Below, piece after piece: positions 1 to 64,000 of a stretch of 64,000 nucleotides of DNA (position 1 is the first letter of the stretch; each line of letters begins with the position of its first letter). Source of the stretch: Bryum argenteum (Eukaryota > Streptophyta > Bryopsida > Bryales > Bryaceae); contig CM073321.1 in NCBI GenBank assembly GCA_037043015.1, positions 9,432,001 through 9,496,000 of the forward strand, written 5' to 3'. The position numbers and the translations under genes were made by a program. The notes beneath the pieces are model-generated. The model saw only the letters and a list, made by a program, of their open reading frames with translations. It had not been told where the DNA came from and made no database searches.

Positions 1-480
1 CCTAGGCAGCTTTGGGCAAAGGGCAGAACTCGAATCCCTATGTCCAGGAATCTTCTCGTACCCATAATGACTCAAATTCCGTCTCTTCTTCTTCGAAACA
101 ATTACACGACATAGTGAGCACTGTAGGAAGGACCCAGACGCTTTGTCTTATTTCTCGATGTCTCTAAACCAAGGCTCATGTGGAGCAGGGCCCATTTTGA
201 TAAATAGGACGCCTCAAAGTCTTAAACAATGGTGGGACCGTGACGGGGAAAAAAATGGCAAGAGTTCCTTACGGAAATCCTCACTTCCGAACTCAATACC
301 TACCAAGCAATGTACACATAAAATGAATTATGTGGCTCATAGCTCTTGGAAAGTGTTCAAAATTCGGAAGTGAAATGAGACTCAATGTGTCTTCTCTTAT
401 ATACCATCCAACTCCGAATATGACCGTTGCAATTTGAAGTTGAAATGCTCCTAAACCGTTGGATGCTCAAAAGGGCCATC
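1..480. other. No gene recognised
   Basis: Only short, unsupported reading frames occur here. The base composition is mixed, without a tandem repeat, and I see no LTR ends or splice structure. Most likely it is the inner part of an old transposable element, but nothing in it is diagnostic. Confidence 0.4.
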
Positions 481-690
481 TGGCCGTTGGCGGTCGCAGG
501 ATGCGAGGGCCGGTCGCAGTGGCCGACGGCCGGTCGCCTTGGCAGACGGCCGGACCGACGGCCGGTCGTCCGGGCCGACGGCCGGACCCAAGGCCGGTCA
601 CCCGCGGCCGACGGCCGGTCGCCCTGGCCAGCCGACCGGTCGGTCGGGCCGACGGAGAGGTCGGGGACCGGTCGACGGGGAGGTTCGACC
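481..690. repeat. GC-rich minisatellite (GACGGCCGGTCG-like unit)
   Basis: The segment is a degenerate tandem array of a short unit resembling GGCCGACGGCCGGTCGC, repeated about every 12-27 bp. The unit is nearly self-complementary, so long reading frames appear on both strands with Arg/Gly/Pro-rich translations. These are composition artefacts. Similar GC-rich 'GGTCGCCC' arrays occur at 5.7 kb and 6.3-6.76 kb. Confidence 0.75.
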
Positions 691-1255
691 AATGAACGCA
701 CCCCGTTGGTCATTTACCCTTGGTAAAACGACCAGATTTTCTAAGTCACGGACGGTCCCCGGACCCCTCCCGGACGTCCGCGGGACGTCCAGACGCTGTG
801 ACATCCCTGTTCCGGACCCACGAGAGGTTTACAAATGGTTTAAACAAATGATTAAGTGGAAAATAAAGAGTGGACCACAAAAGTCTCGATGGACAGGATT
901 ATAGGCAACCTGTGTGTTCAACCTGCAAACACAACCTCTCAAGACCATTGGGGCATCACTGCCAACGGTCTCGATTACAAACGATAAAAATGGCCACGCC
1001 GGTGATTAAGCCGACCTCACCATATACAAAAACCTATAGAAAAGAAATAGCTACTACACACGAATAGAAGTCACCCAACAACGGTAAACTTCTACTTTCG
1101 GTTGGAAAATTGTCAACCTAAACACAAGTAAATCCTTTCCCAAATGGTGAGAACAATTCACTTTTGCCCCCGAGGGGGCTACGCCGGTGTCCCTTCCTAC
1201 TAGGGTTGGGCACGAAGGATTAAAAACACTCACCGAGCGCCTTGTGAGAGATGGC

Positions 1256-1277
1256 AGATTACTATAAATAGTAATCT
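1256..1277. repeat. Short perfect dyad around a TATA-like core
   Basis: Ten-base arms (AGATTACTAT and its reverse complement) flank a 2-base centre, giving an embedded CTATAAATAG. The same design recurs at 2183-2204. It could be a palindromic promoter element or a small hairpin. No transcription unit was identified next to it. Confidence 0.6.
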
Positions 1278-2182
1278 CCCTTCAATCTCCCAAGACTACA
1301 ATAGGCAAGGGGGAGACCCCCCTTGACGCTCAATATTTGAGCGGTAACACAAGCCAACCCCGAAAACCCCCTTGGTACAAAAATTTCAAAAATACCCACA
1401 ATTTACAACATAAGTGAGTTAGGCCAAATGGCCAAGAACCCCACTTCGTGTCCGGATCAGCCGGCTCACTAAGTTACCCACCCCCAACAAAATTCAACAA
1501 CATAAAATTACAAAAACCTCGTCCGGTCTTGGCTACACAAACAAACCACCGTCACTTGCATATAATCCACACACATACATGCAAGAAGTAAGGCAAATGG
1601 GACTCAGTTTTAAAGAAAACCGTTGTTTTGTCTTTTAAGTACTCAAGACTACAGATTACTATATATAATAATATGCTCCTCTTTTCTCAAAGACTGCACC
1701 TACGCAATGCACCAAATCAATTAATTCACGAAGCAATGAACTTCAATGCTCTAAGTGACCACAAGGCAATGAAGCAAAAATCAAATCAAATCAAAATTCA
1801 ATCATGAATTGAACATTCATCAAGCAAGTTCTCCTTGTATGACTCCTCAAGCTCCAAGTCCTCTTCCTTCACACCACACAAGGCTTGACAAGAAGGTTAG
1901 AACCACAAGCGCCTACCTACCACAAAACCACTTCAATGCAATTCCATTCAATAAAAATCAATTCAATATGTTTGGATTCAAATTAATGCAATTTGCAATC
2001 ACTCAAGTGGACGAAGTCCAAAAATTAATTAAAAATTCAAAGCAAGTTTCTTCAACCTAATTACTCAATCAAATTAAACACCATTAAGTCCAAGCAACCA
2101 ACCATTGAGGAAAAGACCCAAACCACACCAACCACTAAGCAAAAACCAAAACAATCAAACTTGGATTTGAGCAAGAAATCAC

Positions 2183-2204
2183 AGCTTACTATTTATAGTA
2201 AGCT
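2183..2204. repeat. Second dyad of the same design
   Basis: Arms AGCTTACTAT and its reverse complement flank a TT centre. It differs from the copy at 1256-1277 by compensated arm changes, because the third base changes in both arms. That keeps the dyad intact. Confidence 0.6.
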
Positions 2205-2960
2205 GGTCTTTTTTCTTTAATTCAAATACCTAAAAAGGAGACAAACAATAGCAACAAAATTTAGAGCAGATGCATCCAACCCTCCCGGCAGACGCACCAA
2301 TTATGTGAGCCTAATTCCCGGTGGCCGGGTTTCAAGCCACAAGTTTGGGCCGTGGGGGTGGAGTGCAATAACAATTAGCCTTCCAAGCAATGTCCTTTTG
2401 ACTTCTATCTTAGAAATTTCAGCGCATCTTTCAACTAGATCTAACTAGATACCTAGATCTTACCTAGATCTAACTTGTATTAACATCCCTTCTTCTTGAT
2501 CCCCATACAACCCATTACCATATGAAGGATAACAAGTCCTTAAACATGCAACTCTTAGTTGAACACAAATTAGGGTTGGGTGGAAATTTTCGGGCAGCGC
2601 TTCTGCGCTGATTACAATTTCCCAACTTTTTAACCTAAATATATGAATTCAGCCTAAATTTGGGCAGCGCTTCCACACTACCCTTACACGTGGTGCATAT
2701 TAACTACCCAAAACAGTAATTCAGCAGGGCGTATTCATTCAACGAAACAACATCACGTCATTATGAAGCAACACAAATAAGGGACAAAACAATCAATTTT
2801 TTCGGCAAATAAATTGCCGTTTCTCAAGATAAAGTTCACAGATTCTACCTTGTTCAATCCACACCATCTAGCAAAGAAGGATAATGCATGGAGAGTGAAG
2901 AATCGGGTAAGAGGGCTCCCTCCGTAATTTCACCCTGTCCTCCTTCCGTATTATCATGGA

Positions 2961-3660
2961 GGAAGGGAACATGGCATCGTAGTCGTATCTTGCCTCAAAT
3001 TCCCAACCACGAGCTTGCCTTCAAACTCCAAGCTGATTGTCGGAGGCTGGGTTGAACTGCTGATCGATCAGCTCGTGAGCTGGCGCTACTGCCGATGCAT
3101 CGTCGGTGATGCTGGCTGGCCTCCGAGGTCGCTTGTGCTGGCCGTTCCAATGCCGACAACGATACCGATCGGCGCTGTATCACCGTAAATGGAGGCTGCT
3201 CCGGTACCGAAGTCGGCTGCTTCCGATCGTTATCGCTGTTACCGTGGCGGTGGTCGTCGTCGATCTTGCTCCATGGCCGGCGTGATCTGCTCCGTCGCTG
3301 ATGCTTCCTTTCCGTGCTTCGGAGATGCTCCCTCGAACTCCGGCTGGTACCTCGCGATCGCCGTTACCGTTGTCGCTGTGCGACGCGGTTGAATTGCCGG
3401 CACTCGTGCTGGTCTCTGCCGGTTGCAGCTCCGTCACAGCTCCGGCCCTTGCTGCCGATCGGTCTGCCACATCGCCGACGTTCTGCTGCCCTAATTGCTG
3501 ACTCCGACCGCAGCTCCGATGCTAGCTCGTCCCCCTCGTCGTCGTCGCCTGCTCAGGTCGGTGGTTGCCGCTCGATCTGGCTGGTACTTACGCCGATCGC
3601 CGTGTTGTTGGCGGTGGTGCCGGACCGGCTGCTGCCTTAGTCCACGGTTCTGCAACCCAA
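2961..3660. other. GC-rich block, function unknown
   Basis: This is a GC-rich island inside AT-rich DNA. Overlapping open frames exist in several frames of both strands (for example 3180-3470 on -, 3314-3640 on +), as expected from composition. Translations are Arg/Ser/Ala-rich without a recognisable domain. It resembles the GC-rich leader regions of the gene units farther right, but I see no sequence match to them. Confidence 0.35.
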
Positions 3661-5208
3661 ACCCTCGCACTCTTCTTCTACTGCCATACATCGACTTCTA
3701 CAAAAATACCTACCAAAAACGTGACTCCACAGACAGTTCTAGATCTCAACCAGATCTATCGTCACACACAATTCAACACCAATCCCTAGATCCACACGCA
3801 AAATTATGAAAAAAAAACCAAGCAACACCAAAAAACTAGCCTAACGGCTCCCCTTCCGACTAACTCCCTCCCTGGCTGATCCAGGGAGATTGAAGCAAAA
3901 AGCTTCATCCGTCCAATTGGACGGACTTCCATCCATAGCTTTTCCTAAACAATTAGGCAAGATAAGGGCACCAAACCTCATACTAGGGGTTTTGTAGAAG
4001 GTAAGGGCAAAATGGGGCACCCCAACCCCTACTTAGAAATACGTAATCGCTAGACCACACTAAAAACTCGCCATTTAATATATTGGCGTTCAACAAAAAT
4101 ACCAATTTGGTATAAATTAGAGCAAGGCCGGGCCGCTTGTGCCAAAACCCCCTTCGAGACCACGGTTATTTCGTGAATCTACGAAATGAGCTAAAAAGCC
4201 TAATTAAACCCTGGAAACACACCAATTACGCACTAACCCTTGCGGGAGTGCATTCCCGCTAGAGTGAACCGTTTTGCGAGTCCACATGACATGATATATA
4301 TTTTATTATATGGTGTATATCTTAGCAAGTCATTTTGTGCCTAACTATTTAAAGTAATTGATAAAATGTGTATTGAGTTACAGAGTCTTAGCCTCTTTAA
4401 TGCATCAAACACTTTAATATCTACGAATTTAGAATTTAATCATGTCAATCAATTTCTAGCATTTAGATATGATACTATCTTTGCAGCAAAATTTCACCAT
4501 ATATTCGAACATCACATTCAAGAACAAATTTTAGTTTCTTGTAAGATCAGTGGAGTCTTTAATAACTTTTAACTTCTCCATGTACAATATCCGAGTATAT
4601 ATATGCTAATAGATTATCCTTGCAATTAGTTTACGGCCCCATAACATTATAATATTGGTTAAAATGATTGAGGGGAGGCATTTGAAAATTTTGGCGGGTT
4701 AAGTATTAACGCCTTCTAATACAATTAAGAGAAAGGGGTTCGTGCATATAGCCTAGTAACAAGTGAGGGAAAAAGTTGCTTGTCAAATTAAAGGGTGATA
4801 TATAACATATTATAGATTTGGCAAAAAATTGAGTGACCACCATATGAAGGTAAATATTATAAGTCGACAACAATAACCATTTACAAACATTCTAATGAAC
4901 CAATTACTCATAGTAATATTTAACCCATTATTTGTGAATGACGTGCAAGTATTTGATATCCCTTGCCCATCTTATGATGAATAAATCAAACTTAAATATC
5001 ATGATAGTCAAGATATTTTCAACACTTGTATTCACTACTAAGACTTTATAGGAACTTGAAATAAGCGTACCTTTACTCTACTTGTCTTAGGCTCACTTTA
5101 CATTGTGGACCCTCAAGATTGACCATTTGGCTTTACAATACCTTGATGAAAGGAGAATGATCCCTAACTTCAAAGTCCCCAAAGTATGCTAATTTATCCA
5201 TAATGGAT
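3661..5208. other. AT-rich stretch, no gene seen
   Basis: The stretch has a few short frames of up to 68 codons and no domain, repeat array or mobile-element end that I can support. Confidence 0.4.
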
Positions 5209-5300
5209 AATGATTTTATGGTCTCCTTGATTGTAGTTGAGTGGAAGTAAATGCCTCAACTCAACTACTATCAAGGAGACCATGAGGCTCAAAAATCATT
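5209..5300. repeat. Fold-back hairpin (~92 bp)
   Basis: Arms of roughly 33 bp with few mismatches (left arm running through TATGGTCTCCTTGAT, right arm its complement) flank a loop of about 17 bases. The outer ends AATGATTTT and AAAAATCATT also pair. This fits a tiny fold-back element or MITE remnant. No target-site duplication is clear. Confidence 0.7.
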
Positions 5301-5689
5301 GATTGGCTAGAGTACAATCATTTAAAAGGAAAGGAGGAAAAAGGGGAGGGTAAAAGAGAGAATGATGAGAATTTTATTTTAAAATTGAGATTAAACTTGT
5401 ATGGGTCTAAATCCATCTTGCACCAGAAGAGTGTCCAAGGCACTCAAAAATTCATTTATCATTTATCATGGTCACAAGTCTTGGCTAAAAGCCATGACCA
5501 TGACAATCATTTTCATTTCATTATAGAAATGTGAAGAAGCGGAGAATATGAAATTTGAAGAAGATGGGGAATGAAAAATGAAGGGAGATTTAAGGGAAAT
5601 AAGGGGGAACGGGGAAGATGCTTGTAGCGGTGAATTCGAAATTTTAATATGAGGGATTGAGGGATTGCGTAAAAGAGGATCCAAGAGCA

Positions 5690-5815
5690 AGAGCGGGAGC
5701 TCTTGTGCACTCGCCCCTCCAGACTGCCGGTCGCCCCAAACCGCACTTGCAGCGGACCGGCGATCGCCCATGCAGGACCCGCGGTCGCGCATGCGGGACC
5801 CGCGATCGCCCATGA
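5690..5815. repeat. GC-rich 'GGTCGCCC/GCGATCGC' repeat patch
   Basis: This short patch of degenerate repeats resembles CCGGTCGCCC and GCGATCGCCCATG. It is related in style to the arrays at 481-690 and 6285-6760 and lies within otherwise AT-rich DNA. Confidence 0.5.
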
Positions 5816-6169
5816 ACATTCTGTAATTGGAATCTATTCTAAAAAATAAATTCAAAATCTAACGATGGTTGAAGGAGATCTATCTCTTCGAAAATCACCC
5901 ACTATTTCACTTTTTTCATCGTAGAAATATCATTGCAAAGCCAATACTAAAATTATCTGGATCAAGATACTTCCAACTACAAAGATTGTGGGATGCATCT
6001 AAAGATCACACTTGTGCAAAACAAATCATGCAAAAACATTTTTGATGTCACATAATAGGCTTGCAATGGTAAAACATGCCAAATGTATAAAAACCCAAAG
6101 AACAAATACTCCCTTTATTAAAATGCATGCCATTTTTTTATACTTAATTGTATGGGTCTGAAATTTTTA

Positions 6170-6262
6170 CCACATAAACTAGACTTAATTTGGAACCCAG
6201 CCTAAGTGATTTTGTCAGAAACAGAGTCCAAATGAAAAAGTTATGGCTCTTCAAAGTTCATG
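6170..6262 (+). repeat. Dispersed repeat, copy 1 (paired with 38,205-38,290)
   Basis: The sequence starting AAACTAGACTTAATTTGGA and running through the AAGTTATGGCTCTTCAAA segment matches 38,205-38,290 with scattered substitutions. In both places a GC-rich region follows downstream, which suggests the two are the same part of one transposon family. Confidence 0.65.
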
Positions 6263-6284
6263 TCCTTCGTTCAAAGAGGGTAGA

Positions 6285-6760
6285 GTGCCAGTCGCCCTTT
6301 GAGCTACGTTCGCCCATCGACTGTATCTGCGGTCGCCCCATTGAGCGACGTTTGCCCATCGAATGTATCAGCGGTCGCCCCTACGTACAGGAGGGGTACA
6401 TATAGGCTCGCGGACACTTTGTCCTTGCCCATCAGGTAGACCGCCGGTCGCCCTCTCAGCTACGTTCGCCCATCAGCTGGATCGGCGGTCGCCCCACTGA
6501 GCGACGTTTGCCCATCGGCTGTATCGGCGGTCGCCCCAACAGGAGGGGTACAAATAGGCTCGCGGACACTTTGTCCTTGCCCATCAGGTCGCGTAGAAGC
6601 GGTTGCCACGGCGACCGCCGGTCCCCCTACTGGACCGCTGGTCGCCTACGCGCGGCAGCCCAGGACGATCTACAATCGCCGCAGGCGACCGACGTTCGCC
6701 CCTATGCTACTGTCGGTCGCCTAGCGAGGTCGCCTACCCGCGGTCGCCGACTATGACGTG
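6285..6760. repeat. ~152-bp direct repeats with nested GGTCGCCC motifs
   Basis: A long unit ending in AGGAGGGGTACA...AGGCTCGCGGACACTTTGTCC occurs twice, about 152 bp apart (6388 and 6541). Each is built from shorter nested pieces such as TACGTTCGCCCATC and GGTCGCCCCA. The copies differ by point changes and a short indel. Open frames across it are repeat artefacts. Confidence 0.7.
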
Positions 6761-6957
6761 TATTTTTATTTTCCACGTTATTATCGACCCTACGCCACGT
6801 AGGAAAATAGCTTTTTACCTCAATGTCACTGTCAACAAGTTTTTTTCTATGCAATTTTTGGTACGGTCGACATTTCCGTCGATCGGACGTCTAACAAACA
6901 TGTCCAATACGACAATTCAGACAGACATTTCGAAAAGTGTGTCTAATAAGACAACCC

Positions 6958-7206
6958 TGCCTATGGCTGGCGATGCGAGCTGGCGGGAAGCCGGCAGGGA
7001 GCCGGCTGAGAGAGGCCATTCAAAAATGGGCCGGAAGCTGGCGCCAACGGGCGGCGAGCTGCCCTGCGCCTTGATGGCGGCGTGGGGCTGCTGCCCGGCC
7101 TGCCCTGCGCGACGTGGCAGCGTCGGGCCGCTGCCCGGGCTGCCCCCGGGGTGCTCGCTGCCCAAATGTATGGAGCCCTACTACCTAGGGTGCGCCATTG
7201 GTTCAT
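6958..7206 (-). other. Truncated GC-rich leader start (unit 'Z')
   Basis: On the - strand, beginning at 7206 with CTCAATGAACCAATGG, this segment matches the start of the unit D leader (47,357-47,600) closely, including the GGGCAGCG repeats, the CGCGCAGGGCAGGC block and CAGCTCGCATC. The match stops near 6958, where unrelated DNA begins. I read it as the 5' end of a fifth gene unit whose remainder has been lost or replaced. Confidence 0.7.
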
Positions 7207-8664
7207 TGAGAAAATTAAAGTGTGATTATTAATTTTCCTATTCTTTTATTCTTTATTTGTTTATTTTTAAAACTTATAATCAGTGCGTGTAAAACATGAT
7301 TGACTTATTAATGAAATTTTCGTAGAATTATCTTTGTGTTTCAACAAATTCCATGGACTAATAATTACTTATCTCGGGAATTAAAATCAATCATATTATC
7401 CTAAAGTCTATCTATATTTCCACTATTTTTCAATTTCATAATAAATTTGAAAACTATAAATCCAATGATTAAAATAAATTACGTCTGAAATATATTTTAA
7501 TTAAGAAATTAAGAAATAATTGCGTAATGCAACTAACTTATTTGTTTCAAAATCATTTATTAAAATTTTAATTATACATAGGCTAATAAATAATTTATTA
7601 CTCTTTCTATCACACTTTCTAACGATGAGCTAAATAATTCACTATAGATTAATCTAAGTAATAATTCAAATCAAATCTTAGAATAACACATACAAAATAA
7701 GTGAATACTATAACTACAATAATAAATATATTTTACGAGATACTAGTCTTTGAAGATTTGACATCAAATAAACCAATAATGATCTTAGAAAAATTTCGCT
7801 TGAAATATCTTAATTCTAATCTTAAGGAACAAACTTTTAATGAAATTCTTGAACATTATAGGTACTATACCAAACTTCATTTACCTAATATTTATTTTAA
7901 TATACCACAACAAATTCAATAAATAAATAAGTTAACGAGCGACAAAACATATTTACCACTAAAAAAATAAACTAGGAATATTGCAGTTACAACAATTTTA
8001 ATCCTAGAACACCTCTGTTAAGAATTATTAGTAGTATACGTAAGATTATTGAACGTAATTTTCCAAATACTTATGTTAGAATAAATGTACAGAAAAATAA
8101 AATTAGGATACTACTTTTAGAATGTTTTAGTCCTATTCTTATACTACCACATCAAATTTAGTAAATAATTTTGTTATAAGCCCTTACTTATTTACTAAAT
8201 ATGAACCTTAGTATACTTTAGTTTAAATATAATGCAACTAATATCTACGATTAAAAATCAACTATTTTAATAATTCTTTCATACCGGAAACAATGTAGCA
8301 AATATTATATGTAATGTTATTAGCGTAGTACGATTATTATGGCTATGAATAGGGTATAAATATTTATTCTTATAATTTTATACAAAGCTAAATCATTTAT
8401 ATAAATTTAAATTAAACAATAATATTTTTGTAAAGTGAATTCATCTAATATTTTTTATTTTAATGTAGATTTTACTTTATTGCGTATCAATTGATATAAA
8501 TTTTACATAAATTTAACATTTTACACATTAAATTTATAAAAAAACTTATTTATTCACATGAGACAATAGTTATAATTCAATATACAGTATATTTCAAATA
8601 CATAAACCATTTATAAATCATGTAGCTGGGCATGTACTTTTCTCTAATATCATTCTAATCATAC

Positions 8665-8688
8665 AAAAAAAAAAAAAAAAAAAAAAAA
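8665..8688. repeat. Poly(A) run, 24 bases
   Basis: This is an uninterrupted run of 24 A. The matching site in the right spacer arm (near 46,430) has a short T-rich tract instead, so the run expanded here or contracted there. Confidence 0.9.
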
Positions 8689-9621
8689 TACAAAGTATTT
8701 TAATTTAAATAAATTTAGAAATTATAATAGATCCCGACAGACTAAAATATATCTAAAATTATATGGTTTAATAATAGTCTTATATAAATGACAAATCAAA
8801 TTTGTATAGATGAATAATAAACAATCTACAAAAACCTCATCGAAATAAACAATTTTGATCAACATTTCATAAATATTTATTTAATATTAAGTTAGATATA
8901 CATCTCATTCGTATTATACGATTGACTTATTTTACGAGTAATTTTATGTTAATATATACTTACCTAGCTGCGTCAAATATACCGCAGCATTAACGATAAT
9001 CTTCTTTGCGGCAACTTTAGTATCCATACAAACGAATTCATCCTGATTAAAATTTGTAAGAAAAGCAGATATACATTCTCTAATAAAACTCGTTCTATTT
9101 TTTTCTAAGTCTTATTTGAACTCGAATATGTTGTTTGCATGGAATCCACTCTGAACAACTTCTCTATATACTTAGTATAACCCCATTCGACTATTCTAAA
9201 GGTTAGCTATTGGGAAAGGTCGACATTTGCAAACTCTATTTTGCAACGCAATCTGCCATCACCTTCACAACGACATAATAGGTAGAATAAGGCAGTTACA
9301 TGCTTACAAAGCAAAGCATACAATGACGAAAAGCAAAAGTATTATCCAAAACCTGTAAGTTGCATTGTAACGAAAAGCAGCGGTACGTTAACACAAATTG
9401 AATTCAAATTCTCAATTTTACTAGAGACAAAAAATAATCTTGTGCGTCACTTTTAAATTAGTTATCTATTTAATTCATATCATAAGTATTACTTATTTTA
9501 CAAAGTTATTTTTGATTTTAACTTTCATGCTTTAGGATTAAATAATGAAATAAACATTGTCTTGAATATTTAAGTAAGTCCCTTTGTAAGAAATTGAACC
9601 CATACTATTCTTATGTATAAA

Positions 9622-9954
9622 GGCACCACAAGCCTTGGCTTGGTGGTTGGGGCTCATGGCCCCCAATGAGGAGGTCTTGGTTCCATTCCCCATGTCGGAG
9701 TGGTGCTCACCACTATAGTCCACCCAACTATTGTATGGGTACCTCAAAGTCCTTTGGGGGGATACTATGTCAAGTATCCTCAAGGCACTAGTAACTAGGC
9801 TAGAAACTAGCGTAGTTATAGTGTCCATCCTCGAGAGGGGGAAGTAGTATTGTTCCAGTTTCCCCTTGTCCGGTGGCCATCGGGATATTAGCATTACGAA
9901 CGGACACTTCATTCACGCCAGCCCCTTAGAAAGGGACCGGAGTTTCTATCTATC
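9622..9954 (+). mobile_element. tRNA-type SINE, 333 bp, with target-site duplication
   Basis: The insertion is flanked by a perfect 10-bp direct repeat, TATGTATAAA (9612-9621 and 9955-9964). The other spacer arm (45,490 region, inverse) has exactly one copy of that site and no insertion, which gives a natural empty-site control. The 5' part carries pol III promoter-like boxes: an A-box-like GGCTTGGTGGTTGG near 9637 and a B-box-like GGTTCCATTCC near 9679. The 3' end finishes in a short TATC repeat. There is no poly(A) tail. Reading frames inside, including a 124-codon one on the - strand, are not genes. Confidence 0.9.
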
Positions 9955-11881
9955 TATGTATAAAATAATTTGACCTAATGAAATCATAAGAATAAGATTT
10001 ATGAAAACCAATTTAAGATATGAAATTTTAAGGCACTGAACTTTCTTAAGCTTAAGCGTAAGCTTAATCGAATCGAATCAACTTTATACTATATTGTTCT
10101 TGTAATAGTTATTGTGAGTCATAAATATATGAAACTCTTTACGCCTTATTATGTTATATTCCATGCAAATATAATATATAATATAATTTATATTTATTTT
10201 AAGTATTCTTCTTAAAATCAAACATTTTTATTTTTAAAAAACGTTCATACTACAAAATTTAAAAGTCCTACTTCATTTGACATTTTAATATTAGTCAATA
10301 CGGAAATCCTAATAATAATATTATATATAGATTTTGTAAGTTAAACACAATTAAAGTTAAATGTATTTACAAAGTACAATTAACTTTACTCAAGTTCTAT
10401 TCTCATCTATTTGTTAAATTAAGAATGTGGCTCCAAAATGCTCTTCATGCTCAATGTTACTCTTGTTTTCTTTCAAAGAACTTGAAATCACATGATCGCA
10501 GACGTTGATTGCTAAGACATTAAGGATTGTAAAGCTTAGTTAGATTTTAAATAAAGAACATCTATTGAAATTATACTTTTAAATGTATAAGCTTCTTTGA
10601 AAGACTATCTTACTGTACTTTACAATATATCATTATGCATTAACGACGTCACACTGCATTGTGAATTTATATTTACTTATACATTATAAGCCTACATTTT
10701 CTAGAAAATCAGCATTAAGTAAAATTTATTTATAATTTTAGATTAAAGCTAAAGAGGTACTACAAATAAAATTTGTGAAGAACAATGCCTGAAATGATTT
10801 ATTTTTATCGTCTAAAAATTAGTCAAACATATTCATTTGCATCATGTGTATATTAGATTACATATTTTTAAAATGTTCAATATCTAACTTAAATAAACAC
10901 GAAAATTATCTAAAGGATGTTTTGTATTAGAGTAAAACTATACTCTTATATTACTTCAAATTTAGAAATAACTTCATAACAGAATGTTAAATAAATATTT
11001 GCGTTGACGTTAAAATATTTTAGTTAATGATTACTTTATATAATCAATTACAAGATAATGTTAAAGTTTGATCTGCGATATAACCGAACATATTGCGCAA
11101 TGAAGTCAAGTCCACAGATGTTTCATTACCCTAAGACTTATGGTATACATTTATCATCAACATATCCTAATTGTTTACAACAAGAACAAGATAGATGTCG
11201 AACATTGGGAGTTATGTAAAATTAATAATTTGTTTTTTGCTTTGCTTGTATTGAGCAGAAAAACCTTTATGCTCGCTTGTTTGAACATCGCATATTATCG
11301 CATTGCGAGATGAAGTGTAAATGATTAACAAAAACCAACAAGAAAAGTTTCATTGTATGAAAGTATACATTGTGAACATCTGTGTATAAGAGTACGTGAC
11401 TTATATATTTGTAGAATAGCTGCTTAATTTGTCACATGTATTGAATGTACTGATGTTGTATACGCCTAAAAATACACAAAATTATGTAAAAAAAAATGAT
11501 ACCTGTTGATAGATGTTTAGAAAAAGTTTAATGTAAATACTTGTACTAATAGATTAAAAAATAATTATAAATAATAAGAATTATTGATTACAATATCGTC
11601 AAAATATATGTTAACATAATAATGTTGTGAAGTTCATTTGCAAATGTACTTTTATATTTACTCCTTTAATTTGAATTTATTGAAATGTATATTATTGTTT
11701 TTGAACAGCCTTGCTATATACACTGTTGTGTTAACGAAGAAGCTTGTCATCCAATTTCCTTTCAGCGATTAGAATTACGCAATATACAAAATGTTGTCAG
11801 TAACTAAGGTCGTGCTTGTTTCGTATATTTTTTAATTCGCTAGTATTTAGAATGTTTTTGAGCCTGTTAAGTTTCTAAGAA

Positions 11882-12120
11882 TTGGTCATTTGTGTTATTG
11901 AGATCAAATTATTTTTATTAAAATCGTCAGGAATAATTTCGTTATTCTACATAGCAACAACATGCAAAAATATTGCAATGCTCGAATATATGATTTTGAT
12001 TGAAACATTCCTGACATTTATGCAAGCAAGAAACGATGATATATCCGAATATTTTGCGGATGAATCGATTATGACTGAATTATAATACGCATGTCTAGCT
12101 GCAAGGAATTTAGTATGGCT
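11882..12120 (+). pseudogene. Conserved ORF fragment in spacer, copy 1
   Basis: The frame encodes a segment containing MQARNDDISEYFADESIMTEL, followed by a TAA and then a readable continuation (YACLAARNL). The same protein segment recurs at 12,517-12,768 (+) and 24,325-24,128 (-). Differences between copies fall largely at third codon positions (AAC/AAT, ATA/ATT, TAT/TAC, GAA/GAG), which suggests past protein-level constraint. I do not recognise the family. No intact version is present in the window. Confidence 0.5.
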
Positions 12121-12516
12121 CGTCGAATCTTGTAGCGTGCACTTTTGATACTTGCTTACATTTATTGAAGGAAGTGAGACATGACATTCAACTTGTATTG
12201 AGTTTCAACTTGGTGCTAAAAGATTGCAATTACTTACGAATATTTTGCATTCTTCTATGGTAAGGAATATTGAAACACTGCTACGGCTATGATAAGAGGC
12301 TGTAGAATCGACAAATACAGAGTTCTATCCTATCAAGTTTGCGATTCTGTTTCTGTCATAACAAATACATACAGACAAATTTCAATTTTGAATGATTAGA
12401 AGATAGAGAATTAAGATTTTTTTTCCTTTATTCAAAATTTTCGATTGTCATTAGCTAAACAAGGTTTTCGTTTGATATACACCGTTGTTTATTTAATTGT
12501 TATTTAATTTAGGATT

Positions 12517-12768
12517 TTGATTGGAACATTAATGAGATGTATGCAAGCAAGAAATGATGATATTTCCGAATACTTTGCGATTCAATCGATTATGACTGAA
12601 TTACAATACGCATATGAAGCTGCAAAGAATTTAGCAAGACTCATAGACATAGTGGTACTTAACCGTCACTACCACGAATACTTACAATTTCTTTTCCAAG
12701 CTAGTATTTTTCAACACAGTGAAGGAAATGGGAGCAGATTGCTAGGACCCATCTCAATTAGATTCTGA
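12517..12768 (+). pseudogene. Conserved ORF fragment in spacer, copy 2
   Basis: This 83-codon open frame contains MQARNDDISEYFAIQSIMTEL and then LQYAYEAAKNLARLID. It lies ~530 bp downstream of copy 1 in the same orientation, so the spacer contains an internal partial duplication here. It is open for longer than copy 1. After about residue 45 the similarity to other copies ends, so the true exon boundary may be near 12,650. Confidence 0.5.
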
Positions 12769-14840
12769 ACCTAGCACGCACAGACACACAAGAACTCAAG
12801 AAGCTCCTAGCTCTCATAAGATGGAAGAGACTAATCAATTTAATCATCATGAAAGAGCGTAACTGGAGATGTTGAAAGACATGATTATGTACACTGAATT
12901 TCCATGTAGACAGAAATTGTAAAATTGTAGCTTGTTTCTTATGCGGTACTTTCTGTATAGGAATAGATAGCTTGAAGCTCGTGAGAAAATTACTTGGTGG
13001 ATAGGCGGCAAGAGGAGCTCGTTGCAGAGAGGACATCCAATCGTCTCGTCATTGAACTTATACTTTTTCTTCTTGTTGAGAAACCACGAATCAAAAAGTG
13101 GGCATTTCTAAGGATTAAGATCACTATTCCACAATAAGGTTGAAGGGGTGGAGCACCTCGAAAACGAGGCGAGTCATTTTTCAATCTGCCAATAGAACCT
13201 CACGATGTCCGGCGTGCTCCACCTCCGCACTGCCAAGTTAAGTTTCTTCAATTCGCTATGCAATAGATCAAACTGTAGCTTGTGTCGGAGTCATTAAGTG
13301 AGACATCATTTGCAGACACTCTTGTGTATCATAGTTTTTTCTTCTCTCACGCAAGTGAAGCTTCGTGAATACATGATTAGCTAGACATTTAATAACCGTC
13401 AGTGCTCTAACCATTTATCTCTAATTACTTACGAATAATATAAATTAATTCAACTTTCAAAATAGAAGAAAATATAGCAAAGTAGGATTTAAGAAAAAGT
13501 ATTTTTTCGCTCTAAACTAAAAATTAGCGTGTATAAATTATAGAATTTAATATATAAAAACAAACAATTATTGGATATATACGGTAGATTTTGATTAATA
13601 GTTTACAAAATGAACGAAATATTAAAAAATAATGTAGGAATGGATAGATGGAATGATAATAAAAATATCATTATTGGATTAGGTAAGTAACATATTATGA
13701 ATCTTATAGAAAACAAAATAAAATTGTAGGAACATAAAAAATATTGTTGTGAGAATTGCATCTATATGTAATGATTTAAAAGAAATTATTATAATTTAGA
13801 AAAATAAATAAATAAGAAATGAAAGAGTACAATGTGGTTATGTTAACACTTAAAACATTTAAAATAAACTAAAGAAATGTGATTTATGTGTTTTGTTTGT
13901 TTTTTCAAAAACTAAATTTATATATCTTATTGTATTCAAAACTTTTAAATCATTTAGAATACAACTAAAGTTATAATTGCAAATATAATAATAACAAGGG
14001 AGTGAGTCAGGTTGTAGCTAATAATGACTGTATAGAAATTATAGAATTTTTTAAAAAATAGACGATTAACGCAACCATATGTCATAATTTATATGCAATG
14101 ACGAGAGTTTAAACTCTAAAGGCTCAAGAGGTTGGAAGAAAAACTTAGATGTTTTATCCAATATGAGTAACGTACTTATCCTAAAGTACTGTCTCAAAGA
14201 CGGTATAAGAAACGTATATTCTGAATCGTATTTATTCGGCTATATTTTCTAAAATAATTAAGATATGTTTTATAAATAAGTAAGGAGTGTATAATTTTGA
14301 AAAATTAATCAAAAATGTAATTTTCTTAGTTAGTAATTGGAAACAGTTATCATTAGGTAAAATCACATATTATATGATAAAATAGAATAAACTAGAAGTA
14401 AATAATGGGAAACCATAATATTTTCGTCAAATATTCTTACAATAAGAAAACTTTGTCGTGTTTGTGATTGAAGGCTAATTTGGAACAATCTATCAAATCA
14501 AATAGAGTTCTGTTAGTTGAATGGCGTTTATAACTTAACAAACTTCGAATATGTTAAAAAATAAATAAAAAAGTAACTTTTATAATTTGCTTATTGCTCT
14601 TCAAAATTGAGGTTCGACCATAATCTCCTTGATTGGACTCTTTGGGGTTAAATAAGTCACAAAAAGTGCAGTAAAGTGGTCTAGAGAAGATTCTAAGACT
14701 TAGTAAATTAATAAGTCTGGACGTTATGTGAGCAATGAAAGTGCAAAAAAAACATACAAAAATAGATATTGTGAATTAGAGTGTTTGAATTTAACAAACT
14801 TTAGCCAAATAATAAAAAAAACATTCATTAGCAAAAAAAA
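12650..14840. other. AT-rich intergenic DNA, no gene seen
   Basis: Nothing codes convincingly in this stretch. A short GC-richer patch at 12,990-13,250 gives two overlapping - strand frames (92 and 64 codons) with no recognisable domain. The stretch separates the left spacer arm from the leader of unit A. Confidence 0.45.
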
Positions 14841-14849
14841 ACATTCACA

Positions 14850-15503
14850 ATCCAGGGGCAGCGGGGGCACACCGGGCAGCGGTGCCCCATCACGTAAGGG
14901 CAGCGGGCACCCCTGGGCAGCCAGGGCACTCCGGGCAGCGGTGCCCCATCACGCACGGGCAGCGGGCACCTAGGGGCGGCCGGGGCAGCGGCGTAGCACC
15001 GCCTAATGCCCGTGGGGCAGCCCGCGCAGCCGCCATGCGGCCATGTGCCAGGGCAGCCGGCGAGGTCACCGACATCTCCCGCAAGCGCCCCGCCCACACT
15101 TCCTCGCTTTTCAATTTCTGCTCCGCCGCTGCTCCTCCGCCGTTTGCGTTGTCGCAACTCCTCCCTCTTTTGTGTCGCCCACCTTCGCGTCGATTGTGGC
15201 CGTCTTCTTGCTGCAGTTAATCGTCGCCCTCCTCCTGCGTCCGCGCTCTTGCTCGTCGCGCTCCTACTTGTCCGCGGTCCTGCTCGTCACGCTCCTGCTC
15301 GATCGACGCCCTCCTCCTCGTTGGCGCGCTACTGCTGCTGATCATCGCCTTCATCGTGTGTCCTTGTCGCGTGCCCTCGTCGTTGGGCGGCCTCTCCTGC
15401 TGCTGATCGTCGTCGCTCGCGCTTGCATTTGCCCTGGGTCGCTTTGCGTTTGGTGTGTGTTTCAGCGTGTTCGTCGCTAGGGTTTGTTCGAGCTCTCTTT
15501 CAG
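14850..15503 (+). promoter_or_regulatory. GC/CT-rich leader exon of unit A
   Basis: The start is full of GGGCAGCG / GTGCCCCATCACG repeats (14,850-15,060) and is followed by a CT-rich stretch and an AGGGTTTGTTCG segment. It ends at a good splice donor, CAG|GTACGC, at 15,503/15,504. The unit D leader has the same order and a homologous end (AGGGTTTGTTCG, then GTACGCCATTACC versus GTACGCCATTTCC here). I infer a non-coding first exon with its promoter. The large open frames across it are composition artefacts. Confidence 0.6.
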
Positions 15504-15639
15504 GTACGCCATTTCCATACGCATTTGCAATTCCATGCGCAATTGCATTGTTATTTCATCTTGTTCTTTGCACCTCACCTCGCAATTCATTTTACATCAC
15601 TAGAAAAACTAGAATCACAGTGTGCATTTAGGTAGATGC

Positions 15640-16032
15640 CTGTGCATTTAGGTCGCAAAAATAGGTATTTCCAATTTCACGACCTAAACGCACAGCTTTC
15701 AGGTAGCTGCCTCCTAAACGCACACCTTTAGGTAGCTCCCTGCTAAATGCACATCTTTTAGGTAGCTGCCTGCTAAACGCACATATTTTAGGTTGTTGCC
15801 TGCTAAACGCACTGCTTATAGGTAGCACTCTGCTAAACGCACAGCTTTTAGGTAGCTGCCTGCTAAACGCACAGCTTTAGGTAGCTGCCTGCTAAATGCA
15901 CATCTTTTAGGTAGCTGCCTGCTAAATGCACATCTATTAGGTAGCTGCCTGCTAAATGCACATCTTTTAGGTAGCTTCCTGCTAAATGCACAACTTTTAG
16001 GTAGCTGCCTGCTTAGCGTCTGCTTTTAGGTA
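15640..16032. repeat. 30-bp minisatellite array A, left part
   Basis: Tandem ~30-bp units of the form TTTAGGTAGCTGCC-TGCTAAACGCACAGC lie inside the first intron of unit A. The array starts after a divergent pair of half units (GTGCATTTAGGT). It is interrupted at 16,033 by the CACTA insertion and resumes at 17,668. Unit sequence and phase are continuous across the insertion once the element and one GTA are removed. Confidence 0.9.
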
Positions 16033-16299
16033 CACTACAAGGATATATGTGACCTAATTGACAAGACATTGACGTAATTCAGTCAACTGTCCCGTCAATT
16101 AGGAGACCCTGATTCGGTCACTTATTAACAAAAACATGTCGATTCGGCTGTCAAATCGGACAAGAATACACGTCAGCAAGTTCTTACGGTGAGAGGAAAA
16201 AAAAAAAAAAAAGCTTTTTTTCCGCTGCCCGAAATTTTCGGGCAATAGTTACTTTTAAAAAGCTTTTTACTAATCGACAAATTCGGAAGAGCTGATCCA

Positions 16300-16372
16300 T
16301 ACCGGTATCGAACTCGGGACCTCGTGAGTCCAAACTTGTTACCTTACCAACCCGCCCTCCATTCAACTCGAT
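16300..16372 (-). other. tRNA-like segment inside the CACTA element
   Basis: On the - strand this reads GGGCGGGTTGGTAAGGTAAC, then a GGTCCCGAGTTCGATACC block. These resemble a tRNA D-arm/A-box and T-arm/B-box at about the right spacing. No full acceptor stem is evident, so this is a tRNA fossil or SINE head and not a functional tRNA gene. Confidence 0.5.
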
Positions 16373-16415
16373 GATAAGGTGTAATTTGTTTTATTTATAT
16401 AGAATTGTTGTTTCC

Positions 16416-16779
16416 AAACTCAGCAGACTTTGGCGGCCATTTTGACATAGTAAAACAACTTTTTTCAAAAACCTTTAGACTAAGAAAAGCTGGTAAATCA
16501 AGTTAAGTTTCATCTCCAAAATTCTGTTTGTCATTTAAAGCCTCCATTCAAAAGTTATAGACAAAATTCAAAGAGGGTGTTTGAAAATATCAAAAAAGAA
16601 AATTCCTTACTACCCGTCTTTGAATTTTGTCTATAACTTTTGATTGGAGGCTTTAAATGACAAACGAACTTTTGGAGATGAAACTTTACTTGGTTTACTA
16701 GCTTTTTTTATCCCAAAAATTTTTGAAAAAAACTATTCTACTATGACAAAATTCTTGCTAAAGTCTGCTGATTTTGTTT
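16416..16779. repeat. Long fold-back inside the CACTA element
   Basis: Two arms of about 160 bp (16,416-16,573 and 16,617-16,779) are imperfect inverted copies separated by about 43 bp. Paired anchors are AGCAGACTTT/AAAGTCTGCT at the base and CAAAATTCAAAG/CTTTGAATTTTG at the loop end. As RNA this would form a long hairpin, a common source of small RNAs. Confidence 0.85.
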
Positions 16780-17667
16780 AAATCCCTAAATGACCTTCAC
16801 GCCCCCATGCAGCTTCTAGAAGTAGAAAGTGAGAAAATTATGGTTCTTGGGCTGTGAATTACAGGATGACATGTAAATGTTGGGTATTTTTCAAGTTTTC
16901 TTAACCCCAAACCGTCCGTGTGTGTTTTTGGGAGCTTAAAACCTTGAAACTTCGATTTTCTACCTCTATGCATTCCCAAGGCTGTAAACGAAAGTTATTT
17001 CTTTTTTTGAAACTTCCAACCGTAACATCTTGTACTTAAGACTATTTTTAGTTAATGTTCAAAAAATGAACCGTTGGATGTTTACCATTTGCGAGATCAT
17101 AACATCCAAAGTTTGTCTCCCAAGCTTTTTTGGGCATTGTCAAGATTGTTTTGGAAACTTTGGAGGCTGCCCTTGTAAAATTGGTAAACTTTTTGACCAA
17201 GAGCCCTTAGGAACTTAAGTAGTACTTTGGTTATGAACGTAATTCCAATTCTTTTTTGAAAACCTAAATTTAAATTGCCCGATCTTGGCTCGCACATCGA
17301 GAATTGCCCTAGAAGATTCAAAAATTGAAATTCCACTTTGCAAATTTTACCACACCCACTTTGCAGTATAAGGAGCGCCAAGTAAAAATATTACGCAGAA
17401 AATATTACCTTCAACACCTTTATCTAGGTTGCCCGAAATTGCAAAAACCCATTTCGGGCTTCAAAGACGGTTAGGGGTTAAGTGCCCCCGTTTTAGCAAT
17501 TCCACGCTGGTCAAAAATAAAAAAGTTGACAAGAAGTTGACAAGGAGTTGACAAAAACATTTATAATTTCCAAAGTGACAGAAGTTGGGCTGCGAGCCTG
17601 CGACTTCGTCATTTTGGACATTTTTTTGTCAACTATTGGTCATATCGGGCCCTATTTCCTTGTAGTG

Positions 17668-18262
17668 GTAGCTGCGTGCTAAACGTCTACTTTTAGGTAG
17701 CTGCCTGCTAAACGCCTGCTTTTAGGTGCTTGCCAGCTAAACGCACTGCTTTTAGTTTAACGCAAAGATTTTAGGTAGCTGCCTGATAAGATCTGCAGCG
17801 GAGGCCGTTCCTCTTGGTCACTGCCTGCTATAAGCACAGCACTTAGGTCGATGCTTGCTAAACGCACGACATTTAGGTTGTTGCCTGCTAAACGCAGAGC
17901 ACTTAGGTCGTTCCCTGCTGAACGCATAGCACTGAAGTCGATGCCTGCTCAACGCACAGCACTTAGGTCGCAGCCTGCTAAACGCACATATTTTAGGTCG
18001 TTGCCTGCTAAACGCACAGCACTGAGGTCGCAGCCTGCTAAACGCACATATTTTAGGTCGTTGCCCGCTAAACGCACAACACTTAGGTCGTTGCCTGCTA
18101 AACGCACAGCACTGAGGTCGATGCCTGCTCAACGCACAGCACTTAGGTCGTTGCCTACTAAACGCACAGCACTGAGGTCGATGCCTACTCAACGCACAAC
18201 ACTTAGGTCGCAGCCTACTAAAGGTACATATTTTAGGTCGATGCCTGCTAAACGCACAGCAC
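17668..18262. repeat. 30-bp minisatellite array A, right part
   Basis: From about 17,820 the units are almost exactly 30 bp, with TTTAGGTCG (or TTAGGTCG) and CTGCTAAACGCACAGCA as constant parts and a variable middle. Because 30 is divisible by three, each strand shows a long repetitive frame (17,851-18,312 on +; 17,818-18,267 on -). I regard both as artefacts. The array lies just upstream of the first coding exon of unit A. Confidence 0.9.
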
Positions 18263-19220
18263 AGCAATTAAATAGATCTCTTAGCTCGTCACGTTGGCAA
18301 TTACAATTATAGCTTGTTCCGTTGACACTTACAGTTATTGCGCTGAATTGCAGATATGGCTCGCACCACGATGACTGCTACAATTGTTCCCGCTCCCTCA
18401 GAGAGGGACATCCGTTCTGGGAGTCATGATGAACCTCTTGACAATCAGGTTTATATATCCCTCGTACTTTAATGGTTTGTTTTTGAATTCTGAATTTATA
18501 TCCAGTATATGCATTTCGAGCTAATTCTTGTTGCTTCTTTTAAATCACGTTACGTACCGTTTGACTTAAGTAATATTGAAGGATACTTGGAGCCCCCTAG
18601 TTGTCGAGCCCACAGATGTCCTTGCCTCTGCTGTCGCGGACGTCAAACAATACGGCATGTTGTGGACTCCTAAGCCGAATTCGATTGTGTCGTGGTCCTT
18701 ATACCCAAAGGAGAAAGGAATTTTCCACCTATTTCAGCAGTCTGGGACTAATCCTGCCCAACTCCCCATCTGCAACGACACATTCATATACTCTGTCAAC
18801 TATGAGGAGTCACACCTTTTAATCACGCTTCAGGTGACCTACGTTCATGGATTCGTGTTCACTATCGTTTTTCCTGCAAATGAAGTGCGATACTCGCACG
18901 ACACTATTAAAGCTTACATGGTCGGGAAGACGGAGGCGGGGCTCGTAGACCACATCGTCACATGCATACTGAATGTTAGCTCTCCGAAGAAATTCGTTCA
19001 GGCCTACCAGCAGTATTGCATGAATATCAGAAATGCCTTGAACGATTACGAGAGAAGCAAGGCAAAAGGCAAAGCTCCCGCACGGAAGGCACTCGTGCTT
19101 GCTTCTGAGGAGGGTACCGGGTCAAAAACAGCGCGGTCGGGTATGGCCTCCATTGAGGCAACTCCTTCGCCGTCGCGGAAACGCCGCAACTTGAAACCCT
19201 CGCGAGTTAAGCAGGGCAAG

Positions 19221-20574
19221 TGTCACATCCCTTTCCAAACGAATCCCAAACACCGTGGTAAGCCAAGAGGACCCCGGGAGTGACGCCCCGGGCTTGGCAA
19301 GAGACAAGGTGAGGTGACTATGGAGAGTCCCGAGCAGATAGTACGCAATCGCGTCGTTCTCGGAACGAACTTGGTAGTGTGCCTTACATGGTTGCAAACC
19401 TTGTTCAAGCACGCACCCATAGGTCCAAAGAACGCGCGATTTGGAGTTGTGAGTCATGAGATATGACTCTCCAAAGTTGGAGCGCGTTCCGGGACACTCC
19501 GGGACTCGGGAGTGTTGCCTTTCGGGACTCAATGTGTCGACCTTCGTGGAGGGCGGCATGTTGCATGTTGCTGAAAAGCTAATGACAAGGGCTTTCTAGG
19601 ATGCTAAGGCTCATGTTGAGCAAAGCAATAGTCTAGGAGATATGGCTCCTCAAAGTGGTCGAGACTTCGGGACTCGGGAATGTTGCCTCCCGGGACACCA
19701 AATGTTCAGAGGGGCATATCTCCCTTGGGACAGATCCGATTAAGGTAAGTGGGTAGTCTATCGATATTGATTGAAAGAGTAGATGTCGAAATGGGCTCGC
19801 ACATCCCATTTGGATACCTGAGCTAGGCGCTAGCCCGAGGAGAAGTTACGGCCCGTTTTTGAGGCTAAGGCAAAAACGTGTGGTCTTCCAGAAAAAAAGT
19901 GTGTCACGGAAGGCCCCTCAACACAAGAGGGGGGGCCTACCAAAGACTCCAGAGAGTACTATGAGGAGGGGTGGTCTCCCTCCTCACTTGCACATGGTGC
20001 CATGAGGAGTCGGGGTGGCTCCAAGGGGTGAGGCTTGGGATGGGTCCTCACTCCCGCACCTTGTGGAAAATGGAGAGAGTTTTGGAGCATCTCTAAACAT
20101 GGAGAGGGACACTTCCGCAACATTGGGTTGGGAAGAGTTCCCGCTCCAAACTAGTCCCCGGAAAACCTAGTGCCGGATTCCGGGACGGTTTCCGGCAAAG
20201 TCCTGAATGGAGTGAGAAACAAGAGTGGAAGGGGACTAGTGGGAAGTTGGACAATGCATAAGGGCGGTTAGCTTCGGGGGTGATTAGTAGCATCCTTGGG
20301 AGCTTGGACATTTGTGGAAGGCCGCCCCGTGCCACCAAGTGGCATGCCCATGTGTTGGTGGGAGTTACGGGTAATGAGTATCCGGTAATGAGTTACGGAG
20401 TCAAGGTGGGTTGGACACCTTGACTTAGAATGGTGCTAACATTGTGTGTGTGGGCATATGCAAGTGTTAGCAAAGTCGTGGCGGGTTGCTACCAACTAAG
20501 TGAGCTGGGATTCCACTACCAAGTAAGGCTCACTAAGAAAAAAAAAATGAGTTGGAGTAATTAGGGTCGCGACA
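19221..20574 (+). mobile_element. Solo-LTR-like insertion in gene A (~1354 bp)
   Basis: The segment starts TGTCACATCC and ends TCGCGACA, the TG...CA style of plant Ty3/gypsy LTRs. It interrupts the reading frame of gene A: unit B has continuous coding across the equivalent place. The first ~420 bp are repeated at 54,380-54,799. No internal retrotransposon genes are present, so a solo LTR is the simplest reading. A clear 5-bp target duplication is not visible (GCAAG before, CTAAT after), so one end may be shifted or decayed. Confidence 0.7.
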
Positions 20575-21439
20575 CTAATGAGTAGGTGGAGACTACATTT
20601 TTTGATTTCTCGGGTGAGCCGAATTTCCCCACGCTAGCAAAGGAGGCTGTCGATCCGCTCATTAATCTTGGTCTGGGTCCGCAAGAGGCGGGTGAACCTT
20701 CACAACCGCGAGTGAAGATTGAGTCGAACATTCCCGTTCCACTCTCGAAAGATGCCAAGCGTGCACAACGTCAAAAGGAAAAGGAAGAGAGAAGGGTCGC
20801 CAAACAAGCTGAAGGAGAAGCCGCAAATGCAAGACGGGAGGCGCAAAGACTTGCAGATCTTGCTAGGTTGGAGGAGCAACGGCGAGTAGATCAACTCAAA
20901 GTCGAATCCAAGTTGTCGAGTTTGGAGACTTCAGATTCCAGATTTCTGTGCGACTTGAGCGATTTGAGGATCTTGATGACTCAGATAGCACAAGTGGCTC
21001 TTCCCCTAGCCTCCTACAACCCCGTCAATCAGCCTACTTTGGCTATCTGCGGGCCTTCGACTTCCACCACCCAAACTCCACCTGAACGCTCAGCACCTCC
21101 AATTCCTTCAGTTCCTACCTGCATTCTTCCTGCTCCGTCTACCTCAGTTCCCATCGCTGTTATTGAGGAGATTATTTGTGGGGGATCTCCTTCGGAAGTT
21201 GATATCGCCAATCAAGGAGCATCAGACCATCGAAACGACAATGTGGACTACAAAGCCAGCGACCACGGACAAGCACATGAAGATGTTCTTGACGGTGCTT
21301 CCTCACTCTTGGTGACCCCTGAAGATGCAGAGACAACAATTCAGGGTGTCCCAATTTCCCTTCACCCTGCGAACGACATACCTGACTCAGTACCTGCGAC
21401 CAATCCCACGGTGAGCTTCTTATCAAATGTAGCAAAACT

Positions 21440-21462
21440 TATTTAGCTCGGGTCGACCTAAA
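21440..21462. repeat. Dyad motif copy in an intron of gene A
   Basis: TTTAGCTCGGGTCGACCTAAA lacks perfect symmetry but keeps the TTTAG..TCG and its mirrored end. It lies in the intron that begins at 21,411. Similar single copies lie in introns of gene B and downstream of genes C and D. Confidence 0.6.
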
Positions 21463-23788
21463 TTTCTGTTTGACGAGTTGATGAGCATCTGCTCATATTA
21501 TTGCTCTGCTTGTATGATGTTTAATTTTGTAATAATCTAAAAGCCGGCGATCCTTGTTTTACACGAGTCCGGTATTGAAGACGGCGAGTAGTTCTTGCGA
21601 GTTAGTCTTCGAATTATTGGATGGTGTGCCACGTTTGTAGATAGTACCATGTAGTGACATCATTCAATAAAATGAAGACTTTTATTTTATCAGTTGCGTA
21701 TGCACTGCGTCCGCGTCATTCTCCCTCATTCTTGGCGCTAAATATCGTCATTTCTTTATCAGGACCCGCCTCTGAGTACCTTATTCCGTCCGCTTGCTAC
21801 CAGAACCCCCACCGACCACCTTTTGCTGTGCGTCGATGTAGTGGTCCGGTCTTCAATCACTCCGAGCAGTCATTTGCATGCTTCAGCATTTCACAAGGTA
21901 ACACTCTTGTTTTAATATCGTCCGCAATTGTCACTTGTTGTGCTGCAGGCTAGATTGCCTAAATCTTCAAGCAGGACGTTCCCTACATCCCTCGGTCAAC
22001 CCTCACCGCCTGTGCCATCACTCAATAGACACCGGCCCATGCCCAAGTGGTTGAACGTGGTGTTGGAGTTGAACGGCGTTCTTTGTTCCACTACCCCTAT
22101 GTCTCAGGTCCATCTCAGTACCTTATTTTTCCCGATCCCATACACCCTCCTGTTCTTTCCTCCACTATCCCCACCGTAGTTGCTGACACGATAGTATACT
22201 GTCGTCTTGGATTGACCCCCTTTCTTAATGTGTTAGATCGTTTCTGCCACATCCACGTGTGAAGTACCCTTCAACCTGAAGTTGTCGACGGTCTCTGCAC
22301 CTTCCTTTTCTCTGAAACTGTTGCCGTTCCGCAAACTATATTGGCCTTAAACTCGTGCGATGGACTCTTGCTGAAGAATTACACGAAGGCCATGTACCAT
22401 GGCACGACTAATCCTATCTTACTGAAATATCCACGTTGACGTCTCTTGACTAGAAGGGATGCTAATTTCAACGCCCAGAACTTTATTATGGTCGATAGCA
22501 ATCATGCGGCTCGTATGGCTGTTCCCCACTGAACACTCTCTTTCCCGATCCTTGGGTCCATTCACATCTGGGTCCACCCTCAGACTCTTATCCACTGAAA
22601 TTAATCCACAAGTTTTGTTTTGCCGTACATTTGAGAGGTCCGCAGAACTTTCGTCAAGTTATGACTAGTAGACCCTCTCACAATGACTTGTCCAAGGACT
22701 CCGAGTTGTACGGCATTATGTCTCGGAATTTGCCCTATGTGTGGAACCAGCTCCTACTAAATGGAAAAACTATGTTGTGATTACTTTTATTTACGGTATT
22801 GGTTTAAATTTGTTTTTTTTGCTTTTTGCTTCACTTAGTGTTCTAATGCCTCGTCAGATTATCACCATTTCGTAGTCATGGATTTGCAAATTGCCACTTT
22901 CGATTGTTCCGGTGAGTCTACCATTAGAATGCCTTTTAAAGACTTAGTGTTTTTTTTTATGATATTGAGGTTTTCAACAATCGACAACAAAGTGCTTCCC
23001 TGGATGATATTCCCCCAATGGGTCCCTCTACGATGTCAGATCCCTCTTTCAATAGTGAGGGGTCGAGGACACTATCGGAATTGCAACGAGGGCTGTACAT
23101 ATATTCTGCCCGAGATGACGCATCTGCTGTGGATTACACCAAAGACGTCATGGATGATGATGATGATGATGGTGTCGTTGATAGTTATGTCAATGTACCA
23201 AATCGAATTGTGGCGGCTTCACACGATAAAATCCCGGCTACGACAACAGGCACCGTGGCACGGATTACTGACACCCTAATTCATTCTACGGACCTAGGTG
23301 TACCTTGCGATTTAGCTCCCGTGAAGCTAAATGATCCTTTGCAAACAACTATCGCCCATGTGGGACTCTCCTTTGAAGGAGACTATCCCCGAGTTGTTGG
23401 AAGCGTGACAGAAATGAGGCTTTTGGTGATGCACGTCCACGTAGTACTATATAGATTATACTGGGCTTTACTTTAGGAGGTCTACAATTACACCAATAAT
23501 ATGTTTTCTGGATTTTCCAATCAATAAATTTTTCTGCTTTAGTAAATTTGTTTTAAGCATTGTTTGTATTTTGAATGAATTCTTCTTTTTGTTTCAGTAT
23601 AGTTTGTATATTCATTACTGCGTCTTTTTTATTTTGAGAATATTTTGTTATATTGATAAAACGTGCTTTTTAGTTTGAGAATACTTCTCTCTACATTGAT
23701 AAACTTTAATTATCTGGTAATGCATTTGGTTTAGTGCAGTCTAAGTGCGATTGTATTACTCTAATTCGTATTTACCATTTTGTGTATA

Positions 23789-23815
23789 TATTCCCATTAT
23801 AATGAATTACGTGTT
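23789..23815 (+). promoter_or_regulatory. Conserved 27-bp 3' block, unit A
   Basis: The block begins TATTCCCATTATAATG and ends TTACGTGTT. The same block, with at most a few changes, lies downstream of units B, C and D in the same orientation relative to the gene. It marks where unit-specific 3' sequence ends and spacer-type sequence begins. It could be a 3'-end processing signal or an element terminus. Confidence 0.75.
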
Positions 23816-24634
23816 GTATTTGCCGATTCTACAGCCTTGTATCATAGCCGTAGCAGTGTTTCAACAATCCTCAACATAGAAGAATGCAAAATTTTCGAAA
23901 GTAATCGCAATCTTTTTGCACCAAGTTGAAACTCAATACAAGTCGAGTGTTGTGTCTCACTTCTTTCAAGAAATGTAAGCAAGTATTAAAAGTGCACGCC
24001 ACAAGTTAAAATATTCCTAATTGATGAAACACTTATAAATGTTTTTTAAGTTCGCTCGCTCAGTATCTTGATCTTTTTGACAGTGCTATAATATAATGAA
24101 TGTGATTATAGAATATTCGATTGAATTCTATAACAAATCGACGAGCCTTGCTAAATTCCTTGCAGCTTGACATGCGTATTGAAACTCGGTCATAATCGAT
24201 TGATCCACAAAGTCTTTGCAAATAACATCATTTCTTGCTTGCATACATCTGAAGAATGTTCCAATCCAAATCATGAAATCGAGCATTGCAATATTTTTCC
24301 ATGTTGTTGCTTTGTAGAATAACAAAATCTTTGGTAACTATTTTAATAAAAATAATTCAGTCTCAATAACACATATGGCTAATTCTTAGAAACTTAACAG
24401 GCCCAAAAACATTCTAAACAGTGGCAAATTAAACAATATAGGTATCCAGCAGGACATTAGTTACTGACAACATTCTGTACATTGCGTAATTCTAATCGCT
24501 GAACGAAAATTGAATGACAAGCTTCTTCTTTAGCACAACAGTGTATATGAATAGCTGTTCAAAAACAATAATATACACTTCAATAAATACAAATTAAAGG
24601 AGTAAATATAAAAAACATTTGCAAATGATTCTCA
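23816..24634 (-). repeat. AT-rich spacer segment between convergent units A and B
   Basis: This is the inverse of about 11,640-12,330. It starts with the sequence complementary to the CGACAAATAC region (12,330) and ends with that matching CATTTGCAAATG (11,645). It contains the - strand conserved ORF fragment at 24,128-24,325. Confidence 0.75.
24128..24325 (-). pseudogene. Conserved ORF fragment in spacer, copy 3
   Basis: This 65-codon frame contains TTWKNIAMLDFMIWIGTF, then CMQARNDVICKDF and QSIMTEFQYACQAARNLARLVD. It aligns with the two + strand frames near 12 kb across the whole stretch without internal stops. It has no start context or neighbouring exon that I can identify. I do not recognise the family. 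Confidence 0.5.
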
Positions 24635-24661
24635 AACACGTAATTTGTTATAATGGGAATA
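24635..24661 (-). promoter_or_regulatory. Conserved 27-bp 3' block, unit B
   Basis: On the - strand it reads TATTCCCATTATAACA... and ends TTACGTGTT, with the same orientation relative to its gene as in the other three units. It lies about 280 bp after the last coding frame of unit B. A GAGGTCTACAATTACACCAAT segment further upstream is shared with the 3' region of unit A. Confidence 0.75.
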
Positions 24662-24942
24662 TATACTAATAATTAAGGAGACTTCCATTTAGATCGATTC
24701 TGACCTAATTAGTTGCCAAATCACAAGATTTTTACTGATAATGATGAATTTTCTCAATATAAAAGACAATCATAGAAAGGAATCTATAATGCAAGCTAAG
24801 AAATATGCTCCCCTAAGAGAAAATTTTATTGATATGAAAGCACAAATACAATTTATTGGTGTAATTGTAGACCTCAAATAGATAGGCATTATATTATCTA
24901 CCAATTACGACGTGGCGGAGAAGAGTTATCACCACAAGAATC

Positions 24943-25665
24943 TTACTTAGTGAATATAGGGTCCTCACTACGTGTGTATTTAGAAAAGGCAGGTTCGTCC
25001 ATCTCCATAAGCGCACCACTTCTACGACGCTTCGATGCGCGTCTCCGTAATAGACGGTGAGTCTCAGACGAAAATCGTGTTGGATGAACGCGAGTGTTTG
25101 CCCCAAGAGATAAGGAGCAATGAGCCACAATATTTGGCAAGGAACTATTTAGCTCGAATCGAGCTAAATAGGCACGGCCATCAACGACGGGGTTGCGTAA
25201 TACAGCTTCACCTTGGGGTGACGCTGCAATCAAGGTCATCACACCGATTCGATCATGGCAGGTTGCAATACTTGGTTGAGTCTGAATAGGGGGACTGTTT
25301 ACTACACCGTCATCGTCATTATCCATGTCCTCCTTCGTGTAATCTACAGCCGATGCGTCGTCTGGAGCACAGAAGATCAACCGTCCCCGCATTCGTTCCG
25401 AGAAAGTTCTCGAGTCCTCACTTGTAATGGAAGCATCGGACACCGTTGAAGGACCAATTACAAGATTTTCTTGCAAAGCACATGATGGACGTGGAGAGAG
25501 CAGACGTCCAACGGCAGCAAGTTGGTTTATAACCACACCCATTTTAGAAAGTGAGTCCATGGCACTAAGTGCAATGAAAAAGGTACACAATATAACAACG
25601 CATTTAATCATGTATGTCGAGGGGGGATTCACCAATCGATCTACAATAAATCTCCATCTAAGCAA
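24943..25665 (-). CDS. Unit B: C-terminal acidic exon
   Basis: The frame runs from about 25,599 in the likely exon to the stop at 24,943. It contains ARxDDASAVDYTK-like sequence (here APDDASAVDYTKEDMD), a run of acidic residues, and a basic stretch RRRASKRRRSG near the end that could be a nuclear localisation signal. Unit A has a homologous exon at about 23,018-23,476 with its own acidic run. One dyad motif (25,145-25,165) is embedded in it and reads ARFELN. Whether it is spliced to the phosphatase-like exon or belongs to a separate transcript is not settled, because both copies have a stop at the same place at the end of the previous exon. Confidence 0.5.
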   Translation of the reverse strand: MLRWRFIVDRLVNPPSTYMIKCVVILCTFFIALSAMDSLSKMGVVINQLAAVGRLLSPRPSCALQENLVIGPSTVSDASITSEDSRTFSERMRGRLIFCAPDDASAVDYTKEDMDNDDDGVVNSPPIQTQPSIATCHDRIGVMTLIAASPQGEAVLRNPVVDGRAYLARFELNSSLPNIVAHCSLSLGANTRVHPTRFSSETHRLLRRRASKRRRSGALMEMDEPAFSKYTRSEDPIFTK

Positions 25666-25722
25666 CCAATAAACATAAGGTTTCTAGGGTAAAAATCAGA
25701 ATAATACCACTGATAAAAGTAT

Positions 25723-28240
25723 TTAAGGCAAATTCTTCCCACTGATTCGGTCCTGATTCCACAAATATGGAAGATTACGGTTCAAGAGCATATACAACTC
25801 TGAGTCCTTCGACAATTCATTATGCGTGGGACTACGATGGCGCATAGTCTCGTGAAAATTCTCAGGACCGTTCAAATGCACGGCAAGACAAATCTCGCCT
25901 ATCCTTTTTAATAACTCGGACTTTGGCTCCTCTAGACAGGAATGGTTCCACGGAACAGTGAAAAGTGTGTTCTTTGTGGGAACCGCAATGCAAGTCTCAG
26001 GCTTGGAATCGACAATGAGCAAGTTATCGTCATTGAAATTGGCACCCTTTCTAGGATACAACCGCCGTCGAGGATATTTTAAGGGGATGGGATTTGTCGT
26101 GCCAGGGTACTTGGCGAATGCGTAATTCTTCAACAACAGATTATCGCATTGGTTGGAAGCCAAGACAAGTCCAAGGGTAGCGTCTGACTTTGAGAACAAA
26201 AAGGAGCAGAGTCCATGGACAACCTTAGGCTCTAGGGTACTCCAGACGTGGATGTGACAAAAAACACTTAATAAGCGAAGGAACCCGGTCAACCCGGGAC
26301 AACCGTAGACAATCCTCCTAGCAACTAAGGTTGGGACGGTGGAGGAAAACACCGGAGTATTATTGGGATCCGGAAAAGACAGGCACTCTGCAGGCGTTGG
26401 GGTCGACACAGAGGCCATCGAACATAGAACACCGTCCAACTCTAACATCACATTCAACCACTTGGGCTTGGATTGTAAAAGACTGCGGGAGATATGGGTA
26501 ATGGGTAGCTCGGGCGAGATACGGTGTATGGGATGTTTGGACGGTCCTGCCTGCAATGTGGGAACACGTAACAACGGCAAATGGTATTGAAACAAGAGGG
26601 GGTGTACCTTGCAAAATGCTGAAGTATGCAAAGAACTGCCAGCACTAATTGGGTATTCAACCGCAACACCCAGAGGTAACATGAGGTGGTTGGTGGGGGA
26701 TTTTGAAGCAATCAGTCGGAACAAAGTATTCAGAAGGGGGGCGTGGTAGAAAAGTACGATGTTTAGGGCCTTGTAATATGAAGGACGCACACTCACTGAA
26801 GACGAAAAGTGATGTGAAAAGAAAAGAGTCTCAATTTTATTGAATGATGTTTCAATAAGTACAACGATTATAAGTGTACTATCTACAAATTGCGAAACAG
26901 CATCCAATAATTTGGAGACTACTCGTCGACCTACTCGCCACCATCGGTGCCGGACTCCTGTCAAACGAGGAGCGCCGGCTTTAAGATTACTAAATGCAAA
27001 AACTTCAAGACATGAGGGAATAGCAGAGCAACTGCCATCACCAGCAACAAACACAAAGACAAAGAGAAGGAATGGATAGTAACTAACCTTTGGATTTACC
27101 GATGAAGTTTTAGCCGTCTGGGTAGCAGCCACGGGAGAGTCATGGAAAGGGGCAACCTCTGCATGCTCCCCCACATCCAATGCTACAGCAGAGGTGTGAT
27201 GCGTCGGCGTTGGCGTTGCCTCAGTCGGGACATCATCCCCTTGAGCAGGCCTATCCAAAATCTCAAGGGGTATGGGGCGGGGTGCGATCTCCGGTTCAGC
27301 AACATGAGGAGGTTGTGGAGGCGCGACGATGGCTGGTGGACTCGCGTCACAGATGCTGAGGCGAGGTTGATCAGCGTTGATGGAGGCAATGGGGACATGA
27401 TTATTAGGCAGTTGAGATAAGATATTTCCGAATGAAAGAAACATCTCCTCCATCTTGCCCACTGCCATGCGGGTTTCAGACTGAAAGCTCAGGATTGTGG
27501 ACTCCAATCTGTCAACTCGTGCATCTGCGGCTGCAATGTCTGCTAACCTTTGCTTCTCTCTCTCCACTTCTTCCTTTGCCTTGCGAGCCTTCTGCGCCTC
27601 CTTCTCTTGCCGCTTCTGTGCTCGCTTCTGATCCTTCGTGAGCTTAGGGGCGACAATTTCCAGCTTCACTAGTGGTTGTGAAGGCTCTCCTTCTTCCCTG
27701 AGCAGAGGCACGACAGGGAGAAGAGGATCATCCTCAGCGCTCTTAGGCTTTGGAGAACTAGTCTCCTCCAAGAAGTCGCAATACCGGATTTCTATGTTAT
27801 CCTCCGCCTCATCCTCGAGTTTCCAGACACCTTTCACGAACCATTTGTCATACTTCCCCTTCTCAATCTGCCTCTTGAGTGCAATTTGCGAGCATTGGGG
27901 AGCAGGCGCCAAAGTAGTCTCTTCCTGGGATGGATCAGGAGCCACCTCGTCGCCTAAGGTCATGGCTGCGGGGTCAGCATCATCAGCGCGGTCATCGTCG
28001 TCATCAATGCCGTCGCTCGAACCCTCAACATTGTCATTGTCTGACGAGTCAGAGCTATCGGATGTTGGTGCATCCCGTGGCAGTCGCTCTTGCCCAGGTA
28101 CTACATCGTCTTCGCCAAAGAGCTCCCGGTGGATGTGATCATTCGAGTTCTTTGAACGAATCTCCCTTCGAAAACCCGAGGGTGGAACCCGGTGTTGAAC
28201 CTGAGTCCCAACAGCCCCAAGATCGACAACCCCAGGAGAC
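25723..28240 (-). CDS. Unit B: FCP1/NLI phosphatase-like main exon(s)
   Basis: One frame is open from about 28,240 to 25,723. The first Met giving 746 residues is at 27,963, but homology and an acidic Asp-rich stretch extend upstream of it. Counted from that Met, residues 107-160 form a Lys/Glu/Arg-rich coiled coil and about 200-290 are Pro-rich. Residues 500-746 resemble FCP1/NLI-type HAD phosphatases, with LELDGVLC (508-514), PGLTGFL, HIHVWS (570-575) and NLLIVDS (647-653). The family's nucleophile Asp is Glu here, and the terminal Asp-Asp pair is Val-Asp, so catalysis is doubtful. Two stretches (27,087-~26,742, and a 57-bp stretch upstream of ~26,540) align with introns of copy A yet stay open. 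Confidence 0.7.
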
Positions 28241-28589
28241 TACTGGTTTAGCTCGACTCGAGCTAAATCCTCATCTGATGGACGAACACGACGCAGGCGC
28301 TGGAGAGGGGGGGGCTCTCAATATCCCCGACGAGATCGCAGGCGCCATGGTTGGCATCGAGCGCCCTCTGTGCTTCAGGCACAGTTGCGCTTCTTGACCG
28401 AGAAGCCTCTCCAGCTCGCGCCTCAGAAGAAGAACGCTTAGCGGTCGCGCGGGGGCGCGTCTTTGTAGCGGGCCATGAGACGCTGAAGACCGAGCTCGAC
28501 CGCTTCCAGGACCCTAAGGGGGAGCACGAGCAATACCACGACCACGAGGGGGAGCACGAGCAGTACTGGACGGAATTGCCACCACAGCC

Positions 28590-31349
28590 CAGTCAATTGC
28601 GGGAGGTGACAGGAGACGAACAGTTGAATCCATGGGGGAATTTATCCCCGCCGGAGAAGGACCACCTTCATCTTCACGCTCGTGATCCAAAGCTGAAGAA
28701 TCGTCGCTTAGAGGCCGCGTGGACTTCTTCTTCGAATTTCTCTTCTTTCCCTTCCCCGACCCTTCAGCAGAAGGCTTCGGACCGGAATTAGCTTCCGGAT
28801 TTACGTATGCTGCGACGTTGATATCGTTGTAGTCTAGATGTTGGTAGTCCGCCGCAGCATTGTTATAAGCCTCCGCCTCGTTCTTGCTGATAACAACATA
28901 TGTCTCAGCCTGACACATCTGTTTTAGAAGGAGACAGAAACTTATAAGAAGACTAAGACGAAATAGCTCGACTAGAGCTAAAAGGCCATGGACAAAATAC
29001 AAAGAATGAAAAGATTTAAGCATGAGACCGTTTAGCTCGACTCGAGCTAAACGAGCGGATGGAGGAGAAGTGGCGCGAGGTACTGACAATTCCAGCCAAC
29101 ATTGGCTTTGTGCCAGCCATTATCGATAAGAACTTCCCTCCCGGAGATGAAAACATCTTCAACTCCCGACAGTAGAACTCCAATCGCAGCTCCGAGTGGC
29201 TGAGACCTAGGTCGTGTTCTCTACACGCGCTGGGCTTCGAGTAGAGGGGCAACTCTGGCGCGTGGAATACAGAGGGTATTGTATTCAACACACTCTGAGC
29301 ATGGCTGCTTCTCTTGACAAGGAAGAGCAAGGGGAGCAAGTGCTTCTCTGAAGCTTTTCCCTCTCCTATGCCATTGAAACGCTCGTTGCTGGAAGACATG
29401 TAGTTGGCTGCCTTGCGAGCGTATTCGTCCTTCAACTTCTTGTCGATGTAAACCAACGCCTGGCAGTGACGGTTGACGTTGGAGGTGATGAACATCCAGA
29501 CCTCGGGATTCTTGATGTGAAGATCAGTCACGATGTCTGCCCACACATCAAGGAATTTTTGGAAGTATGGACTCTCCATGTCGTCCACTCTACTTCCACT
29601 CCCAAGGACAGATCACAAATCAATCAAGCCGATATCACACTTGCTATATTGGTTCCAGGCGTAGTCCTTGTCCCAAATCCCGAATCTAAATTTGGAAGAG
29701 TAAAAGAGCCGCGTGTAAACAATCGGTGCAGGAGGTTCAAACGTCCCTTTGACATCCAGGAACTTCTTGAAGAACTCGGCTGCATATTCCGATATCTTTT
29801 CTGCACTCTTATTCTTGGTCTGCTTTTGGCGGTAGAGGGTGAAGAACGAGTCGCCCGGGACCGAGAGAAGCATGGACATAGTCTGACGAGTCAAATTGTA
29901 GTCCATCTTAGAAATCTTCCAGTTGGCGATGTCGAATTGCCACTCGGAGTCGAACAAACCCAGCGAGGGCTTAAGGTTGTGCCATTCCCTTGCGACAGTG
30001 TTCTTCCTCTTCCGATTCTCGACCCACTGCTTTGCACTCATACACTGGAAGTACTTCTTCGCAGGCTTCTTCACGGCCACCTTGGGGAAGGGCAATGTCC
30101 GATCCGGAGTCTCGTTCAACAAGTATTGCGCCAACACCTCGTGGTCCTCTGCGTCTAACTGCCCCATTCCCTTGAAGAACTCCCTGCTCAAGGTGAACTT
30201 CTTTGCGGCGGTTTCCCAATCCTTCGCCTGATTGAATGGGAGCTCGGTGTCGGGGTTGATCAGCTCTCCAAGTTTGTAGTCGGTGATGAACCTCGACCAC
30301 AACTTGTAGAAGTCGTCCGGAGATGTGATGATCAGGAGCTCGTTGCGAAGGTTGGACGGTCTAACGATCTTGTCCTTCGCGTTTGTGTTGATGCTCATGA
30401 ACCTCTTCACCATAGCAGCCGCGAATGCCTGCACTAAAGCCAAACGAATAAGGAACAAGCTATGCTGTTTTAGCTCGAATCGAGCTGAAACGACGTCCCG
30501 AGAAACGTCGACAAACAATGCGAACTAAGCCAACCAGAAACCTAAAAGAACAAGTAATCTCATACCTCATAACGCTCACGGTTATTTACTTCAACCGGTG
30601 TTTCACGTCGGTGTAGCTTCTTCAGTTTTACCGGGCGGCCATAGTCTTCCCAAACCTTTCTTGCGCCCTTGATGTTCGTTGCCCACGAAGGAATGAACGT
30701 GCCAGCATTGTTCGTCTTGTTCGCCATGGCCGACACGTCCAGAATCTTGCCAGTGTCGGAATGCCACACAACATGGGCTTTTCATGTCTGCAGGGCAAGG
30801 ATCTTTGCGTCGTCGACCTTCTTGTCACGAATCAACTGTTTCGCAGCCTCAACGTGGTCCTGCCTGTCGATAATCGGGAACCGACAAGTTTGGACCAGAT
30901 CTTCCCAATCCCAAATCTCAGGCTCATCTTTAATCGTCGGCATAATGATGATGGTTTGCCTGGAAGTAACAATGAGGGAAGTCATCAAGATGTTCTTGTA
31001 ACGCGCAATTTTGGTCGGTTCCAAAGATCGCACGATAAACCTTGGTTCTGCAGGGTCGAGCAGGTCAATCGACACGTCAAGCGGATTGTCGCGTCCTCAG
31101 CAATAGCTGCAAGCGGATCGTCTGCTGCTTCGAGTTCTACTGGTTCAAGGAATCCCTCCAGTGCGTGCATGTTATAAGTGACCTGTGGATAACAAATTTA
31201 TAGAGGGCGAATTAGCTCAATTCAACCTGAATGGACATATCAGATGGGAATTTGCATATGAAGTGGAGTATTACCTCAGGAACAGACTCTTGCTCCTCCG
31301 CTTCCATATTGACTTCGACTTCAGGCTCGGCAAGTGCATTCGCAGCCAT
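28590..31349 (-). pseudogene. Unit B: N-terminal exons, with lesions
   Basis: ATG at 31,349 directly follows an acceptor. Exon 1 (31,349-31,275) encodes an acidic 25-residue start and ends CCTGAG|GTAATA. Exon 2 runs 31,182-30,566, exon 3 30,428-29,084 and exon 4 from 28,918, all with GT-AG borders. Exon 3 encodes a long unrecognised domain (WSRFITDYKLGELINPD, then FFKGMGQLDAEDHEVLAQY). Exon 4 is Lys/Ser-rich and acidic. Lesions are a frameshift near 31,100, a TGA after ILALQT (30,781), and a TGA near 29,613. The N-terminal part is not homologous to that of unit A, although the C-terminal parts are. Confidence 0.65.
29027..29053. repeat. Dyad motif copies in an intron of gene B
   Basis: A perfect dyad at about 29,031-29,051 and a variant at about 28,964-28,984 (AGCTCGACTAGAGCTAAA) both lie in the intron 28,919-29,083. 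Another lies at 30,469-30,489 in the intron 30,429-30,565, and one at about 28,246-28,266 just upstream of the main exon. Confidence 0.8.
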
Positions 31350-31507
31350 CTAAACAATTCTGGCAGTTTGTTTGGTTCTCGGCATAACTGTCATTCAACG
31401 AAAGAAAATCAGATGTAAGATTTACAAGGGCAGTAGAACATCGTAATAATCTTGACGATCAAATCCGGGAAGGACTTTTACATGTCTTGATTAAGTGGCG
31501 AGATCAA

Positions 31508-32257
31508 TTAGCTGGACTCGAGCTAAATGGGCTTGATCTCAAAACGAGGATCGAGACCATGTAGCTCGAGTCGAGCTTAATGTGCATGACCCTGAACCTA
31601 ATAGTAAGTCCATTTAGCTCGACTCGAGCTAAATGGGATTGACCTCTAATACAATTAAATGGTCTCGACGAGTAAAATGGGCAAGATGAGATGAAGAAGC
31701 TAAACGGGCTAAACGAGTTAACAGGCTTATTAGGCCTTGACCTGCAACATGGTAGTTAGTCCATTTAGCTCGACTCGAGCTAAATGGTCCTGACCTCATA
31801 CGAGGTCCCTGACCATTTAGCTTGACTCGAGCTAACTGGACTTACTGCTCTGTTACAGGGCAAGCCCATTTAGCTCGACTCGAGCTTAATGGCCACGGAC
31901 CTCGTTTGATTCCAGGCCCATTTAGCTCGAGTCGAGCTAAATGGGCATACTGCTCTGTTTCAGGGCATGCAACATGGTCTTAAGTCCTCAAACAGGGTCC
32001 GTGACCATTTAGCTCGACTCGAGCTAAATGGGCTTACTGAACTGCTTGAGCCTGACCTCGTTTTAGGTCCGTGACCATTTAGCTCGAGTCGAGCTAAATG
32101 GGCTTGACCTGTTACAGGGCAGTAAGCCCATTTAGCTCGACTCGAGCTAAATGGGCTTACTGCTCTGATTCAGTGCAAGCCCATTTAGCTCGACTCGAGC
32201 TAAATGGGCATGACCTTGTTTAAGGTCCGTGACCATTTAGCTCGAGTTGAGCTGAAT
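31508..32257. repeat. Palindrome array of unit B (about 12 dyads)
   Basis: Each unit is a 23-bp dyad: arms ATTTAGCTCGA and its reverse complement around one base, usually followed by TGGGC or TGGTC. Starts are at 31,508, 31,561, 31,612, 31,763, 31,815, 31,868, 31,920, 32,007, 32,077, 32,130, 32,183 and 32,235. Most neighbouring starts are 52-53 bp apart. Spacers are partly related to each other (GGGCTTACTGCTCTG, ACAGGGCAAGCCC, GGTCCGTGACC). Some copies carry single changes in one arm only. Confidence 0.95.
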
Positions 32258-32298
32258 GGGCTTGGGTGGTCTTGGAGAATTAAATAATTTAATGAAGT

Positions 32299-32372
32299 TA
32301 AATGGGCATCGAGCTAAATGGGCATCGAGCTAAATGGGCATCGAGCTAAATGAGCACCGAGCTAAATGAGCT
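32299..32372. repeat. Run of half-sites (16-bp period)
   Basis: Four to five direct copies of GGGCATCGAGCTAAAT follow each other at 16-bp spacing, each being only the right half of the dyad. They lie at the 5' side of the array relative to gene B. Confidence 0.9.
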
Positions 32373-32553
32373 GAAAGTTGAAAATGAGTGCATTTCAGCA
32401 GAAAAACACAAATTTCGATGCGAAAAACACATATCGGAAGACCTCCATTACTGTGCGAGCATCATTTCATAGCATTGTGCCTTGAAATGTACTGAAAATG
32501 CCATGAAAATGGAACTGAATCAAAAACCTAAAAGTCAAGAATTAGCAACTTAC

Positions 32554-33185
32554 AATGAAGCTTGTCAGAAAATGCGATGTAGATGCAGCAATGATGCGCG
32601 TCGAAATGCGGGCGAGAAAAGGAGGAGCCACAAGCGTCCGCAGCGTAGCAACAAAGTCAAAAAACCGCCCTAAATTCTGAAAACAAGGAGGAGCAAGCTC
32701 GAAAAAGCAGGAAGGAAGAGCTCGATACGCAGGAACAAAGAGAACTAAAAATGAGGAAAGGCGCAGCAGTGGCGTAGCGTTTCGTCGCAAGAGAAGGAGC
32801 TCGAAAAAACCACAGAAGCAATCTCGAAGCAACGCAGTATAAAGCGCGGGAGCAGAGCAAAAAGAAGGAGGCGGGAGCACAGCAAGGGCGGAGAGGAAGC
32901 AGGATCGCGAAGGCGGAGCACAGCGAAAGGCGGAGAGTAGGCTCGCGATCGAAGCTGTCGGCGGGAGCACAGCAAGGGCGGAGAGGAAGCAGGATCACGA
33001 AGGTGGAGCACAGCGAAAGGCGGAGAGCAGGCTTGTGATCGAAGCTATCGGCGGGGAAGAGTGGCCCGCTCCCGCCCTAGCAGCCTGTCGGGGAAGATTG
33101 GCCCGTCGCCATGCGAAGGCTGCCCGCGCTGCCCAGGCTTAGCCGACTCCTTGGGTTGCCTGGGCTGCCCGAGTATGTCGGTTCT
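32554..33185 (-). promoter_or_regulatory. GC/CT-rich leader exon of unit B
   Basis: On the - strand the region begins with GGGCAGCCCAGGC-type repeats (33,180-33,110), passes a CT-rich leader and ends at the donor at 32,553. It contains a 90-bp direct tandem duplication (units starting 32,871 and 32,961, GCGGGAGCACAGCAAGG). Open frames on the - strand (for example 32,970-32,542) are Leu/Arg/Ser-rich and have no domain. I infer a non-coding first exon and promoter. Confidence 0.55.
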
Positions 33186-33909
33186 TTTTTCAAATTTTTT
33201 TTAATTTTTTTAATTTTTTTTTGTTTTATGTTTATTTTATTTGTTTTTGTTTTCACGCATTGAATTAGATTAGTTCATTTCTATGGTCAAAACTTAAATT
33301 CATACGTACGGAATGAAAATAAGGTGAGAAATGATATTATTAATTCCTAGAGTAAGTATCCTATAAAAATGATAGTGATATTCATAACATTTATAACTTC
33401 TGAAAAATGAATCTACACGCTATGAGTTTTTTGCAAACATTTTAATACATATAAACTTTGAATAATAAGTGAAATTTAAATCAATATAATACAAGAATAG
33501 GATTGTTGTACTTGCATTACCCTATACCGTTCTTAGTTACAAAAATGAAATAATTTGAAAAATATCATTATGGAAGTAACGAATCTACATGTCAACATTT
33601 ACAGAAACCCTTCAAAGTTTGAATAGGTTTATGATTATCATTGCTAAAATTCCTAAATAAGACCATATATTTGTGAAACACGTGTTAAAAATATTATATG
33701 CTAGAAAAAACTATGTGTAGAAAGAAAATGAGAATTAAATAATTTGACAGAATTTGAAGTAAGTAAAAACAACAAATGTAGCCGCAAAAAGGGAATGTAA
33801 GTGGTTTTTATAATTTTAATAGAAAATAAATTTTTAATTATGTATTCGTATGAATTACTATACTTAAGTTGTATTTATAAAATTGAATAAAATCGATTCA
33901 TCTTGAATA

Positions 33910-33911
<2 letters not shown>

Positions 33912-33974
<63 letters not shown>
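33912..33974. repeat. (AT)n microsatellite
   Basis: This is an uninterrupted AT dinucleotide run of about 63 bp. It will be length-polymorphic and assembly-prone. Confidence 0.97.
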
Positions 33975-33976
<2 letters not shown>

Positions 33977-35204
33977 AGTATGAAAGATTTCTACTTGACT
34001 TTCTTATAGATCATGAAAGCATGATGTATAAAGGTGAAAAATAAATTTTTTTTCTGTTCTTGCATAATGATTTTGGTATATTTCGTGAATCCAAAAAATC
34101 ATTTTCAAAAGATTTCTGAAGTAGAGTTTTTTCCATTTCTTATTTATATTGAGTTTGCAACGCCCTCTTAGAAAATAACTTTAACCCTGTGATATTATGA
34201 TCTCTAAAAAACATTGCTGTTTTACATAGAAATATGGGAAAATTGAATTAAAATTTGAAAAAACTAAATTAACAGTTTTCTATAAGTTTCAGCACTTTTT
34301 CTAAAAGAGATAATTTTAGACAGACTTTGAATTTAATTTAGCATATATTGCAGTTTTGTGCAATATTCACGATCAATGTTTTAAAAGAGCCTCAAACCTT
34401 AACTCCTAATGAATGGTGAATTGTGAAACATGTATGCCTTCCTTAGATTTGTTAGCCAATTCTTAGGCTCCCTTTTCAGCATAAAATTTGTTGTATTGTC
34501 GGTTATTGTTCAATTGAATGTATGAACAAGTAGTAATCACTTGTAAATTGCAAAACAATAATTACCATTAATTTTAAATTACCTGTTAATAATTCATGAA
34601 ATTCATATTTATTTATTCAATTATGTTTTTTAGATCTTTGTAGATGTTCCTAGTTTTGTACATGTTGTTTAATCTTTAACTTATTTAAATATGAGAAATG
34701 AAAGCATTTTAATTTAATTAGAAGCAAAGATGTCAGTTATCCTTAAAGCAGCAAGGTAGACTCGAAATATCGCATGTTTCGATTTGTCACTATAAAAGTT
34801 ATAAACAATATCAAATACAAATATTTGCCTACCTGTTCTAGTAAGTTACCAATGGTAAAGATATTGGATATATTATAGATTGATAACCATACTATGTACA
34901 TGTTTAAGCCTGTGTCCTGTTTTCAAATGCACTTTAGGTACACCCAAGAACTGAATATGAATCCCAACTGATTCTAGAAATCTAATTATATATTTTATTT
35001 AAGTTAGTGCATAGAACTAAAGTCCCATTAAATTTACATAGAATCCGCTTATTTATGTTTAAATATTAAATTCAAAAGACAGATCCCAACCGAATCTAAT
35101 TTCATGATTTTATCAAAATTAGTGAATAGAACCAAAGTTTAAACAATTAAGATCTTATTATTTATATTTTCATTAGTGACGATCATAATTCAGGAGGAAA
35201 ACTT

Positions 35205-35650
35205 TATGCTCAATGTAACGGGCGAGATTGCAAGATTTGAATCATACAAGAAGCACTTGCGCTTCTACTACATCGCTTTCTATTCCGGTTGCTTACATTC
35301 CTTAAAAGAAATATGAGGGACGACACGGAACTTGTCTTAAGTTTCAATTTGGTGCGTAAAGTTTGAAGCAAACTCTCGAACGTTTTGCATTCTACCATGT
35401 TCAAGAAAATCGACGCTGCTTTCTCATTGCTTAGGAGCTGTTAGATCCACAAAAGTACAACGCTTTTTCTTACAAAGTTTGCGATTTCGCTGCTGTCACA
35501 ACAAATACACAAAGGCAAACCTAAGTTTCACAAGATTGTAAGGTACAAAATTACGGAAAAACATTTCTGATTGTTCATACACAGCTTTCATTAGTAAAAC
35601 ATGCTCGATGTTTGATATACACCGTTGCTGATGTAATGATTTTATAATTT
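35205..35650 (+). repeat. Diverged fragment of the AT-rich spacer
   Basis: This matches 12,110-12,490 in direct orientation. Shared anchors are AGTTTGCGATT, CAACAAATACA, TTTGATATACACCGTTG and the ATTTTGCATTCT region. Divergence is higher than between the other spacer copies. The first part holds a 64-codon - strand frame with no recognisable domain. Confidence 0.6.
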
Positions 35651-38204
35651 ACCTTTATTACATTATTATCTTCTATTATAACAAAATTTTATAAGATCCT
35701 AAATCTATTGTAAATGTTATAATATTGTAATTTATTGTTGATAGATTGTTGTCCACGATTGTATGGACCGAACATGATTTAGGTATATTTAATATATTAT
35801 GGTTTAATATAATATAACTTAACATGATATGATATAATAATATTTATTTTAATATAATTTAATATAGTAAAATAGTATATATAAGCATTTTCCGTAATAG
35901 TTAATATACATTTATAAGAAATATATTTTCAAATAGTATAATATAGTAAAATAAACATATTAGTTTATTGAATAAAAATTAATATAGTTTAATATAATAT
36001 AATAAGTAATTTTATTTAATATAGTTTTAAAAACTATAAAACTATAAAACTATAAAACTTTGTGTAATGTAAACCGGCCATTTGAAAAATTCATAGTATT
36101 CATATTCACTACTGCGAAAGTAAAGGGTTTCCAATGTTACAAACATAGCTTACTTGGACATTCAATGTTTCATTGTATCATTGCAAACCCCCCTCTTTCC
36201 GAGTAGTGATTGCAACACTGAAACATTAAATCTGATTAATCAAAGATTGTTGTAAATTTGAGAAAATTCTCGCATTCTTTCCTATACCACAACTCGTAAC
36301 ATACTTCTTAATCATGATACAAGTTTAATGCCCCGCCGCACCGTTCCTTAGTTTAAGTGGCCATATATATACGTGTTGCAACCTTACGTATAATGTGACG
36401 TGTTTAGTATTAGTTGTAAGAAAAAGAACTATGTTCAGAAATAGTATATAACTTCAAACATTAGGATCAATTGCTAAACGCCTAACATTATAATAATTTT
36501 AACGTAGTTTAATAAGTGATAAATTTTTATTTGAATCTGGTTTAATTATTTTTTTTACATTTGGTTTTCATTCTTTATTCTATAAAACAATTTAATCTTG
36601 AGATTCTAAAAAAATTTATGTAATACTAATAAATACCTTTAACTAGTTTTCCTCAAAAATTATATAGTGTTCGACGGAAGTATTCTAAAATTTGTGTTTT
36701 TCGATATTTTTCCATTGATATGGATTGGAGTTCAAAGTAACTACCAGGCAAGTTTATAATATTTTATAGTGTAGTAGTTATGATTCAAAGTTAAGTGTTT
36801 AGGGTTAAGGGTTTAATGTAGGATTTAGTGTATAGAATTTAGGGTTTAGAGTTTACGAATTAAGATTTTGGTTATAGTGTAAAGGGTTGAGGATTAAAGG
36901 TTAATAAATTTGAAAGATAATGATTTAAGATTGAAATGTAAAGAGAAGCTAGATAGCAACTTTGTGGAAGAAAGCGTAGATGCGGATACATTTTAAAGTT
37001 TTGAAAACAGGTTTAGAATACCATACTATAAAAATCATCTTAGCATAAGAATTGAAGTAAAACTAAATATTATTATGTTTGAATATCACACATAGAATAC
37101 TAAACCTGTAAAATATATTTACTCACTGAATGTCAACAAGACTTAATTCTAAACCAATAATTATATATTTTAAATATCATATATGGTAATAATACACTTG
37201 AAAAAGCTAAGTATTAAACCTATAATTCCTCAACTTATTCACTGTCTAAATACTTATATAATAGTATCTCACATAAATATATTGAATATTATGTTTACAA
37301 TATGCATTTGTAAAATACCACATTCAACCTATTGAATATCATACTTAATATAGCATACCTAATTAAGTAGAAACTAATCTTATAGAATCACATTTTAAAA
37401 AACTCAATATTATATTTACTATAACCGTTGTAAAGTGCGAAGTATTAGTCTTTTAATATAACACGTATTTTAGTAAGTACGAATCTTACAATACCTCACA
37501 TCACCTGTCGGTTTTTATAAATTGAGCATAAGCGCTAGACATAAACGCTTAGCGAATGTTAATAGCGTCCATCATTTCACATGCTAATTCACCAAAATAA
37601 ACCCAACAATTGTTAGAGTTGAGATATGGAAGTAATGCAAATAGATTCACATAATTACACTATAATTCTACTCTCCATTTGATACTTTATTACAACTCTA
37701 TGAACTCAAACTCTTCAAAGTCGTGCGTACTTAATTTAGTATGAAATAAAACTAAATCATTCAAGACTACATCAATCCAAGGTACACGACGAGAACAATT
37801 TGTGTTCCCTTTAAACATTTAATAAGTTAGTATAAGTTTCATGTAATTTAATCATTTTCTATTTTTCTCCCTATACTCTATTTAAGGTAATCGTGTAAAC
37901 TATGGTTCAAATAACAAATGACACTATCTCTTTAACAACTAGATTGAAGTTTCTTTTTCTCGTTGTGTAGTCGGATGAATTGTGGTAAAAAAAATTGAAA
38001 AATGGTAAAAGTATTATTATTAAAGTTATTGATTTATAAAATATCAAACGTTAAGTTAGTTATGGTCTAGGGACTAGAGTTTTTCATAACGGTTTTATGG
38101 TTTGATTTAAACTTGACTAATTTCCAATAAAATAGAAGAGGTGTCTTCACTAAAGTGCATTCCATTAATTCATACTTTAATGCAAATTTTACAATACAAA
38201 CTAG

Positions 38205-38290
38205 ACTTGATTTGGAGCAAAACCCAAGTGATTTCATCCAAAACGGACCTCGGATGAAGAAGATATGGCTATTCAAAATTTTGCCTTCTA
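38205..38290 (+). repeat. Dispersed repeat, copy 2 (paired with 6170-6262)
   Basis: It runs from AAACTAGACTTGATTTGGA through AACGGACCTCGG to ATATGGCTATTCAAAA. It aligns along its length with 6170-6262. It lies ~200 bp before the CT-rich leader of unit C. Confidence 0.65.
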
Positions 38291-38479
38291 TCCAAAATGT
38301 CGTTTTTTGACATTCACCGCATTTAGGGGTTAACATTCTAGTGCCCAATATGAGATTATTTTGTTGATTTGAGTTTGGGTTATCCATTTTCCTTGCGAAT
38401 CCGGTTTTTTTTATTACAATTATGTAATTCCTATTTTTAGAAATATTTCGGATTTCTCGGTGACTTAACTTCAAATGAT

Positions 38480-39010
38480 TTTTACTGGCCCAAGATGTCC
38501 TCGTTCCTCCCGAAGTTTCCAAGATGTCCCCGTTCCTCATGAAGTTCCCCGTTCCTCGTGAAGTTCTCTGTTCCTCCCGAAGTTTCCAACCACATTGCTT
38601 TTATTCAAAATTCTCTGACCGTTACAGGCCTTTTTTGGCGCCCTTTCTCTGTTCACTTCGTGCTCTTTTTTGGCGCCATTTCTCTTCCCGCTCGGTCTTG
38701 CTCTCTCCTCATTTGTGCACTATCCCGCTTTCTGCTCCTCTGCTGCTCCGCTCTTGTGCTCTTCCGCTCCTCCGCACCTTCGTACTTTCACACATTTGCC
38801 CTTCGCCTCACCTCCGCACCTCCGCATCTCTGCCCTTCGTCTCACTATACTACGTTTCGCCTATATTCTGTTTTCCATTTGTGCTTCCGGTTTAGTAAAT
38901 TTTGATTAGGGTTTGGGACTCTTAGTAGCTCTGGAGTTGATGCGCGTGCTGCTTTTGAGGATGCCCAGGGCCTTCGTTGAAGTATTGCAGCTGTCAAGCA
39001 CGGCGTGAGG
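38480..39010 (+). promoter_or_regulatory. CT-rich leader exon of unit C
   Basis: A short tandem patch (GTTCCTC..GAAGTT, 38,495-38,590) precedes a strongly CT-rich stretch (38,600-38,900), GATTAGGGTTTGGG (38,904), and a donor GTGAGG|GTGAGT at 39,010/39,011. The order matches the other units: leader, AGGGTTTG, donor, array intron. Reading frames here are Ser/Leu/Phe-rich shadows of the CT-rich sequence. Confidence 0.55.
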
Positions 39011-40181
39011 GTGAGTTCGATCAATAACCTCAATTTCAATGTAAAACAAGAATTTGTTGTTTATTGGTCATATGTTGCCTTCATCGTGGTGCATTCCTGA
39101 TGGCAAAGTGGATTTCGTCGAAGTTGGTGTGCACAGAAATCGAGGCAAATATACTATTTTACTTGTGCACAGTTCCCAAGAATGAATCTCACTAATCACT
39201 GTCCACGAATATCGAGGCAGTTTCTTATAAGAAATGTATGAAATATGCACAAGCTCATTTAGCTCGACTCGAGCTAAATGGGCATCCACATCCAAATGCT
39301 TCGAGTTCACAAAGTCTTGTACTAGAATGGTTTATTGGAAGACCATTTAGCTCGAATCGAGCTAAATGGGCGTCCACATCAAAATGCTTCGACTTCACGA
39401 AGTCCTGTATTTGATGATTCATAGGAAGACCATTTAGCTCGACTCGAGCTAAATGGTCATCCAACTAAGTTTTATTGTTTATTTTGGGAGACGAATGTTT
39501 GAGGACCATTTAGCTCGAGTCGATACATGATGCACGTGTATAACAGTTTTATTTCGGCACGCTCACGATGCACGTGTATAATGAAGACCATTTAGCTCGA
39601 CTCGAGCTAAATGGGCTTCAAGATAACTGTCCATCACTCACTCACGATGCACGTGTATAATGGAGACCATTGAGCTCGAATCGAGCTAAATGGTCATCCA
39701 GCTTTAATTGCGTCGCGGTGAGTGGTGAACAGTTATCTTGAAGACCATTTAGCTCGAGTCGAGCTAAATGGTCATTAATATATTTGTTCATCACGCTTAC
39801 CTCGAAGCTGTTGAAGCTGGATGACCATTTAGCTGGACTCGAGCTAAATGGTCTTCCTTTTCGACATGCTTCGGGGTTAGCATGATGTATTAAGATCTTC
39901 AAGACCATTTAGCTCGAGTCCAGCTAAATGGTCATCAATATAACCGTCCATCATTCACCTCGACGCTGTTGAAGTTGGATGACCATTTAGCTTGACTCGA
40001 GCTAAATGGTCCTCATTATTTACGTGCATTGGGGTGAGTAATGGTCAGTTAACTTGAAGCCCATTTAGCTCGAGTCCAGCTAAATGGTCATACATTCTCC
40101 ATGGTCATAGACATTTCTGACTGCAGGTATATTAACTTACCAGTGATTTCTCATGATTGTGTGTTTATTGCTGGCATTCAG
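39011..40181 (+). other. First intron of unit C, holding a palindrome array
   Basis: The donor is GTGAGTTCG at 39,011 and the acceptor is GGCATTCAG at 40,181, seven bases before the start codon. The length is 1171 bp. The last 0.9 kb is the dyad array. Confidence 0.7.
39257..40085. repeat. Palindrome array of unit C (11 dyads, ~79-bp period)
   Basis: Starts are at 39,257, 39,345, 39,432, 39,508 (truncated), 39,590, 39,669, 39,747, 39,827, 39,907, 39,985 and 40,063. From 39,590 on the spacing is 78-80 bp. The dyad is the same as in unit B and is usually framed by GACCATTTAG and TAAATGGTC, extending the symmetry to about 31 bp. Spacers share words such as CGCTGTTGAAG and GATGCACGTGTATAA, showing amplification of a larger unit. 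Confidence 0.95.
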
Positions 40182-40187
40182 GTAATC

Positions 40188-43100
40188 ATGGAATTGAGTG
40201 AGTCCGATGGCGACGGTGATTTTCAGCGTCTTTTTTCTGAGGTATTGGACTTACTTATTTTGCTTAATATATTTTGTTTTGAGTTTATCCATTCGTACTA
40301 ATTCGTCTGTGTATGTGGTCATTTAGGACTTGGATGGTCCTTCCGAGCTTGTTCTTCCGGACCATTTAAAAGATTGCCCCGGACTGCCCAGAAGTAAATG
40401 GGTTACGAAATCTGTGACACTTCTCAACGATAGTGGGGACGTTGTTGGTGAAGGCATTTGTCAGACTCTTGACGCTGAAAGAATGTTAGAGAGTAATGAC
40501 GAGCCCGTATGTGAAGATCAGGTAGTTGTGCAGATCGTGAAGTGCTTGAATTTGGACTTCGTACCTGCTGAGACCATTTATGGAACTAGGAGCTGGAAGT
40601 TTAGCCATGCTATCCATGAGGGTTGGTCACTACTTGATCATTTACGAGTTGATCAGTTCAACGTCGCTGTTAATGCCCGCGATCATCCAAAGAAGAAGGG
40701 GGTGCGATCGTATGAGTTGGGACAACGAAACCAACGATTCTTAAGGACCAAGAGAGAAGAGGAGCTCTTGACGTTAAATTCAGTCAACTTGGTTGCAAGC
40801 AAGATTTGCTGCAACAAGAACTATTGCCAAGCTTTCCCTCGAGAGAATATTATGGGTCTCCGAAAGCAGATGTACGAGGCGTCGGGTTTTAAATTTAAGT
40901 CACATTTCAAGATAGATGTTCATATTCGTTTTCATCAGGCACCGGACGGCACAATGATGGTAACGACTGAAGGCATTGACGTTTGCGCGCGTGCATGGCA
41001 ACATATAAGTGGAGTTCTGATTTCAACATACTACAGGAGGAAGGCAGAAGTTGCAGCTGGACTACGTGCTCGCCACCATGGCAATGTTGGTCAGAAGAAA
41101 CCACGATTGCATGTAAAGCAAGCTGTAGCTACTCTGAAGACATGCATTGACAATGCTGCTGATCATATGCCTCACCGGACGAAGATGTTGACATCTGGTG
41201 AGAAGGTTGTCTCTCGGCCCTTGCCGTCGTCCTTCAGATGGAAGGATGCCATACCGGGGATCAATGACATCAATGAGAGGTTGGGCTTGAAGTCCATTTT
41301 TTAGAGCACACTTAGCAGGATTAGGAGGTCAAAATTTTCTGAGTATTCAAAGAAGGCGCCGGGAGACAACTTTGCTCGTTGCTCAACCTGTGACAGGATG
41401 GAGACAATGATCAAGTCTATGGTACCTGATTCATGTGAAGAGAATATGTGGATCAAGAAGCTAGAGGAGCATTTGCATCATCAAGAAACGCATCGTGAGT
41501 ATCATTATACAAATCGTTCTCTTTCTATTCAGAGGCCGAGAGATGTCCTTTGTATAATACATGACAAAATGGATCATGCAAAGATTGTGTGCCTTATATT
41601 TTCACATAAAACAAAGATCCTCAATTCCGTTAAAATGGCATTATGCCGCTAAAATGGCACACCTCAACTTTCTGAACTACGGTCCAAAAACCATGTGATA
41701 TAACAGAATTTGAAGGTGATAGTATAGAAAATGAGTGACAAAGTATGTAAAGGAGTGATATTATTAAAAAAATGTGATATTACAGAATGCACCATTCCAT
41801 GTGAGCACATGTGTAAGATTTGGTGTGACAAAATGGCACATGGCATAGTGCCATTTTAACGGAATTGAGGTTAAAGGCAAATGATGCATTGATGAAGCTT
41901 CCAATTGCTGTGACTGGCATGATTGCACACGGGCATAGCGATGTCCGGTATGCTCATTATGGGCTCGATATTTATCCAAGTGATTGCAATCACACTGTTG
42001 GATCAATATTAAAGCTTTTACGAGATCTAGAAGGTGTTCCGATCTCGTATCCGAAATCATTATTCGCAAATTCGGGGTCGCTGCCTCTATTTGAAGTTGT
42101 ATTGTTTGGAAAAGAAGGGTGTTTAAACTCTCTTCTTCCTGAAAGTGAAGTTCCTGGGGTGGCGGAGCCTCTACCTCCTGTCCAGCATGTGCAACTGGAC
42201 AACGCAGCTTCTGACAACAAGAATAGATTCATGTTTTGCTTTTGGTCTCTTCTGGTACACATGGGTGTGTTCCATGAAGTATATGTCAATTTCTTGTTAG
42301 TTGGACATACCCACAAAGATATTGACGCCCTCTTCGGACGTTGGAGCATGAATCTCAAAGAGAATGACTTTCTCACACTTCCTCAGTTGATGAAGTCATT
42401 TACGACGCAGAGTCTTTGCCAGTCATTCCTCATTTGATAGAGGAAATACCTGACTTCAAGGCTTATATTGAAGACTACATTGGTTCTAGAGATGAAATTC
42501 TAGTTGGGCATTCGGAGGGTCAACAATTCAAGTTTTACAAGCATGACAATGGATGGCCCATGATGCAGTATAAGATGTTATGCACAGACAATGAGTGGTT
42601 ACCTTCTACTAATGGAGGTATAAAATTGTAGAAAGAGGACCGAAGTACAAGAAAACTATTGTTACCTACAGGTGACATGAAACCTTTGGCGCCCATTTCC
42701 ATGAAGAACCGTGATGACATTGTAAAAGGCATTGGAGGGTTTATTAAGATGTGGGAGACTTCATGTGCGGAGGACATATTTGGAGAATTTGGTCGGCGTC
42801 ATGAACTTGTTATTCGCTATTGGCGAGCTGTGAAGCTTGCATTGGTTGAGCCTATAGAAGTGTCTTCATTTTTGAAGAACGGGTGTTGGCCTTTAACTCG
42901 AGTACCTGCGACACGAGAATTCTTAAATACTGGCGAATTGCGAGAGGAATATGGGCGTGATCCGCACTTTATCGGACGGTTGTGTAATAGACCAAGGGAG
43001 TCGTTTTGGGTTGGTCGAGATATTTTTGCTGGATATTTTGTAGCTCTACGTCCAGCCGATAGGGATGCTCGTCCTTTCTGGATTGCTAGAGCTTTAACTG

Positions 43101-43390
43101 ATTTTGATGTTGATCACAACTATCCAAGCTGTATTCAAATGCAATATTTTCAACCTGCATCAAAAAATAGTGTTGTTCAGAAAACCTATGCTGGTTGGGA
43201 TACAATGAAGACTTTCAAATGGAAAGTTGAAGACACTCACATTCCGGAATGGCTTCAAGCTGATGCTATTTTTACGTCATGGAAATCAAGTGCAAAACTT
43301 GGCTCTCGGCGTCCGATTATTTCATTATCGGAGCGTCAAATCAACATCATCAAATAAAGTATTGAGCGGTTCAACGGTGGAGAGGAGTAG
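40188..43390 (+). pseudogene. Unit C: DUF7869-type transposase-like gene, decayed
   Basis: Exon 1 (40,188-40,241) encodes an acidic 18-residue start. After an 85-bp intron (40,242-40,326) a long exon follows. Restored for length only, the product would be about 950 residues. Visible parts are a Cys-rich patch (CCNKNYCQAF), then IIHDKMDHAK, VQLDNAASDNKNRF and VGHTHKDIDALFGRWS, the acidic residues expected of a DDE/RNase H-like core in this family. Lesions are TAG at 41,302, a MITE at 41,617-41,872, a 1-base deletion near 42,402, TAG at 42,629 (Trp in D) and TAA at 43,355 (Gln in D). No genuine TIRs for this gene's own element were identified. Confidence 0.85.
41617..41872. mobile_element. MITE, 256 bp, inserted in gene C
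   Basis: The terminal inverted repeats are 29 bp with one mismatch (outer end CCTCAATTCCGTTAAAATGG). The flanks share AAAG (41,613-41,616 and 41,873-41,876), a possible 4-bp duplication. Gene D is uninterrupted at the same codon (HKTK|NDALMK), which confirms the insertion. It encodes nothing. The superfamily is uncertain, because the target duplication does not fit TA, TWA or TTAA rules cleanly. Confidence 0.92.
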
Positions 43391-43423
43391 CCTGACATCT
43401 TTAGTTTATTTGGGCATGCCAAT

Positions 43424-43446
43424 TTAGCTCTAGTCGAGCTAAATGA
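43424..43446. repeat. Dyad motif downstream of gene C
   Basis: TTTAGCTCTAGTCGAGCTAAA, one change from the consensus dyad, lies about 35 bp after the ancestral stop codon. A related copy lies at about 52,371-52,391 after gene D (TTAGCTCGCGTCGACCTAAA). Confidence 0.7.
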
Positions 43447-43804
43447 CCTCAGTGCAATTTGAGCTATCAATTTATCGTTTTTGCCAATAGATTCATCTTA
43501 GAAATGCACGTAGAAGTCCTTCCTCTTATCTTTGCTAGCAGTTGATATCCGTAGTTAAGTATTGGTACAGTTATTATGCCTTAAAGTCAACAATTCAAGT
43601 GTTTGTAATTTTTCGGAGTTAATTGTCGATTTCCAGTTTAATTGAGTTTATCATTTTATTGTGCTCTTTTTGCAAATTGCTATCAGGATGCATTTTGCGT
43701 TTGCTACTTTCATCATCTTTTGTATTCAGTTTAGCTCTACATCACGCGCGTTTAGTTCGATACATATGTTGGAATTTAGGTCGATTGGTTTTTGAGAGTT
43801 TGAG

Positions 43805-43831
43805 TATTCCCATTATAACGAATTATGTGTT
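43805..43831 (+). promoter_or_regulatory. Conserved 27-bp 3' block, unit C
   Basis: It begins TATTCCCATTATAACG and ends TTATGTGTT. It is immediately followed by spacer sequence matching 11,630 in inverse orientation. Confidence 0.75.
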
Positions 43832-46800
43832 TTCATAACATTATTATGTTAACATATATCTTGCCGATATTGTAATCAATAATTATTGTTGTTTATAATC
43901 AATTTTTAGTCTATTGATATTTAACGATAAAACTTATTCTAAACATCTATCAATCAGTATCAGTTTTTTTTTTACATAATTTTGTGTATTTTTAGGCGTA
44001 TGCGACTTCAGTACATTCAACACATGAGCCAAATTAAGCAGCTATACTACCAATATATAACTCACGTACACTGATACACAAATTTAAATAGCAGATGTTC
44101 ACAATCTAATTCTCTTACAATGAAACTTTTGTTGTTGGCTTTTTTAATCATTCACACTTCATCTTGCAATGCAATAGTATGAGATGTTCAATCGCGCGGG
44201 CATAAAAGTCTTTCCGCTCAATACAAGCGAAGCAAAAAACAAGTTATTAATGTCACATTTCACTTCAATGTTCGACATCTATCTTGTTTTTATTGTAAAC
44301 ATCAATGATCCGTCGATGATAAACATATACCATAACTCTTATTATAATGAAACAGCTGTGGACTTGTCTTATCGAGCAATACGTTCAGTTATATCGCAGA
44401 CCAAACTTTAACATTATCTTGTAATTGATTATATAAAGTAATCATTAACTTAAATATTATATCGTAAGCACACAAATTTATTTAACATTCTGTTATGAAG
44501 TCATTCCTAAATATAAAATAATATAAGATTATGGTTTTATTCTATTACAGAACACCCTTTAAATAATTCTGAAGTTTAAAGAAGTTGGATATGAAACAAT
44601 TTAAAAATAAGTAACCTAATATACACATGATGCAAATGAATATGTTTGAGTAATTTCTAGACGATAAAAATGAATAATTTCAGACATTGTTCTTTATAAA
44701 TTTTATTTGTGATACCTTTTTAGTTTGACTCTAAAATTATAAATAAATTTTACTTAATGTTGTTTTTCTATAAATTATATGCTTATAAAGTATAGGTAAA
44801 TATAAATCTACAATGTAGTGTGCCGTTGTTAATGCATAATGATATATTGTGGAGTACTGTAAGATAGTCTTACAGAGAACCTTATTCATTTGAAAGTATA
44901 GTTTCAATAGATGTTTTCTATCAAAAGCGTAAGTAATCTTTACAATCATTAATGTCTTAGCAATCAGCGCCTGCGATCATGTGATTTCAAGTTCTTCGAA
45001 AGGCAACAACCATAACATTGAGCATGAAGAGCACTTTGGAGTCACTTTCTCAAATTAACAAATAGATGACAATTGAGCTTGAGTACAGTCAATTGTACTG
45101 TGTAAATAAATTTAAATCTAATTGTGTTTAACTTACAAATTTGTATATAATATTATTATTATGATTTATATATTGACTAATATTAAAATGTCAAATGAAG
45201 TATGACTTTTGGAATTTGTAGTATGAACGTCTTTTAAAAAAAGAAATGTCCAATTTTAAGAAGAATACTTAAAATAAATATAAATTATATTATTTTGCAT
45301 GGAATATAACCTAATATGGCGTAAAGAGTTTCATATATTTATGACTCATCACAACGAAAACAATATATGATGAAATAAATTCGATTCAATTAAGCTTACG
45401 CTTAAGCTTAAGAATGTTCAGTACCAAAATTTCATTTCTTCAATTGGTTTTCATAAATCTTATTCATATGATTTCACAAGGTCAAATTATTTTATACATA
45501 AGAATAGTATGGGTTCAATTTTCTACATATAGATTTTCTTAAATATTCAAGTGTATATTTAATTATTTAATCCTAAAGCATGAAAGTTGAAATCTTATAT
45601 AACTTCGTAAAATAACAAATACTAATGATAAGAATTATATGGATTTCTAATTTAAGAGTGACGCACAAGATTAATTTTTGTTTCTAGTATAATTGAGAAT
45701 TTGAATTCAATTTGTGTTGAGGTACCACTGGTTTTTGTTACAATACAACTTAGAGGTCTTGGGTGATACTTTTGCTATTTGTCATTGTATGCTTTTATTT
45801 GTAAGCATGTAACTGCTTTATCTACTTATTCTGACGTTGTGAAGGTGATGACAGTTTGCATTGCAAAATAGAGTTTGCAAATGTCGACCTTTCACAATAA
45901 CTAACATTAAGAATAATCGAATGGGGTTATACTAAGTATATAAAGAAGTTGTTCAGAGAGGATTCCATGCAAACAACAGACTCGAGTTCAAATATGATCT
46001 AGAAAAAGCAGAACGAGTTATATTAGTGAATGTATCTCTGCTTTTGTCACAAATTTTAATCAGAATGTTTTCGTTTGTATGGTTACTCAAGTTGCCGCAA
46101 AGAAGTTTACCGTTGCTGCTGCGGTATATTCGACGCAGATAGTTAAGTATATATTAACATAATATTATCTCGTAAAATAATTCGATCGTATAATACGAAT
46201 GAGATGTATATCTAACTTAATATTAAATAAATATTTATAAAATGTTGATGAAAATTGTTTATTTCAAATTATGTTTACGTATTTTGTTTATTCTTTATCT
46301 ATACAAATTTGATTCGTCATTTTATATAAGAATATTATAAAATTATATGATTTAAGAATAATATTAAGTTCTCAAGATATATCATAATTTCTTCTTAAAT
46401 TTATTTAAATTAAAATACTTTGTAATTTATTTCTTTTTTTCGTTTGATTTTAGTGATATTATAGAAAAATTTATGCTCAGTTTCATAATTTATAAATGGT
46501 TTATGTATTTGAAATATACATTTAATTACAACTATTATCTTATGAGAATAAATAAGTTTTTTATAAATTTAGCATGTAAAATGTTACATCTATGTAAAGT
46601 TTATATCAATTGATACGTAATAAGCTAAATTATATATTGTAACATACAATATTAGATAAATTCACTTTCCAAAAAAATTATTGTTTATTTCAAAGTTTTA
46701 TAAATGATTAAGTTTTCATAAAATTATAAGAATAAATAAGTTTTTTCATAAATCTAACATGTAAAATGTTAAATCTATATAAAATTTATATCAATTCATA

Positions 46801-47350
46801 CGTCATAAGCTAAAATCTATATTAAAAAACAAAATAGTAGATGAGATCACTTACCAACAATATTATTGTTTATTTTAAAGTTATATAAATGATTTAGTTT
46901 TGATAAAATTATAAGAATAAATATTTAAACCCTATTTATAGCCTTAATAATCGTAATACGCTAATAACATTAGATATAATATCTGTTAGATCGTTTTTGG
47001 TCTGAAAATATTATTAAAATAGTTGATTTTTGATTATAGATATTAGTTGCATTATATTTAGAGTAGAGTATACCAAGATTAGTATTTTGTAAATAAGTAA
47101 GACTTATAACAGAATTATTTAGTAAATTTATTATAAAATTGAAAAATAGCGAAAAATATAGATAGACGCAAGGATAATATAATTACTTTTAGTTCCTGAA
47201 ATAAGTAATTATCAGTTTATGGAGTTTTTTGAAACACAAAGATAATTCTAGGAAATTTTCATTAATACGTCAATCATGTTTTACACGCAGTGATTATAAG
47301 TTTTAAATAAAGAATCAAAAAAATAGAAAATTTCATAATCACACGTAAAT
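43832..47350 (-). repeat. AT-rich spacer, right arm of the large inverted repeat
   Basis: This is the inverse of 7207-11,630, ending at the start of the unit D leader just as the left arm ends at the truncated leader at 7206. It lacks the SINE and about 0.7 kb present in the left arm. The empty SINE site is at about 45,490. No gene is visible. Confidence 0.8.
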
Positions 47351-47356
47351 TAGCTC

Positions 47357-47938
47357 AATGAACCAATGGGGCACCCTAGGTTGTGGAACCCCATACATCT
47401 GGGGCAGCGGGCACCCCCGGGGCAGCCCGGGCAGCGGCTCGACGCCGCCACGTCGCGCAGGGCAGGCCGGGCAGCGGCCTCACGTCGCCTTCAAGGCGGA
47501 GAATAGCCCGCCGCCCGTTGGCGCCAGCTTCTTGCCCAGTTTGAACGTCTTCTCGCCGGCTCCCAACCAGCTCGCATCTCCAGCCAGGGGCCCCAGTCGG
47601 CTCGCACCGCCAGCCAGCCCCCAGCCAGCTCGCTCCGCCAGCGTTCTGCTCCGCCAGCGTTTCGCTCCGCCAGCTTTCCGCTTGGTGTTCTTCTCCCTGG
47701 CGCAGCTTCCCGCTCCGGCCAACCTCATGCCGTTCCTCCCCCCCTACTCCCGTGTCGCCATCCTCCTCCACGCCGTTCTGCTCCTATTTCGTGTGGTTGT
47801 ATTTCGAACTTCTTCCCGCATTAGCTACAACAGCTCACATTTGCCATTCAGTTGTTGTTACTTCAATTTGTTTCTCAGCTTGTTTGCTCGACTACGGTAG
47901 GGTTTGTTCGTGATCTCCGAGGCAATCATTCGCATCAA
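47357..47938 (+). promoter_or_regulatory. GC/CT-rich leader exon of unit D
   Basis: It begins CTCAATGAACCAATGGGGCACC and is rich in GGGCAGC, then CCAGCTCGC repeats, then CT-rich sequence, TAGGGTTTGTTCG and a donor ATCAA|GTACGC at 47,938/47,939. The end is homologous to the unit A leader and the beginning to the truncated leader at 6958-7206. The 180-codon + frame and the - frames are composition artefacts. Confidence 0.6.
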
Positions 47939-48029
47939 GTACGCCATTACCATACGTATTTGCATTTGCATTTGAACTTGCATTTTGGGACCGCTCCGCG
48001 TGATTTGTTTTTCGTAACTGAGTTAACAA

Positions 48030-48960
48030 TGTGCATTTAGGTCGATGCCTGTGCATTTAGGTCGCAAAAACAGGAATTTCCAATTTCACGAGCTAAACGC
48101 ACAGAATTTAGGTCGCTGCCTCCTAAACGCACGATGTAGGTCGCTGCGTGCTAAAAACACAGTTTTTAGGTCGCTGCCTGCTTAATGCACTGTGTAGGTT
48201 GCTGCGTGCTAAACGCACAGTTTTTAGGTCACTACCTGCTAAACGCACAGTTTGTACTTCGCTGCCAACTAAACGTAGTGGTTAGGTCGCTGCGTGCTAA
48301 ACGCATAATGTCTAAGTCGCTGCCTGCTAAACGCACAGTGTTCAGGCCGCTCCGAACCAAATGCAGTATTCGGGTTGCTGCCCTTAAACGGTCAGTGTTC
48401 AGGTCACTGCCTGCTAAACAATCAGTGTTTAGGTCGCTGCCTTCAAAACGCACAGTATGTAGGTCGTTGCCTGCTAAATGCTCAGTGCTTAGGACTCTCC
48501 CAACTGAACGCAATGTTAGGACGCTGTCTGCTAAACGCACAGTGTTGAGGTCGCTGTCTGCTAAACGCACTGTGTTTAGGTCAGTGCCTGCCAAACGCAC
48601 AGCATTCAGGTCGCTCCCAACTTAACGCAGTGGTAAGGCTGCCTGCTAAACGGTCAGTGTTCATGTCGCAGCCTGCTAAACGGTCAGTGTTCATGTCGTA
48701 GCCTGCTAAACACAGTGTGTAGGTTGCTGCCTGTTAAATGCACAGCATTTAGGTCGCTCCTTGCTAAACGCACAGTGTTGAAGTCGCTCCCAACTGAACG
48801 CAGTGGTTACGTCGCTGTCTCGTAAACGCACAGTGTTTAGATCGCTCCCAGCTAGACGCAGTGGTTAGGTCGCTGCCTGCTAAACGCATAGTGTTTAGAT
48901 TGCTGCCTGCTTAACGCGGAGTGTTTAGGTCAATGCCTCCTAAACGCACAGCACTTAGTA
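48030..48960. repeat. 30-bp minisatellite array D
   Basis: Degenerate tandem units resemble TTTAGGTCGCTGCC-TGCTAAACGCACAGTG, with a period near 30 bp and many 26-29-bp variants. The array opens with the same double GTGCATTTAGGTCG start as array A and lies in the first intron (47,939-49,392). Reading frames in it, such as 48,185-48,625, are artefacts. Confidence 0.9.
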
Positions 48961-48995
48961 CGTTACGAAATGAAGCTAGACGTTCAGCAGTCCGC

Positions 48996-49250
48996 TTGGG
49001 AAATTAGCTCGAGTCCTGCTAAGTCTACAGCAGTGTCATAATCTTCGTAGGGATTTAGCTCGACTCGAGCTAAATGCACGACAGCTTCTTTACCATACGC
49101 ACGGATTTAGCTGGGGTCGAGCTATGTCCACAGTTAGTTTAGGAATTTTCTCTGGGGGTTTAGATCGTTCCTATAACATCCATGTTATATTGATGTCAAA
49201 TGATTAATTATAAACTAGTATAATAGGTAGGAAATTAGGTCCAGTCGAGC
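48996..49250. repeat. Dyad motifs at the 3' end of array D
   Basis: After the minisatellite come four dyad-type copies: near 49,003 (degenerate right arm), a perfect one at 49,051-49,073, a variant at 49,104 (TTTAGCTGGGGTCGAGCTA) and one near 49,230 (TTAGGTCCAGTCGAGCTAAA). The last combines a GGTC-type left end with a dyad-type right arm, bridging the two repeat types. Confidence 0.8.
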
Positions 49251-49408
49251 TAAATACTACTTCCATATTGTTTAGGAATGACTGAGCTTGTTCTGAGGTT
49301 TCATGTTTGCGTCTTCTTTTCCACTAATGGTTATTAGAATCTTTTGTAATGTTGTGTAGCATTTCACAGAGCTTATAATCAGTTTTAATCAGGGTGTGAC
49401 CGCTCTAC

Positions 49409-52341
49409 ATGGCGACTAGTGCGTCCGATGATGACTTGGACAATCAAAGTATTTCTTCAAAGGTATTATAAAGTTCACGGTTTTGTTATTCGACGTTTAT
49501 GTTGGTTCCGTTTATAACATAATTGTTTTTTGGTTATTAGGATTTGGAAGATGTTGAGCTCGTTCTGCCGGATCGTTTGAAGGATTGTCCTGGACTCCCG
49601 AGATGCAAATGGATAATGAAATTTGTGACACTATTGAATTCTCGAGGGGTCATTGTTGCAAAGGGCATTTGTCAAAGTGTGGAGTCTGATTGTGTACTAG
49701 GCTCCGATGACGAGCCTTTGCGAGATGATCAAGTAGTTGTTTAGATCGTTAAGTGCTTGGATTTAGAGTTTCTGCCTTCTGATACTATATTCTAGTCATA
49801 AACATGGGATCGCAGTCACGCCATTCATGACGGTTGGTCTTTACTTGATCATTTGCATCACGAGCAATACAATATTGCGGTTTATGCTTGTGATCAACCG
49901 AAGACGAAAGGAGTTTGTCCGTATACTTTGGAAGAAAGACATCCTCAGATCTTGAGAACTAGGAGGGAGGAGGGACTTTTAACTGTGGAGTCTTTCAATT
50001 TGGTTGCAAGTATGAAGTGTTGCAATAAGAATTGCTGTCAACCGTTCCCCCGCCAAAAGATTCTGGCCTTGCGAAAGCAGATGTACGAGTCTTCAAATTT
50101 TAAGTTCAAGGCGCACTTTAAGATTGATGTACATCATCAATTTCATCAAATTGCTGACGGGAGTATGATGGTTACAATCGAAGGTATTGATATTTGTGCT
50201 CGAGCTTGGTAGAATATTACTGGAGTTCCTCCTGCTACGTTCTACAGGAAGTAAGCGAAGGCGGCTATTGGTTTACGTGCTCAACATCACGGGAATGTCG
50301 GATCCAAGAAACCACGACTTCATGTGAAGCAAGCTGCTGCAACGCTTAAGGTGTTAATCGACAACGCAGTTGATCATATGCCGCACAAAGCCAAGATGCT
50401 TGGTAATGGGCTGAAAGTGGTTTCACGGTCATTGCCTTCCTCCTTTAAATGGAAGGATACAATCTCAGATATCAATCTCATCAACGAGAGGTTGGGGCTG
50501 AAATTCATCGCCCAAAGCACTCTCAGCAAGATTAGGCGAACAATATTCCCTGAGTATTCGAAGAAAGCACCCAGAGACAATTTTGCGCGATGCGCAACGT
50601 GTGATAAACTTGAGACCATGATCAAGTCTATGGTGCCAGATTCAAGTGAAGAGAATATGTGGATTAAGAAGCTTAAACTCCACTTGGACCATAAGCAAAC
50701 ACATCGTGAGTATTATTACAAGAATCGCTCTTTATCTATTCAAAGGCCCAAAGATGTTCTCTGCATTATCCACGACAAAATGGATCATGTGAAAACGGCT
50801 TGTCCTTTGTTCTCTCACAAAACAAAAACAAATGATGCGCTGATGAAACTTCCTATTGCTGTGACGGGAATGATTGCTGACGGGCATTGCGATGTTCGTT
50901 ATGCTCATCACGGATTGGGCATTTATCCGAGTGATTGCAATTACACTGTTGGATCTATTTTGAAGCTTCTTCGAGATTTAGAAGGGGTTCCGATATCACA
51001 TTCCAAGTCATTGTTTGTTGGATTTGGAACGCATCCCTTGTTTGAGGCATTGCTTATCGGAAAAGATTCTTGTTGGAACTCTCTTTTACCTGAGAGTGAG
51101 TCATCAGGAGCTACGGAATCTCTTCCTCCAGTTTTACATGTACAACTTGACAACGCCACCTCCGATAACAAAAATCGGTTCATGTTTTGCTTTTGGTCCC
51201 TTCTGGTACATATAGGCGTTTTCCGTGAAATCTATGTCAATTTTCTTTTAGTTGGACATACTCATGAAGATATTGACGCTCTCTTCGGACGTTGGAGTAT
51301 GATTCTAAAAGAGAATGACTATCTGACGATTCCACTTTTGATAAAATCCTTCATGGACGCTGAGGCACTCCCAGTTATTCCGCATTTGATTGAGGAGATT
51401 CCTAATTTTAAGGGCTATATCAAGGATTTCATTGCTTCTAAAGACAAAATTCTTGTTGGGCATTCTGAAGGGCAACAATTTAAATGTTTCAAACATAACA
51501 ATGGGTGGCCCATGATGAAATACAAGATGTTATGTTCTGACAATGAGTGGCTTCCATCGACCAGTGAAGGAATAAAATTGTGGAAAGAGAATTCAAGTAC
51601 CGGTTTGCCTTTATTGCCGACGGGAGAAATGAAGCCTTTAGCGTCAATTCCTATGAAGAAACTTGATGAAATTGTCAAAGGTATGTTAAATTTCATTAAG
51701 TTGTGGGAAACTTCATGTGCCCAAGACTTGTCAGGAGAGTATCGTCGACGACACGATTTTGTTTTACGTTATTGGCGTGCAGTCAATGTTTCATTGTTGG
51801 CGCCCAGGGGGGTTCTTCTTCTTTGAAGAATGGAAGTTGGCCTTTGACTCGAGTACCTTTGACTCGAGAATATCTTAACACTGGCGAATTACGCGAGGAA
51901 TATGCGCACGATCCCCATTTTATTGGCCGATTGTGTGATAAACAAAGAGAGTCATTTTGCGTTGGTCAAGATGTATTTGCTCGCTACTTTTTGGCTTTAC
52001 GTCTTGCAGATGGAGATGCTTGACCCTTTTGGATTGCGAGGGCTTTGACCGATTTTGATGTGGATCGCAACAATCCGGGATGTATTCAAATTCAATTTTT
52101 TAAACCTTTTAGCAAGCGTGCTCTTGTTCAAGATACTTATGTTGGCTGGGACACACAGAAGAACTTTAAATGGGTTTTTGATGACACCCAGGACCCGGTC
52201 TAGCTTTATGCGGGTGCTATTTTTACGTCATGGAAATCGAGTGCCAAAGCTGGTTCTCAACGTCCAACAATCTCAATATCTGAGCAACAGGTTACTATCA
52301 TCAAACAAAGTATTCTGCGTTTTGAGGCCGAGGAAGAATAA
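49409..52341 (+). pseudogene. Unit D: DUF7869-type transposase-like gene, decayed
   Basis: Exon 1 is 49,409-49,462 (54 bp, the same length as in unit C) and the intron is 49,463-49,540. The long exon ends at 52,341 with an acidic tail. Similarity to unit C runs end to end. Intact parts include CCNKNCCQPF, CIIHDKMDH, HVQLDNATSDNKNRF and VGHTHEDIDALFGRW. The longest open piece is 50,324-51,826 (500 codons). Lesions are TAG 49,742, TAG 49,793, TAA 49,799, TAG 50,210, TAA 50,252, a 1-base deletion near 51,812, TGA 52,021 and TAG 52,201. Only the 49,793-49,801 spot lacks a simple one-step explanation. It shares no lesion with unit C. Confidence 0.85.
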
Positions 52342-52884
52342 AAATTTGAGATCACTCATGACATTGGTACTTAGCTCGCGTCGACCTAAATTGTCAATCG
52401 CGGCTTTAGCTGTTATGGAGGACAAAATGGACAAGACCTCTTTCATAATTTTTTCTCGGATTGGATTTGAGCTCATTTATATTGAAGTTGTTTACAGTTT
52501 TCTCGTGTTAGGCACGATTAGATTAGTAGATTGATGTAATTTTTTGAAGCAGCACCGTATTGTAACGGGTACTTTAAATAGCATCGTATCTTTAAAACTA
52601 TATTTAATATTGGACATTGTGATATTTTCTCATTTTAATGTGTTTTCCGTTTTGATGTGCTATTTTTTTAAGATTAGATGTTGAATGTGTTTTGACCATT
52701 CCAAATATATGTTCTCAATATAGTTGAGTTTCTTGTTATAATGGGATGTTTTGCTTATCTTACAGAGTTTTGAGTTTCTTGGTTTGCACGTTAGGTTAGA
52801 TGAAGTCCTTTTTGCCGGATTTAGGTCGATGATAATAGAAATTTTTTCACTTTAACAAAATATGCTATTTGATGATAATTTGAA

Positions 52885-52911
52885 TATTCCCATTATAATG
52901 AATTACGTGTT
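52885..52911 (+). promoter_or_regulatory. Conserved 27-bp 3' block, unit D
   Basis: It begins TATTCCCATTATAATG and ends TTACGTGTT, identical in those parts to unit A. Here the sequence beyond it (AGAGGCTAGG...) is not the AT-rich spacer, so the block itself and not the spacer is the conserved feature. Confidence 0.75.
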
Positions 52912-53400
52912 AGAGGCTAGGATTTAATTCTTCATATAGTTAGGGTTTGCTGCTGCCGCCATAGTTAGATCATAAAACCTTTAAGTGAATGTAGAGGTTG
53001 GACAAAGCTCATTTATTTCTCCCTTAGTTTTTCTAAGGAATTAGTGTTTGAAGTGTAGAGGATTTCAAAATTGTTTCCATTCAGTTTAAATTTATTGTTA
53101 AGTATAATAAGAGAATAGAGTAGTTATAGAGAGAGCCATGAAACTTGAGAGCTACTAGATTTCAAAAGCATAATGTAGAAGAAACTCTAGAACTTGTAGT
53201 ATTTGATTTATTGTGGAAGAAACCCTAAAACTTCTTATGGAAGAAACTCTATAACCTACAATATCTGCTTTGTTGTAGAAAGAACTTTGAAGCTTGATTA
53301 GTTGTGGTTGATAATCTGAAAATGTCATCAGATGTCTATGATGATGTATGCAGGGATGTCTTAGAGCATGATTATGAAGATGTCTAAAAGGATGTCTAAT
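52912..53400. other. No gene seen
   Basis: The sequence is AT-rich with repeated words such as GAAGAAACTCTA and AGGATGTCT. The AGGATGTCT words recur at about 54,350-54,378 on the far side of the next segment, so 53,400-54,330 may itself be an insertion. Confidence 0.35.
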
Positions 53401-53800
53401 TGTGTTGATTGAATTTTGTTTTGTGGGTCGAACATCAGTGGTCGAGGTCCATGTTACCTGCCACAACACTGTGGGTATCATCACCGAAGACCAGCAGCCA
53501 CGGGGAGACCAAGAATTAACAGCCACCACGGGGCTCGAGGCCGAGGACACAGTAACCAGAGGACCACGAGGATCGCGACCGCGGACGTAGGCAGTTAAGG
53601 CAAAAGGGCAGCGCAAGGAATTAGGTTTTATTATAAATAGAGATGTAGTGATAGCTGTGAGCGCATTGTCGCAAGCTTTGTAGCCCTTCGGCATTCACCA
53701 ATTCAATGCAAACACATGACTCAATCCAATTCTTATCTACCCGGTCTCTATCTGCTTTCTACTTCCTTTACGCTAACCCACTACTGTCTGTGAAAACCGT
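53400..53800 (+). mobile_element. Possible LTR-like segment with TATA box
   Basis: The segment has TTATTATAAATAGAG (about 53,628), a pyrimidine-rich end with CAATTCAATGCAAACACATG, and TGGCACCGTGATAG (about 53,800), which loosely resembles a primer-binding-site position. No second LTR or retrotransposon coding sequence is visible. The 179-codon - frame across it has no domain. Confidence 0.3.
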
Positions 53801-54379
53801 GGCACCGTGATAGTCTCTAAGTCAAAGCAGTTGTGTCTCAACATACGCAACGTGGTTGTGAAGCTGCCATCTCAAACCACCGTCGCCCCGAGGATCCGCC
53901 CCCTCTCGAGCAAACACCTTGGCCGTGGAAGTAATACAAGGAAGGAACGCCACAGGGGACTGTAAGTCTGGACCTCGGCTCTCTTCGAGCATACCCTCCG
54001 GTCTCACAGGATTGACCACCCCGACCAAACTAATCACTTAGTGATTACGGCCCCGGTCAACGGATGTCGTGACCTACACAGACCCTGGGGTTAACCGTGG
54101 TCGACGCCTCCAAGCCCTGGTTCACTCACCGCCTCCTGTCCTTACCTCCCCTTCCCTTGTACCTCGGGCATCTCCATACCCGTACCCCGGCTAACAGTCC
54201 CCGTAAGGTGGTAAGGAAACCTTAAAGAACACATAAACATAGAAGAAGTATGCCGAAGTAAGTGAGTTGTTGTTTTTTGACAACTTCAGCAAGGCTGCAA
54301 AACACGATCTGAGGCCGCAAACAAATGTCTCCATGGATGTTTATGACGTTGTCTTCAAGGATGTCTTCAAGAATGTCTG
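53801..54379. other. No gene seen
   Basis: The sequence is GC-richer, with small frames on both strands and no recognisable product. It could be the internal remnant of the LTR-like element to its left. Confidence 0.3.
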
Positions 54380-54799
54380 TGTCACATCCTTTTCCAAAGG
54401 ATGCCCGAACACCGTGGTGAGCCAAGAGGACCCCGGGAGTGACGCCCCAGGCTTGGCAAGAGACAAGGTGAGGTGACCAAGGAGAGTCCCGAGCAGACAG
54501 CACGCAATCGCGTCGTTCTCGGAACGAACTTGGTAGTGTGCCTTACATGGTTGCAAACCTTGTTCAAGCACGCACCCATGGGTCCAAAGAATGCGCGATT
54601 TGGAGTTGTGAGTCATGAGATATGGCTCTCCAAAGTTGGAGCGCGTTCCGGGACACTCCGGGACTCGGGAGTGTTGCCTTTCGGGACTCAAGGTGTCGAC
54701 CTCCGTGGAGGGCGGCATGTTGCATATTGTTGGAAAGCTAATGACAAGGGCTTTCTAGAATGCTAAGGCTCATGATGAGCAAAGCAATAGTCTAGGAGA
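54380..54799 (+). mobile_element. Fragment of the same LTR family as in gene A
   Basis: This 420-bp stretch starts TGTCACATCC and matches 19,221-19,640 with few differences, ending abruptly at TCTAGGAGA. The remaining ~930 bp of the LTR is absent. Different DNA (GGACGTAGCTACGGTGTGAG) begins directly at the break. Confidence 0.85.
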
Positions 54800-55578
54800 G
54801 GACGTAGCTACGGTGTGAGCGGTGAGCGGTGAGCGTTGAGCCATCAAGTTTCAGGAATTTGAGCGCTGAATTGGTATTTTAAGTAAAAAAAATTCTAAAA
54901 AAAAATTTACTATTTTTTCAGGAATATTCTCAAGAATATTCGAATATTCTTGACTTATTACCGTGGTTTAGTGTTCCTAAACCCGTGGAGGTAAGGCTAA
55001 AATTTCTGAAATCTGGTAGACTTAAACCACGTTCTTCAAACGTTAAGAGACATTTACAAATTTTACAGAGTAGGCTAGTATATCATAACTTTGAAATCGG
55101 AAGTCGAAGTTGTATAGCAATTCATACATTTTTGTAAATAGGGATACATTTATTGACTTTTGTAAAACGCTGAAATCAAAATAAATAACGTGTGAAACAC
55201 ACGATTACAGGGATAACATGTAGAATGGGTAGATGTGGATGTCGGTTTACGTAATGTGACATTGAGGTAGTCTACTCTCTAACTTGGTCTAGGATTCCCC
55301 GCTCTAGAATGGTTTTCACCTCGTTGAAACTAAGGGTGGGCGCGTGGATGAAGAGGTCTCTATCAATATCAAATTTGCATACCAATACCAACACAAAGTA
55401 TAAGTGCTTACAATGTCTATACGGTTCGCCTTTTCGTCCTAACTTAGTCATGGTTTTTTTGAACACTGGGCAAGAACTTATAGATACACTCTAAATCCGA
55501 CTCCAAAGCAACAATACATCCAAAACCAGGTTGTGGTATCATGGTCACCTCGAGTATTTTTGCCTCCATGGCACGAGC
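54800..55578. other. Non-coding flank of the MULE-like gene
   Basis: It begins with GTGAGCGGTGAGCGGTGAGC, a short tandem of GAGCGGT, and then turns AT-rich. No matching inverted terminal repeat was found on the other side of the transposase gene, so the element borders remain open. Confidence 0.4.
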
Positions 55579-55628
55579 TGAGTCACAGCTGTGCTTTGGA
55601 GTCACAGCTGTGCTTTGGAGTCACAGCC
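55579..55628. repeat. 19-bp tandem repeat (2.5 copies)
   Basis: AGTCACAGCTGTGCTTTGG is repeated 2.5 times. It covers the last codons of the transposase-like frame, so the extreme C-terminus (KHSCDSKAQL) may be altered. Confidence 0.9.
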
Positions 55629-58600
55629 TTGATGCGTCGAAGAACTTTAGACTTGCGTGATTTGGGGTACAGATCAGCCTTGTCCGGCACTGGAATATTT
55701 GACAAGTCTCTCGGTGGCGCAGAAGTATTGAATGTGCGGTTGAGAGGAAGGCATTCCTTCTGTGGGAGCCGAAAACCCGCATTCTCCAACGCCTCTATTT
55801 CGTCAACTGTCAAATTAGTCCCAATCTTCACGGGCCAAATAGAGGGAATAGGCGGTCGACCTTGTTTCCGAGAGAACGGCTCAATCCATTTACGACGACT
55901 GCCCTTCACACAACGCTCAATGTCGTCTGGACAAAAGAAAAACTGATCAGTTTTCTTTGGACCTTCTTGAGGACGTTGCCATACGCCGGTGTAAGTTGGA
56001 GCTGCGGTCGCCTTTCCGTTTTGGACAATGCGGGATTCGCATTTCTTCCTGGTCTTGGCCATAATGCCCCAACAAGCCTTGGATGAGGATTCTTTCAAAC
56101 GAGCAATGTGCCATAAACGCTCATTCACTCTCGTCTCTTGGATAGTAATGACGCGCTGAGTACTGGGTCTTGGAGAAGCGAGGGGTTCCACCGATTGCTC
56201 CTGAACTTCATCTTCGTCGTGTATAGGACTGAGATTCTCAGCAAGAGGTCGTGTGACTCTTCTCCCTATTCGAGGACGTGAGTAACTCACGATGTCAAGT
56301 CGATGAGTTTCATCTTCGGCACCAATGGGAACATCAGCCTTACGTTTCCTGGAACCGAAAATCTCTGCCCCCTCCAAGTGGGCGTCACGCGTACAGTAAG
56401 CTTCAGCTTTAGGGAAGTCCATAACTGCCTTGTTAAGGCAAGATGGATTGCCGGATCGATTAGCCCGACGTTGAGCGGTATAAAGACGCTGACGAAGTTC
56501 TTCTACGGATGGTCCAGAACCACTTGCTCCGCCTTTATTGAATTGATGGTAGCCGACGACTTGGAGGAAGGCTCGAACGTAGTCGTCAACGGCTGCGACG
56601 TAGAGATCCCTACCCTTATTGCCAGACGCTTGCAGCCACTTGTTATGGATTGACTCCGCAAGATTACAAGAAGGCATCTCTGCGAGTTCTTCTGCCGAAT
56701 ATTTTTTTCCTGTGATTTACAAACGTATTAGGCCTTTATTCATAACTTAAAATTGTACTTAATTCATATTCAGAGTATATAAATCCACATAAAAATTAAC
56801 TAATACTATATAAAAAAGAACTGCTAATCTCTTTGGTACTGTCATAACATTACAAAAGCTACTATAGAGTATGAAATCACCAAAAATATCGCAAAGAAAT
56901 TGTACACTCACTAGTTCCATAAATCCACCCCATTGTTTGTATCTGAAGTGCCAGTACGCAAGCCAATGACCTAAGTGTTCTAACCCAACTTCGGAGGTGG
57001 CCTTTGAGGATGCCCACCATGCTCTTATAGCCCAATATCGGGTCTCAGCCTCTTCCATGGTGCGCGCATCCTTGTACTGCTTACAGAGAATCCGGTGTTG
57101 GCCTTGCAATTCGGGCACAATGTATTGTTTCGTATGTTTCTCAAGAGACTGTGTCCAATGGAAATAATATGTGCGCTCGCGGCCTTCTATGGGGACAGAA
57201 GGGTTTCCAGATCCGTAGATGATTCACACTGCGTTCCAGTTGGCTTGAGCACTATCAGCCATAAATCCTTGGAACTGCAGCTTGGGTACTCCGTTCCTCA
57301 CCATCACATGATTAAGGTTCTTCCAGAAGACGAGTTGAGCATCTTTGTCCTCTGACTGGAAATCACAGAATGCAATGGTTAGAATGCGTTGGTAACGTGA
57401 GTCGTACACGTGGCAGGCCATGGTGGTCCAATCCGTAACGCGTTTGACATGGTCGAACATCATCCATGCGTGGGCGAGATTTCCTCCAGGCTGCATACGG
57501 CGAACGAGATCAACACCGCTACCGGGGCCAACCTCGGACATTTTGAAGATGAAGACTTTCTCCGATTCGTCGCCTTGGCCAGGGAACATGTTGTGTTGCA
57601 CATATGCCCAGTGCTGAGACCTCTGAGCTTTGTGATCCCATCGAGAATGCCATACCTACGCAAGTACTTGAAAGTGTAGATACGATTGCGCATGCTGGAA
57701 GAGTTTAACTCTTTGCATTGTTCAAAGACAGGTTCGAGCTGCTGAAGAGAAAGATTGCCGGTTTCGGGGTCACCTTCGTCACGGAGAAGTAAGTTACCTA
57801 ACAAGTCTTTACTGGTTTCCATAACTATTTTGGAAACGGTTGCTTGAGGGTTACGGTCAACATGCTCTTCTAGTAACTCATCAATTTTTTTCCGTACACA
57901 TCTATAATCTCCGACTTTGACAGGATGTTCGTGTGTTCCTATATGAACACATGCACGCTCTTGACAATCTTCTCCGAGTACGTAAAAGATTTTCGTAGAA
58001 CAAGGCGCAACACAAACAGGAGGTTGTTTGCAAAGCTTACAGACCAACGTCGAGGTGGGCGAGGGAGATCCGCCTACAAGAAAGGGGTCTTTCGTAATGC
58101 CTTCAAACTCAACATCGTTCACTCCAGCGACTCGATCAGGTCGTTGCAAGAAGTCGCAGTTCGGGTTGTGGCACTGTAGATGTCCTACACAGTTCGAGTA
58201 TCGGAAAGACAAGCCTTGCGTATTGCTGATGTTGGTAGTCATCGTCCTCGTCCACACATGGCCGTCGTACCGTTTATCCATCCCCTCCATGGACTTCGCG
58301 ACCTTGTGAGTTGCAGACGGAAGAGTGGGCGGAAAGATGAAGAGTACATCGCCATTGAATGACGGAGGCAAGAAAGATACATTGACAGTGCGGATGGTTT
58401 TGAAATCAATTTTTTTGAGAAGAGTCCTGCTACTGGGCATTCTAGCGAGATTGGAGAGGGATGGAAGAATTTTTTTGGGTTTAACAATTTGCGATGAAAT
58501 TAAAGAAGTAGGGGTGGCTCTTACATAGTTATCCCTAACAGGAGGTGGCAATGGAATATCAGAGGACAGACGACATGGTTGCGGAGAAGACTTCTTCTCG

Positions 58601-59034
58601 TCATCTGATGAATCCGAAATGTCAATGGTGACTTCCAGACCTGGTTCAACTTTGACACAAGCAAGAGTTGGAGCAGCCGTGGAGATAGTAGAAGAACTAC
58701 GTGGGGTCAGGAGAACTGTTGAGGCGTTCATGACGGACTCCGTCAAGCCGTAGAGGCGATACTTTCCAGGTCTAAGCTTCCAGGTTGTAGTATTATTCTC
58801 TATGATGTCAGGATCTACAACCATGGAGTACTGAACATGATTAGTATTGGGTTCTAGAAGTTCTCTCTCTAACCACACTGAAGATGCATCGTAGCCGAAT
58901 CGAATTCCAAGCCAGGATGCTGTAATCTCTACGACACCTTCAAGCCCTACAGACATGCAAATGGGAACAAGTGCTCCCTATGACACAATCTCGACAATGT
59001 TTGCAGCAGTGGGTTCAGAGGAGGAGGAAGCCAT
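55583..59034 (-). pseudogene. MULE-like transposase gene, decayed
   Basis: The likely start is ATG at 59,034 (MASSSSEPTAAN). An in-frame TAG at 58,978 follows after 18 codons, so a restart at 58,956 is possible. Visible parts are CHNPNCDFLQR and VCKLCKQPPVCVAPC (Cys-rich, putative zinc binding) and a DDE-like core with FCDFQSEDKDAQLVFW, GFMADSAQANWNAV and a later YWAIRAWWASS...YWHFRYKQWGG segment. A real intron is at 56,911-56,710 (GTGAGT...CACAG), and the second exon runs to 55,583. Other lesions are a probable 1-base deletion near 57,610 and a TGA at 57,226-57,224 at a position that is Arg in relatives as I remember them. Family assignment is from motif memory and could be a MULE relative rather than a canonical one. 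Confidence 0.75.
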
Positions 59035-59538
59035 GATGTGCGAGAGGACCAACGAGCATCGATAGTGGATGTGAAAATAGGATACTGACTAGGTATGATG
59101 CAGATATAAAAGACAATTGGTATTTGGAACTCGTAGTGAAGTAAATAAGATTTGGAGATTGAATAAATCAGAAAATGATGAAGGGTAAATATTGAATTCC
59201 ATTAGGCAATTGTAATTAGTATCATTAATGTGCAAGTGATGACAGTCTCAAAATTGGAAAAGTGACGGCGGCCGTCACTGTCAGAGTATTTGTATGCAAA
59301 TTCAAAAAATAGATTAGCATCTCATGTCAGAGACTGTCACATTTGGCAGAGCATGAGCCGTCATAGTTGTTGCGGTAATTTATGATGAACTGCGCAAATT
59401 AGGTTAGGGGGCGGCTTGTAAACTTTGTATAAATAGGACTAGGACGATGAGATGGTCCTTTCCTTTGCTGGTTTAGTTGGTGTTGATAAGGTATCGTGAC
59501 GGTACGATCTGTGTGCTTTTGTTTAGAGTCTAGACGTA
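59035..59538. promoter_or_regulatory. Divergent promoter region with a 19-bp palindrome
   Basis: This 504-bp region lies between two head-to-head genes. A perfect dyad, AGTGACGGC and its complement around one base, is at 59,261-59,279. Further TGTCA/TGACA words surround it. A TATA box (TATAAATAG) at 59,428-59,436 lies about 105 bp before the + strand start codon, fitting a transcription start near 59,460. Confidence 0.6.
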
Positions 59539-60256
59539 ATGGACGCGGTAAGCTTGGGGTCGGAGAGATCCAATGAGAGTGTGCCTAAGAAGAAGAAGAA
59601 GAGAGGGGGTATTCGTTTTAGTAATACAAAAGCACGCAAACGAAGTGCATTGCAAAAGGTGGCTGCGTCTAGGTCGAGTGGAGATGAGGGAGGCTCTGCT
59701 GATTATGATCTGGACGATGATGAAGTCGGGCCCCAGTATAGGCGGAATCTCAAAATGCGGTCGATTAATCTTGACACAGTGATCGAGATTAACGAGAAAG
59801 ACACTGTTGAAGATGGGAACGATAGCGAGAGATTTATCGAAGAGCGGGAGCGTGGAAGAGGTGGATCGACATCCATCGAATCTCTATGTTATTACATAGG
59901 GGGTGATGAGGTTGCACAGGATTCCGAGTGGCAGGTAAGGTAGTATTCTTGATTTTTTGCTATTAAATTATTACAGCTTGAGTTTAATGAGTATAATGTT
60001 TGTCTACTAGGGTGATGCCGATGAAGGTCTCAAGGACGATGAAATAGAGGATTTAAGTTTAGACGGTGTGATGAAAGATTTCAAAGACAGTTCTGAGAAC
60101 GAGGAGCGGATGGACCAAAAGAAGAAGTTAGTAGATGTTGAAAAAGATGAAGATACCAGAGTCCGTGGTGTAGAGGAGGAGGTAAATGACATGACGTTTT
60201 TCTTAAGTGTCATGAAGGAATCCGGGCACATTTTAGCATTCACGTCCACAGATTAA
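59539..60256 (+). CDS. Two-exon gene, 213-aa charged protein
   Basis: Exon 1 is 59,539-59,934 (132 codons) and exon 2 is 60,011-60,256. The intron of 76 bp has a strong donor (GCAG|GTAAGG) and acceptor (CTACTAG) in phase 0. The frame is intact. The protein has a basic stretch near residue 15 (PKKKKKRGG), likely a nuclear localisation signal, then acidic stretches (DYDLDDDEVG, EERERGRGG) and a hydrophobic end (MTFFLSVMKESGHILAF). I do not recognise the family. Head-to-head placement with the transposase gene and a shared promoter region suggest an accessory protein of the same element, but a captured host gene is possible. Confidence 0.7.
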
Positions 60257-60540
60257 ATATGTGATTATGTTTGCACATCACGCCAATGTAGATATCCATG
60301 AAGTATTTCTTCAGTAAGATAACGCTGCCGTTATATTGAATAAATGTTTGATTTGTTTTGATAAGTATAAATCATGTCAGTTTTGAATGCGGTACAAGTG
60401 TAAACTTCCTTGAATAAAAGAGGCTCAGAATGATGATATAAAGGACTGAAGGGTATAACTCCTAGTAGGTACGGGTTAACGTAGAGACATCCATGGTATT
60501 GAGGTATCAAGGTATTGGGTACAAGAGGGTATTAGGTACC
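60257..60540. other. No gene seen; 3' flank
   Basis: This includes probable polyadenylation words (GAATAAATG at about 60,338; GAATAAAAG at about 60,412) for the upstream gene. Confidence 0.45.
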
Positions 60541-60835
60541 GGCCAAGTAAAACCAGGGTATAAACCCGATGTATGAACCCCCGGCCATGGTATAATCACC
60601 CGGCCAGGGCAGAGCAGGGTATATACCCTCGGCCTGGGTATACACCCCCGGCCCCGGCAGTCCTCGACCAGGGTAAAAACCCCCGGCCCCGGCAGCTGCG
60701 CCGAAGGGTATCGGGGTATAATGCCCCGGCCCAGGCAGCAGCGCCGTTGGGTACCGGGGTCTGGACCCCCGGCCCCGGCATCAAAGCCTTAAAGGGCTTT
60801 CGGGGCATGAAGCCCTGCCCTGCCCTGCCTTGATG
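60541..60835. repeat. GC-rich minisatellite (GGGTATA..CCCCCGGCCCCGGCA)
   Basis: Degenerate units of about 25-40 bp alternate GGGTATAxxCCCCCGG and CCCCGGCA. Reading frames on both strands are artefacts. It lies 0.3 kb upstream of a gene fragment, recalling the leader-plus-gene layout of the units in the core, but it shares no sequence with them. Confidence 0.75.
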
Positions 60836-61132
60836 GTCGAATGCCGGTGATGCCCTGCCGTTGCCGGGTATTGCGTCAGCGTCCGCGCCGATGATGCCCG
60901 GCCCTACAGTCGTTGAGACCCTGCCGTACCCGCCGTCATCGAGCAGCCCGCCGGATCATCTGCTCCGCGCCTTTACTCCGTCCGCATTCCTCCCTGTCTG
61001 CACAGCTCCCCCATCGTCGCGTAGCTTGAATTAACCAGGTGCCGACAACTCCGGCAAGTGATCATGGGAAATTGCGTAAGCGGGAGGTCCTCCTTTGTGT
61101 GCCGAATTAAAATCCCGGATTAGAAGCCGCCG
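60836..61132 (+). promoter_or_regulatory. Possible leader of the next gene fragment
   Basis: A GC/CT-rich stretch is followed by a plausible intron (donor near CCAG|GTGCCG at 61,038; acceptor CGGATTAG at 61,122) ending ten bases before an ATG at 61,133. This is inference from splice-like words only. Confidence 0.35.
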
Positions 61133-61577
61133 ATGAGGCTAGATCCGGCTCATATTAGCTTGGTAGAGGACAGTTTTGAAAAGTTGTTAGAAGAGATGTC
61201 TGACAGACAGAGTGACAATTTGGATTGTAGCTACCAGAATAGAAAGGATGCAATTAGTGAAGATGCTGACGATGAACCAATATGGCCTATCTGTTCCTAT
61301 CAACAATTCCTTTCTTGTCAATGTGCAGTTTGGTTTGAAGGAAGGAGCTACAATGGCGAACTTGGGCGTTGAGGAGGAGATCACAATGCGCCAAGAAGAT
61401 TTGATCACAATGCGGCACGAAGGAGAGGACGTGGAGAAGGAGTTGGAGAATGTGAGTACTGATTCCTCATCAAGCCTTTTTTCTGAGTTTTACAGGGAAT
61501 ACGCTCTTCAATACGCTCCTGGAGTAAAATTCAAGACTCGTGCAGAAAAAGAGGCGTGGTTTGCGAGGGGCTTCAAG
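61133..61577 (+). pseudogene. Gene fragment, acidic protein, unknown family
   Basis: The first frame encodes SLVEDSFEKLLEEMSDRQSD. A second frame (to the donor AAG|GTAAGA at 61,577) encodes EEEITMRQEDLITMRHEGED, then SSLFSEFYREYALQYAPGVKF and KTRAEKEAWFARGF. The two frames differ. Either a frameshift or a small intron (for example donor at 61,226, acceptor GTGCAG at about 61,328) joins them. The rest of the gene is not evident, as a tandem array follows. The family was not recognised. Confidence 0.5.
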
Positions 61578-61639
61578 GTAAGAATCAACTCATAATCATG
61601 TACTTGATGTCAATCAGCTAGTCTTCTTTTAATTCTATC

Positions 61640-64000
61640 TACAAGTCGGTGGGAGAGATTTGAATTTTAGGAGTAGGACACATTGATAGCGGCGTGGGTG
61701 TTTTCTCACGACCGAGGTAGGACCGAACGCTGTGAACGCAGCAGTCCTCAAAGTGGCCGATGAGGTCCGTGCCAGAGGCATTCTTCATGATCTTGATTGG
61801 GGGACCGGGGTACTGTTTTTTGTTGGAATGCTTCCCTTTCTTTCCAGAATTTCGTCCATGCAGCTGTGGCATTTGCCGTTAAGGGCGTAGCTCGAGGTCC
61901 GAATTCGTGAATTCGAGCGTTCTTGTTGTCTTGATGTCAGCATTGATTTGAGGGCCGGGTTCTGGATTTTTATGGAATGCTTCGCTTACTTTCGAGACTA
62001 TCGTCCGCTAAGCTTTGGCTTTGCCGGTGACGTCGCTGCCCGAGGCAGGCAGCGAAAGCTTGAGCATTCCGCTTGTCGGATGTCAACGTTGATTGGGGGG
62101 ACGGGGTCCTGGGTTTTTTTTTGAAATGCATCACTTACCTTTCAGAGTTTCGTCCACGAAGCTCAAGCATTTGCCGGCGGAAGCCAAGCCCGAGGCTGAA
62201 TTCGTGAGCTCGAGCATTCTACTTGTCCTGATTCAAGCGTGGATTTGGGGATGGGGTCCTGTTTTATCTTGAATGTTTCACTTACCAACGAGAGTTTCGT
62301 CCACGAAGCTCTGGCATTTGCCGATGAGGTCGTTGCCCGAGGCAAGCTGCGTAAGTTTGAGCATTCCTCTTGTCTGATGTCAACGTTGATTCGAGGGACG
62401 TGGTCTTGGGTATTTTGTTTTGAAATGCTTGACTTACCTTTCAAAATATCGTCCACGAAGCTGTGGCAATTGCCGGGGAGGGCCTAGCCCGAGGCTGAAA
62501 TCCTGAGCTCGAGCATGAATATTGTCGTGATCTCAGCGTTTAATCTGGGATGCGGTCCTCTTCTGTTTTGGATTGCTTTTCTTACCATCCAGGCTGTCGC
62601 TCATGAAGCTCTAACATATGTCGGTGAGGTCCCTGCCGATGGCAACATTGGGCAGCGTTCCTTAGCTCGAGCATTCCTCGTGTCGGGATGTCAGCGTTGA
62701 TTTGTGGGACGGATTTATAGTTTAATTTGGAATGCTTCACTTACCTTCGAGACTTTCGTCCACGAAGCTCTCAGACTGGCGTTTGCCGGAGAGGTTGTTG
62801 CCGGAGGCAAGCTGCGTAAGTTTGAGCATTCCCTTTGTGTAATGTCAACGTTGATTCGAGGGACTGGGTCCTCGGTTTATTATTATGAAATGCTTCACTT
62901 ACCTATCAGATTATCGTCCACGAAAGTGTGGCAATTGTCGGAGAGGGCCTAGCCCGAGGCTGAAATCGTGAGCTCGAGAATGAATATCGTCTTGAGCTCA
63001 GCGTTGAATCTGGGATGGGGTCCTGTTGTGTTTTGGATTGCTTTTCTTACCATCCAGACTGTCGCTCATGAAGATCTAACATGTGCCGGTGAGGTCCCTG
63101 CCGAACGCAGTGATCATAAGTTCGAGCATTCCTCGTGTCGGGATGTCAGCGTTGATTTGTGGGACGGGGTTCTAGTTTTATTTGAAATGCTTCACTTACC
63201 GTCGAGACTTTTGACCTCGATGCTTTTGCGTTTGCCGGTGAGGGCCTAACCCGAGGCTGAATTCGTGAGCTCGAGCATTCTACTTGTCCTAATCTAAGCA
63301 TTGATTTGGGGATGGGGTCTTGTTTTATCTTGAATGCTTCACTTACCTTCGAGACTTTCGTCCACGAAGCTTTTGCGTATGCGGTTGAGGGCCAAGCCCG
63401 AGGCAGCCTTCTTCAGCTCGAGCATTACTCTTGTCGTGATGTCAGCGTCGATTTGGGGGACGGAGTCCTGGTTTTCTCTTGAATGCTTCACTTTCCTACC
63501 AGACTTTCGTCCACGAAGCTCTAGCATATGCCGGTGAGGTCCCTGCCCGAGGCTGGCTTTGAATGCGGGAGCATTACTCTTGTCGTGATGTCAGCGTTGA
63601 ATTGGGGATCGGGGTCCTGGACTTTCGTCCACGATGCTCTGGCGTTTGCCGGTGAGGGCCTAGCCCGAGGCTGAATTCGTGAGCTCGAGCATTCTACTTG
63701 TCCTAATCTAAGCATTGATTTGGGGATGGGGTCTTGTTTTATCTTGAATGCTTCACTTACCTTCGAGACTTTCGTCCACGAAGCTTTTGCGTATGCGGTT
63801 GAGGGCCAAGCCCGAGGCAGCCTTCTTCAGCTCGAGCATTACTCTTGTCGTGATGTCAGCGTCGATTTGGGGGACGGAGTCCTGGTTTTCTCTTGAATGC
63901 TTCACTTTCCTACCAGACTTTCGTCCACGAAGCTCTGGCATATGCCGGTGAGGTCCCTGCCCGAGGCTGGCTTTGAATGCGGGAGCATTACTCTTGTCGT
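61640..64000. repeat. Tandem array of exon-like ~150-bp units
   Basis: About 15 units are spaced roughly 110-165 bp apart, each with CGTCCACGAAGCT, GAGGxCxxGCCCGAGGC and AGCTCGAGCATT words, and continue to the window edge. On the - strand most units read SFVDESLEGK-like sequence followed by a donor-like GTAAGTGAAGC. The leftmost unit (61,640-61,872) is the most different and reads NASGTDLIGHFEDC. This looks like an amplified exon-intron piece of a gene on the - strand. No single long frame survives. Confidence 0.8.
63245..64000. repeat. 414-bp higher-order repeat within the tandem array
   Basis: 63,245-63,658 and 63,659-64,000 are nearly identical at an offset of 414 bp, each holding about three monomers. 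Frames 63,334-63,537 and 63,748-63,951 encode almost the same peptide. This is the youngest amplification in the array and it runs past the right edge. Confidence 0.92.

What the first reader, a model, noticed from the sequence alone, without database searches (positions are those of the whole stretch)
15504..49392. Two unrelated gene families share one non-coding chassis
Seen: units A/B (FCP1-like) and C/D (DUF7869-type) have the same order of leader, AGGGTTTG, splice donor, ~1.2-1.45 kb first intron filled by an array, start codon just after the acceptor, and a 27-bp 3' block. The leaders of A and D are homologous although the proteins are not. Inference: either these are cargo and transposase genes of one giant multi-gene mobile element, or one regulatory cassette has been copied onto different genes.
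Basis: partly seen in the sequence, partly recalled or inferred. Interest (0 to 1): 0.88.

Follow-up and report, generated by a model that had tools for sequence, protein, structure and literature searches.

The report
Giant moss transposon with histone-tail mimic
The repeated gene units are the two halves of a roughly 20-kilobase jumping gene in a plant (probably a moss) genome, and one of its two proteins begins with a copy of the tip of histone H3, which hints at a way for a mobile element to engage the cell's chromatin machinery.

Summary
The "27-bp 3' block" is a terminal inverted repeat: 1,004 genomic copies, pairing outward at 18-25 kb with 4-bp target duplications (6 of 7 same-family pairs perfect). 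Units B and C are the two divergent genes of one 19.2-kb element (24635-43831). A and D are halves of two other elements of a sister family; BC sits in the AT-rich centre of D's element, and an uninterrupted centre exists elsewhere. All eight complete copies read (seven chosen for paired ends, plus BC) carry array introns on both sides.

The DUF7869 protein has a DDE-transposase-like fold. The FCP1-like partner is conserved in Physcomitrium. Arrays and family-II ends share a half-site, TTTAG[CGA]TCGA.

Unexpectedly, the partner's first coding exon encodes the histone H3 tip: MARTKQTATIV (family I) or MPRTKQTARIV (family II), 94 copies against 12 H3-like starts. Between families RTKQTA differs only synonymously. 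Function is inferred, not shown. The element resembles Sola-type giant transposons; the searches made showed no transposon-encoded histone mimic. Most top-scoring DUF7869 copies in the genome are not this element.

The parts
24635..43831 (.). Complete family-II element BC, 19,197 bp: partner gene (-) and DUF7869 gene (+) between inverted repeats; flanking 4 bp CTCA / TTCA (one mismatch)
24635..24661 (-). Left terminal inverted repeat of BC (one mismatch to the pattern)
43805..43831 (+). Right terminal inverted repeat of BC
25723..28239 (-). B: open frame with the last partner exon; degenerate NIF/FCP1 domain at about 25906-26451 (motif ELDGV)
29016..31180 (-). B: middle partner exons; the frame is broken in this copy
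31353..31385 (-). B: exon 1 start, MPRTKQTARIV, followed by an in-frame stop in this copy
31501..32368 (-). B: palindromic half-site array in the predicted first intron
32540..33180 (-). B: G+C-rich leader
33300..38480 (.). A+T-rich centre of BC
38600..39010 (+). C: leader with AGGGTTTG
39256..40091 (+). C: palindromic half-site array in the predicted first intron
40188..43357 (+). C: DUF7869 (transposase) gene, start MELSESDGD; broken by a stop and by a 0.25-kb insertion
6964..23815 (+). Element A: reversed, truncated family-I element (partner half, centre, stub of the DUF7869-side leader)
15684..16013 (+). A: first part of the 30-bp array
17667..18262 (+). A: second part of the 30-bp array
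18356..18448 (+). A: exon 1, MARTTMTATIVPAPSERDIRSGSHDEPLDNQ (a decayed H3-like start)
18570..22780 (+). A: later partner exons, degenerate; motif ELNGV near 22070
23789..23815 (+). Terminal inverted repeat of A
23816..24634 (.). Piece of the A+T-rich centre of D's element, left between the inserted elements A and BC (94% over 814 bp to the centre of another family-I copy)
43832..52911 (+). Right part of D's family-I element: rest of centre, leader, array, DUF7869 gene, TIR
47370..47940 (+). D: leader with AGGGTTTG
48092..48951 (+). D: 30-bp array in the predicted first intron
49409..52320 (+). D: DUF7869 (transposase) gene, start MATSASDDD; domain in frame 50255-51826; stops elsewhere
52885..52911 (+). 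Terminal inverted repeat of D's element

Best explanation
This is a giant TIR (cut-and-paste type) DNA transposon of 18-23 kb, in at least two sister families (I: units A and D; II: units B and C). It carries two divergently transcribed genes whose 3' ends lie at 27-bp terminal inverted repeats, and it makes 4-bp target duplications [shown from sequence]. The DUF7869 gene encodes the transposase, an RNase H-like DD(D/E) enzyme [fold shown by prediction; catalysis inferred]. The FCP1-like gene encodes a second, element-specific protein [pairing shown; role inferred]. I propose that an element protein, most likely this partner, binds the TTTAGnTCGA half-site that builds the arrays in both first introns and recurs near the ends of family II, so that binding links control of both promoters to assembly of the ends, as recalled for TnpA of En/Spm [inferred]. 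The partner's first exon gives it an N-terminus that copies the tip of histone H3 (ARTKQTA or PRTKQTA; an initiator Met before Ala or Pro is normally removed, recalled). Bound at the arrays it would display many H3K4-like tails and engage or saturate H3K4 readers, writers or erasers, keeping the element expressible or guiding its transposase [inferred]. In this reading the array introns are landing pads, not cargo.
Confidence: 0.8

Rival explanations
1. Same transposon, but the H3-like exon has no histone-related function: a scrap of a histone H3 gene, or chance, that became exon 1 and was copied since, or a peptide kept for another reason (for example as a nuclear signal).
For: Family-I codons differ from a common host H3 start at 3 of 24 bases, all synonymous; weak constraint within families; relatives show no such exon in their gene models.
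Against: The six codons RTKQTA are identical in protein across two families whose exon 1 cannot be aligned beyond IV, with six synonymous differences; 26 of 33 and 32 of 43 copies found by anchors outside the tail keep the exact peptide.
Confidence: 0.35
2. Same transposon, but the arrays are plain satellite growth inside introns, without a binding protein.
For: Array length and unit vary between copies; introns tolerate repeats.
Against: Two different array types share one half-site, which also occurs as lone palindromes in other introns and 53-59 bp from the partner-side end in all five family-II copies; both introns of an element carry the same array type in 8 of 8 copies.
Confidence: 0.25
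3. Host genes onto which one regulatory cassette was copied; no mobile element.
For: Shared leader stretches and arrays next to unrelated coding sequences.
Against: Terminal repeats, target duplications, an uninterrupted site and about 1,004 TIR copies.
Confidence: 0.02
4. A virus-derived giant element of the Polinton/Maverick or Teratorn sort.
For: Large size and more than one protein.
Against: 4-bp duplication and 27-bp TIR; no viral family among the Pfam matches of the frames scanned (not every frame was scanned); no DUF7869 relative confirmed in viral contigs.
Confidence: 0.02

Closest known systems
Sola superfamily, Sola1 group, e.g. 21.5-kb Sola1-1_Ec32 of Ectocarpus (PMC12477816, section 5 read; Sola1 listed for Physcomitrella in PMC9033089 Table 1, passage seen; the founding paper is not held)
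   Same: Size near 20 kb, accessory gene of about 1,100-1,500 aa on the strand opposite the transposase, presence in moss; 4-bp target duplication and DDD transposase (both recalled for Sola).
   Different: The accessory gene there is a ParB-like protein with a DNA methyltransferase; here it has an H3-like start and a degenerate FCP1 domain, and no ParB or methyltransferase family was matched. Kinship of DUF7869 with Sola transposases could not be tested.
En/Spm (CACTA) with TnpA (recalled)
   Same: Two products, repeated protein-binding motifs near the ends and near the promoter, control and transposition by one DNA-binding protein.
   Different: Ends here start AACACG, not CACTA; 4-bp not 3-bp duplication; the arrays lie in first introns; two divergent genes instead of one spliced unit.
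FCP1/SCP (NIF) phosphatases
   Same: Pfam NIF domain in the last partner exon.
   Different: DxDx[TV] is not intact in any version seen: ELDGV (family II), ELNGV (family I), DLNGI (6 P. patens proteins).
Histone H3 mimics (influenza NS1, SNAG-domain repressors; recalled)
   Same: A short H3-tail-like peptide at a protein end; PRTKQTAR recalls the SNAG start PRSFLVRK.
   Different: Encoded by a transposon, as a separate first exon with seven exact H3 residues in family I; binding untested.

Membership tests
TIR (cut-and-paste) DNA transposon | Terminal inverted repeats at both ends | tested here: met
   27-bp repeats at both ends of 8 complete copies
TIR (cut-and-paste) DNA transposon | Target duplication of fixed length | tested here: met
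   4 bp, 6 of 7 same-family pairs perfect, 1 with one mismatch; window BC one mismatch
TIR (cut-and-paste) DNA transposon | Uninterrupted (empty) site | tested here: met
   BC flanks joined align to the centre of another copy, 96% over 236 bp
TIR (cut-and-paste) DNA transposon | DD(E/D) RNase H-like transposase | tested here: inconclusive
Sola1 | 4-bp target duplication (recalled) | tested here: met
Sola1 | Transposase related to Sola1 references | not testable with these tools
   No Sola reference sequence at hand; founding paper not held
Sola1 | DDD triad (recalled) | tested here: inconclusive
   D309/D312, D434, D474/D476 in the model; geometry not measured
En/Spm (CACTA) | CACTA ends (recalled) | tested here: not met
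   Ends read AACACGTAATTC
En/Spm (CACTA) | 3-bp target duplication (recalled) | tested here: not met
   4 bp
FCP1/SCP (NIF) phosphatase | Pfam NIF above cut-off | tested here: met
   23.3 vs 21.8 bits in copy II_1777k; window B below it at 18.6
FCP1/SCP (NIF) phosphatase | Catalytic DxDx[TV] (recalled) | tested here: not met
   ELDGV, ELNGV, DLNGI
Histone H3 mimic | H3-tail sequence at an exposed protein end | tested here: met
   94 copies of M[AP]RTKQTAxIV, reversed control 0; translation and Met removal not shown
Histone H3 mimic | Binding by H3 readers or enzymes | not testable with these tools
   Needs peptide binding or ChIP
Polinton/Maverick | 6-bp target duplication, DNA polymerase B, capsid genes (recalled) | tested here: not met
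   4-bp duplication; gene content only partly scanned

The most novel reading that the evidence does not exclude
Probability: 0.35. Interest if true: 0.95.

Novelty: new variant of a known kind. Interest (0 to 1): 0.84.

Why it matters
It turns a puzzle (two unrelated genes on one chassis) into a defined mobile element with ends, target duplications and a transposase-like fold for DUF7869, a Pfam family of unknown function that no paper of the held library names. If the H3-like start is functional, it would be a histone mimic encoded by a transposon, a way for a selfish element to steer host chromatin that peptides and ChIP can test directly. It also gives a candidate binding code (TTTAGnTCGA) that predicts where an element protein should sit.

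Tried and rejected
Rejected: A and D as partners of one element (A faces the wrong way, and the 819 bp between A and BC belong to the centre of D's element). An inversion of A within D's element (bases beside A, GTAT, and beside D, AGAG, do not fit one duplication; read). AGGGTTTG as a constant part. L033/L034 as one element (31.6 kb apart, unlike ends, no duplication).

Led nowhere: fold of the partner (mean pLDDT 41; not used). Partner profile against PDB sequences (0 hits). Partner in Pfam and NCBIfam: only NIF in the last exon passed its cut-off; sub-threshold rows were N-glycanase_N and Tugs. DUF7869 in viral contigs (51 stretches matched a pattern, none confirmed). Pattern for P. patens-type starts MEDIKAS in this genome (10 hits against 4 in the control: no clear family). 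The 14.7 kb left of A's broken end (L059 plus the window's left edge) shows no DUF7869 half and no TIR. The register of relatives' first Met against our exon 2 is ambiguous (offset 0 or 4), so a displaced start codon is not claimed. A ParB-like (GQH) or methyltransferase-like reading of the partner was motif guessing without a family match and is not claimed.

Papers: DUF7869, 0 papers; moss + giant transposon, 4 listed, none on this by title; histone mimic + transposon, 28 papers, 20 listed, none by title or abstract start a transposon-encoded mimic; moss + sex chromosome + transposable element + terminal inverted repeat, 8 listed; giant transposons + plant, 11 listed; one search listed 12 of 683, none on this by title. 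Not checked: Repbase, preprints, subscription journals.
Full report
Setting. The window is C1:9432001-9496000 of a 258.8-Mb genome in 25 contigs. The named protein relatives (Ceratodon purpureus 55% and Physcomitrium patens 50% for DUF7869; P. patens for the partner) point to a moss; this is inference.

The 27-bp block is an inverted terminal repeat. TATTCCCATTATAAYGAATTAYGTGTT occurs 492+512 times with up to 2 mismatches; the reversed control gives 0+0. Among the 100 listed places (all exact, all on C1 below 22.55 Mb) 31 neighbouring pairs are under 40 kb apart: 18 face outward, 6 inward, 7 the same way; 12 of the outward pairs are 18-25 kb apart. In the 30 loci fetched the sequence outside the block differs from place to place. 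For the eight outward pairs whose two ends I held, the 4 bp beside the two blocks are identical in six (AAAA, CAAG, AGAA, CAAG, TTCT, GTCG), differ by one base in one (GTAG/CTAG), and do not match in one pair whose ends are of different kinds and lie 31.6 kb apart. In each of the seven like pairs one end is of the partner-gene kind and the other of the DUF7869 kind.

Element anatomy. I fetched those seven elements whole; they were chosen because their ends paired. With window BC they measure 18.1-22.7 kb. Each has, from the partner-side TIR: the partner gene read towards that TIR, an array, a G+C-rich leader, an A+T-rich centre (mostly 20-30% G+C; less so in copy II_507k), a second leader, a second array, and the DUF7869 gene read towards the other TIR. 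Family I (A/D type) has the 30-bp array, family II (B/C type) the palindromic array. Between families DUF7869-gene DNA is 69-75% identical and partner exons 64-69%; apart from the nested flanks nothing else aligned at the threshold used (E 1e-20, 250 bp).

The window is a nest. BC is 24635-43831. Its flanks, joined without one 4-bp copy, align without a break to the centre of a family-I copy (96% over 236 bp), and the 819 bp between A and BC align to the same centre (94% over 814 bp). So BC and the reversed, truncated element A both lie inside the centre of D's element. A stops at about 6964; no DUF7869 half and no TIR were found in the 14.7 kb examined to the left.

Partner. The last exon carries a NIF/FCP1 domain (E 5.8e-5 in copy II_1777k). 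The middle exons matched no family. A profile finds 314 relatives (120 listed), led by P. patens proteins, four of them 1489-1551 aa long and named FCP1 homology domain-containing, so middle exons and NIF belong together in another moss. The phosphatase motif is degenerate wherever seen. Nine contig lengths recur in the two protein lists (113 and 100 distinct lengths), which suggests but does not show that the two genes share contigs elsewhere.

Half-sites. TTTAG[CGA]TCGA occurs 46-69 times per family-II element and 11-18 times per complete family-I element; 20 Markov simulations each give a mean of at most 0.25 (largest single value 2), and 17.4 kb of window outside the elements has none. The sites are in the intron arrays, as lone palindromes elsewhere in the partner gene, and in all five family-II copies 53-59 bp from the partner-side end.

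Histone-like first exon. Directly after the acceptor of the array intron the partner starts MARTKQTATIV (family I: 31k, 5966k; MARTKMTATIV in 3346k; MARTTMTATIV in window A) or MPRTKQTARIV (family II: 1777k, 3425k, window B; MPRTKETARIV in 4734k; MPRTKQSARIV in 507k). Histone H3 starts MARTKQTARK. Patterns anchored outside the seven codons found 33 and 43 copies; 26 and 32 of them read ARTKQTA and PRTKQTA. A back-translated pattern finds 94 M[AP]RTKQTAxIV (64 on C1, binomial p 8e-28) against 12 M[AP]RTKQTARK; 110 M[AP]RTKQTA in all, so 4 are neither. Between the families' common sequences the RTKQTA codons differ at six bases without an amino-acid change, while exon 1 beyond IV cannot be aligned (by eye). 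Within families constraint is weak (13 of 33 possible synonymous vs 19 of 93 possible nonsynonymous changes seen, p 0.038). Of 31 tails on C1 below 22.55 Mb, 13 have an exact same-strand TIR within 14 kb downstream, 12 of them at 7.3-8.0 kb (0.95 expected); 18 have none. Relatives in P. patens and elsewhere begin with Met at or within about four residues of our exon 2, so the exon may be a gain of this lineage, or may be missing from their gene models; this is open.

Mechanism. Shown from sequence: ends, duplications, uninterrupted site, gene pairing, arrays, half-site enrichment, H3-like exon. Supported by prediction: transposase fold. Inferred: splicing, that an element protein binds the half-sites, that this couples promoter control and end pairing, and that the H3-like N-terminus engages H3K4 machinery.

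Compared with the known. The 21.5-kb Sola1-1_Ec32 of Ectocarpus has a 1104-aa accessory gene opposite the transposase, ParB-like plus DNA methyltransferase (PMC12477816, section 5 read); Sola1 is listed for Physcomitrella (PMC9033089, passages). Ours fits in size, layout and (recalled) duplication length, but transposase kinship could not be tested and the accessory protein differs. In the giant-transposon review PMC6431247 (passages seen) the words moss and histone do not occur. I saw no report of a transposon-encoded histone mimic in the listings.

Noticed in passing
G000 contig C1 (44.1 of 258.8 Mb): C1 holds 64 of 94 H3-like starts with 17% of the genome. It may be a sex chromosome; untested.
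   Followed up: partly
window 41617-41872: About 0.26-kb MITE-like insertion with about 30-bp inverted ends inside the DUF7869 exon of C.
   Followed up: partly
window about 16033-17666: Insertion that splits A's array has ends CACTACAAGGA / TCCTTGTAGTG with GTA on both sides: looks like a small CACTA element (read).
   Followed up: no
window about 19225-20575 and 54378-54798: Insertion inside A's partner gene looks like a solo LTR (TGTCAC...GCGACA); a stretch right of D matches part of it at 95% in reverse.
   Followed up: no
window 55583-58977 (-): Open frames of 377, 154 and 505 aa; two scanned, neither passed a Pfam cut-off (DUF7379 at E 0.073).
   Followed up: no
window 61793-64000: 149-bp tandem repeat array running to the window's end.
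   Followed up: no
window 5821-6259: Isolated stretch about 69-71% identical to the DUF7869-side leader region of family-II elements.
   Followed up: no
copies I_31k and I_5966k, near 14.1-14.5 kb of each: TIR-like blocks (2-3 mismatches) inside the centre, perhaps small nested relatives.
   Followed up: no
G000 contigs C2-C11: Many high-scoring DUF7869 copies with open frames up to about 1,100 aa, apparently other subfamilies whose ends and partners were not examined.
   Followed up: no
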